Shown here piece after piece: positions 1-39,383 of a DNA stretch of 39,383 nucleotides (positions are counted from its first letter, which is position 1; every line of letters starts with the position of its first letter). Under the pieces are notes generated by a model. That model did not search any database. It saw only the letters and a list, made by a program, of their open reading frames with translations, and was not told the origin of the DNA. The position numbers and the translations under genes were made by a program. Origin of the DNA: Lachnospiraceae bacterium (GTDB lineage Bacteria; Bacillota; Clostridia; Lachnospirales; Lachnospiraceae); the NCBI GenBank assembly GCA_015057615.1, contig SVEA01000064.1, positions 1 through 39,383 of the forward strand. The letters run 5' to 3'.

Positions 1-96
1 ACGTAACGAATACTTGAAACATGTATTCGTAAGGTATTTGTCTACCTGCTGCAGAACGCGGTCGGCGCGAGCGTTTGCCAAGGCAAACCCTTTGCT
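1..96 (+). repeat. Family-2 multi-hairpin repeat, copy 2a (cut by window edge)
   Basis: This stretch matches the reverse complement of the copy near 38.1-38.3 kb almost base for base over its first 50 bases. It carries the ACGAATAC/GTATTCGT stem, a decayed CTGC/GCAG stem and a GTTTGCC/GGCAAAC stem. The 5' part of the element lies outside the window. No gene is seen between here and 483: bases 97-184 hold only a 15-codon frame without a Shine-Dalgarno, and the rest is a family-1 repeat. Confidence 0.75.
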
Positions 97-184
97 ACTA
101 TGGGTAAATTTGATTAAAATTCAATGAAGATTTTATTAGATATGGAAGAAACACTTGAATTCAATGGATAGTTAAAATATAATT

Positions 185-469
185 ATGTTTCAAGTGGCAA
201 AAGCCGGTTGATAAAGCTAACTTCATTAATTTGTACAATTTATGTATTGAAAATTAATATGAAGCAAGTTTTATTTGCAACGCGCAGTCCTGTAAAGCAT
301 TGCAAAAAACGCAATACTTGGGTTGAAGTGCCTAATAGTACATAAGAACACAAAATATGTGGGTCTAAGTACCAACGACTTCAAGCAGTTGCAAATTAAA
401 ATATTACTTAAGTTTTTCCTGGATTTATGCAAATTGAAGATGACGATTTGTTAGGTAGAGAACGATTTT
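185..469 (+). repeat. Family-1 structured intergenic repeat, copy A
   Basis: A roughly 285-bp element shared with intergenic copies at 5.7, 26.6, 30.1 and 33.7 kb. The left terminal sequence is decayed and the right terminal inverted repeat is replaced by sequence carrying the AGGAGG of the next gene. Core hairpins are kept: ATTGC/GCAAT (299-303 with 311-315) and ACTT/AAGT. This is the most diverged of the longer copies. It ends directly at the ribosome-binding site of the flavoprotein gene. Confidence 0.8.
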
Positions 470-482
470 AGGAGGCATTTTA

Positions 483-1811
483 GTGGGATATGATGTCATA
501 ATAGCAGGTGCCGGTGCTTCCGGACTTACGGCGGCAATTGCGGCTGCAAGGATGGGAAGCTCGGTGCTGGTAATTGAGCAGAAGGAGAAAGCAGGAAAGA
601 AAATCTTAGCAACGGGAAATGGAAGATGCAATTTTACCAATCTGGTGCAGAATCCGGAATGCTATCGGTCCGATGATAATGCCTTTGCTATGCGCGTGCT
701 GGAAAGGTTTGATATGCAGAAGACCATTGCCTTCTTTGAAGAATTAGGGATCTGCCCGAAGGAGAAAAACGGCTATTTATATCCGAATTCAGAGCAGGCT
801 GCCAGCGTTGTACAGGTCCTTATGATGGAGTGCAGGCGCCTGGGCGTTCATTTTGCATATAATGAAAAAGTAATTCATATTAACCAGCCATATTATACGG
901 TAATTACGGAACATAGAATTTCTCCGGAGAGGAATGCGGCAGGGAAAGGAAAGAAAGGCTCTAAGGTAAAAAAGAGGCTTCCTCTGGAAGCTGACATGAA
1001 TATAGAGAAAGAGCGGTATAATGCGAAAAAACTGATTCTGACCACGGGAGGATGTGCTTCCTCGAAGCTGGGGTCGGATGGCAGTGGATATCCGCTTGCA
1101 AGGCTATTCGGGCATACAATTATTAAACCGCTGCCGGCTTTGGTGCAGCTAAAATCACCGGAAAACTACTGCAAGACGCTTTCTGGTGTCCGCATGGCAG
1201 GCAAAGTGGGCGCTTATACGAAGGAGGAAAGGCTCCTGGCAGAGGAGAGCGGGGAGCTGATATTTACGGATTACGGGATATCAGGCATTCCTGTTATGCA
1301 GATCAGCCGGTATGTCAGTAAGGCTCTGGATCAAAAGAAAAAGATACTTTTAAAGATCGATCTGCTCCCGGAGAAAACGCTTGATGAGGTGATCCTTCTT
1401 CTTCGTGGCAGGATAAAGAACGCTGCCGGTAAAACGACAGAAGAGATGATGGTCGGACTATTTAATCACAAGGCATCGTATGTTCTGATTAAGGAATCAA
1501 AGCTGGATCCAATGAAGGAGGCAGCAAGGCTAAAGGAACGAGAGGTGGAAGCTTTGGCAAGGATAATCAAGGAGTTCCGTATGGAAATCACCGATACCAA
1601 TTCCTTTGAAAATGCGCAGGTAACCACTGGCGGTGTTGCAACCGGGGAGGTTAAGGAGACGACTCTGGAATCAAAGCGCATGAAAAATCTGTATTTTGCC
1701 GGAGAGCTTCTTGATGTGGACGGTACCTGCGGGGGTTATAATCTTCAATGGGCTTGGAGCTCGGGATATCTTGCCGGAACGGCTGCGGGAAAACGAGCCG
1801 GAAGCAGATAA
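483..1811 (+). CDS. HI0933/BaiN-type NAD(P)/FAD-dependent oxidoreductase
   Basis: A 442-residue flavoprotein of the HI0933-like family (the group often labelled aminoacetone oxidase or BaiN-like). The N-terminus has the FAD dinucleotide-binding motif GAGASGL at about residues 9-15. The family signature ATGNGRCNFTN follows at about 43-53. The C-terminus has TTGGVATGE and the GELLDVDGTCGGYN segment that closes over the FAD. It should be a soluble two-domain Rossmann flavoprotein; the substrate is not known from sequence. The GTG start is supported by AGGAGG at 470-475, seven bases upstream, which sits at the very edge of a family-1 repeat. A lysine-rich insertion lies near residues 145-165. The next gene is a second, unrelated flavoprotein across a 325-base non-coding spacer, so an operon is uncertain. 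Confidence 0.88.
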   Translation: MGYDVIIAGAGASGLTAAIAAARMGSSVLVIEQKEKAGKKILATGNGRCNFTNLVQNPECYRSDDNAFAMRVLERFDMQKTIAFFEELGICPKEKNGYLYPNSEQAASVVQVLMMECRRLGVHFAYNEKVIHINQPYYTVITEHRISPERNAAGKGKKGSKVKKRLPLEADMNIEKERYNAKKLILTTGGCASSKLGSDGSGYPLARLFGHTIIKPLPALVQLKSPENYCKTLSGVRMAGKVGAYTKEERLLAEESGELIFTDYGISGIPVMQISRYVSKALDQKKKILLKIDLLPEKTLDEVILLLRGRIKNAAGKTTEEMMVGLFNHKASYVLIKESKLDPMKEAARLKEREVEALARIIKEFRMEITDTNSFENAQVTTGGVATGEVKETTLESKRMKNLYFAGELLDVDGTCGGYNLQWAWSSGYLAGTAAGKRAGSR

Positions 1812-2040
1812 TATAACAAACAGACAGATAATAGGTTAAATAGACAATAGAATAAATAGGTAATATAGCAGGCAAATAACAGAACAAACAGGTAATAGAT
1901 ATCAATAAAAACAGAGTAGGAAGATAACATAACAAGCAGTAACAAAATAGACAGATAGCAGAATAGATAGAACCAGAACAAATAGAAAACAGAACAAACA
2001 GGTAATAAAATAGGTGACAGAGCAGACATAGAGAAAATTG
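1812..2040 (+). repeat. A-rich degenerate tandem-like spacer with an exact 20-bp direct repeat
   Basis: The spacer between the two flavoprotein genes is built from loose variants of ACAGAYAGATAATAG and ACAAATAGGTAATA. The + strand is strongly A-rich and T-poor. An exact 20-base direct repeat starts at 1878 and again at 1988, 110 bases apart. Stop codons crowd every + frame. The long frames on the - strand are a by-product of this composition. Confidence 0.7.
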
Positions 2041-2136
2041 CGAAGACATTCTCGCTAAATTGTAAACAGTTATCATAGCAGGGTTCTGCAATTACCTTAA
2101 TAATAGACATAGTTTTGAGGAAAGTACAGGTGCAAA

Positions 2137-3738
2137 ATGATTCGAATTTCACAGATTAAGCTTCCGATCCGGCATACGAAGGAGGATATGCTTCAGGCAA
2201 TTGCAAAAGCACTAAGAGTATCCCCCGGGAAAATCCAGGAATATAAGATTATGAAGCAATCAATCGATGCCAGAAAGAATGAAATAAAATACATCTATAC
2301 CGTGGGCGTTACCCTGAATGTGGAAGACGGGAAGGCGGAAGATAGTACGGTAAAGCATAGCCGTAATACGAATGTATCGATAGCGGATGAGACAAGATAT
2401 GCTTTTCATCCCTCCGGTCAGAAGAAGCTATCCCATCGGCCGGTGGTTGTTGGAACCGGTCCGGCAGGGCTTTACTGTGCGTGGCTTCTTGCAAAGCATG
2501 GCTACCAGCCGCTTGTGATCGAACGCGGGCAAGAGGTCACAAAGCGGGTCCAGGCAGTGGAACATTTCTGGAGTACTAAGGAACTAAATCCGGATTCCAA
2601 TGTCCAGTTTGGGGAAGGCGGTGCAGGAACCTTCTCCGATGGTAAATTAAATACCATGGTCAAGGATGTATCCCATCGATATCGGTTTGTGCTTGACAAT
2701 TTTGTTGCACATGGAGCACTGTCCGATATCCTGTATCTGAATAAGCCGCATATCGGCACGGATAAGCTGCGGGATGTTGTTGTCAACATTCGGAACGATA
2801 TTGTACGAATGGGCGGCGAGGTGCGCTTTGGCACCAAATTGACCGATATTATCATAGAAAATGGTGCTTTGAAGCAGATTGAGGTAAATCATAGCGAGCG
2901 AATCCTCTGTGAGGTCTTGGTACCGGCTCTGGGGCACAGCGCAAGGGATACCTTTGCAATGCTGTTAAAACGGGGATTGATCCTATTACCGAAGGCATTT
3001 GCCGTAGGCTTTCGAATCGAGCACCGGCAGACGATGATCAGCCGTTCGCAATATGGTGGAGAGGCAGAGAGTCTGCCGCCAGCCGATTATAAGCTGACCC
3101 ATCAGACACCGGCAGGGCGGGGCGTTTATTCCTTCTGTATGTGTCCTGGCGGGTATGTGGTAAATGCTTCCTCAGAGGCAGGGCATCTGGTCGTCAACGG
3201 GATGAGCAATTACGCCAGAGAAGGCGAAAATGCAAACAGCGCGATCGTTGTAACGGTAAAACCGGAGGATTTTAGTTCGGATCATCCGTTAGGCGGTATT
3301 GAGTTTCAGCGTAACATGGAGCGTATTGCCTATGAAACTGGAAGAGGACTGGTTCCGGTACAATTATTCGGTGACTTGTTACAGAATCAGGACAGTGTTA
3401 CAATAGGCTCTGTCACTCCGAATATTAAGGGCGGATACCGCCTGTCGAATCTAAGGAACTGTCTGCCGGCGAATATTACGGAGGACATTATCGAAGGAAT
3501 TCTTGCCTTCGATAAAAGGATAAAAGGATTTGCCGATCGGGAGGCGGTTCTCTCCGGAGTGGAGTCAAGAACCTCATCTCCAGTTCGGATTTTAAGAAAT
3601 GATCAATTGGAAAGCAATATCACCGGTATCTATCCCTGCGGGGAGGGAGCTGGCTATGCAGGAGGAATTACCTCAGCTGCAATCGACGGAATAAAAGTAT
3701 TCGAAGCGGTTGCTTCGAAGTTCAGTCCCGTTTATTAA
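2137..3738 (+). CDS. COG2509-type FAD-dependent dehydrogenase
   Basis: A 533-residue protein of the uncharacterised FAD-dependent dehydrogenase group (COG2509). An N-terminal domain of about 95 residues precedes the FAD-binding motif GTGPAGL at residues 106-112. It is followed by an ERG segment near 128 and the family-typical GEGGAGTFSDGKLNT at about 160-174. The C-terminus has GEGAGYAGGITSAAIDG, the second FAD contact. No transmembrane segment or signal peptide is seen, so it should be cytoplasmic. The substrate is unknown. The start is the first ATG; the upstream GAGGAAAG is rather far, so the start is less certain than the frame. A weak A/T-rich hairpin follows the stop. The window does not link it functionally to the preceding flavoprotein beyond proximity. 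Confidence 0.87.
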   Translation: MIRISQIKLPIRHTKEDMLQAIAKALRVSPGKIQEYKIMKQSIDARKNEIKYIYTVGVTLNVEDGKAEDSTVKHSRNTNVSIADETRYAFHPSGQKKLSHRPVVVGTGPAGLYCAWLLAKHGYQPLVIERGQEVTKRVQAVEHFWSTKELNPDSNVQFGEGGAGTFSDGKLNTMVKDVSHRYRFVLDNFVAHGALSDILYLNKPHIGTDKLRDVVVNIRNDIVRMGGEVRFGTKLTDIIIENGALKQIEVNHSERILCEVLVPALGHSARDTFAMLLKRGLILLPKAFAVGFRIEHRQTMISRSQYGGEAESLPPADYKLTHQTPAGRGVYSFCMCPGGYVVNASSEAGHLVVNGMSNYAREGENANSAIVVTVKPEDFSSDHPLGGIEFQRNMERIAYETGRGLVPVQLFGDLLQNQDSVTIGSVTPNIKGGYRLSNLRNCLPANITEDIIEGILAFDKRIKGFADREAVLSGVESRTSSPVRILRNDQLESNITGIYPCGEGAGYAGGITSAAIDGIKVFEAVASKFSPVY

Positions 3739-3749
3739 GTATGAAAAAT

Positions 3750-3775
3750 AGGAAAAGAATTTTGAATTTTTTCCT
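3750..3775 (+). terminator. Possible weak terminator hairpin after the COG2509 gene
   Basis: AGGAAAA-G-AATT, loop TTG, AATTTTTTCCT forms an 11-bp stem with one bulge, 12 bases after the stop codon. It is A/T-rich with only a short T tail, so termination would be weak. Confidence 0.35.
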
Positions 3776-3780
3776 TTATA

Positions 3781-3834
3781 GAGTTTGTGTCTCACGCGGC
3801 ATCCGCAAACTCCGGGATAAGCAAAAAGCCGCGT
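3781..3834 (+). other. Interlocked inverted repeats in the proB leader (possible pseudoknot)
   Basis: GAGTTTG (3781-3787) pairs with CAAACTC (3806-3812), and ACGCGGC (3794-3800) pairs with GCCGCGT (3828-3834). The left arm of the second stem lies in the loop of the first, which is the order of an H-type pseudoknot. A third option, GCGG-CAT-CCGC (3796-3806), competes with both. No T-box signature (AGGGTGGNACCGCG) is present. proB starts 16 bases further on. Confidence 0.4.
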
Positions 3835-3850
3835 AGAAAGAGGATAAAGG

Positions 3851-4690
3851 ATGCAAGCCAGGGAGGCACTAAAGAATAGAAAAAGAATTATAATTAAGAT
3901 CGGCTCCTCTTCCTTAACGCATATGGAAACAGGAAGCTTAAATATGGAGAAAATGGAACGGTTGGTTCGGATTTTGACGGATCTGCATAATCAGGGGAAG
4001 GATGTTGTTCTGGTCACCTCCGGTGCGATTGCCGTAGGAAGAAAAGCATTGGGATTTCTGGAACGGCCTACCGAGCGGTCAATTAAGCAGGCATGCGCTG
4101 CGGTCGGTCAGGCGAACCTGATGATGGTATACCAAAAATTATTTGCGGAATATAGCCAGATCGCGGCACAAATACTTATGACAAAGTATACCATGATTGA
4201 TGATATCAGCAGAACGAATGCGCAAAATACCTTTAATGAGCTGTTTCGCATGGGGGTTATCCCGATTGTAAATGAAAATGACACGGTATCCACGGATGAA
4301 TTGGATTTTGGTGATAATGATACGTTATCTGCTATTGTAACCGCATTGGTAGGAGGGGATCTATTGATTCTTCTATCCGACATTGACGGGTTATATACGG
4401 ATGATCCTCACAAAAACACGGATGCGAAGCTGATCTCCTGCGTAACGCAATTTGATGATGAATTGTGCAGTATGGCAAAATCCTCCACCAATTCCCTGGG
4501 GACCGGCGGAATGGCAACAAAGATTTCCGCGGCAAAAATCGCGACCGCTTCCGGTGCAGATATGGTAATTGCAAACGGAGGAAATGTACATAACATAAAT
4601 CATATTATCGAGGGGGAAGAGGTAGGAACCTTGTTCCTGTCCCATAAGAGACCGAACTTTAATGCTCTGGATTATATTCAAACGCACTAG
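3851..4690 (+). CDS. proB: Glutamate 5-kinase, short form without PUA domain
   Basis: First enzyme of proline synthesis: ATP plus L-glutamate to glutamyl 5-phosphate, in the cytosol. It is an amino-acid-kinase fold. The N-terminal KIGSSSL phosphate loop is followed by VTSGAIAVG, then NENDTVST and FGDNDTLSA at about 135-160. SDIDGLYTDDP follows near 180, and GTGGMATKISAAKIA near the end. At 279 residues it stops after the kinase domain. Long forms such as E. coli (367 residues) add a C-terminal PUA domain. The start has an AAAGG-like site close to the ATG. The partner proA lies 1.3 kb downstream, with two small genes and a family-1 repeat between. Confidence 0.95.
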   Translation: MQAREALKNRKRIIIKIGSSSLTHMETGSLNMEKMERLVRILTDLHNQGKDVVLVTSGAIAVGRKALGFLERPTERSIKQACAAVGQANLMMVYQKLFAEYSQIAAQILMTKYTMIDDISRTNAQNTFNELFRMGVIPIVNENDTVSTDELDFGDNDTLSAIVTALVGGDLLILLSDIDGLYTDDPHKNTDAKLISCVTQFDDELCSMAKSSTNSLGTGGMATKISAAKIATASGADMVIANGGNVHNINHIIEGEEVGTLFLSHKRPNFNALDYIQTH

Positions 4691-4761
4691 ATCAGATTAT
4701 TACTAATAATTTTACTGTTTTGTGCAAATGAAAGAAGACTATTTGTTAGAAAGGAGATTCT

Positions 4762-4965
4762 ATGGATCAGAAACAGATTGATCGTATCAATGAATTGTAT
4801 CATAAATCTAAAAAAGAAGGTTTAACGGAGGAAGAGAAGCAGGAGCAGGCAAAGCTTCGTCATGATTATATCGCTGCGGTTCGAAGTAACCTCAGAGGAA
4901 CCTTAGATAAGGTATCCTTTGTTAATCCGGACGGATCCGTAACAAAACCAAAGGGCAAGAATTAA
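4762..4965 (+). CDS. UPF0291/DUF896 (YnzC-like) small protein
   Basis: A 67-residue soluble protein of the DUF896/UPF0291 family, whose B. subtilis member is YnzC. The family features are an N-terminal helical hairpin (INELYHKSKKEGLTEEE) and the segment LRHDYIAAVRSNLRGTLD. A short basic tail follows. The biochemical role is unknown. AAAGGAG lies seven bases before the ATG, a strong ribosome-binding site. It sits between proB and the 5-formyl-THF cyclo-ligase gene, all on the same strand with short gaps, so co-transcription is likely. Confidence 0.93.
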   Translation: MDQKQIDRINELYHKSKKEGLTEEEKQEQAKLRHDYIAAVRSNLRGTLDKVSFVNPDGSVTKPKGKN

Positions 4966-5010
4966 ATTTTCCTTCAATTACACTGATTTTGCCGAAGCTT
5001 GAAGAAAAAA

Positions 5011-5028
5011 ATGAGTGTCAAAAGCCGG
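5011..5028 (+). repeat. Solo family-1 terminal repeat upstream of fau
   Basis: ATGAGTGTCAAAAGCCGG matches the left end of family-1 copies (for example at 30079) but the body of the element is missing. It is followed two bases later by the fau ribosome-binding site. Confidence 0.5.
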
Positions 5029-5043
5029 ACAGGAGGTGATGGA

Positions 5044-5634
5044 ATGACAAAGGAACAAATCAGAAGCGATATGAAGAGGAAGCGAAGTTCTCTGTTGAAA
5101 GCAGAGCATAGAAAACGGAGCAGGTTGATTCATAAGAAATTGTTTGAAACGGAAGCATACCGCCATTGCAGCAGTCTGTTAACCTACCTGTCCTTCGGAG
5201 ACGAAGTAGATACCGGAGAGCTGATCATTAAGGCACTTGCAGATCATAAGAAGGTTTATGTGCCAAGAGTGGATAAGAAAGAGATGGAATTCTATGAAAT
5301 TCCTAATTTGGAGGGACTTATCCTAAGTAAATTTGGAATTCCGGAACCGGAGCCGGATCAGAATCGTATCTTTCCTGCGTCGGTACAAAGCCAGCTAGAA
5401 GATTATCTAATGATCGTACCAGGGCTTGCTTTTGACTTAAGCGGTAACCGGATCGGATATGGCGGAGGTTATTATGACCGCTATCTATCCCGCTATGCAG
5501 GCACCCGGTTTATAAAAACTGCGATAGCGTTTGATTTTCAGTTAATGGATTACATACCGGCGGATGCAGCGGATGTTAAGATGGATTATATTATAACGCC
5601 AACGAGGGTGCTTCCCTTGCAGCTTGGTGAATAG
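5044..5634 (+). CDS. fau: 5-formyltetrahydrofolate cyclo-ligase
   Basis: Converts 5-formyl-THF to 5,10-methenyl-THF with ATP, returning the inhibitory storage folate to the one-carbon pool. The 196-residue length fits the YgfA/MTHFS family. The basic N-terminus (KRKRSS near 10-16) is the ATP-binding start of the family. The nucleotide loop GYGGGYYDRYL lies at about 138-148, preceded by PGLAFD. The start is set by AGGAGGTGAT at 5031-5040, seven bases before this ATG. A longer frame from a TTG at 4999 would translate the solo family-1 end and has no ribosome-binding site. A 394-base gap holding a full family-1 element follows. Confidence 0.93.
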   Translation: MTKEQIRSDMKRKRSSLLKAEHRKRSRLIHKKLFETEAYRHCSSLLTYLSFGDEVDTGELIIKALADHKKVYVPRVDKKEMEFYEIPNLEGLILSKFGIPEPEPDQNRIFPASVQSQLEDYLMIVPGLAFDLSGNRIGYGGGYYDRYLSRYAGTRFIKTAIAFDFQLMDYIPADAADVKMDYIITPTRVLPLQLGE

Positions 5635-5675
5635 ATAAAAATAAATGCAATTATAAATAGATTTCTTTTAATGAA

Positions 5676-5972
5676 ATGATATGAGCGACAAAAGCTGATT
5701 TATAAACTCAACTTCGTCAATTTGCACAATTTATATGTTAACAAGTAATATGAAACAAATTTCATTCGCAACACGTTATTCCCAAAGCACTGCATAAAAC
5801 GTAGTACTTGGAAGAAGTACGTAATGGTACATAAGATCATAAAACACATGATGTACCAACGACTTCAAACAGTTGCGAATTAAAATATTGTTTCCTATTA
5901 CTTACAGTCTTACCTAGATGGTGCAAATTGATGAAGACGATTGGTTAAGAAGGCTTTTGTCACTCCTATCAT
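5676..5972 (+). repeat. Family-1 structured intergenic repeat, copy B (full length)
   Basis: A 297-bp element with terminal inverted repeats: ATGATATGAGCGACAAAAGC on the left and the reverse complement of ATGATAGGAGTGACAAAAGC on the right. It is flanked by AA on both sides (5674-5675, 5973-5974), which may be a 2-bp target duplication. Inside are nested arms: CAATTTGCAC/GTGCAAATTG, AAGTAATATGAAACAA with its near complement, and ATTCGCAAC/GTTGCGAAT, around central hairpins. It fills the fau-proA gap, and proA starts 56 bases after its end. Confidence 0.88.
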
Positions 5973-6028
5973 AAAATGATTAGGTAACGAAGAGATATAA
6001 AATAAATGGATACGAAAGGCGGGGTTCT

Positions 6029-7276
6029 ATGAGTGATTTGATATCGATTGGACAACGTGCAAAGAAAGCATCGATCAACCTGGGTAAAATGATGCAGGAA
6101 GAGAAGAACCGGATACTTACAGCTTGTGCAAATGAGCTGATCGATCGGCAGGCAGAAATTATGGAAGCGAATGCAAAGGATGTTGTGGCTGCAGAGAAGA
6201 AAGGCGTAAAAGCCTCTTTGATTGACCGCCTTCATTTGACACCGGAGCGGCTTAAGGCTATGGCGGACGGATTACTTGAAATTACTGCCCTGCAGGATCC
6301 CATCGGCGAGGTTCTCTCCATGAAGGTTCGTCCGAATGGACTTACCATAGGGCAGAAGGTGGTGCCTCTGGGTGTCATTGGCATTATTTACGAATCGAGA
6401 CCAAATGTTACCGCAGATGCCTTTGGATTGTGCTTTAAGACGGGAAACGCTGTTATTCTAAGGGGCGGCAGTGATGCGATTCATTCCAATAGGGCAATCG
6501 TAAAAGTATTAAGAAATGCGCTTTTCGAAGGCGGCTGTACTCCGGATGCCGTACAGCTGATCGAAGATACCTCAAGAGAAATTGTCGTGGACTTTATGCG
6601 TATGAACCGGTATATCGATGTTCTTATTCCGCGGGGCGGTGCCGGTTTGATAAAAACAGTTGTGGAAAATAGTACGATACCGGTAATTGAGACGGGAACC
6701 GGTAACTGCCATATTTATGTGGATGAATTTGCCGATTTTCCCATGGCGCTTGCAATTATTGAAAATGCAAAAACGCAGCGGCTTGGAGTATGCAATGCCT
6801 GTGAAAGTCTGGTCGTTCATGAGAAAATCAGCAAAGAATTTATTCCACTGTTGATGGAACGGCTTTTAGCTAAAGGGGTAGAAATTCGCGCGGATGAAAG
6901 AGCCTGCAAAATCAGCAATGCTTGTGTACCTGCAACCGAAGAGGATTATAAAACCGAGTACTTAGACCGGATCCTCTCGCTAAAAATCGTGGATAGTATT
7001 GAGGAGGCGATCACTCATATCAATTACTATAATACGAAGCATTCGGAAGCAATTATAACGAAAAGCTATGACAATGCGATGAAATTCCTGAATGAAATCG
7101 ATGCTGCCGCAGTATATGTGAATGCTTCTACCCGGTTTACGGATGGGAACGAGTTCGGCTTTGGTGCGGAGATCGGAATTAGTACGCAGAAGCTTCATGC
7201 AAGAGGACCAATGGGGTTGAAAGCCCTTACGACGACTAAATATATTATATTTGGAAATGGGCAGATTCGAGAGTAA
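6029..7276 (+). CDS. proA: Glutamate-5-semialdehyde dehydrogenase (gamma-glutamyl phosphate reductase)
   Basis: Second step of proline synthesis: NADPH-dependent reduction of glutamyl 5-phosphate to glutamate-5-semialdehyde. The aldehyde-dehydrogenase fold is clear. [11 protein letters not shown] lies at about 121-131 and [11 protein letters not shown] at about 144-154. IPRGGAGLI lies near 200-208, and the catalytic cysteine is C255 in [10 protein letters not shown], the same number as in E. coli ProA. A length of 415 residues is normal. GGCGGGG precedes the ATG. The gene is separated from proB by ynzC-like, fau and a family-1 repeat, so a local promoter or readthrough from proB is possible. 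hflK follows after 28 bases. Confidence 0.96.
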
Positions 7277-7304
7277 CGAAAGAAAAAAAGAAGGAGGTAA
7301 GTGA

Positions 7305-8294
7305 ATGGAGGATAAAAACGTTTATGATTTTCCATCGGGAAAAAACCTGAGGGGATATCTTAAGAAATTCAGCAAGATTGTATTACTCCTGGTTCTCATT
7401 ATTCTTGCATCCATTGTTATATTTGGATCCTTTTATACAATAAAGGAGCAGGAACAGGCGGTAGTTACAACCTTTGGCAGGGCGAAGACGGTAAGTGCGG
7501 CAGGGCTTCATTTTAAGATACCTTTGATACAGCGGGTTGAGAAAGTGGATACAACGATTCACGGCTTCCCGATCGGTTATAATGAGGATACGAATGTATA
7601 TGTCGACGATGAAGCAATGATGATTACGAGGGATTTTAACTTTGTTAATGTTGATTTCTATGTGGAATATAAAGTATCCGATCCGGTTAAGGCTCTGTAT
7701 GCTTCCCAAAAACCGATTACCATATTAAAAAACATAGCACAGAGCAGTATTCGTATGGTGGTTGGCAGTAATGATGTGGATAGCGTAATCACGACAGGTA
7801 AGAATGAAATTCAAGCACAAATTAAGGATGCTATTCTAAAAAAGCTGGAGGAGCATGATATCGGTATCCAGCTGGTTAATATCACGATTCAAGATGCGGA
7901 ACCGCCAACAGAAGCTGTTATGGAGGCTTTCAAATCCGTTGAGACTGCAAAACAGGGAAAAGATACGGCAGTGAATAATGCCAATAAGTACCGGAACGAG
8001 AAGCTCCCGCAGGCGGAGGCAGAAGTAGATCAGATTCTACAGCAAGCCGAGTCTGCAAGAACGGAAAGAATAAATGAAGCGGAGGCTGAGGTTGCCAGAT
8101 TTAATGAAATGTATAAGGAATATAGCAAATATCCTCTTATTACAAAGCAGAGAATGTTTTTTGAAACAATGGAGGATGTTCTTCCTTCCCTAAAGGTTAT
8201 TATTGATAGTGACGGTTCCGGCGTACAAAAGATTCTACCCCTAGAACCTTTATGGAATCAGGAGGGGAAGGCCTCCGTAAGAGAGGAGAAATAA
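7305..8294 (+). CDS. hflK: HflK-type SPFH membrane protein
   Basis: A 329-residue SPFH/band-7 protein. One N-terminal transmembrane segment (about 24-45) is followed by the band-7 domain starting YTIKEQEQAVVTTFG. A long charged helical part (about 210-275, alanine/glutamate-rich) is typical of stomatin-like oligomerisation. In E. coli, HflK and HflC form a complex around the FtsH protease and modulate it. Here the pair is identified by order, size and sequence type, and no ftsH is in the window. AAGGAGGT sits six bases before the ATG. hflC starts two bases after the stop, so the two are surely co-translated. Confidence 0.9.
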   Translation: MEDKNVYDFPSGKNLRGYLKKFSKIVLLLVLIILASIVIFGSFYTIKEQEQAVVTTFGRAKTVSAAGLHFKIPLIQRVEKVDTTIHGFPIGYNEDTNVYVDDEAMMITRDFNFVNVDFYVEYKVSDPVKALYASQKPITILKNIAQSSIRMVVGSNDVDSVITTGKNEIQAQIKDAILKKLEEHDIGIQLVNITIQDAEPPTEAVMEAFKSVETAKQGKDTAVNNANKYRNEKLPQAEAEVDQILQQAESARTERINEAEAEVARFNEMYKEYSKYPLITKQRMFFETMEDVLPSLKVIIDSDGSGVQKILPLEPLWNQEGKASVREEK

Positions 8295-8296
8295 TT

Positions 8297-9181
8297 ATGG
8301 CAAAAACAGCAAAGAAAATTTCGGGTGTATTACTTGTAATCCTATTAATTGCAGGTGTTGTCCTGCTATCCGCCTCCCTTGTTGTAACAAGAGAGGATGA
8401 GTATACCTTAATAAAACAGTTTGGTAAGATCGAGCGGACAATCTCCGAAGCGGGGCTTTCCTTTAAGACACCCTTTCTGGAAACCACGGAGACTCTGCCA
8501 AAGAAGATGATGTTCTATGATACACCGCCTTCCGATGTAATTACCATGGATAAGAAAACGATGGTGTCGGACAGCTATGTTCTATGGCGGGTTTCCGATC
8601 CGGTTGCTTTTGCGCAGACCTTGAATTCCTCCGTTACACTGGCGGAGACAAGAATTAATACTACGGTTTATAATGCTATGAAAAATGTAATCAGCAGCTT
8701 ATCGCAAAATGATGTAATCAGCGGCAGGGACGGTGAACTTGACCAGGCGTTCATGGATAATATAGGGAATTCTATGGATAACTACGGGATCGAGCTGATC
8801 TCTGTCGAGACAAAGCATCTGGATCTTCCAAGCGATAATAAGGCAGCGGTATATGACCGGATGATCTCAGAACGCGCACAGATGGCGGCAACCTATACGG
8901 CGGAAGGAGAATCGGAGGCACAGAAAATAAGAAATACAACGGATAAGGAGATCGCTATCAGCATTTCGAATGCGCAGACAAAAGCTGCTAAAATTATAGC
9001 GGAAGGGGAAGCCGAATATATGCGGATTCTCTCCGATGCGTATTCGAATTCAAAGCGAAGTGATTTCTACGCCTTCATTCGTTCCCTGGAGGCAGCGAAA
9101 GCTTCCTTGACCGGAGAAGAGAAAACGTTAATTTTATCCAAGGATTCGCCGATTGCACAGATCTTTTACCAGATCGATTAG
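8297..9181 (+). CDS. hflC: HflC-type SPFH membrane protein
   Basis: A 294-residue partner of HflK. A single transmembrane segment (about 7-29) is followed by the band-7 domain with LIKQFGKIERTI and the GLSFKTPF signature, then WRVSDPVAFAQ. The C-terminal half is an alanine/glutamate-rich helix ending near RSLEAAKASLTG. The start is the ATG after AGAGAGGAG, two bases past the hflK stop. A longer frame beginning at 8252 overlaps hflK and lacks a site. The expected role is membrane quality control together with HflK, as inferred from the family. Confidence 0.91.
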   Translation: MAKTAKKISGVLLVILLIAGVVLLSASLVVTREDEYTLIKQFGKIERTISEAGLSFKTPFLETTETLPKKMMFYDTPPSDVITMDKKTMVSDSYVLWRVSDPVAFAQTLNSSVTLAETRINTTVYNAMKNVISSLSQNDVISGRDGELDQAFMDNIGNSMDNYGIELISVETKHLDLPSDNKAAVYDRMISERAQMAATYTAEGESEAQKIRNTTDKEIAISISNAQTKAAKIIAEGEAEYMRILSDAYSNSKRSDFYAFIRSLEAAKASLTGEEKTLILSKDSPIAQIFYQID

Positions 9182-9278
9182 TGATATTTCTTAACATTTA
9201 ATACATACCGTTATCATATTTTTAAAGTTTAGGTCATAGGATATTATGATTGAATGAAAATGCAAGGAGCCGATTATC

Positions 9279-10244
9279 ATGATCATTGACCTGGAAGATC
9301 CGATTTTTTCTTACGATAGATTTATTATTTCTGCCAAAAGGTTATCACAAGAATATAAGGCTATTTTAAAATGTGTCACGATTGGAAAGTCCCATGACAA
9401 TCGTGACATACTTTTACTAAAGCTGGGTATGGGAAAGAACTATATGGTTTGCTGCAGTGGAGTTCACGCGAGAGAGACCATCAATCCGATCGTTCTGATG
9501 CGTATTGCAGAGTTCTATGCAGATTTATATATAAATTATAAAGTGGAACGGCAGGACTTAAAAAATCAATTATTAAATTCCAAGAAGTATTTAGAAAATG
9601 AATATCAGCAGATGCTCTATCAATATTGTACCTATGAGCTGCTTCAAACCTTTACCATCCTGTTTATACCACTGTTAAATCCGGATGGATATATGATATC
9701 ATTAGAAGGGTTTGATTCCGTTCGAAATGAGCAGCTAAAGAATCGGTGCCTGCAATATAAGATTTCTGCCGAGCAATGGAAATTCAATGCAAGGGGAGTG
9801 GATATCAATCGTAACTTTCCTAGTAAGCTATGGCAGAAAAAGAGTAAAAATGACAGGCCGGCAAGTGAAAATGAGACCAGAGCTCTCATGGGGGTATTTG
9901 AAAAGTATCATCCCCTGGGCTTTTTGGACTTCCATTCCCGGGGAGAATCCATTTATTATTACCGTAATACGATGTCGGATTTATATAATGAGAAGCAGTA
10001 TAAAATAGCCAGCAGGTTGAAAAAACTCACAAATTACGATCTGATGCCTCCGGAGGAAGAGATTGATCTTGGCGACAGCGGAGGTAATACGGTTCATTAT
10101 TTTTCAGAGCAGTTCCATAAACCGGCATTAACCATTGAAACGGTTGATGAAAATGCGGATTTTCCGCTGAACCCGAAATACCGGGGTTCTGTATTTGATG
10201 ATTTGAAGCTTGTGATACTGGAATTTGGAAGCATCATAATTTGA
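9279..10244 (+). CDS. M14-family zinc carboxypeptidase
   Basis: A 321-residue metallopeptidase. Zinc ligands fit the M14 pattern: H63 and E66 in GVHARETINP, and H219 in LDFHSRG. The catalytic glutamate is E287 in LTIETVDE. NPDGY (134-138) and VDINRNFP (174-181) give the substrate-binding Asn-Arg pair. The closest functional relatives by motif are the bacterial gamma-D-glutamyl-diamino-acid peptidases that trim cell-wall peptides. Metallo-carboxypeptidases with other substrates cannot be excluded. There is no signal peptide, so it is probably cytoplasmic (or spore-compartment) and may act in peptide recycling. AAGGAG lies ten bases before the ATG. The 97-base gap after hflC is A/T-rich and may hold its own promoter. 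Confidence 0.88.
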   Translation: MIIDLEDPIFSYDRFIISAKRLSQEYKAILKCVTIGKSHDNRDILLLKLGMGKNYMVCCSGVHARETINPIVLMRIAEFYADLYINYKVERQDLKNQLLNSKKYLENEYQQMLYQYCTYELLQTFTILFIPLLNPDGYMISLEGFDSVRNEQLKNRCLQYKISAEQWKFNARGVDINRNFPSKLWQKKSKNDRPASENETRALMGVFEKYHPLGFLDFHSRGESIYYYRNTMSDLYNEKQYKIASRLKKLTNYDLMPPEEEIDLGDSGGNTVHYFSEQFHKPALTIETVDENADFPLNPKYRGSVFDDLKLVILEFGSIII

Positions 10245-10261
10245 TTTACAATGTGTTTAGA

Positions 10262-10338
10262 GATTACTTAAGTTTTTTCTTGCTTTGTGCAGATTGATGA
10301 AGACGATTTGTTAGGAAGGCTTTTGTTACTCATATCAT
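10262..10338 (+). repeat. Family-1 repeat, right-end fragment (copy C)
   Basis: Only the 3' quarter of the element is present: the GTGCAGATTGATGAAGACGA arm and the right terminal repeat ending in ATCAT. It lies right after the M14 gene and is followed within 13 bases by a family-3 repeat, so two repeat types are stacked before miaB. Confidence 0.75.
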
Positions 10339-10350
10339 AATATAAATTGG

Positions 10351-10478
10351 CTGAATAGTCTCACAAAAGAACTGCGAATCCAAAGCCTTGCTTAAATGCA
10401 AGGCTCGAGAAGAATAGTAAAAGAACAACTATTCTTCGAAACTTATGCCCAAAAAACGTGGGCGTTTAGCATGAATAG
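10351..10478 (+). repeat. Family-3 hairpin repeat, copy 3a
   Basis: This is the best-preserved copy. Three hairpins follow one another: GCCTTGC/GCAAGGC, GAAGAATAG/CTATTCTTC (perfect, 9 bp) and GCCCA/TGGGC. It begins CTGAATAGTCTCACAAAAG and ends GCATGAATAG, 14 bases before the miaB start. Confidence 0.75.
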
Positions 10479-10492
10479 AAATGAGGAAAACC

Positions 10493-11920
10493 ATGGATAA
10501 AAGGACTACGAATATAAATGAACTTGAGACAATAAAGCAGCAAAAAATTATAGAAGAGCTAAAAGAATTATATAAGGCGGAAGAGGAAAGAAAAGGAAAG
10601 AAGAAAACATATCATATCGTCACTTTTGGATGTCAGATGAACAGCAGAGATTCGGAGAAAATATCCGGTATCCTAAAACAGATCGGATATGTGGAAACGG
10701 ATACGGAGGAAGCAGATTTTGTGCTCTATAATACCTGTACGGTCAGAGAAAATGCCAATAATAAGGTGTATGGACATCTTGGATTTGCAAAAAAATTAAA
10801 GGAAAAGAATCCGGATATGCTGATTGCTCTATGCGGCTGTATGATGCAGGAGCCCGAAGCAGTGGAAAATATTAAGAAAAGGTATCGGTTTGTGGATATC
10901 ATTTTTGGTACCCATAATATTTTCAAGCTGGCGGAATTACTTCAGACCAGGTTGCTGTCGAACCGTATGGTAATTGATCTCTGGAAAGATACGGATATGA
11001 TTGTTGAGGATCTGCCCAGTGACCGGAAGTTCAGCTTCAAAGCCGGTGTCAATATAATGTATGGCTGCAACAACTTCTGCAGCTACTGCATCGTTCCGTA
11101 TGTCAGAGGAAGGGAGAGAAGCCGGAGCCCGGAGGATATTATTGCGGAGATTAAAGCGCTGGCAGCGGACGGCGTTGTGGAGATCATGCTGCTTGGTCAA
11201 AATGTGAATTCTTATGGAAAGAATCTTACAAATCCCATATCCTTTGCGCAGTTGTTAAAGGAAGTCGAGAAGATCGACGGAATTGAACGAATCCGCTTTA
11301 TGACCTCCCATCCAAAGGATCTGTCACAGGAATTGATCGATGTGATGAAGGACAGTACAAAAATATGCAGGCACCTTCATCTTCCCTTACAATCCGGAAG
11401 CACTAGATTACTTAAAATAATGAATCGCCGCTATACAAAGGAGAGCTACCTGGACCTTGTGGAACGAATCCGTACCGCAATACCGGATATCTCTCTGACT
11501 ACGGATATTATTGTCGGATTCCCTGGAGAGACCGAAGAGGATTTTAAAGAGACGATGGATGTAGTAAGTAAGGCTGGATATGAGAGCGCCTTTACCTTCC
11601 TTTATTCAAAAAGAACGGGCACCCCGGCTGCGGCAATGGAGAATCAGGTGGAGGAAACAGTTGCGAAGGAACGGTTTGACCGGTTGTTAAAGCTTGTGCA
11701 GGAATGCTCTGCAAAGGCTGCCGGAAGGGAGGAGCATACCATTCAGAAAGTCCTTGTTGAGGAGGTCAATACCCAGGATTCGACGCTCCTTACGGGAAGA
11801 TTAAGCAATAATCTGCTGGTACATTTTAAAGGAGAAGAAAGCTTGATCGGAACGATTGCAGAGGTCTATCTTGAGGAAAGCAAGGGTTTCTACTATATGG
11901 GCAGGTTACAGGAGCAATAA
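10493..11920 (+). CDS. miaB: tRNA-2-methylthio-N6-dimethylallyladenosine synthase
   Basis: Radical-SAM methylthiotransferase that adds the 2-methylthio group to i6A37 in tRNAs reading codons that begin with U. The 475-residue protein has three domains. The N-terminal UPF0004 domain has cluster cysteines C47, C82 and C116. The radical-SAM core has CxxxCxxC at C192, C196 and C199 (CNNFCSYC), followed by VPYVRGRERSR. The C-terminal TRAM domain is about 410-475. The inner ATG is chosen because GAGG lies six bases upstream. The ATG at 10481 has only repeat sequence before it. The leader contains a family-1 fragment and a family-3 repeat. rny follows after a 248-base gap with its own promoter. Confidence 0.96.
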   Translation: MDKRTTNINELETIKQQKIIEELKELYKAEEERKGKKKTYHIVTFGCQMNSRDSEKISGILKQIGYVETDTEEADFVLYNTCTVRENANNKVYGHLGFAKKLKEKNPDMLIALCGCMMQEPEAVENIKKRYRFVDIIFGTHNIFKLAELLQTRLLSNRMVIDLWKDTDMIVEDLPSDRKFSFKAGVNIMYGCNNFCSYCIVPYVRGRERSRSPEDIIAEIKALAADGVVEIMLLGQNVNSYGKNLTNPISFAQLLKEVEKIDGIERIRFMTSHPKDLSQELIDVMKDSTKICRHLHLPLQSGSTRLLKIMNRRYTKESYLDLVERIRTAIPDISLTTDIIVGFPGETEEDFKETMDVVSKAGYESAFTFLYSKRTGTPAAAMENQVEETVAKERFDRLLKLVQECSAKAAGREEHTIQKVLVEEVNTQDSTLLTGRLSNNLLVHFKGEESLIGTIAEVYLEESKGFYYMGRLQEQ

Positions 11921-12087
11921 TGTGAATATTTATTTGGAAAGATTAGCCATAACCGAGGATGTCGTTGCTTTTTTAAATTAATTTATAAAAGTTTAGGTAA
12001 TTTGTACTACAAATATGAAATAATGCGTATTTCTGGATGAATTTCTACTATATTTTGACATAATAGATAAATTATTCGTTCGTCTAC

Positions 12088-12116
12088 TTGACATATTTAT
12101 AAAAACAGTATAAAAT
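12088..12116 (+). promoter_or_regulatory. Sigma-A-type promoter upstream of rny
   Basis: TTGACA (12088-12093), a 17-base spacer and TAAAAT (12111-12116), about 50 bases before the rny start. The surrounding DNA is very A/T-rich. Confidence 0.7.
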
Positions 12117-12155
12117 TTATATGTTGTATATTCTTTGTACAATGAAAACTGAATA

Positions 12156-12168
12156 AGGAGGTGCTCCT
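12156..12168 (+). promoter_or_regulatory. rny Shine-Dalgarno inside a small hairpin
   Basis: AGGAG-GTG-CTCCT is a perfect 5-bp inverted repeat with a three-base loop, directly touching the GTG start of rny. If folded, it would hide the ribosome-binding site. Confidence 0.5.
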
Positions 12169-13725
12169 GTGCAAGATGCTTTACAGATAGCGATTGCTAT
12201 TTTTGTTACCTTCGTTATAGTAGCTTTTCTTACTTGGAAAATTGCTACCGCTTATCGCATCAAGGTTTATGAAGCGAAAGTCGGCAGTGCAGAAGAAAAA
12301 GCTAGAGATATCATAGATGAAGCATTAAAAACAGCGGAAACTAAGAAACGTGAAGCCCTACTCGAAGCCAAGGAAGAAGCTTTAAGAGCAAAGAATGATT
12401 TCGAGCGGGAGTCTAAGGAACGAAGAGCAGAACTGCTACGTTACGAGAAGCGCGTTTTGACCAAAGAAGAAACTTTGGACAAGAAAACCGACGCACTGGA
12501 AAAAAGGGAATCTCGTCTGTCTGCAAAAGAATCTGAACTGGATAAAAGAACACAGGAAATGGAAAAGTTCCAGGAAAAGCAGTTGCAGGAACTGGAAAAG
12601 ATTTCAGGATTAACCTCCGAACAAGCTAAGGAATATCTTTTAAGGACTGTTGAAGAAGAAGTTAAACATGAAACCGCTATGATGGTTAAAGAAATGGAAA
12701 ACAAAGCGAAGGAAGAAGCGGATAAGAAGGCAAAGGATTATGTGGTTACAGCCATCCAACGATGCGCTGCAGATCATGTTGCTGAGGCAACAATCTCTGT
12801 TGTCCAGCTTCCTAACGACGAAATGAAGGGAAGAATCATTGGTAGGGAAGGTCGCAACATTAGAACGTTAGAAACACTGACTGGTGTTGACCTGATTATT
12901 GATGATACTCCTGAAGCTGTTATTCTATCAGCATTTGATCCAATTCGAAGAGAAATTGCAAGAATTGCTCTTGAAAAATTGATTATTGATGGTAGAATTC
13001 ATCCTGCCCGAATCGAAGAAATGGTAGAAAAGGCACAAAAAGAAGTAGAAATTCAGATTAAGGAAGCAGGAGAAGCTGCCACTTTAGAGGTAGGCGTTCA
13101 TGGGATTCATCCGGAACTGGTTAAGCTTCTGGGCAAGATGAAGTTTAGGACAAGCTATGGCCAGAATGCATTAAAGCATTCCATTGAAGTTGCTATTTTA
13201 TCCGGATTATTAGCCGGAGAAATCGGAGTTGATGTAAGACTGGCAAAGCGTGCTGGATTATTACATGATATCGGTAAATCGATCGATCATGAAATGGAAG
13301 GCACACATGTGCAGATCGGCGTTGACTTGTGTAGAAAATACAAGGAGCCGGCAATTGTAATTAATGCAGTAGAGGCACATCATGGTGATGTAGAATTCCA
13401 ATCACTCATTGCATGCATTGTTCAGGCTGCGGATACCATTTCTGCAGCAAGACCAGGCGCAAGACGTGAGACATTGGAGACTTATACCAATCGACTGAAA
13501 CAACTTGAAGATATTACCAATAGTTTTAAGGGGGTTGACAAGTCATATGCAATCCAGGCAGGTAGAGAAGTTCGGGTTATGGTTGTACCGGAGCAGATCA
13601 GTGATGCCGATATGTTATTACTTGCGCGTGACTTATCAAAGAAAATTGAAGATGAATTAGAATATCCAGGACAGATTAAGGTTAATGTAATTAGAGAATC
13701 ACGAGTAACGGATTATGCAAAATAA
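12169..13725 (+). CDS. rny: Ribonuclease Y
   Basis: Membrane-anchored endoribonuclease that starts bulk mRNA turnover in Firmicutes. The 518 residues show the standard order. An N-terminal transmembrane anchor is at about 5-24. A long charged coiled coil runs from about 30 to 190. A KH domain with [15 protein letters not shown] lies at about 220-275. The HD domain has its metal-binding H366-D367 in [12 protein letters not shown]. The GTG start follows AAGGAGG by seven bases, and that site lies in a hairpin that could tune translation. A promoter stands upstream and a strong intrinsic terminator follows the stop, so this is a single-gene unit. Confidence 0.97.
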
Positions 13726-13742
13726 GAATTAGAAAATAAAAA

Positions 13743-13777
13743 CCTTGTAAATGAAAAAACATTTGCAAGGTTTTTTT
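13743..13777 (+). terminator. Intrinsic terminator after rny
   Basis: CCTTGTAAATG, a six-A loop, CATTTGCAAGG and seven Ts. The stem is 11 bp with one G-U pair. It begins 17 bases after the stop codon. Confidence 0.92.
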
Positions 13778-13892
13778 GTACCCATAAAATGGCTTATTGC
13801 ATGGAAAATGCACAAAATGCACAATAATTCCGCCGTATACAGACATGTGGCTATGATGGAAAATACTTTTTTCGCATTTTTTGATCTTTTTG

Positions 13893-13921
13893 TTGCATTA
13901 TTAAAAATTATATATTACAAT
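13893..13921 (+). promoter_or_regulatory. Probable promoter of the aminotransferase gene
   Basis: TTGCAT (13893-13898), 17 bases, TACAAT (13916-13921). It lies in a 338-base gap that otherwise holds only the rny terminator and A/T-rich sequence. The start codon is 143 bases downstream, leaving a long leader. Confidence 0.45.
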
Positions 13922-14063
13922 GAACAATATATTTTTAACAGGGTCAATAAATCAACAAACAAAGGATGGTCTATGTAATAAAGAAAAAATGATGATGATT
14001 TTTTATATTCATAAGATGCATCAAACAAGGAAAGATAATTGTAAAAAATAAGGACGGTGTATT

Positions 14064-15263
14064 ATGGCATTAACATTATCAAAAAAAGCACAAGCAGTTA
14101 AGCCATCTTCAACTTTATCAATTACTGCTAAAGCGAAAGAGTTAAGAGAAAAGGGTATCGACGTGGTTGGTTTTGGAGCCGGAGAACCGGATTTTAATAC
14201 TCCAGATAATATCTGTGAAGCAGCAATACGAGCAATTCAGAATGGCTTTACCAAATATACCCCTGCCTCCGGAACATTGGAGCTAAAGAAAGCTGTTTGT
14301 GATAAATTTGAAAAGTTTAACGGCATTTCGTATCAGCCCGACCAAATTGTAATTAGTAATGGTGGGAAGCATTCTTTAACGAATATATTTCAAGCGATTT
14401 TAAATCCCGGGGATGAGGTAATTATACCGGCTCCTTATTGGCTGAGCTATCCTGAGATTGTAAAATTAGCCGATGGTGTACCGGTATTTATACGTGCCGA
14501 AAAGGAGCAGAATTACAAGGTTACCGCAGAACAAATCGATGCTGCCTGTACGGGAAAGACAAAAGCCTTTATCCTTAATTCACCGAACAACCCGTCCGGT
14601 ATGATCTATACCAGGGAGGAGCTGGAAGCGATTGCGAAGGTGGCGGTAAAGAGAGATATCTATGTGGTGTCCGATGAGATCTACGAGAATTTGGTCTATG
14701 ATAAGGAGAAGCAGGTTAGTATCGCCTCTTTAAACGATGAGATCTATAGGCGGACCATTACCTGCAGCGGACTTGCAAAAAGTTATTCTATGACAGGCTG
14801 GAGAATTGGTTATACCGGATCCTCAAAAGAAATAGCGAAGGTCATGGGGAGTGTGCAGAGTCATCAGACATCGAATCCAAACTCCATCGCGCAGAAAGCG
14901 GCTTATGAGGCATTGACTGGCTCACAGGATTCGGTTTGTGCTATGAATCAGGAGTTTAACAATCGAAGGGATTATATGTATGAAAGAGTATCCGAGATAA
15001 AATACATCTCTGCATTGAAGCCGCAGGGAGCTTTCTATCTCTTTGTAGATATCAGCGAGATTTTAGACAAAGAATATAAGGGAGCGAAGGTTGGAGATGT
15101 CACCAATCTGGCAAAGCTTCTAATTGAGGAATACAATGTTGCAGTGATCCCTTGCGTGGATTTTGGATTTTGTGATCATATCCGATTATCCTATGCAATA
15201 TCGATGGATCAAATCAAGAAAGGGCTGGATCGGATCGAAGATTTCACAAATAAGCTAGTATAA
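14064..15263 (+). CDS. Class I PLP-dependent aminotransferase (aspartate aminotransferase type)
   Basis: A 399-residue fold-type I aminotransferase resembling AspB/AspC subgroup I-gamma. GAGEPDFNTPDNI lies near 33-46. The conserved NSPNNPSG is near 172-179 and SDEIYENLVYD near 203-213. The PLP-binding lysine is K239 in SGLAKSYSMTGWRIGY. It probably interconverts aspartate and oxaloacetate (with 2-oxoglutarate/glutamate). Related enzymes also act on prephenate or aromatic amino acids, so the substrate is inferred. AAGGACGG precedes the ATG. It has its own likely promoter and a good terminator, so it is probably monocistronic. Confidence 0.92.
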   Translation: MALTLSKKAQAVKPSSTLSITAKAKELREKGIDVVGFGAGEPDFNTPDNICEAAIRAIQNGFTKYTPASGTLELKKAVCDKFEKFNGISYQPDQIVISNGGKHSLTNIFQAILNPGDEVIIPAPYWLSYPEIVKLADGVPVFIRAEKEQNYKVTAEQIDAACTGKTKAFILNSPNNPSGMIYTREELEAIAKVAVKRDIYVVSDEIYENLVYDKEKQVSIASLNDEIYRRTITCSGLAKSYSMTGWRIGYTGSSKEIAKVMGSVQSHQTSNPNSIAQKAAYEALTGSQDSVCAMNQEFNNRRDYMYERVSEIKYISALKPQGAFYLFVDISEILDKEYKGAKVGDVTNLAKLLIEEYNVAVIPCVDFGFCDHIRLSYAISMDQIKKGLDRIEDFTNKLV

Positions 15264-15270
15264 TCGGGAT

Positions 15271-15313
15271 GGGTAGTGTATTTTAACAGGAACAGGAATA
15301 CATTACCCTTTTT
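15271..15313 (+). terminator. Intrinsic terminator after the aminotransferase gene
   Basis: GGGTAGTGTATT, a loop of about 18 bases, AATACATTACCC and five Ts. The stem is 12 bp with one G-U pair, starting 8 bases after the stop. Confidence 0.88.
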
Positions 15314-15324
15314 CTCTGTATTCG

Positions 15325-15353
15325 TTTACCAATTCCGTGTTATATGGTAGAAT
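15325..15353 (+). promoter_or_regulatory. Probable promoter of the proC unit
   Basis: TTTACC (15325-15330), 17 bases, TAGAAT (15348-15353). It follows the terminator directly and precedes a family-3 repeat, which would be transcribed as part of the proC leader. Confidence 0.6.
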
Positions 15354-15390
15354 AGAATCGTATGGATAGTTACTATTCTTTTCCTTGGAG

Positions 15391-15480
15391 GAAATAGTCC
15401 CGCAAAAGACGGTGAACCTAAAGTCTCGCAAAAGAGGCTATTCATCAGGATCTATGCCCAAAAACATGGGCGTTATTTTA
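15391..15480 (+). repeat. Family-3 hairpin repeat, copy 3b
   Basis: A shortened copy. GTCCCGCAAAAGAC at the left, half of the GAAGAATAG stem lost, and the GCCCA/TGGGC hairpin intact. It ends directly at the proC ribosome-binding site. A frame through it would add a false N-terminus to ProC. Confidence 0.7.
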
Positions 15481-15498
15481 AAGAAAGGCATGATTATA

Positions 15499-16302
15499 AT
15501 GGCATTATTCGGATTTATCGGTGTTGGTAATATGGGCGGTCCGTTACTAAAATCCGCAGTCAGCACCTTTGGGAAAGAGGAAGTTGTTTTTACAAGCGCT
15601 ACAATAGAGCATAAGCAAGTGGTTGCGAAGGAGCTTGGCATACCATTTGCAGAAGATAACAGAGCGGTTGCGGGAAAATGTAAGTATCTGGTCCTTGCAG
15701 TCAAACCACAGACCTACCCGGCTGTCTTGGAGGAAATTAAAGATGTGGTGACGAACGGACAGATTATTATATCATTGGCGGTAGGCGTTACGATTGCTAC
15801 GATCAAGGAACGTCTAGCTAAAGAGGTAAAGGTGGTAAGAGCAATGCCCAATACACCGGCTCTTGTGTCACAGGGAATGACCGGAATCAGTTTTTCCGAG
15901 GATTCCTTTTCTTTGGAGGAAAGAGAAATAATCGATCGTTTCTTTTCGTCCTTTGGAAAGTATGAGGTATTTAAGGAAGAGCTTATGAATGCGGTGTCCG
16001 CGGCGAGCGGAAGTTCTCCAGCCTATGCCTATATGTTTATTGAGGCTTTAGCGGATAGTGTGGTAAGCTATGGTATTCCCAGGGAGAAAGCTTATACCTT
16101 GGCGGCGCAGACACTTTTTGGAGCAGCGGCAATGGTACTTAAAACCGGGGAACATCCTGGTATGCTAAAGGATAATGTATGCTCACCGGGAGGCACCACG
16201 ATCGCAGCCGTTAAGGCACTTGAGGAGCATGGTTTTCGAAATGCGATTATGAAAGCGACCGATGCCTGCATGAGAAAAGCAGAGGAAATGAGTAAAAAGT
16301 AA
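15499..16302 (+). CDS. proC: Pyrroline-5-carboxylate reductase
   Basis: Last step of proline synthesis: NAD(P)H reduction of 1-pyrroline-5-carboxylate. The 267-residue protein begins with the Rossmann motif FIGVGNMGG. VVRAMPNTPAL lies near 111-121. GSSPAYAYMFIEALAD starts the dimerisation domain, and the family signature SPGGTTIAAVKALE is near 226-239. The ATG after AAGAAAGG is used because it gives the normal length. The longer frame from 15385 translates a family-3 repeat. proC is 8 kb from proA, so the pathway is split over the window. The NUDIX gene follows after 34 bases. Confidence 0.95.
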   Translation: MALFGFIGVGNMGGPLLKSAVSTFGKEEVVFTSATIEHKQVVAKELGIPFAEDNRAVAGKCKYLVLAVKPQTYPAVLEEIKDVVTNGQIIISLAVGVTIATIKERLAKEVKVVRAMPNTPALVSQGMTGISFSEDSFSLEEREIIDRFFSSFGKYEVFKEELMNAVSAASGSSPAYAYMFIEALADSVVSYGIPREKAYTLAAQTLFGAAAMVLKTGEHPGMLKDNVCSPGGTTIAAVKALEEHGFRNAIMKATDACMRKAEEMSKK

Positions 16303-16336
16303 TTGCATTAAAAATTGCACAGAAATGAGGTACGAA

Positions 16337-16870
16337 ATGCATTGTTTCAAACGAATTAAGAGAGAGCTTGCAAGCAAAGGAAGTATTATTGACTTTTACA
16401 AGGATACCATGGAAATCAATGGAGAAAAACAGGTTTCCTTTGATTTTATAAATCATAAAGGAGCATCGGCAATGATCCCGGTTGATGGGGACGGAAAAAT
16501 ATTGATGGTTCGTCAATACCGGCCGGCGATCGATCAGGAGACTCTTGAGATACCGGCAGGCGGTTTAAATCCAGGAGAGGATAATAAGACCTGTGCGGTC
16601 CGGGAATGTGAGGAAGAAACCGGGTACAAGCCCGGAGAAACCCATCATTTGATTGACGTTTACACAACCGTTGCCTTCTGTAATGAACGGATCGGAATCT
16701 ATTATACGAAGGAATTAACGCCTACCAGTCAAAATCTGGACGATGATGAGTACGTGATGATCGAACGGTATTCTCTGGAGGAATTGGTGCAAATGATACT
16801 GGAAGGCAAGATTACGGATGCAAAAACGGTTGCCGGTATCCTTGCCTATCAGACAAAGATGGGACAATAG
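16337..16870 (+). CDS. NUDIX hydrolase, ADP-ribose pyrophosphatase type
   Basis: A 177-residue NUDIX protein. The complete Nudix box GX5EX7REUXEEXGU lies at about 75-97 (GGLNPGE...RECEEETGY). The preceding VRQYRP and the EIPAG segment are typical of ADP-sugar pyrophosphatases (NudF/ADPRase), which cleave ADP-ribose to AMP and ribose 5-phosphate. Substrate assignment is by family only. The second ATG (16337) is taken because GAGG lies six bases upstream. The ATG at 16325 lies inside that region and lacks a site. It probably shares a transcript with proC and spoIIM. Confidence 0.9.
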   Translation: MHCFKRIKRELASKGSIIDFYKDTMEINGEKQVSFDFINHKGASAMIPVDGDGKILMVRQYRPAIDQETLEIPAGGLNPGEDNKTCAVRECEEETGYKPGETHHLIDVYTTVAFCNERIGIYYTKELTPTSQNLDDDEYVMIERYSLEELVQMILEGKITDAKTVAGILAYQTKMGQ

Positions 16871-16943
16871 TGAAGATGCTTGTTCTATTTCCGCTTTCTT
16901 TTCCATATTTATGATATATAGAAAATAAGACGGAGTAGACAAA

Positions 16944-17555
16944 ATGCATCGAATCAAATTTCAATTCCAACGGCTGAATGTATTACAGGGTGCTCTTATC
17001 CTGTTAATCTGCGGTTTGTTCTTCGGAGTGCTTTGTGCGAATGTTTTCAGAAGCTCCTTTGAAACGCAGCTTAGGAATTATCAAATAACTATATTTACCG
17101 ATATCTATCACAATGATGTGGACTATCCGGGACTCTTCTGGTATATTTTGGCAAGAAACATGAAAGCCTTTCTGCTGTTCTGGCTACTTAGTATTACCAT
17201 TTTAGGAGTTCCCTATATGGCTTTGAAGGTCGGCATCTTTGGATTTTATACCGGATTTTTTATTTCCGCAGTAACCATGCAATATGGTCTGAAAGGACTG
17301 CTTCTTATTCTGGTATATAAATTTCCGCACGGCCTTATCTATCTTCCAATTGCGATCATCAGTCTCTTTAAAGGGTATGAGCTGTGTAGGAAAATCTATC
17401 ATGATAATCGAAGCCATCTGATTGGATTATTTCGCATTATTAAACCTTACTTATTCCTAATCTTACTACTGGCATTAGCTTTACTGGGTGGGAGCTTCTT
17501 AGAGGCCTATGCAGGATCCTTTCTGCTGAAAAAGGTTATATATTTATTTATATAA
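16944..17555 (+). CDS. spoIIM: Stage II sporulation protein M
   Basis: A 203-residue integral membrane protein of the SpoIIM/DUF95 family. About five hydrophobic segments are visible (roughly 13-33, 72-92, 95-118, 125-143 and 168-188). In B. subtilis, SpoIIM joins SpoIID and SpoIIP in the DMP peptidoglycan-degrading complex that drives engulfment of the forespore. The gene therefore marks the organism as a likely spore former. A GGAG site lies 9 bases before the ATG. The XerD-like gene follows after 55 bases, an order also seen in Bacillus (spoIIM near ripX/xerD). Confidence 0.9.
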   Translation: MHRIKFQFQRLNVLQGALILLICGLFFGVLCANVFRSSFETQLRNYQITIFTDIYHNDVDYPGLFWYILARNMKAFLLFWLLSITILGVPYMALKVGIFGFYTGFFISAVTMQYGLKGLLLILVYKFPHGLIYLPIAIISLFKGYELCRKIYHDNRSHLIGLFRIIKPYLFLILLLALALLGGSFLEAYAGSFLLKKVIYLFI

Positions 17556-17610
17556 ATAAGAAAAGGATTCTTATGAGATTTTGTTGGTTATTCAAAAGAG
17601 GAGGTAGGAA

Positions 17611-18486
17611 ATGGAACGCAGCATCTATGAATTTGTTACATATCTTCGGGAGGTGAAGGAAGCCTCGCCGAATACAATTCAGGCTTATCAAAATGATTTA
17701 AAAAAACTGCAGTTATACTTAGAAAAACAGGATATTACCACAGTTACGAAAATTAGTGAGACAGGCTTAAATTCATATGTACTAAACTTAGAAAAGGAAG
17801 GTTTTTCCCCGGCGTCTGTTTCAAGAAATATATCCTCTATCAAAGCCTTCTTTCTCTATTTGATTAAGCAGGGGAAGATTCATAAGGATCCTTCCGAGCG
17901 GTTGAAGCCGCCGAAGGTAAGAAGGATAGCACCGGAAATAATGGATGTTGATGAGATGGAGCTGCTTTTACGTCAGCCGGATCGAAAGACTCCAAAGGGA
18001 ATTCGGGACAGAGCCATGCTGGAACTGCTATATGCCACCGGTATTAAGGTGACCGAGCTGATTACTCTAAAGCTTTCCGACATCAATCTGAAAATGAAGT
18101 ATATAACCTGTGAAGGGAAAAATGAGCGTAACATACCCTTTGGAAGACCCGCAAAGGAAGCGCTCGAAGGGTATCTGGCGATTCGTCAGGAGGCTTTTAA
18201 TAAGCAGGACTGTGATATCCTTTTTCTTAATACCTTGGGGGAGCAGTTAAGCCGCCAGGGCTTCTGGAAGATTATTAAGGGATATGCGGAAGCGGCAGGA
18301 ATAGAGGGGGTTAACCCGAACCGGATCCGGCAGACCTTTGCGATACACCTGTTAGATAATGGGGCAGATTTGGAGAGCGTCAGAGAATTTCTTGGACATA
18401 ATGATATTATGTCAACACAGCAATACTTGGCAAAGAATCATAAGAACAGCAGAGAGGTATATCAGAAGACGCATCCAAGAGCATAG
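17611..18486 (+). CDS. xerD: XerD-like tyrosine recombinase with altered catalytic residues
   Basis: A 291-residue tyrosine recombinase with the length and layout of XerD. A SAM-like N-terminal core-binding domain covers about 1-90, and the catalytic domain about 105-291, ending in the usual HPRA. Aligned by eye to E. coli XerD, it keeps K170 (K172), R240 (R247), H263 (H270) and nucleophile Y272 (Y279). K146 replaces catalytic R148, in ATGIKVTEL. N237 replaces catalytic H244, in NPNRIRQTFA, and Q241 replaces the following histidine. It may be a specialised or weakened recombinase rather than the main dif enzyme. GAGGAGG lies close before the ATG. It is downstream of spoIIM in the same direction. 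Confidence 0.88.
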   Translation: MERSIYEFVTYLREVKEASPNTIQAYQNDLKKLQLYLEKQDITTVTKISETGLNSYVLNLEKEGFSPASVSRNISSIKAFFLYLIKQGKIHKDPSERLKPPKVRRIAPEIMDVDEMELLLRQPDRKTPKGIRDRAMLELLYATGIKVTELITLKLSDINLKMKYITCEGKNERNIPFGRPAKEALEGYLAIRQEAFNKQDCDILFLNTLGEQLSRQGFWKIIKGYAEAAGIEGVNPNRIRQTFAIHLLDNGADLESVREFLGHNDIMSTQQYLAKNHKNSREVYQKTHPRA

Positions 18487-18603
18487 TGTGAATAGTCCCA
18501 CAAAAAACTGCGAGCAAAAAGTCTCTTTTAATACGAGAGCCTTTGGAAGAATAGCTGCTTTTGCAATTCTTCAGGATTTGGACACAAAAAACATGGGAAG
18601 CGA
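18487..18603 (+). repeat. Family-3 hairpin repeat, copy 3c
   Basis: Starts immediately after the xerD stop: GTGTGAATAGTCCCACAAAA, then TCTC/GAGA and GAAGAATAGC/GCaATTCTTC stems. The last hairpin (GCCCA/TGGGC in other copies) has decayed. A 105-residue frame across this region is not a gene. Confidence 0.65.
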
Positions 18604-18684
18604 ATTAATTTGCTTTGCAAATACCACGCCTGTGGCACAAAGTTTGCAGGTGGTCAAGAAAGGGCATGGTTATTAAACGGATTT

Positions 18685-18777
18685 ACAAGGGGCTGTCACC
18701 TTCCTTTATACACCGATTTGAAAGAACATAACCTGTCTTTTCAACAGTGCATAATAGGAGGATGACAACCCCTTTGT
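18685..18777. repeat. 93-bp imperfect inverted repeat, MITE-like
   Basis: The left arm ACAAGGGGCTGTCACCTTCC (from 18685) is nearly complementary to the right arm ending in TGACAACCCCTTTGT (18777). About 50 bases separate the arms. The ends have the look of insertion-sequence termini, but no transposase is present. It lies between xerD and the convergent aroF. Confidence 0.45.
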
Positions 18778-18800
18778 GATGCCGTTAACTTAAAATGCAG

Positions 18801-18824
18801 TCACTCCACAGAGCAGCGGAGTGA
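18801..18824 (-). terminator. Probable terminator hairpin after aroF
   Basis: TCACTCC/GGAGTGA is a perfect 7-bp stem with a 10-base loop, a few bases past the aroF stop on the - strand. The T run after it is short (CTGCATTTT), so its strength is uncertain. It may also serve the converging + strand. Confidence 0.5.
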
Positions 18825-18828
18825 TATT

Positions 18829-19857
18829 TTATATATGATCGGCGATCGTGTAGATCAATTTCTCAGATTCCTCCCAATCAAGACAGGGATCGGTAATGGA
18901 TTTGCCATAGACATGTCCATTGACCTTTTGATTTCCACCCTCGATATAGCTTTCAATCATAACCCCTTTCACATATTGCGCGATCTCTGAAGAAATCTTG
19001 CGGCTATGAAGCACTTCCTTAACAATTCTGGGCTGTTCCTTGTAGTCCTTGTTCGAGTTGGCATGATTTGCATCCACAATGATGGCATGATTTTGTAAAT
19101 TACGCTCCTGATACATATTGACCAGCCGGATCAGATCCTCATAGTGGTAGTTTGAGATGGACTGACCATGCTTATTAATGGCTCCTCTTAAAACCGTATG
19201 TGCAAGGGGGTTACCGGAAGTAACCACTTCCCATTTGCGATAGAGGAAGGTATGGCTCGCCTGGGCAGCAACAACGGAATTAAGCATAACGGAGAAATCA
19301 CCGCTGGTAGGATTCTTCATTCCGGCAGGTACATCCATCCCGCTGATGGTAAGACGGTGCTGCTGATCCTCAACCGATCGTGCTCCAACAGCTACATAGG
19401 ATAGAACATCCTCTATATAGGGCCAGTTCTCCGGATACAGCATCTCATCCGCAGCGGTTAACCCGGTCTCCGCAATGGCACGAAGATGCATTCTTCTCAT
19501 GGCTTTTAAGCCTTCCTGTAAATCCGGTTCCTTCTCCGGATCCGGCTGATGCACAATTCCTTTATAGCCCTCCCCCGTTGTTCTTGGCTTGTTTGTATAT
19601 ATTCTTGGTATCAGAATTAATTTGTCCTGAACCTTATCCTGAACTTTCGCCAGACGGGAGATATAATCACACACGGAATCTTCATTATCTGCGGAGCATG
19701 GTCCGATAATAACTAAAAATCGATCCGATGCACCGGTTATTACATCTTTGATCTGCTGGTCTCTTTCTTTTTTTCGAAGTACATCTTTTGCCGAAAGAGG
19801 ATATGCTTTCACCAGTTCTTCCGGTGAGATCACTTCTTGAATAAATCTAAAACTCAT
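18829..19857 (-). CDS. aroF: 3-deoxy-7-phosphoheptulonate synthase (DAHP synthase), class I
   Basis: Committed step of the shikimate pathway: phosphoenolpyruvate plus erythrose 4-phosphate to DAHP. The 342-residue protein is of the E. coli AroF/G/H type. It has IGPCSADN at about 51-58 with the metal-ligand cysteine C54, PRIYTNKPRTT, KNPTSGDF and VDANHANSNKD. The family length is about 350 and includes the N-terminal extension that usually carries feedback control by aromatic amino acids. The second ATG is used because AGGGAG lies nine bases upstream; the first ATG (19866) touches that site. It is the only - strand gene in the window and has a strong promoter. No T-box or leader peptide is seen. 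Confidence 0.95.
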   Translation of the reverse strand: MSFRFIQEVISPEELVKAYPLSAKDVLRKKERDQQIKDVITGASDRFLVIIGPCSADNEDSVCDYISRLAKVQDKVQDKLILIPRIYTNKPRTTGEGYKGIVHQPDPEKEPDLQEGLKAMRRMHLRAIAETGLTAADEMLYPENWPYIEDVLSYVAVGARSVEDQQHRLTISGMDVPAGMKNPTSGDFSVMLNSVVAAQASHTFLYRKWEVVTSGNPLAHTVLRGAINKHGQSISNYHYEDLIRLVNMYQERNLQNHAIIVDANHANSNKDYKEQPRIVKEVLHSRKISSEIAQYVKGVMIESYIEGGNQKVNGHVYGKSITDPCLDWEESEKLIYTIADHI

Positions 19858-19887
19858 TTTTGTCATCTCCCTATTTGTTGTTGCTAT

Positions 19888-19916
19888 ATTCTAACGTTTT
19901 TTTGCGCTAGCGTCAA
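19888..19916 (-). promoter_or_regulatory. Promoter of aroF (- strand)
   Basis: Read on the - strand: TTGACG, 17 bases, TAGAAT, with the -10 about 30 bases before the start codon. The fit to a sigma-A promoter is good. Confidence 0.75.
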
Positions 19917-20360
19917 TCCATTCTTTCTTTTTTGGATACAACTCCGAACAATTTTTCAAGATAACCAGTCTTTTTGAGAAATTTCCTCGATATTAATTCA
20001 GATTGCTCGGATCAAATTATTACAATATTTTCAATATTACTAGTGCTTCTAATTAAATTCTACTTATGTAAATAAATGTATAAATCATTTCCGACATTTC
20101 CGATAATTCTATAAGTGGTTTTTATTTTCGCAGGATGAAATGCCGATAGTTATACAAGTTTTTATGACTGTATCATAAAATGATAGTAAGATAGCGATGT
20201 GAATCAACGATTAGGCAGAAAACAGCACAGCAATGGAAGCAGAATGCATGTGACAGAAAATGAACAAGCTGGAATGCAGATATTGTATAGAGTCATGGAA
20301 TTTATATAGCAGACGGCAGGAAAACAATGGATTGCAGAAATAGAGAAGGAGGCGAGAAAA
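19917..20360. other. Divergent A/T-rich gap with no gene seen
   Basis: About 440 bases between the divergent aroF and the Ig-like gene. I see no RNA gene, repeat-family copy or convincing promoter for the + strand gene. A small palindrome ATCATAAAATGAT lies near 20173-20185. Confidence 0.5.
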
Positions 20361-20939
20361 GTGAATAGCTCCCCAGGTAAGAAAAGGTGCGGGTGCGGTA
20401 CCTGCAGCGTCATCAAAATAATCATTATTTTAGTGATTACACTTGTTGTCCTTTCTGCCTTTATTCAAAACACCTCCGTGTTCTTTCGTAAGCGGATACT
20501 ATTACCGTTCACAATGCATCTAAGCAAGCAGGATATTGTATTACGAAAGGGAGAAGAGGACCGGCTATACATGAATGCAATTAACAAAAGGGTTTCTTAT
20601 AGCACCACTAATTTTCGTGTAGTAGGTGTGAATTTTAACGGAAGGATATTTGCTTACCGGACTGGGAAATCTTTTATTATAGCAAACGTGGAGGGAAAAA
20701 AGTATAAATGCAGAGTCCGTGTCATTGATCTTAATAAGGATAAGGTAACGCTATCGGTCGGTAAGAGCTTTCAATTAAAAGTACGTGGTCCGGCTTTCTT
20801 TCCAAAGTGGAAAAGCAGCAATCCAAAAGTTGCTTCCGTGTCGATCTTCGGAAAAGTAAAGGCAAGAGGCCGGGGGAGAACCGTGGTAAGTGCAAAGTGG
20901 AAGGGGAAGGAACTAAAATGTGTGGTTGTGGTAAGATAA
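20361..20939 (+). CDS. Membrane-anchored protein with bacterial Ig-like (Big_2-type) repeats
   Basis: A 192-residue protein. A short cysteine-containing cytoplasmic tail (C10, C12, C15) is followed by one transmembrane segment at about 18-36, then an extracellular part. Residues about 126-192 read as a Big_2 Ig-like domain: VTLSVGKSFQLKV, KWKSSNPKVASVS, GKVKARGRGRTVVSA. Residues about 55-123 look like a second, diverged copy. No catalytic motif is present. It probably sits on the cell surface with a binding or structural role, which is an inference. The GTG start follows AAGGAGG by eight bases. The D,D-carboxypeptidase gene begins about 90 bases downstream. Confidence 0.8.
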   Translation: MNSSPGKKRCGCGTCSVIKIIIILVITLVVLSAFIQNTSVFFRKRILLPFTMHLSKQDIVLRKGEEDRLYMNAINKRVSYSTTNFRVVGVNFNGRIFAYRTGKSFIIANVEGKKYKCRVRVIDLNKDKVTLSVGKSFQLKVRGPAFFPKWKSSNPKVASVSIFGKVKARGRGRTVVSAKWKGKELKCVVVVR

Positions 20940-21030
20940 ACTCTATTTTGCAGACAAATTTATGCGGGGATTGGTCTAAAATGGTATAGCTCGGATTAAA
21001 ATATTAATAATAGATTATTCTGGAGTGAAT

Positions 21031-22260
21031 ATGAAAAAAATATATTCTATCTTAATCTTAGGTCCCCTAATTCTTTCTTTATTGGCCCCAATCGCAATGC
21101 CGGCGGGAATAAGGAATACATCTCCTGATGTTGAGGATGAAGTGATTCCGGTAACGGCAAGTACGGATACACAGCTGGATCTGTTGTCTCCATCGGTAGT
21201 TCTTATGGAGGGGTCAACCGGTGTCATTATCTATGAAAAAAATAAGGATGAGAAATTACGCCCGGCAAGTATCACCAAGGTTATGACGCTTTTGCTGATT
21301 TTTGAAGCATTGGATGCTGGTCAGATCCACCTGACGGATGAGGTGACCGTGAGTGAACATGCTGCTTCTATGGGCGGCTCTCAGGTTTTTTTGGAACCTT
21401 ATGAGGTACAAAATGTAGACACAATGATCAAATGCATCAGTATTGCCAGTGCCAATGATGCCTCCACTGCTATGGCGGAGTTTATTGCCGGTTCGGAAGA
21501 AGAGTTTGTGGCACGTATGAATCAAAAAGCAAAGGATTTAGGAATGGTTAATACGAATTTTGTAAATTGCTGTGGATTGGATGTCGATAACCATTATTCC
21601 TCTGCCTATGATGTGGCGCTGATGTCTAGGGAATTGATTACAAAGCACCCTGAGATCAGTAAATACGCAACAACTTGGATGGATACGATCATACATACTA
21701 CCCGGAAAGGGCAATCGGAATTTGGCTTGAACAATACAAATAAGCTGGTACGTTTCTACGAAGGAGCAACGGGATTAAAGACCGGTTCCACCGGGCTTGC
21801 AAAATATTGTCTCTCCGCAACGGCAAGAAAAAAGGATATGGATCTGATCGCAGTTATCATGGCCGCTCCGGATACCAAGACCCGCTTTTCGGAAGCTGCA
21901 AAACTACTAAATTACGGATTTGCAAATTATAGTATCTACCGCGATGATAATAGTGATACGCCGATTGCACCGGTAAAGGTAGTGAAGGGTGTGGCGGATC
22001 AAGTACAAGGCAAAGCATCCGATTCCTTCTCCTATTTGTGCGCCAAGGGAAGAACGCAGGATAATATCCGTAAGGAGGTCGTAATGCAGGAGGACATTCC
22101 CGCACCGGTAGCCGCAAAGGACAAAATCGGTGAGATTATTTACTACTATGAAAATGAAAAAATAGGAACCGTGGATATTCTTGCAATCGAAGCGGTTAAT
22201 AAGGCAGGATTTAAGGATTGCTTTGCAAAAGTATTAGCCCGCTATTTTCTGGCACAATAA
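21031..22260 (+). CDS. D-alanyl-D-alanine carboxypeptidase (PBP5/DacF family)
   Basis: A low-molecular-weight penicillin-binding protein that trims the terminal D-alanine from peptidoglycan stem peptides. A signal peptide is visible at about 1-25. The three active-site motifs are in order and spacing: S80-x-x-K83 (SITK), S140-A-N142 and K250-T-G (KTGSTGLAKY). A C-terminal domain of about 120 residues follows, as in PBP5. At 409 residues it has family length. The ATG is taken six bases after GGAG; a GTG two codons upstream is possible. A second enzyme of the same family is encoded at 25288. Which one is vegetative and which sporulation-specific cannot be told from sequence alone. Confidence 0.93.
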   Translation: MKKIYSILILGPLILSLLAPIAMPAGIRNTSPDVEDEVIPVTASTDTQLDLLSPSVVLMEGSTGVIIYEKNKDEKLRPASITKVMTLLLIFEALDAGQIHLTDEVTVSEHAASMGGSQVFLEPYEVQNVDTMIKCISIASANDASTAMAEFIAGSEEEFVARMNQKAKDLGMVNTNFVNCCGLDVDNHYSSAYDVALMSRELITKHPEISKYATTWMDTIIHTTRKGQSEFGLNNTNKLVRFYEGATGLKTGSTGLAKYCLSATARKKDMDLIAVIMAAPDTKTRFSEAAKLLNYGFANYSIYRDDNSDTPIAPVKVVKGVADQVQGKASDSFSYLCAKGRTQDNIRKEVVMQEDIPAPVAAKDKIGEIIYYYENEKIGTVDILAIEAVNKAGFKDCFAKVLARYFLAQ

Positions 22261-22350
22261 AATATTAATGCAGCTTTGAGGTCGACAATCCGAAGCATGA
22301 TACCGCTGGAATTACACAAGTATACATATAGAATATAGCAGCAAAAATAG

Positions 22351-22391
22351 AAGCAGGGATACCTACAATTGTATCGTAAGGGTCCCTGCTT
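22351..22391 (+). terminator. Hairpin downstream of the carboxypeptidase gene
   Basis: AAGCAGGGA (22351-22359) pairs perfectly with TCCCTGCTT (22383-22391) around a 23-base loop. There is no clear T run, so it may be a weak terminator or an mRNA 3' stabiliser. Confidence 0.45.
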
Positions 22392-22461
22392 ATGTTCTTG
22401 ATAGGCGGATGAATTTTCTTAATTTTTCCGGCTTTTTTTGGATAACTTTTCATTACGAATG

Positions 22462-22490
22462 TTGACACTTACCGGGCAAACTAGTATAGT
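22462..22490 (+). promoter_or_regulatory. Promoter upstream of the metallophosphoesterase gene
   Basis: TTGACA (22462-22467), 17 bases, TATAGT (22485-22490), with an overlapping TATAAT further on. The start codon is 262 bases downstream, and the leader would contain the inverted family-3 repeat. Confidence 0.65.
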
Positions 22491-22588
22491 ATAATGGTAT
22501 TACTGATGTTACGAGGAGCATTCGAAATCGAAGGTATACAGGGTAATTGCAAAGCACTCTTTTAAATTAATTATGTATTCAAAAGATG

Positions 22589-22690
22589 CATTCACACTAA
22601 CGCCCATGCTTTTTGGGAATAAATCCTGAAGAACAGCTGCTTTTGCTATTCTTCCAAAGACTTGCAGTTCTTTTACGAGACTATTCACAA
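22589..22690 (-). repeat. Family-3 hairpin repeat, copy 3d (inverted)
   Basis: On the - strand it reads GTGAATAGTCTCGTAAAAG, then GAAGAATAGC/GCTGTTCTTC and CCCA/TGGG hairpins, and ends GTGTGAATGC. It is the only family-3 copy in the opposite orientation. It supplies the first codons of an over-long frame for the next gene. Confidence 0.7.
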
Positions 22691-22751
22691 TAGCTACGAA
22701 ATCGAAGTTCGCAATTATCTACATAGAGAGAATATCCGGAAAGGAGAGCAT

Positions 22752-23723
22752 ATGTACTTTATTGCAATTGCAGTCGGGCTAATCATGCTCTTAATTTTAT
22801 GGTCACGAATAGAATTAAATATTCTTACGACGACCGAATATAAAATAACATCAGAGAAGCTGGGAGACGAATTTTCCAATATTACATTTGTAGTTCTTTC
22901 TGATCTTCATAATCATTCCATAGGAAAAGATAATCAGAAGCTGGTTGTTAAAATAGATTCTATTCATCCAAATTTTATTCTAATTGCCGGAGATATGGTA
23001 ACGAAGAAGCAATTCTGTATTCCGGGCAATGCTTTTACCCTATTGAAAACTTTAGCGAAAAAATATAAAATTTATTATGCATACGGGAATCACGAACAGT
23101 ATTTTGAGCAGCTTATGGATGGTATGCATAATTGGAATGGGAAGGACTCTGAACAAATAAAGCGGCTGAACCTATATTCTACATGGGTAGAATATTTAAA
23201 ACGATTACAGAAGCTGGGCATTGTTTTTCTGGATAACCGGGGAGTTGCCCTAACAGGAAATGATTCGATTTTTCTCAGCGGTATATCCTTGGATAAGAGA
23301 TTCTATAGCCGGTCGTTTAACATAAAAGGTGAGGCAGACAGCGTTTCTTCCAGAAGTGAGGCGATGAAGGAGACTTCTGTCAGGGAGTATCTTCAAGTAA
23401 ACATGGAGGAAAGGGATCAGGATTCCTTTCATATTTTAATTGCGCATAATCCGGCTTATTTTAAAGATTATGCAGCCCGGGGAGCGGATTTGACCCTGTC
23501 CGGTCATGTGCATGGCGGATTGGTGCGATTGCCATTTCTCGGGGGAGTGATTTCGCCGCAGGTTACCCTTTTCCCGAAATATGATGCAGGAAGATTTACG
23601 CAGGATGGAAAGGATATGATTATATCCCGGGGGCTGGGCACCCACTCGAATATGCCGAGAATATTTAATCCACCGGAGCTTGTCGTTGTTCATTTACAAA
23701 AACCTGCGAAGCATGAGAAATAG
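22752..23723 (+). CDS. Membrane-anchored metallophosphoesterase (YkuE/YaeI-like)
   Basis: A 323-residue calcineurin-like phosphoesterase with one N-terminal transmembrane helix (about 2-19). Metal-binding motifs are complete: SDLH (D51, H53), GDM (D81), YGNHE (N113, H114), a histidine in AHNPAYF and SGHVHGG near the end. The layout matches YkuE/YaeI proteins that hydrolyse phosphodiester or pyrophosphate bonds in lipids such as UDP-diacylglucosamine; the substrate here is unknown. The ATG after AAAGGAGAG is used. The frame from 22662 is 30 codons longer but starts inside a family-3 repeat. A 23-bp solo family-1 end lies just after the stop. Confidence 0.88.
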   Translation: MYFIAIAVGLIMLLILWSRIELNILTTTEYKITSEKLGDEFSNITFVVLSDLHNHSIGKDNQKLVVKIDSIHPNFILIAGDMVTKKQFCIPGNAFTLLKTLAKKYKIYYAYGNHEQYFEQLMDGMHNWNGKDSEQIKRLNLYSTWVEYLKRLQKLGIVFLDNRGVALTGNDSIFLSGISLDKRFYSRSFNIKGEADSVSSRSEAMKETSVREYLQVNMEERDQDSFHILIAHNPAYFKDYAARGADLTLSGHVHGGLVRLPFLGGVISPQVTLFPKYDAGRFTQDGKDMIISRGLGTHSNMPRIFNPPELVVVHLQKPAKHEK

Positions 23724-23737
23724 AGACAGCGGATTCC

Positions 23738-23760
23738 ATGATATGAGCGACAAAAGCCGA
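23738..23760 (+). repeat. Solo family-1 terminal repeat upstream of scpA
   Basis: ATGATATGAGCGACAAAAGC, identical over 20 bases to the left end of copy B at 5676, then diverging at once. No element body or right end follows. Confidence 0.6.
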
Positions 23761-23837
23761 TCATTCCATTTTGGTATCCGTAGGTAACAATAGAAGAATT
23801 GACCTGCCATGAAAAATCATACAAACTTGGAGGAAGT

Positions 23838-24617
23838 ATGAATAATTTACCTGTAAAGCTTGAAGTATTTGAAGGTCCTTTGGATCTATTACTTCATTTG
23901 ATCGATAAGAACAAGATTAACATTTATGATATTCCGATAGCGGACATTACAGAACAGTATTTGGAATACATCAATGCGATGGAAACAAAGAACCTGGAAA
24001 TCATGAGCGAGTTCTTAGTCATGGCAGCTACATTAATTAATATTAAGTCCAAGATGCTACTTCCTGCTCCGGAAGCGGAAGAAGAGGAAGAATCGGATCC
24101 AAGGCAGGAGCTTGTGGAGCGTTTGCTGGAGTATAAAATGTTCAAATACATTTCTGTGGAATTAAAGGATAAGGAGCTGGATGCTTCCAGGAGCCTGTAT
24201 AAACTGCCGACTATACCGAAGGAGATTGCGGAATATAAAGAGGAAATCAATGTAGAAGAAATCCTGTCGGATCTAACTCTGGCAAAGCTGCAAGAAATCT
24301 ATAAATCGATTATTAAGAAGCAGGTTGATAAAATTGACCCGATCCGAAGCAAATTTGGTAAGATCGAAAGAGAAGAAATCAATCTTTCAGAAAAGCTGTA
24401 CCAGATTCAGAAATTTGGTTTAAAACATAGAACCTTTTCGTTTCGTAACTTACTGGAAGCACAGGACAGCAGAATGGAGGTTGTCGTAACCTTTCTTGGA
24501 ATTCTTGAGCTGATCAAAATGGGCAGAATTCGTATCCAGCAGGAATATCTATTTGATGATATTAAGATCAAGTATCTGGCGGATGATATCATACAGATGG
24601 AGGAGGAAAACTTTTAA
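23838..24617 (+). CDS. scpA: Segregation and condensation protein A
   Basis: Kleisin subunit of the bacterial SMC condensin. The N-terminus KLEVFEGPLDLLLHLI is the classic ScpA start, where it contacts the SMC neck. A charged middle linker (EAEEEEESDP near 83-92) and a C-terminal winged-helix region (FLGILELIKMGRI) follow. At 259 residues it has normal length. The ATG preceded by GGAGG is used; the TTG at 23799 has no site. Its stop codon overlaps the scpB start by one base. Confidence 0.96.
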   Translation: MNNLPVKLEVFEGPLDLLLHLIDKNKINIYDIPIADITEQYLEYINAMETKNLEIMSEFLVMAATLINIKSKMLLPAPEAEEEEESDPRQELVERLLEYKMFKYISVELKDKELDASRSLYKLPTIPKEIAEYKEEINVEEILSDLTLAKLQEIYKSIIKKQVDKIDPIRSKFGKIEREEINLSEKLYQIQKFGLKHRTFSFRNLLEAQDSRMEVVVTFLGILELIKMGRIRIQQEYLFDDIKIKYLADDIIQMEEENF

Positions 24618-25186
24618 TGGAGATTAATCAAGTGGAAGCACAAATTGAAGCGATACTATTTACCTTGGGAGAAGCAGTAGAGTTGCCCCGTATCGCTGCA
24701 GCCTTAGATCATGATGAAGAAACCACAAGAAAAATAATACATAATATGATGGATAAGTACGAAAGCGAAGATCATGGGATTCATATTATCGAATTGGAAG
24801 GATCCTTTCAATTATGTACCAAGCCATCCCTTTATGAATCAATTATAAAAATTGCCCATGTTCCAAAGAAGCATGTGCTTACTGATGTTCTACTGGAGAC
24901 ATTGTCCATTATTGCTTATAAGCAGCCGATCACAAAGATGCAGATTGAAGCAGTCCGCGGTGTGAAATCAGATCATGCAGTGAACAAATTGATTGAATAT
25001 AATCTGGTTTGTGAAATGGGGCGTCTGGATGCTCCGGGAAGACCGATTCTTTTCGGAACCACGGAGGAATTCCTTCGAAACTTTGGATTAAACTCATTGG
25101 ATTCCCTTCCGGTACTAAATCAAGAGAAAAAAGAGGAGTTTAAACTGGAAGCCGAGGAAGAGGCGCAACTGACTCTGGATATATGA
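24617..25186 (+). CDS. scpB: Segregation and condensation protein B
   Basis: Partner of ScpA in the SMC-ScpAB complex for chromosome compaction and segregation. The 189-residue protein has two winged-helix domains. EAILFTLGEAVEL opens the first. The family-typical TLSIIAYKQPITKMQIEAVRGV (near 96-117) and GRLDAPGRPILFGTT (near 136-150) lie in the second. The start overlaps the scpA stop (TAATG), so translation is coupled. The stop codon itself overlaps the start of a solo family-1 terminal repeat. Confidence 0.96.
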   Translation: MEINQVEAQIEAILFTLGEAVELPRIAAALDHDEETTRKIIHNMMDKYESEDHGIHIIELEGSFQLCTKPSLYESIIKIAHVPKKHVLTDVLLETLSIIAYKQPITKMQIEAVRGVKSDHAVNKLIEYNLVCEMGRLDAPGRPILFGTTEEFLRNFGLNSLDSLPVLNQEKKEEFKLEAEEEAQLTLDI

Positions 25187-25203
25187 TTAGAGTGTCAAAA
25201 CCG
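25183..25203 (+). repeat. Solo family-1 terminal repeat at the end of scpB
   Basis: ATGATTAGAGTGTCAAAACC resembles the left end of copy F (33702). It overlaps the scpB stop codon and stands 85 bases before dacB. The match is weaker than the other solo ends. Confidence 0.4.
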
Positions 25204-25287
25204 GTAGCCGGATAAGAATTGTACATTTTATGAATATTCTTTGAATTTTACAATAAATTTAAAGTAAGAAAACATCAGGTAGGTCCA

Positions 25288-26619
25288 ATGAAAAAGAAAA
25301 ATATCAGAATGATTCCATGGCTTTTGGTTCTGCTTTTATTAACCATGGTTCATTTTTATTGTCTCAAGGAAAGCTATGATGCCATATTAAATTCCTCCGG
25401 GATGATCGTAGATGATTTTAATGAAAAGTTGGATTCAGAAAATAAACAGGCGCGGGAAAATCAGCAAAAGTATGAAGAGCTATTGCAGGAGGAAGGGCTG
25501 GGCTGGACGAGAGAGAATCAGGAGAAGCCGCCGGAGGCACCAAGGACATCCGGTAAAGATTTGAAGCTGCATGCGCTGTCTTCCCTGTTAATGGATGGAA
25601 CGAATAACCGGATACTGTATGAAGAGAACGGTTATGACCGGAAGGCAATGGCAAGTACGACCAAGATTATGACCTGTATCGTTACTCTGGAAAATTCCAA
25701 GCTGGACGAAGTTGTAACGGTTTCGTCCTATGCAGCAGGCATGCCGGATGTACAGTTAAATATAAAGCCAGGGGAACAATATTATCTGAGGGATTTATTA
25801 TATTCTCTCATGTTGGAAAGTCATAACGATGCTGCCGTTGCGATTGCGGAGCATGTCGGAGGAACGGTAGAAGGCTTTGCCACAATGATGAATGATAAAG
25901 CAAGAGAGCTTGGCTGTGAGGATACTAATTTTGTTACACCAAACGGGCTGGATGCCGAGGGGCATTATACTACCGCGAGGGATCTGGCAGTTATCGCCAG
26001 TTATGCGATTAAAAATGAAAAATTTCTTGAGATCACCAATACTCCTTCGCATTCCTTCGAAGAGATTACCGGAAAAAGGAACTTTCATGTATCGAACAAG
26101 AACCGCTTTCTATATTTGATGGATGGCGCTATCGGTGTAAAAACAGGGTTTACGAATCAAGCTGGGTATTGCTTTGTCGGTGCAATAAAAAAACCGGATC
26201 GGATACTCATATCCGTTGTTCTCGGCTGCGGCTGGCCGCCCAACAAAAGTCTAAAATGGAGCGATACGAAAGAGCTTATGAATTATGGACTCGAGAGTTA
26301 CAGCGTGAAGCAGATCTTTCGCCCGATGAAACTGGATCCTCTTGTGGTAAAAGACGGGCAGGAGCGATGGGAGTATTTAACCCTGGAAGGGGATATGCCA
26401 GTACTTATGCGGGAGGATGAGTTGGTGGATATTGCATATGATATTCCAAGCTATCTGCAGGCACCAGTACATAAAGGGGAAATCGTCGGCTATGCAAAGT
26501 ACTATATTGATGGTAAATTATTTGAGAAATTGCCGATCTATAATACAACTGAGATTGCAAAGATTGATTTTCACTTCTGCATTCAAAAGCTGTTCGAGAT
26601 GTGGAGTCTGCAATATTAG
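25288..26619 (+). CDS. dacB: D-alanyl-D-alanine carboxypeptidase, DacB-like
   Basis: A 443-residue PBP5-family enzyme with a membrane anchor or uncleaved signal at about 8-26. A charged helical linker runs from about 45 to 70. The catalytic motifs are S123-x-x-K126 (STTK), S178-H-N180 and K285-T-G. In Bacillus, dacB (PBP5*) lies a few genes after scpAB and shapes spore cortex cross-linking, so the position here supports the name. The long pre-catalytic region differs from typical secreted PBP5 proteins. No strong Shine-Dalgarno is seen (AGGTAGG a few bases upstream). A truncated family-1 repeat begins within ten bases of the stop. Confidence 0.88.
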   Translation: MKKKNIRMIPWLLVLLLLTMVHFYCLKESYDAILNSSGMIVDDFNEKLDSENKQARENQQKYEELLQEEGLGWTRENQEKPPEAPRTSGKDLKLHALSSLLMDGTNNRILYEENGYDRKAMASTTKIMTCIVTLENSKLDEVVTVSSYAAGMPDVQLNIKPGEQYYLRDLLYSLMLESHNDAAVAIAEHVGGTVEGFATMMNDKARELGCEDTNFVTPNGLDAEGHYTTARDLAVIASYAIKNEKFLEITNTPSHSFEEITGKRNFHVSNKNRFLYLMDGAIGVKTGFTNQAGYCFVGAIKKPDRILISVVLGCGWPPNKSLKWSDTKELMNYGLESYSVKQIFRPMKLDPLVVKDGQERWEYLTLEGDMPVLMREDELVDIAYDIPSYLQAPVHKGEIVGYAKYYIDGKLFEKLPIYNTTEIAKIDFHFCIQKLFEMWSLQY

Positions 26620-26627
26620 TTATACGA

Positions 26628-26872
26628 ATTGACTTCATCAATTTGCACAATTTATGTATGGCTAAGTAATAGAAAACATATTTCATTCGCAACCCGTTGT
26701 CTCACAATGCACTGCATAAAACGCAGTACTTAGATTGAAGTACGTAATGGTATATAAGGCCACAAAATACGTGGATCTAAGTACCAACGACTTTAAACAG
26801 TTGCTTATTTAAATATTGTTTTCTTTTAATTAAATAGTTCCTTGCTTTGTGCAAATTGAAATTTGTGAATGA
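26628..26872 (+). repeat. Family-1 structured intergenic repeat, copy D (both ends lost)
   Basis: About 245 bp aligning to the inside of the element: CTTCATCAATTTGCACAATT at the left and TTTGTGCAAATTG at the right. Both terminal repeats are missing. The ACTGC/GCAGT (26711-26715 with 26723-26727) and CCAC/GTGG hairpins are intact. Confidence 0.82.
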
Positions 26873-27019
26873 AATATGACGAATAAAGAGATACAAATAG
26901 AACTATTATGAAAAATATAGCAGCATTATTAAAAAATTCTAAAAAATACTGAAACTTTTTCCATGTCTTAATCGTTTCTATATATAGAAGCAATTATGTA
27001 CAGAAAAAGGGTGGAAAGT

Positions 27020-27250
27020 ATGAAGAGAGTGATTCAGAGGTACCGTTTTAGTAAATACAACAGATTTACCAATGGTTTACTATTTGCTGTTATATCAATG
27101 ACTGCTTTATTTTTATGTATATCCGATATTTATAATAAAGCGGTAACCGGATTTGAAATTATGTTTCCCTTTATGATCGCATTAATCAGCATGTTCCTTG
27201 GATTTCTATCAATGTTTCATAGTAATGGTAGAGCCGAAGGAAGTATATAG
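27020..27250 (+). CDS. Small two-helix membrane protein, unknown function
   Basis: A 76-residue hypothetical protein. A basic N-terminus (KRVIQRYRFSK) is followed by transmembrane helices at about 18-36 and 44-65 and a short polar tail. I recognise no family. The ATG after GGTGG is preferred to the ATG eight codons upstream (26996), which has no site. The upstream gap holds a truncated family-1 repeat. A terminator-like hairpin follows about 80 bases after the stop. Coding status is supported by the site, the two clear helices and the lack of overlap, but it is not certain. Confidence 0.6.
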   Translation: MKRVIQRYRFSKYNRFTNGLLFAVISMTALFLCISDIYNKAVTGFEIMFPFMIALISMFLGFLSMFHSNGRAEGSI

Positions 27251-27332
27251 ATAAGGGTAAATCGTGATAAAGCCAAGGCGAATTCGTCAGTCAAAGATGG
27301 ACTGTCACAAAACTACATATGGTAAGCGTAAG

Positions 27333-27377
27333 GCAGACTTCAATACCGTGATATAAGGTATCGGAGTCTGCTTTTTT
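27333..27377 (+). terminator. Intrinsic terminator after the small membrane protein
   Basis: GCAGACT/AGTCTGC outer stem and ATACC/GGTAT inner stem, followed by six Ts. The T run is also the left arm of the next inverted repeat. Confidence 0.8.
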
Positions 27378-27505
27378 ATCGTATAGTAAATTGCGTTCTA
27401 TACGATAAAAAACGCTCCGCTAAGGATGCGCACTCGCTCGTAAGGTATTTATCTGCCTGAGGCAGAACGCGCTCGGCCGAGAGTTTGCATTGGCAAACTC
27501 TTTGT
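27372..27505 (+). repeat. Family-2 multi-hairpin repeat, copy 2b
   Basis: Opens with a perfect 15-bp inverted repeat (27372-27386 with 27398-27412, 11-base loop). It continues with CTGCC-TGA-GGCAG, the loopless palindrome CTCGGCCGAG and GAGTTTGC/GCAAACTC. Compared with the 38-kb copy, the ACGAATAC and CATACGAAC hairpins are missing. The rest of the gap up to 27611 is A/T-rich without a gene. Confidence 0.75.
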
Positions 27506-27611
27506 TAAGCGTTTCACAATGCCTGTGATAGAAATTAGCAAGCGGCGGTGTGGAAAATAATCATATATTTTATAATATATACCAATTTATTCTGCTAATT
27601 AGCTAAATAAC

Positions 27612-27640
27612 TTGAAAATCCAAGAAAAATTTGTTAAAAT
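27612..27640 (+). promoter_or_regulatory. Promoter of the chemoreceptor gene
   Basis: TTGAAA (27612-27617), 17 bases, TAAAAT (27635-27640). This is a sigma-A-type promoter rather than the flagellar sigma-D type often found before chemoreceptors. Confidence 0.65.
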
Positions 27641-27706
27641 AGTTCTGTTCTAACATAATGCGACACGATAAAAGTGAATAACTAACCAAAGAAGGTGGGG
27701 GTCTCT

Positions 27707-29860
27707 ATGGAAAAAGACTTAAAAATACGACCAGTATTTGAAAAACTAAAATCAAATGAATCTAATATCATCAAAAAACCCGAGTACTCTTTTCAACCGG
27801 AAAGTAAAACACTCATGGGTAAAATACTTGGCAGTATACGGTATAAACTATTGATTTCCTTTTTTCTGCCAATTATTTTTATTGTTATTTTAGGCTTGGC
27901 AGCCTATAGTAGTGCTTCGAAGGCAATCGTATCAACGTTTAAGGATTCCATGATTAATGTAATCAATTCAACCGGTAATTACTACGGGGTAATTATGCAG
28001 ACGATTGAAGATAAAGCAACACAGCTTTCTGTTGATACCAATGTATTGAACTACTATAGCAAAATGTATAAGGATGAAATTGTAGACGAAGCGGATGTAT
28101 TTAAAAAAATCAAGAATATCGTCTCCAATATGGCATTATCCGATAAATACATAGAAAATATCGCGATATTTACGGATTATGGCCAGCCAGTCAGCTCCTA
28201 TGGAAGTTTCACGGATAAGAATCCTTTTGAAACCTTTAAAACCACAGAAGAATCTGACTGTATTATGAACAGCTCGAATAATATGGTATGGACAGGATAC
28301 CACAATTACATGGATGAACAGCTTGGAATTAACCCGGACAGCTATGCCATTTCCGTATCAAAAAAATATTTGAATAAATCGGCAAGCCATATTGGCTATA
28401 TCCAGATGGATATTAACCAGAATATGGTTTCAGAAACCCTTCGCTCTCTTGAGCTTCCGGAAGGCAGTGTGGTAGCCTTTATTTCTCCGGATGGAAGAGA
28501 GATAACCGGAGAAGGGGTTACGGAAGAAGCTCTGTTTGTAGATAAAACATTTTATGAATATGCAAAATCAGGCGAAGAGAAGAACAATAATAAAACGGTG
28601 GATTTCAAGGGCAAGAATTATATGTTTATTTATTCGAAAATTGGGGAAACCGGAGCCATGGTCGGAGCTTTGGTTCCATCAGCAGCGTTGACCAATAAAG
28701 CAAATTCGATTAAGCTGATGACGGTAGCAATTGTCATTATAGCATCACTGATTGCAGGATTTATCGGTGTTACGGTTTCTTCCGGCATGGATAAAGCAAT
28801 GAAGAGCTTTAACATCACCCTGGCGAAAGCAGCAGACGGGGATTTGACTGCTACGATTCATACGAACCGGAAGGATGAGTTTAAAATATTATCCGACAGT
28901 ATCAACGGTATGATCGGCAATATGAAGAATCTCATAACAAAGTCAGCCAATGTCGGAACTACTGTTATTCGTTCATCGAAGTATGTGACGCAAAATTCGG
29001 AATTGCTGCTCGTCGCGTCCAAGGATATTTCCACCGCAATCAGTGAAATTCAGGAGGGTATCACACAGCAGGCATTGGATGCGGAGAAATGCTTACGGCA
29101 AACGGATGAGCTTGCCAATCAGATCAATCTCGTACAGGAGCATTCCAAATCGATTGCACAGATCGCATCGAATACCAAGCAGGTAGTTGGCAATGGTATC
29201 GGGGAAGTAGATCAGCTCAACAGCGCAACAAAGGCAAATATTGATATAACCAATCGAACCATTAAAGATATTGAGGAACTGGAAGCAGAATCCAAAGAAA
29301 TTACGGAGATTATTTCAGTGATCAATGATATTGCAGCACAGACAAACCTCTTATCCTTAAATGCCTCCATTGAAGCGGCAAGAGCAGGAGAGGCAGGCAG
29401 AGGATTTTCAGTTGTTGCAGAAGAGATCCGTAAGTTATCCGAAAAATCGGTTGGAGCCGCATCGGAAATTGAAGGCATTATAACGCATATTACGAAGAAG
29501 ACAAAGAACACGGTGGAAACCGTTAAGCAGACGGAGACAATTTCAAAGACCACAGAAGCAAGACTGCAGGAAGTTGTTAAATTATTCAATAACATCAATA
29601 TTCATGTAGATGACTTAGCGGATAAGATGGATCGGATCGTCGATATAATCACTGATATCAATAAAGCAAAGAATGATACGCTAAATGCAATTGAAAGCAT
29701 TTCTGCGGTTGCAGAAGAAACTTCTGCAGCTTCAGAAGAAGTGGATGCTACGGCACAGCAGCAGCTGGAGTCAGTAACCAAGCTAAATGCAGCAGCGCAG
29801 ACATTAAGGAATGAGACCGCAGAATTGGCAGCTTCAATCAAATTATTTAAGGTTGATTAG
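27707..29860 (+). CDS. Methyl-accepting chemotaxis protein (transmembrane chemoreceptor)
   Basis: A 717-residue chemoreceptor. An N-terminal cytoplasmic tail of about 44 residues precedes TM1 (about 45-66). An extracellular sensing region of about 260 residues, probably a double Cache domain, is followed by TM2 (about 336-358), a HAMP domain and a long signalling coiled coil. The hairpin tip that binds CheA/CheW is clear: [20 protein letters not shown] and [13 protein letters not shown] at about 541-575. The ligand is unknown. The ATG is spaced correctly from GGTGGGGG. It has its own promoter and a strong terminator, so it is a single-gene unit. No che or flagellar gene is in the window. Confidence 0.93.
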
Positions 29861-29922
29861 GAAAATATAAAAATTTCTATTGAATCGACGTTTGATGAGC
29901 TATTCTGTGTGAAGAAAGGCAT

Positions 29923-29960
29923 ATCGGTTATGGTAGATATTTTATCATAACCGATTTTTT
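29923..29960 (+). terminator. Intrinsic terminator after the chemoreceptor gene
   Basis: ATCGGTTATG (29923-29932) pairs perfectly with CATAACCGAT (29946-29955), followed by TTTTTT. Confidence 0.92.
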
Positions 29961-30078
29961 CTATGTCCCGAACCGAACGGGCTGCTGTAATATAAATGCG
30001 AATGCTGCAAGAAGAAGAAAATACTTGATTATTTAGCGCGAAGCTATTATCATAGTTAATATCCGATATAAGACAAAC

Positions 30079-30379
30079 ATGATCTGAGTGTCAAAAGCCG
30101 ATTTATAAGCCAACTTCATCAATTTGCACAATTTATATGTTGACAAGTAATATGAAACAAATTTCATTCGCAACCCATTGTTCTCAAAGCATTGCATAAA
30201 AACGCAATACTTGGGTTGAAGTGCGTAATGGTACATAAGACCACCAAATACGTGGTCTAAGTGTCAACGACTTCAAACAGTTGCACATTAAATATTGTTT
30301 CATATTACTCTGGTTTTCCTTAATATGTGCTAATTATAGAAGACGATTTGCTAAGAAGGTTTTTTGACTCTCGAATCGA
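30079..30379 (+). repeat. Family-1 structured intergenic repeat, copy E (full length)
   Basis: A 301-bp element. The left end is ATGATCTGAGTGTCAAAAGC and the right end is the reverse complement of TCGATTCGAGAGTCAAAA. AC flanks both sides (30077-30078, 30380-30381). Nested arms and all three core hairpins are present (ATTGC/GCAAT, ACTT/AAGT, GACCAC/GTGGTC). The following gene's GGAGG begins ten bases after the element. Confidence 0.88.
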
Positions 30380-30402
30380 ACATTAGATGGAGGAAGATTA
30401 CA

Positions 30403-30933
30403 ATGAAGAATGAGAAAAAGAATGTTGAGAAGAAAGCGGCTGCTTTCAATCCTCAAAAGAAACGGATAATTGTCGGAGGAATCATTGCCGCTGCGGTACT
30501 TCTTATGGTTGTATTAATGTTTATTGAGAACTCACAGGGCAAAATTGTAATATCAAATAATACGGGGACCAAAATTGAATATGTGCAAGTTTATTTTGTC
30601 GGTGCAGAAGGACCGCTTCATGAGGGCTTCCGTGTAGATGATTTAGAGGTTGGTAAAGCGCAGCGTTTTCCGATCGGAGAGAATAAACTTCTTGGTGCAG
30701 AGGCTAATTTAGAGGTTCGGTTTAAATTTGAAGGCTCTGAGGAAGTGTTCGTTGATTCCGGTTACTTTAATGATACTTTTCATGGCAATATCACCGTGGA
30801 CTTTACTCCTTCCGAGGAAACAGACATCGTTAATCTGCATGTAAAAGCAGCCAATGGTTTATTAAAATCCAATCTTATTGATTGTAACGATGAATTTAAA
30901 ATCAATATTGCAGAAGGATATGAGGTGGAATAA
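30403..30933 (+). CDS. Membrane-anchored hypothetical protein
   Basis: A 176-residue protein I do not recognise. A lysine-rich cytoplasmic tail (1-21) is followed by one transmembrane helix (about 22-41). An extracellular domain of about 130 residues follows, rich in beta-strand-like alternation (VISNNTGTKIEYVQVYFV, VRFKFEGSEEVFVDSG), with no cysteine pair or catalytic motif. The ATG lies nine bases after GGAGG. An over-long frame beginning at 30364 runs back into the family-1 repeat and is rejected. The aconitase-family gene follows after 97 bases in the same direction; a functional link is not evident. Confidence 0.75.
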   Translation: MKNEKKNVEKKAAAFNPQKKRIIVGGIIAAAVLLMVVLMFIENSQGKIVISNNTGTKIEYVQVYFVGAEGPLHEGFRVDDLEVGKAQRFPIGENKLLGAEANLEVRFKFEGSEEVFVDSGYFNDTFHGNITVDFTPSEETDIVNLHVKAANGLLKSNLIDCNDEFKINIAEGYEVE

Positions 30934-31030
30934 TCGATCTCGATCTTTGGTGTTTTACAAAATGTTAGGGATAGAATAAGACACGGACACTCCATGATGC
31001 GCAAAAAACCACGCAGAAATGAGGTAAATG

Positions 31031-33322
31031 ATGATTAAATTATATAAAAATGGTGTTTATCTGGTAAATGGCTCTGAAATTATTGAGGACCAGCCGAAAG
31101 CAGATTTGCAGATACAAGCCGAAACAGGGCTTTCTAAGGTCACCAAAGAGGATGCAAAGCAAGGGACGATCGCCTATGGAATTTTAAAGGATCATAACTG
31201 CTCGAAGGATATTCATAAACTACAGATAAAATTTGACAAATTAACTTCCCATGATATTACCTTTGTAGGAATTATACAAACAGCGAGAGCGAGCGGGCTG
31301 GAAAAATTTCCAATGCCCTATGTCCTGACGAACTGTCATAACAGCTTATGCGCTGTCGGCGGTACGATTAATGAGGATGATCATATGTTTGGACTATCCT
31401 GTGCAAAGAAATACGGCGGTATCTATGTTCCACCTCACCAGGCGGTCATTCATCAATTTGCCCGTGAGATGTTAGCTGCTGGCGGAGCAATGATCTTAGG
31501 ATCCGATAGTCACACCCGTTATGGCGCTCTTGGCACCATGGCAATGGGAGAGGGCGGACCGGAGCTGGTAAAACAGCTGTTGAATCGAACCTACGACATT
31601 CTGATGCCGGAGGTTGTCGGTGTCTACCTGACCGGAGCGCCGCGCAAGGGAGTAGGCCCTCAGGATATTGCGCTGGCAATTATTAAGGCGGTATTTGCCA
31701 ACGGCTATGTGAAGAATAAAGTGATGGAATTTGTCGGTGACGGTATAAAAAATCTATCCGTTGATTACCGTATCGGTATCGATGTTATGACAACGGAGAC
31801 GACCTGTCTATCCTCAATCTGGCAAACGGATCAGGCAGTGAAGGAATTCTATGAGATTCATAAGAGACCGGAGGATTATAAGGAGCTGCAACCGGACCGG
31901 GTAACCTATTATGACGGTATGGTATATGTGAATCTGTCCGAAATCAAGCCGATGATTGCTATGCCGTTCCACCCAAGTAATGTATATACCATTGATGAGC
32001 TGAATGCGAATCTATATGATATTTTAGATGAGGTAGAGAAGAAAGCGTTAATCAGCCTGGATCATACGAAGGTAACCTATACCCTGAAGGACAAAGTCCG
32101 TAACGGCAGATTGTATGTAGAACAGGGAACCATTGCCGGCTGTGCCGGGGGCGGATTTGAAAATATATGCGATGCCGTTGATATACTGGATGGCAAATAC
32201 ATTGGTTCGGATGAATTCTCTCTGAGCATCTATCCCGCAAGCCAGCCGGTATTTATGGAGCTGGTTAATAACGGTGCGGTTGCAAAATTAATGGAGACTG
32301 GTGCAACTATCCGTACCGCCTTCTGTGGCCCCTGCTTTGGTGCTGGGGATGTTCCCGCGAATAAGGGCTTAAGTATCCGCCATACGACGAGAAACTTCCC
32401 GAACCGTGAGGGCTCCAAGATTACGAACGGGCAGATTGCATCCGTTGCCTTAATGGACGCAAGATCCATTGCTGCGACCGCTGCTAACCAAGGTTACCTA
32501 ACCTCTGCGGAGGATATTGATGTTACTTTCAAAAAGCCGAGCTATTATTTTGACAGCAAGATCTACGAGAATCGGGTATACAATGGAATTGGCAAAGCGG
32601 ATCCTTCTACAGAGCTTAAATTCGGTCCTGGAATTGTAGACTGGCCAGCGATGTCGAAGCTGTCGGAGGATATGATTCTAAAGGTCGTATCCGTGATCTA
32701 TGATCCGGTTACGACAACGGATGAGCTGATCCCTTCCGGAGAGACTTCCTCCTACCGGTCGAATCCATTGGCATTAGCGGAGTTTACACTTTCCCGTAAA
32801 GATCCCGCGTATGTGGATCGTGCCAAGGCAATCCAAATGGCGGAGAAAGCCCGGATTGCAGGAGAGAAAATAACATCTGCCAATGAGGAACTCAGGCTGG
32901 TATACGATACCATTGCCGGGCAATTTGCTATCGACCCGGAGAAGACCCAGATCGGAAGCACCATCTATGCGGTGAAGCCAGGGGATGGCTCTGCAAGAGA
33001 GCAGGCAGCAAGTTGTCAGAAGGTGCTGGGAGGCTTTGCTAATATAGCGAAGGAATATGCGACAAAGCGGTATCGCTCCAACTTGATCAACTGGGGTATG
33101 TTGCCGTTCCTTTATAACGGAGAGCTGCCGTTTGAGAACGGTGATTATTTGTTTATCAAAGACATCAAAAAGGCAGTTGCCGATAAACATTCCGAGATCA
33201 AAGTCTATGTTGTTAATAAAGGAATGAAGGAGTTTACCCTAACTTTAGGGGATCTGACGGACGATGAAAGAAAAATCATTCTAAGCGGCTGCCTGATCAA
33301 CTACTACCGGGATCGCATGTAA
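31031..33322 (+). CDS. Aconitase-superfamily hydratase (YbhJ-like)
   Basis: A 763-residue aconitase-fold protein. The three iron-sulfur ligands are in place: C371 ([10 protein letters not shown]), C432 and C435 (CGPCFGAGD), with nearly the same spacing as mitochondrial aconitase. Substrate-binding [19 protein letters not shown] lies near 158-176. The swivel domain carries GSARE where aconitases have GSSRE. Overall it resembles the E. coli YbhJ group of putative hydratases more than AcnA/AcnB, so I do not assign citrate isomerisation. The start is the second of two adjacent ATGs, six bases from GAGG; the first (31028) is possible. It ends before a strong terminator. Confidence 0.85.
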
Positions 33323-33511
33323 CGTTCGATCCTGTTTGTAATCATAAAGCTAGTTTTTGAATGACTTATGACTCTTATACAAAACGATACGCTTGCTTCA
33401 AGCGAGAATACAATATTTATAAAGGCTTTCTTTGAAACGAATTGGAAACAAAAAGATTAGATGAAAAAGTAAGGGAATTTAAAAAATTCATTTATCGTTT
33501 AAAGCAAAATA

Positions 33512-33565
33512 AGGGTCTGTGATCTTCCTGTAATACACGGTCTGAAGGAAGGTCACGGACCTTTT
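33512..33565 (+). terminator. Intrinsic terminator after the aconitase-family gene
   Basis: AGGGTCTGTGATCTTCCT pairs with AGGAAGGTCACGGACCT (one bulge, G-U pairs), then a short T run. The stem is about 17 bp. It lies 190 bases past the stop. A small CGCTTG/CAAGCG hairpin at 33391-33405 lies in between. Confidence 0.8.
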
Positions 33566-33701
33566 GTATTGAGGAAAGATAAAATACAGCGGATCTAAAT
33601 AAACAATAAAAAGCAAATATTGGCATACTTAACAATAGCATTCTTTATGATATCAGTTACAATTAGTGTATGGACCAGTATTGGTTTATTAAATTTCATA
33701 C

Positions 33702-34005
33702 ATGATTTAGGTGTCAAAAGTCGATCTATATATTAACTTCATCAATTTGCACAGTTTATACATGGATAACAGTAATAGGAAACATATTTCATTCGCAACA
33801 CGCAGTTCCGCAAAGCATTGCACAAAACGCAATCCTTGGATTGAAGTACGTAATGGTACATAAGGCCACAAAATACGTGGTCTAAATACCAACGACTTCA
33901 AACAGTTGCGCATTAAAATAATGCTTCCTATTACTCGGGTTTTTCCTTGCTTTGTGCAAATTGATGAGGACGATTTGGTAGGAAAGCTTTTGACTCTCAA
34001 ATCAT
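33702..34005 (+). repeat. Family-1 structured intergenic repeat, copy F (full length)
   Basis: A 304-bp element. Its ends are ATGATTTAGGTGTCAAAAG and the reverse complement of ATGATTTGAGAGTCAAAAGC, flanked by AC on both sides (33700-33701, 34006-34007). Inside are a perfect 14-bp arm pair CATCAATTTGCACA/TGTGCAAATTGATG, the pair AGTAATAGGAA/TTCCTATTACT and the core hairpins. The GH94 gene starts 28 bases after it. Confidence 0.9.
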
Positions 34006-34033
34006 ACGTAAATTCAAATGGAGGTGTACGGGA

Positions 34034-36430
34034 ATGAAATATGGGTATTTTGATAATGAAAATCGAGAATATGTCATTGAAAAAGTGGATTTGCCCACAT
34101 CCTGGACGAACTACTTAGGGGTACGGGATCTTTGTGCGGTGATCAATCATACGGCGGGTGGATATTTATTCTACAAATCACCGGAGTACCATCGGATCAC
34201 CAGGTTTCGTGCCAATAGTGTACCGATGGACCGGCCAGGGCATTATGTCTATCTGCGGGATGATAAGACCGGGGATTACTGGAGCATCTCCTGGCAGCCG
34301 GTCGGAAAGCCCTTAGACAGAGCTAAATATTCCTGCCGTCACGGCTTATCCTATACCAGATATGAGTGTGAATATGAGGGAATCCATGCGGAGCAGACTT
34401 TGGTTATCCCGATGGACGACCCGGTAGAGCTGTGGGATGTAAAAATAAAAAATACTGGTGAGACGGAGAGGGAGTTAAGCGTTTTTTCCTACTGTGAATT
34501 CTCCTATCATCATATTGCGATGGATAATCAGAATTTTCAGATGAGTAATTATGCTGCCGGCTCCAGCTATCAGGATGGAATCATTGAGCATGACTTATTT
34601 TATGAAGAGTTCGGATATCAGTATTTTGGTGCAAGCTTTGAGCCGGACAGTTATGACTGCGTAAGAGATTGCTTTATCGGCAATTATCGTACGGAGGATA
34701 ACCCGATTGCGGTGGAAAAAGGAGAATGCTCCGGCAGCTTTTTAAAGGGTGGCAACCATTGCGGCTCTCTGCATAAAAAATTGACGCTTTCGCCCGGTGA
34801 AGAGGTAAGGATCGTCTTTATGCTTGGTGAGGGAAACCGGGAGGAAGGAAAGAGGATACGAAGTAAATATTCCGATTTTGATCAGGTGGATGCTTCGTAC
34901 CGGCAGCTTGCCGAGTTCTGGAAGAAAAAGCTGGATAAGCTGCAGATCGATACGCCGAATGAGGGAATGAATACATTAATTAATATCTGGACGCTTTATC
35001 AGGCGGAAATCAATGTAATGTTCTCTAGATTCGCTTCGTTTATTGAGGTGGGAGGAAGAACCGGCTTAGGATACCGGGATACAGCACAGGATGCTATGGC
35101 AGTCCCGCATTCGAACCCCGGCAAATGCCGGCAGCGGATTGAAGAATTATTACAGGCTCTTGTATCAAAGGGCTATGGCCTGCACTTATTCCAGCCGGAA
35201 TGGTTTGATCAGAAGACGGAAAAGAAACCCTTTAAGTCACCGACCGTTATTCCGAAACAAAAGAGGGAGGATATCGTTCACGGCATCGAAGATGCCTGCT
35301 CGGATGATGCTCTCTGGCTTGTTGCAGCTATTCTTCAGTACATAAAGGAAACCGGAGAATTCACCTTCCTTTGGGAGGAGATAACCTATGCCGACGGCGG
35401 CAGCGGAAGTGTCTATGAGCATATGAAGAAAATTCTTGATTTCTCCGATGAGCAGGTCGGCAGTACCGGAATCTGTAAGGGACTCCGTGCGGATTGGAAT
35501 GACTGTCTGAATTTAGGCGGCGGAGAAAGCGCTCTGGTCTCCTTCCTCCATTATTGGGCATTGGAAAACTTCCTGGAAGCTGCAACATATTTCCATATCA
35601 AAGAAGATGTTCTTAAGTATACGAAGATGCTGGAAAAGGTAAAAGGTGTCTGCGACAAAGAGCTATGGGATAAGGAATGGTATATCCGCGGTATTACAAA
35701 GAATGGGAAAAAAATCGGCACCTCGGAGGATAAAGAGGGAAGAATTCATTTGGAATCCAATGCATGGGCCGTGCTCTCCGGAGCCGCATCACAGGAAAAG
35801 GGCGAAAAGGCGATGGATTCGGTGGAGCAGTATCTGTCTACGCCCTACGGAATTATGCTTAACGGTCCGTCCTATACCGTACCGGATGAAGATATCGGTT
35901 TTGTAACAAGAGTATATCCCGGTCTTAAGGAAAACGGATCGATCTTCAGCCATCCAAATCCATGGGCATGGGCTGCGGAATGTGTGCTCGGCCGCGGTGA
36001 TAAAGCAATGAAATATTACGATGCGTTAAGTCCCTATAATCAGAATGACAAGATAGAAATCCGGGAAGCGGAGCCCTATGTTTATTGCCAGTTCGTTGCA
36101 GGAAAGGATCATACCGACTTTGGACGGGCAAGACATCCTTTTATGACCGGAACCGCCGGGTGGGCATATTTTGCTGCTACGGAGTATATGCTTGGAATTC
36201 GACCTGGATTTACGACTCTTACTGTAGACCCTTGTGTTCCCTCCGATTGGAAGGAGTTTCATGTCAGAAGAGAATGGAGAGGGGCAGTTTATATGATTAC
36301 CGTATCCAATCCGCATGGTGTAATGAAGGGTGTTCAGGCAATCTGGATGAACGGAGAAAGAGTCAGTGAAATTACGGCACAGCCGCAGGGAAGTACGAAT
36401 CAAATAACTGTAATAATGGGAAGGAGATGA
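34034..36430 (+). CDS. GH94 glycoside phosphorylase, N,N'-diacetylchitobiose-phosphorylase-like
   Basis: A 798-residue GH94 enzyme that would split a beta-1,4 disaccharide with phosphate into a sugar 1-phosphate and a free sugar. The N-terminal beta-sandwich begins MKYGYFDNENREYVI, followed by the (alpha/alpha)6 catalytic domain. The general acid is D490 in RADWNDCLNLGGGE. SRFASFIEVGGRTGLGYRDT, KSPTVIP and HPNPWAW are features I remember from Vibrio chitobiose phosphorylase rather than from cellobiose phosphorylases. That points to chitobiose giving GlcNAc 1-phosphate plus GlcNAc. Cellobiose or another beta-linked disaccharide cannot be excluded. No signal peptide, so it acts on imported sugar. 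GGAGG lies nine bases before the ATG. A phosphohexomutase gene follows after four bases. Confidence 0.88.
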   Translation: MKYGYFDNENREYVIEKVDLPTSWTNYLGVRDLCAVINHTAGGYLFYKSPEYHRITRFRANSVPMDRPGHYVYLRDDKTGDYWSISWQPVGKPLDRAKYSCRHGLSYTRYECEYEGIHAEQTLVIPMDDPVELWDVKIKNTGETERELSVFSYCEFSYHHIAMDNQNFQMSNYAAGSSYQDGIIEHDLFYEEFGYQYFGASFEPDSYDCVRDCFIGNYRTEDNPIAVEKGECSGSFLKGGNHCGSLHKKLTLSPGEEVRIVFMLGEGNREEGKRIRSKYSDFDQVDASYRQLAEFWKKKLDKLQIDTPNEGMNTLINIWTLYQAEINVMFSRFASFIEVGGRTGLGYRDTAQDAMAVPHSNPGKCRQRIEELLQALVSKGYGLHLFQPEWFDQKTEKKPFKSPTVIPKQKREDIVHGIEDACSDDALWLVAAILQYIKETGEFTFLWEEITYADGGSGSVYEHMKKILDFSDEQVGSTGICKGLRADWNDCLNLGGGESALVSFLHYWALENFLEAATYFHIKEDVLKYTKMLEKVKGVCDKELWDKEWYIRGITKNGKKIGTSEDKEGRIHLESNAWAVLSGAASQEKGEKAMDSVEQYLSTPYGIMLNGPSYTVPDEDIGFVTRVYPGLKENGSIFSHPNPWAWAAECVLGRGDKAMKYYDALSPYNQNDKIEIREAEPYVYCQFVAGKDHTDFGRARHPFMTGTAGWAYFAATEYMLGIRPGFTTLTVDPCVPSDWKEFHVRREWRGAVYMITVSNPHGVMKGVQAIWMNGERVSEITAQPQGSTNQITVIMGRR

Positions 36431-36434
36431 AGGC

Positions 36435-37847
36435 ATGATAAAGTTCGGGACCGGAGGCTGGAGAGCCGTGATCGGTGAGGATTTTACAAAAGCCAATATA
36501 CAAAAGCTTGCGAAAGCCTTAGCCTTAAAAATGAAGGATGAGGGCGTTACAGAGAAAGGAATGGTAATCGGGTACGATAGGAGGTTTCTATCGAAGGAGG
36601 CAATGCAGTGGGCAGGAGTTGTCTTTGCTGCGGAAGGAATTCAAACCTGGTTAGTTAACCGTTCCTCCCCGACCCCTCTGATTATTTATTATGTTATGAA
36701 GCATGAACTGCCCTATGGAATGATGGTTACGGCAAGTCATAACCCTGCCATCTATAATGGAGTCAAAGTATTCACCCATGGCGGCAGAGATGCAGATGAG
36801 CTTCAAACCAGGGAGATTGAAAATTATATCCGGGAATTGGATGATACCAAAATCGAAGAAATCGATTATGAAACCGCAGTAAACAGCGGATTGATTTTGG
36901 AGATCAATCCGATCAATGAATACATCGATTCCATTATGAATATCATTGATTTACAGGCGATTCGGGAGAAAGGGCTGCGGATTGCCCTGGATCCCATGTA
37001 TGGGGTCAGTGAAACCTCTTTAAAAACGATACTTTTAACCGCAAGATGCGATGTTTCCACAATTCATGATAGGCATGACACCTTATTCGGAGGGAAATTG
37101 CCATCCCCATCGGCAGCGACCTTAAAAAGCCTGCAAAATTATGTGATTGACTACAATTGCGATATCGGAATTGCAACGGACGGAGATGCAGATCGAATCG
37201 GTGTCATTGACGATATGGGTCACTTCCTCCATCCAAATGACATTGTAGTCCTCCTCTATTATTATTTGGTAAAATACAAGGGGATGAAGGGAGCTGCCGT
37301 TCGTAATATCGCCACCACCCATATGCTGGACCGGGTTGCAGAAAGCTTTGGGCAAAAGTGCTATGAGGTACCGGTGGGCTTTAAATACATCTCGGCAAAG
37401 ATGGCGGAAACCAACGCAGTAATCGGCGGAGAATCCTCCGGAGGATTAACAGTTCGCGGACATATTCCAGGAAAAGACGGGATCTATGCAGCCTCCCTAT
37501 TAATTGAAATGATCGCTGTTCTTGGGAAAAAATTATCACAGATTCTAAATGAGTTAAAGGAAACCTACGGAAACTTAACGATGGAAGAGAGGGATTATCC
37601 CTTAAGCGAGCAGGTAAGAGACCGGGTTTATCAATTGCTGCTGGTGGATAAACTGTTACCGAAGCTGCCCTTTGAAATTGAAAAGATTTCCTATCTGGAC
37701 GGATGTAAGATTTATTTTCAATGCGGAGGCTGGGTAATTACACGTTTCTCCGGCACGGAGCCACTTTTAAGAATTTTCTGTGAAATGCCGAAAGCACAGG
37801 ATGCAAAGCTGGTTTGTGAATCCTACGAAACCTTCCTTGAAATTTAA
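36435..37847 (+). CDS. Alpha-D-phosphohexomutase (phosphoglucomutase/phosphomannomutase family)
   Basis: A 470-residue mutase that moves phosphate between C1 and C6 of a hexose. All four loops are present. The phosphoserine is S101 in TASHNP. The metal loop is D249-G-D251-A-D253 (TDGDADRIG). The sugar loop is GGESSGGL, and the phosphate loop is RFSGTEPLLRIF. The N-terminus FGTGGWRAVIGEDF belongs to the PGM/PMM type. AAGGAG overlaps the end of the GH94 gene and the gap is four bases, so the two are translated together. The natural role is to convert the phosphorylase product (glucose 1-phosphate or GlcNAc 1-phosphate) to the 6-phosphate. Specificity is inferred from the neighbour. Confidence 0.93.
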   Translation: MIKFGTGGWRAVIGEDFTKANIQKLAKALALKMKDEGVTEKGMVIGYDRRFLSKEAMQWAGVVFAAEGIQTWLVNRSSPTPLIIYYVMKHELPYGMMVTASHNPAIYNGVKVFTHGGRDADELQTREIENYIRELDDTKIEEIDYETAVNSGLILEINPINEYIDSIMNIIDLQAIREKGLRIALDPMYGVSETSLKTILLTARCDVSTIHDRHDTLFGGKLPSPSAATLKSLQNYVIDYNCDIGIATDGDADRIGVIDDMGHFLHPNDIVVLLYYYLVKYKGMKGAAVRNIATTHMLDRVAESFGQKCYEVPVGFKYISAKMAETNAVIGGESSGGLTVRGHIPGKDGIYAASLLIEMIAVLGKKLSQILNELKETYGNLTMEERDYPLSEQVRDRVYQLLLVDKLLPKLPFEIEKISYLDGCKIYFQCGGWVITRFSGTEPLLRIFCEMPKAQDAKLVCESYETFLEI

Positions 37848-37872
37848 GAAAAGAATAGAAAATTGTGAAGCT

Positions 37873-37953
37873 ATTGTGTATACCGCAGGTACGTGTTCCG
37901 GAGCGTAAGTTAAGGCATTGGAGCGAAGAAAATGCATCTGTTGTATACACAAT
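37873..37953. repeat. 81-bp inverted repeat after the mutase gene
   Basis: ATTGTGTATAC (37873-37883) and GTATACACAAT (37943-37953) are perfect complements. Pairing extends inward for about 11 more positions with G-U pairs, giving a stem of more than 20 bp. No T run follows, so it does not look like a standard terminator. Confidence 0.55.
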
Positions 37954-38111
37954 TAACTTAAAGAGTTTCAAAAAAAGAATTTTTGGATGTCTTTAAGCCA
38001 TAATGTGGTAATGCCTTCAAAAATATGATAAAATAATCCATAAGAACCGATGAATCTGCAGGGAAAAGGATAGCATTACAAATCTTGATGATCCCGCGTA
38101 AAGGCGTAGAT

Positions 38112-38288
38112 AGCAAAGAGTTTGCTTGGCAAACTCTCGCGCCGAGCGCGTTCTGCCGCAGGCAGATAAATACCTTACGAATACATGTTTCAAGTATTCG
38201 TTACGTGCTGAGTGCGTCATCCCCATACGAACTATGTTCGTATGAAGGTTCTTTGTCGTATAGAATGCAATTTCCTATATGATAAAAA
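38112..38288 (-). repeat. Family-2 multi-hairpin repeat, copy 2c (most complete)
   Basis: Six short hairpins in a row: AGAGTTTGC-TTG-GCAAACTCT, CGCGC-CGA-GCGCG, CTGCC-GCA-GGCAG, ACGAATAC/GTATTCGT, CATACGAAC-TAT-GTTCGTATG and a TCGTATAG/CTATATGA stem. Four have three-base loops. It is inverted relative to the copies at 1 and 27.4 kb and lies 48 bases before the sensor gene. Confidence 0.8.
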
Positions 38289-38336
38289 CCTACAGAGATA
38301 AGGTTAAATACGATTTTATATCAAATGGGGGTTCTT

Positions 38337-39383
38337 ATGAAAAAAACAGTATCCTTAAGAAGACGGTTATTATTCATGGTTGTAATCCTATGGATGATGC
38401 CGGTGATTTCAATTTATTATTTTTTAACGATATCCTATCGAAACAGCATTATTGACAAGACAACGGTACTCATGGAGGAAGAGCTTAAGAACTTTACTTC
38501 TTTTCACGCTATGCGGATTGATGAGGCAATCGACCTCTCTAAGAAAACCTCTTATGAGCAGATCATTGAAAAGGCATGGAGAAAATATATTAACGGAAAT
38601 CTCAGCAAATCCGAGCTGTATCGGCAAATTATCAGCAATTTAAAGAGTAAATTCTACAATGACAACCGGTTTGTCATTTCCGTTTTCTATCTTAGTGAGG
38701 ATCCGGACCATATCTATAGTACCTCCCGAAAAACCAGCAACTATATCGATACCTATAAGATGGAGGTGGCAGAGGAGGCACATTCCATCACCAGGCAGGA
38801 TACCTCGGATGCGCATGTCAGGGTGATCAACGGAAAAATTTATATTATCCGCAATCTCTATACGACAACGAATTATACAAAGTTTGGTACCCTAATTCTG
38901 GAGTTGAATAAGGATAAATTAATTGATGGAATGCCTATGAATACAAGCTACGAACTAGGTTTCTATATCAACGATACCAATTCCGTGGTATCCAATAACT
39001 CCAATCTAATGCAGGAGAACCGGAAGAAAATTCTGAATCAATTAACAAAGCATTATTCTAAGAAAATTAAAAATAAGATCATTCATGAAAAGAGCTCTCC
39101 GTTTGCAGGAGTAATCTACCAACAAAAGTATGATGATTTTCATATTGGAGGTGTCCTAGTCGCAGATGAAACGATAATCTTTTCGGAATTAACGGATCTG
39201 TATATTGCGATTTTTGTTATTGTGCTAATCTTAATTCCGGTATTTATTTATATGATTTATTTCGTATCCCATCATATAACAAAACCGATGAGCCAGATGA
39301 TCCAAGCGGCACAGGATATTGAGAAAGGAGACATCGGCATGCAAATTGCAGGAGAGCCGATGCCGAATAAAGAATTTGTAGTG
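38337..39383 (+). CDS. Two-TM HAMP sensor protein, probably a YesM-type histidine kinase (partial)
   Basis: The frame stays open for 349 codons to the window edge, so only the N-terminal half is seen. TM1 is at about 11-33. An extracellular sensing region of about 250 residues follows, then TM2 (about 285-305) and the start of a HAMP domain (ITKPMSQMIQAAQDIEKGD). This layout fits the YesM/LytS-like sensor kinases that clostridia pair with an AraC-type regulator for carbohydrate uptake genes. A chemoreceptor or other HAMP protein is possible, because the kinase domain is outside the window. The ATG follows a G run (GGGGG) by five bases. A family-2 repeat lies directly upstream. Confidence 0.75.
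   Translation, partial: MKKTVSLRRRLLFMVVILWMMPVISIYYFLTISYRNSIIDKTTVLMEEELKNFTSFHAMRIDEAIDLSKKTSYEQIIEKAWRKYINGNLSKSELYRQIISNLKSKFYNDNRFVISVFYLSEDPDHIYSTSRKTSNYIDTYKMEVAEEAHSITRQDTSDAHVRVINGKIYIIRNLYTTTNYTKFGTLILELNKDKLIDGMPMNTSYELGFYINDTNSVVSNNSNLMQENRKKILNQLTKHYSKKIKNKIIHEKSSPFAGVIYQQKYDDFHIGGVLVADETIIFSELTDLYIAIFVIVLILIPVFIYMIYFVSHHITKPMSQMIQAAQDIEKGDIGMQIAGEPMPNKEFVV

Follow-up and report, generated by a model that had tools for sequence, protein, structure and literature searches.

The window analyzed here, the whole stretch of 39,383 bp, is one entire contig of a 4.07-Mb draft genome of a Lachnospiraceae bacterium, which consists of 215 contigs. By eye, its long open reading frames (ORFs) lie on the plus strand, except for that at 18829-19866. 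Of a repeat element designated family 1, the contig contains three complete copies, two that are damaged and two fragments of the right end (Table 1). The preliminary description had placed copies near positions 185, 5676, 26628, 30079 and 33702 and a right-end piece at 10262. All six are real, with nhmmer E values from 1.3e-16 to 2.8e-100 against a profile made of 53 genome copies, the longer window copies themselves included. The profile also gave a weak extra match, the second right-end fragment, which terminates inside AGAAAGGAG, shortly before the ATG (4762) of a 67-codon ORF. According to the terminal inverted repeat (TIR) scan, the first damaged copy has retained its left TIR from position 187 (15/19) and its right TIR is degraded. 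The three copies taken to be complete are so, and TIR pairs were found on each of them, but the repeat had been started 2 bp too far out: their lengths, given as 297, 301 and 304 bp, are 293, 297 and 300 bp, and the two extra bases at each end belong to the flanking duplication. No transposase is encoded, in agreement with the initial reading; the longest ORF listed within a complete copy (33707-34000, minus strand, 97 amino acids) has no Pfam match at E values up to 0.1.

Table 1. Family 1 copies and fragments in the window and the folded modules detected in them
Feature	Position	Strand	Evidence
Family 1 copy, damaged	177-479	+	nhmmer E 8.8e-79; limits are the profile match limits
Folded module of copy 177-479	310-397	+	Covariance model R1, 57.9 bits, E 1e-12
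Family 1 right-end fragment, weak extra match	4698-4754	+	nhmmer E 1.1e-4
Complete family 1 copy, 293 bp	5678-5970	+	TIR pair; nhmmer E 7.5e-92 (match 5667-5985)
Folded module of copy 5678-5970	5793-5881	+	R1, 64.3 bits, E 1.5e-14
Family 1 right-end fragment with TIR (16/19)	10262-10336	+	nhmmer E 1.3e-16 (match 10262-10351); TIR scan
Family 1 copy, damaged, no TIRs recognizable by scan	26620-26860	+	nhmmer E 8.9e-75
Folded module of copy 26620-26860	26722-26809	+	R1, 72.3 bits, E 8.1e-17
Complete family 1 copy, 297 bp	30081-30377	+	TIR pair; nhmmer E 1.8e-93 (match 30070-30395)
Folded module of copy 30081-30377	30203-30289	+	R1, 78.9 bits, E 1e-18
Complete family 1 copy, 300 bp	33704-34003	+	TIR pair; nhmmer E 2.8e-100 (match 33688-34018)
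Folded module of copy 33704-34003	33821-33914	+	R1, 82.3 bits, E 1.1e-19

The ends of family 1 are GATWTGAGTGNCAAAAGCC and its complement, and TIR pairs occur on other copies in the genome as well as on the three complete window copies. Flanking duplications were counted for the 42 TIR-bounded copies of this genome that measure 240 to 320 bp, the rest being decayed or of other lengths. Exact 6-bp duplications flank 10 of the 42 (mean of 0.35 and maximum of 4 in shuffles), and exact 7-bp duplications flank 5 of them (mean of 0.13 and maximum of 2). A dinucleotide target duplication was rejected on these counts, and the matching dinucleotides first seen beside the window copies are actually part of target duplications (TSDs) of 6 to 7 bp. 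A 19-nt core pattern searched with up to 3 mismatches has 132 matches on one contig strand and 138 on the other, with 0 and 0 for the reversed control. The whole-genome search proposed at the outset thus yields 270 core matches in 4.07 Mb against none in the control, a density of about 1 per 15 kb, and the fixed orientation seen in the window is not maintained with respect to the contig strands of the genome. None of 39 copies in a 439-kb sample and 1 of 108 in a larger list lie inside a called ORF; ORFs made mostly of element were removed before this count, in which short genes split by copies may be missed. Element copies were also noticed by eye near many contig ends of the draft genome. 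Family 1 is a high-copy, MITE-like, short, noncoding element with TIRs, and the earlier view of a nonautonomous MITE with a conserved core stands. The TIRs and the 6- to 7-bp duplications suggest that it is moved in trans by a transposase.

That the copies are nearly palindromic was confirmed for the one at 33704, whose fold has a z score of -9.3 as RNA and -7.0 as DNA, with none of 200 shuffles as good in either form. At the apex of the long hairpin formed by the family 1 arms lies a three-way junction of about 94 nt, hereafter the module. It consists of a closing stem (P1), a tiny hairpin near CGCTYTCGC (P2) and a long hairpin (P3/P4) that contains recurring bulges and an A.A mismatch and often ends in a loop of the AAAAYAC type. 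Among 65 copies of this genome, differences from the consensus amount to 6 to 9% in the module blocks, 11 to 16% in the first hairpin, which is specific to family 1, and 5 to 14% in the arms.

The family 1 profile also matches a shorter stretch within a second family of about 200 to 205 bp, the ends of which are GTTACTGTTCACACC. With up to 2 mismatches these ends have 139 matches in the genome, versus 7 for the reversed control, and of 22 elements measured, 10 are flanked by an exact 8-bp duplication (mean of 0.46 in shuffles) and 16 by one if a single mismatch is allowed (mean of 0.75). Comparison of the family 1 consensus with one family 2 element by plus-strand blastn gave a single significant match, of 56 bp at 78.6% (E value, 1.9e-10), and beyond that stretch the next matches had E values of 1.1 or worse. 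The folds of the two families agree and their stem letters differ on both sides, as in P3a, which reads TGAAGT/ACTTCA in one and TGCATT/AATGCA in the other. Judged from this alignment and the predicted folds, families 1 and 2 have only the approximately 94-nt module in common. In short form, the end motifs of the element families are GATWTGAGTG and GTTACTGTTCAC.

Most loci examined from other genera also have the module at the tip of a palindrome, but the palindrome ends are different, for instance TATACTTTATTGTTTTATG in G331 and AGGYRATTGCGAAACTC in G325. Similar ends also occur in L119 and L127 and in two loci of the same genus (L108 and L110), and around some modules the palindrome is weak (L117). 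Ends closely similar to those of family 1 bound a family of 120 bp that has no module, with three copies found (L059:9250, L068:14701 and one nested in the family 1 copy of L066). The first two of these align at a score of 115/120, and one of the three has an exact 6-bp duplication; these three copies suggest that family 1-type ends can move without the module. Module-less pieces of 50 to 73 bp are also bounded by such ends. For eight short TIR1 elements, exact duplications of 6 bp (3/8, shuffled maximum of 3) and of 7 bp (1/8) are little above shuffles, and one of the eight (L188) contains the module. Two of the shortest elements resemble, by eye, deletions between CGATTT repeats.

A first alignment of the module (A1) held 27 sequences picked by a regular expression that fixed GGTA.ATAAG and AAGT, so that the invariance of these stretches is partly due to the choice of sequences. 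Two-sided changes were found in 15 of its 28 pairs, versus a shuffled mean of 9.7. Covariance model R1 matched 102 times in 88 relative loci, with some overlap, and the alignment of these matches has 84 distinct rows and 28 pairs, with 94.7% of cells paired. In this alignment, which was fitted to the model and leans toward it, and whose cells represent sequences rather than events, 27 of the 28 base pairs changed two-sidedly (628 two-sided cells), and the covariation score was 0.680, versus 0.198 for the shuffled alignment and 0.112 for the best slid version. Clustering of 148 rows at 75% identical pairs yielded 51 clusters, including a few that are poor partial matches; together they have 1,248 Watson-Crick, 19 G-T, 10 A-C and 98 other cells and 53 gaps. 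The seemingly invariant stem GGTAC/GTACC is replaced by CCCTAC/GTAGGG in G154 and by CAGTAC/GTACTG in G365. By eye, P2 near CGCTYTCGC, the bulges, the A.A mismatch and an AAA.AC loop recur in most of the 51 clusters, the loop being replaced in G154, G064 and L129. The stems covary in the manner of a functional RNA, a pattern that RNA and single-stranded DNA would share. Rfam has no match in the window at gathering score, and a permissive scan of 7 loci (E values up to 5) returned only 10 matches to miRNA families, all below cut-offs; as had been surmised, the element matches no family named there. In the part of the open-access literature covered by our search, nothing relevant to the module or the elements was found.

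Using R1, the module was detected in 19 of 34 genomes of the genus (E values up to 0.001) and, order-wide, in 48 of 392 genomes representing 25 of 173 genera, all within Lachnospiraceae (E values up to 0.01), presence and copy numbers in the order-wide search being lower bounds because 10 candidates per genome were scored under strict filters. A second model, R2, built on alignment A2, found it in 11 of 391 genomes of the class, all Lachnospiraceae, at E values up to 0.001, and in none from other families of this class-wide sample; the sample included at least 16 genomes of the same family, 5 of them listed without a match. No match was obtained by blastn for a 300-bp copy among phages or for the 94-nt core among plasmids. 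Two viral contigs carry the module; they share ORFs, their insertion flanks are those of locus L027 of the window genome, and they look like one prophage with a family 1 insertion. Genome G004 has 61 module matches. In G006, about 32 loci hold 48 module matches, extra hairpins of the P3c/P4 type follow the module in tandem, with up to 7 matches in 830 bp, and the module loci show, by eye only, no strand switch by chromosome half. These comparisons show a predicted folded module that is conserved, is common to element families whose ends are unrelated, and was detected here only in Lachnospiraceae. The retained role first ascribed to the family 1 core is upheld, but as that of a module common to elements with unrelated ends, in other genera as well.

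The orientation of copies was scored in gaps between genes of the same direction, using ORFs from a simple script and copies that are not independent of each other. Family 1 lies in sense in 45 such gaps and in antisense in 7 (P = 7e-8; a first count by profile gave 25:4), and its same-genus relatives in 22 and 4 (P = 5e-4). There is no bias for family 2 (5:9, P = 0.42) and no clear one in other genera (17:10, P = 0.25; a second set, which overlaps the first in part and excludes G154, gave 9:7), and in G154 all 9 are antisense (0:9, P = 0.004), out of 11 known modules. The sense bias is therefore group specific, because only family 1 and its same-genus relatives display it and G154 is reversed. 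The claim of a fixed orientation thus survives as a sense bias among tandem genes for these two groups, and the argument built on it does not extend to family 2 or other genera. The other placements were 10 divergent, 7 convergent, 9 at edges and 1 inside an ORF for family 1 (of 79); 8 divergent and 7 at edges for family 2 (of 29); 5 divergent, 2 convergent and 2 at edges for same-genus relatives (of 35); and 10 divergent, 9 convergent and 4 at edges for other genera (of 50). The list for the window genome comprises 108 copies typed from 123 matches, with duplicates and some contig-end rows omitted, and family 1 denotes in it whatever is not family 2 by a pattern. Letters resembling TTAGGAAGG occur close to the right end of family 1, and the G154 elements have a GGAG-like stretch at the end toward the next gene; that these might act as ribosome sites is only an idea.

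An insertion sequence with ends matching the TIRs, which the preliminary description had proposed to look for, was not found among the two transposase families searched: no TIR pair lies at the genome's one IS66 and five DDE_Tnp_1 loci, which show only four lone weak end matches. No long-spaced pair of TIR2, the family 2 ends, was seen by eye among the 100 places listed out of 139. Among 54 ORFs adjoining the module at 29 loci of other genera, no Pfam family occurred in more than 3, and there was no transposase among the 25 of 87 Pfam families listed for them. Within the genus, Y1_Tnp, with remnants counted, is present in 10 of 19 genomes that carry the module and in 8 of 15 that lack it (Fisher P = 1.0). 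A partner of the Y1/REP type was not supported, since Y1_Tnp presence is unrelated to that of the module in the genus.

Changes within pairs were also used to compare RNA with DNA. In the module, 28 cells show one-sided changes (one member of a G-U pair) versus 628 with two-sided changes. The corresponding counts for SAM riboswitches from 20 loci of the same bacterial family are 18 and 30 (Fisher P = 3e-11 versus the module), a control that is far more conserved than the module and whose cells are not independent. Overall G-U shares differ less, with about 20 of about 600 cells for SAM and 19 of 1,375 ungapped cells for the module. The rarity of G-U as proof of DNA was weakened by this control and is kept as a pointer only. 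In the 65 own family 1 copies, one-sided changes number 62 G-T and 42 A-C in the core and 227 G-T and 195 A-C in the arms; judging from these counts, copies within the genome are under no clear strand-specific selection. Palindromes have been "perfected" in some copies, which would be expected from folding of the DNA and its copying by template switching. We infer that DNA is somewhat more likely than RNA as the form in which the module acts.

We consider it probable that the elements are MITEs moved in trans by different transposases and that the folded module they carry is conserved separately and acts as single-stranded DNA or RNA. Family 1 would be copied in trans by a transposase acting on its TIRs, its arms would fold into a long hairpin with the module at the apex, and the module would be a conserved folded cargo for several mini-transposon families of Lachnospiraceae. 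Because the same module sits within unrelated ends with different duplication lengths, it is presumably not the recognition site of one transposase. Most likely, the module would work as a single strand: a hairpin would be extruded while the DNA is replicated or transposed, and a protein of the host or of the element would bind it. The fuller proposition, that several unrelated mini-transposon families across one bacterial family have acquired a selfish or useful folded cargo, which acts as single-stranded DNA or RNA via a protein partner, is one we advance tentatively, its chances being a little below even.

The close competitor of this reading is that the module is a functional RNA, either co-transcribed with neighboring genes or a small RNA, that shapes transcript processing or prevents polarity and thereby makes insertions tolerable. 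A structure kept by covariation, with recurring loop letters, the sense orientation of family 1 (45:7) and its same-genus relatives (22:4), and a slight excess of G-T over A-C (36 versus 20, P = 0.04) are consistent with it, but the orientations in family 2 (5:9), other genera (17:10 and 9:7) and G154 (9/9 antisense) are not, and G-U intermediates are rare, so that we regard this RNA as rather unlikely. It is improbable that the module has no function and is the slow center of one old MITE lineage with swapped ends, its covariation resulting from palindrome correction by template switching. Perfected copies do exist, and the core is not strikingly slower than the arms in the 65 own copies (6 to 9% versus 5 to 14%); however, the bulges, the A.A mismatch and the loops, which by eye recur in most of the 51 clusters, would have been lost to template switching. 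Finally, P3c forms a bulged hairpin that often follows GTAG, GTAA or GCAG, the first of which we take to resemble REPs, and extra tandem copies of such a hairpin occur in G006, as might be expected of a REP-like hairpin that a RAYT/IS200-type Y1 (HUH) transposase recognizes. This identity is very improbable given the similar frequency of Y1_Tnp in module-bearing and module-free genomes of the genus (10/19 versus 8/15), its reduction to a 57-position remnant in the window genome, its absence from G004 in spite of 61 module matches, and TSDs of 6 to 8 bp, which point to DDE enzymes. For the folded cargo that we favor, the question raised is what recognizes the fold and whether the benefit goes to the element, the host or both, and a covariance model is now available for what was an unannotated repeat.

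Several known systems bear some likeness to these elements. HEARO/omega RNAs of IscB elements are likewise structured repeats with many copies lacking ORFs; unlike them, the window has no Rfam match at gathering score. REP/BIME sequences with RAYT transposases are also intergenic and share bulged hairpins and tandem copies, the latter seen here in G006, but the present elements are bounded by TIRs with TSDs and show no association with a Y1 transposase in the genus. By description only, the BOX elements of pneumococcus are similar in being modular intergenic repeats with a foldable part, and we know of no TIR and TSD anatomy of the family 1 kind for them. Bacterial MITEs such as the Correia elements of Neisseria and RUP of pneumococcus are, by description, likewise short, noncoding, foldable, high-copy and intergenic, with TIRs and TSDs. 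In contrast to those, the central module is common here to families with unrelated ends and different TSD lengths, in many genera. MITEs are usually viewed as pairs of ends with disposable filling; in the elements described here, it is the filling that is conserved and the ends that change. This holds across at least 25 of the genera sampled, and the copies in this genome number in the hundreds.

In G154, a relative genome from another genus, the module (the folded centre of family 1) occupies tight gaps between tandem genes (L216, L217, L218, L228 and L229), and it was antisense to the genes in 9 of 9 cases. Between the convergent genes at L219, L223, L224 and L226 lie pairs of mutually facing modules, each mostly on the same strand as the gene upstream of it. 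Another relative, G006, carries seven matches to the module or half-module in tandem over approximately 830 bp, an array whose building units are repeated composite elements.

The flanks of a family-1 insertion on a viral contig match those of L027, a locus of the window genome. The exact 20-nt core is also present on a contig labelled Sedimenticola sp. (L053), which is perhaps mis-binned.

Ends closely resembling those of family 1 are found on a MITE family devoid of the module, one copy of which is inserted in a family-1 copy and interrupts it. The two window copies of a further short repeat share 88% similarity across 40 bp, and at L002 this repeat adjoins the family-1 copy.

Coordinates of the insertions, repeats and array
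Feature	Location	Remark
Family-1 insertion, viral contig	L243:2490-2840	Adjoins genes presumed, from their protein sequences, to be phage tail-type
120-bp module-less MITE family, 3 copies	L059:9250-9369; L068:14701-14820; nested in L066:8760-9194	
Short repeat distinct from family 1, GTAAGGTATTT...CAGAACGCG	window:27-66; window:27438-27477	
Tandem module array, G006	L244:2974-3804
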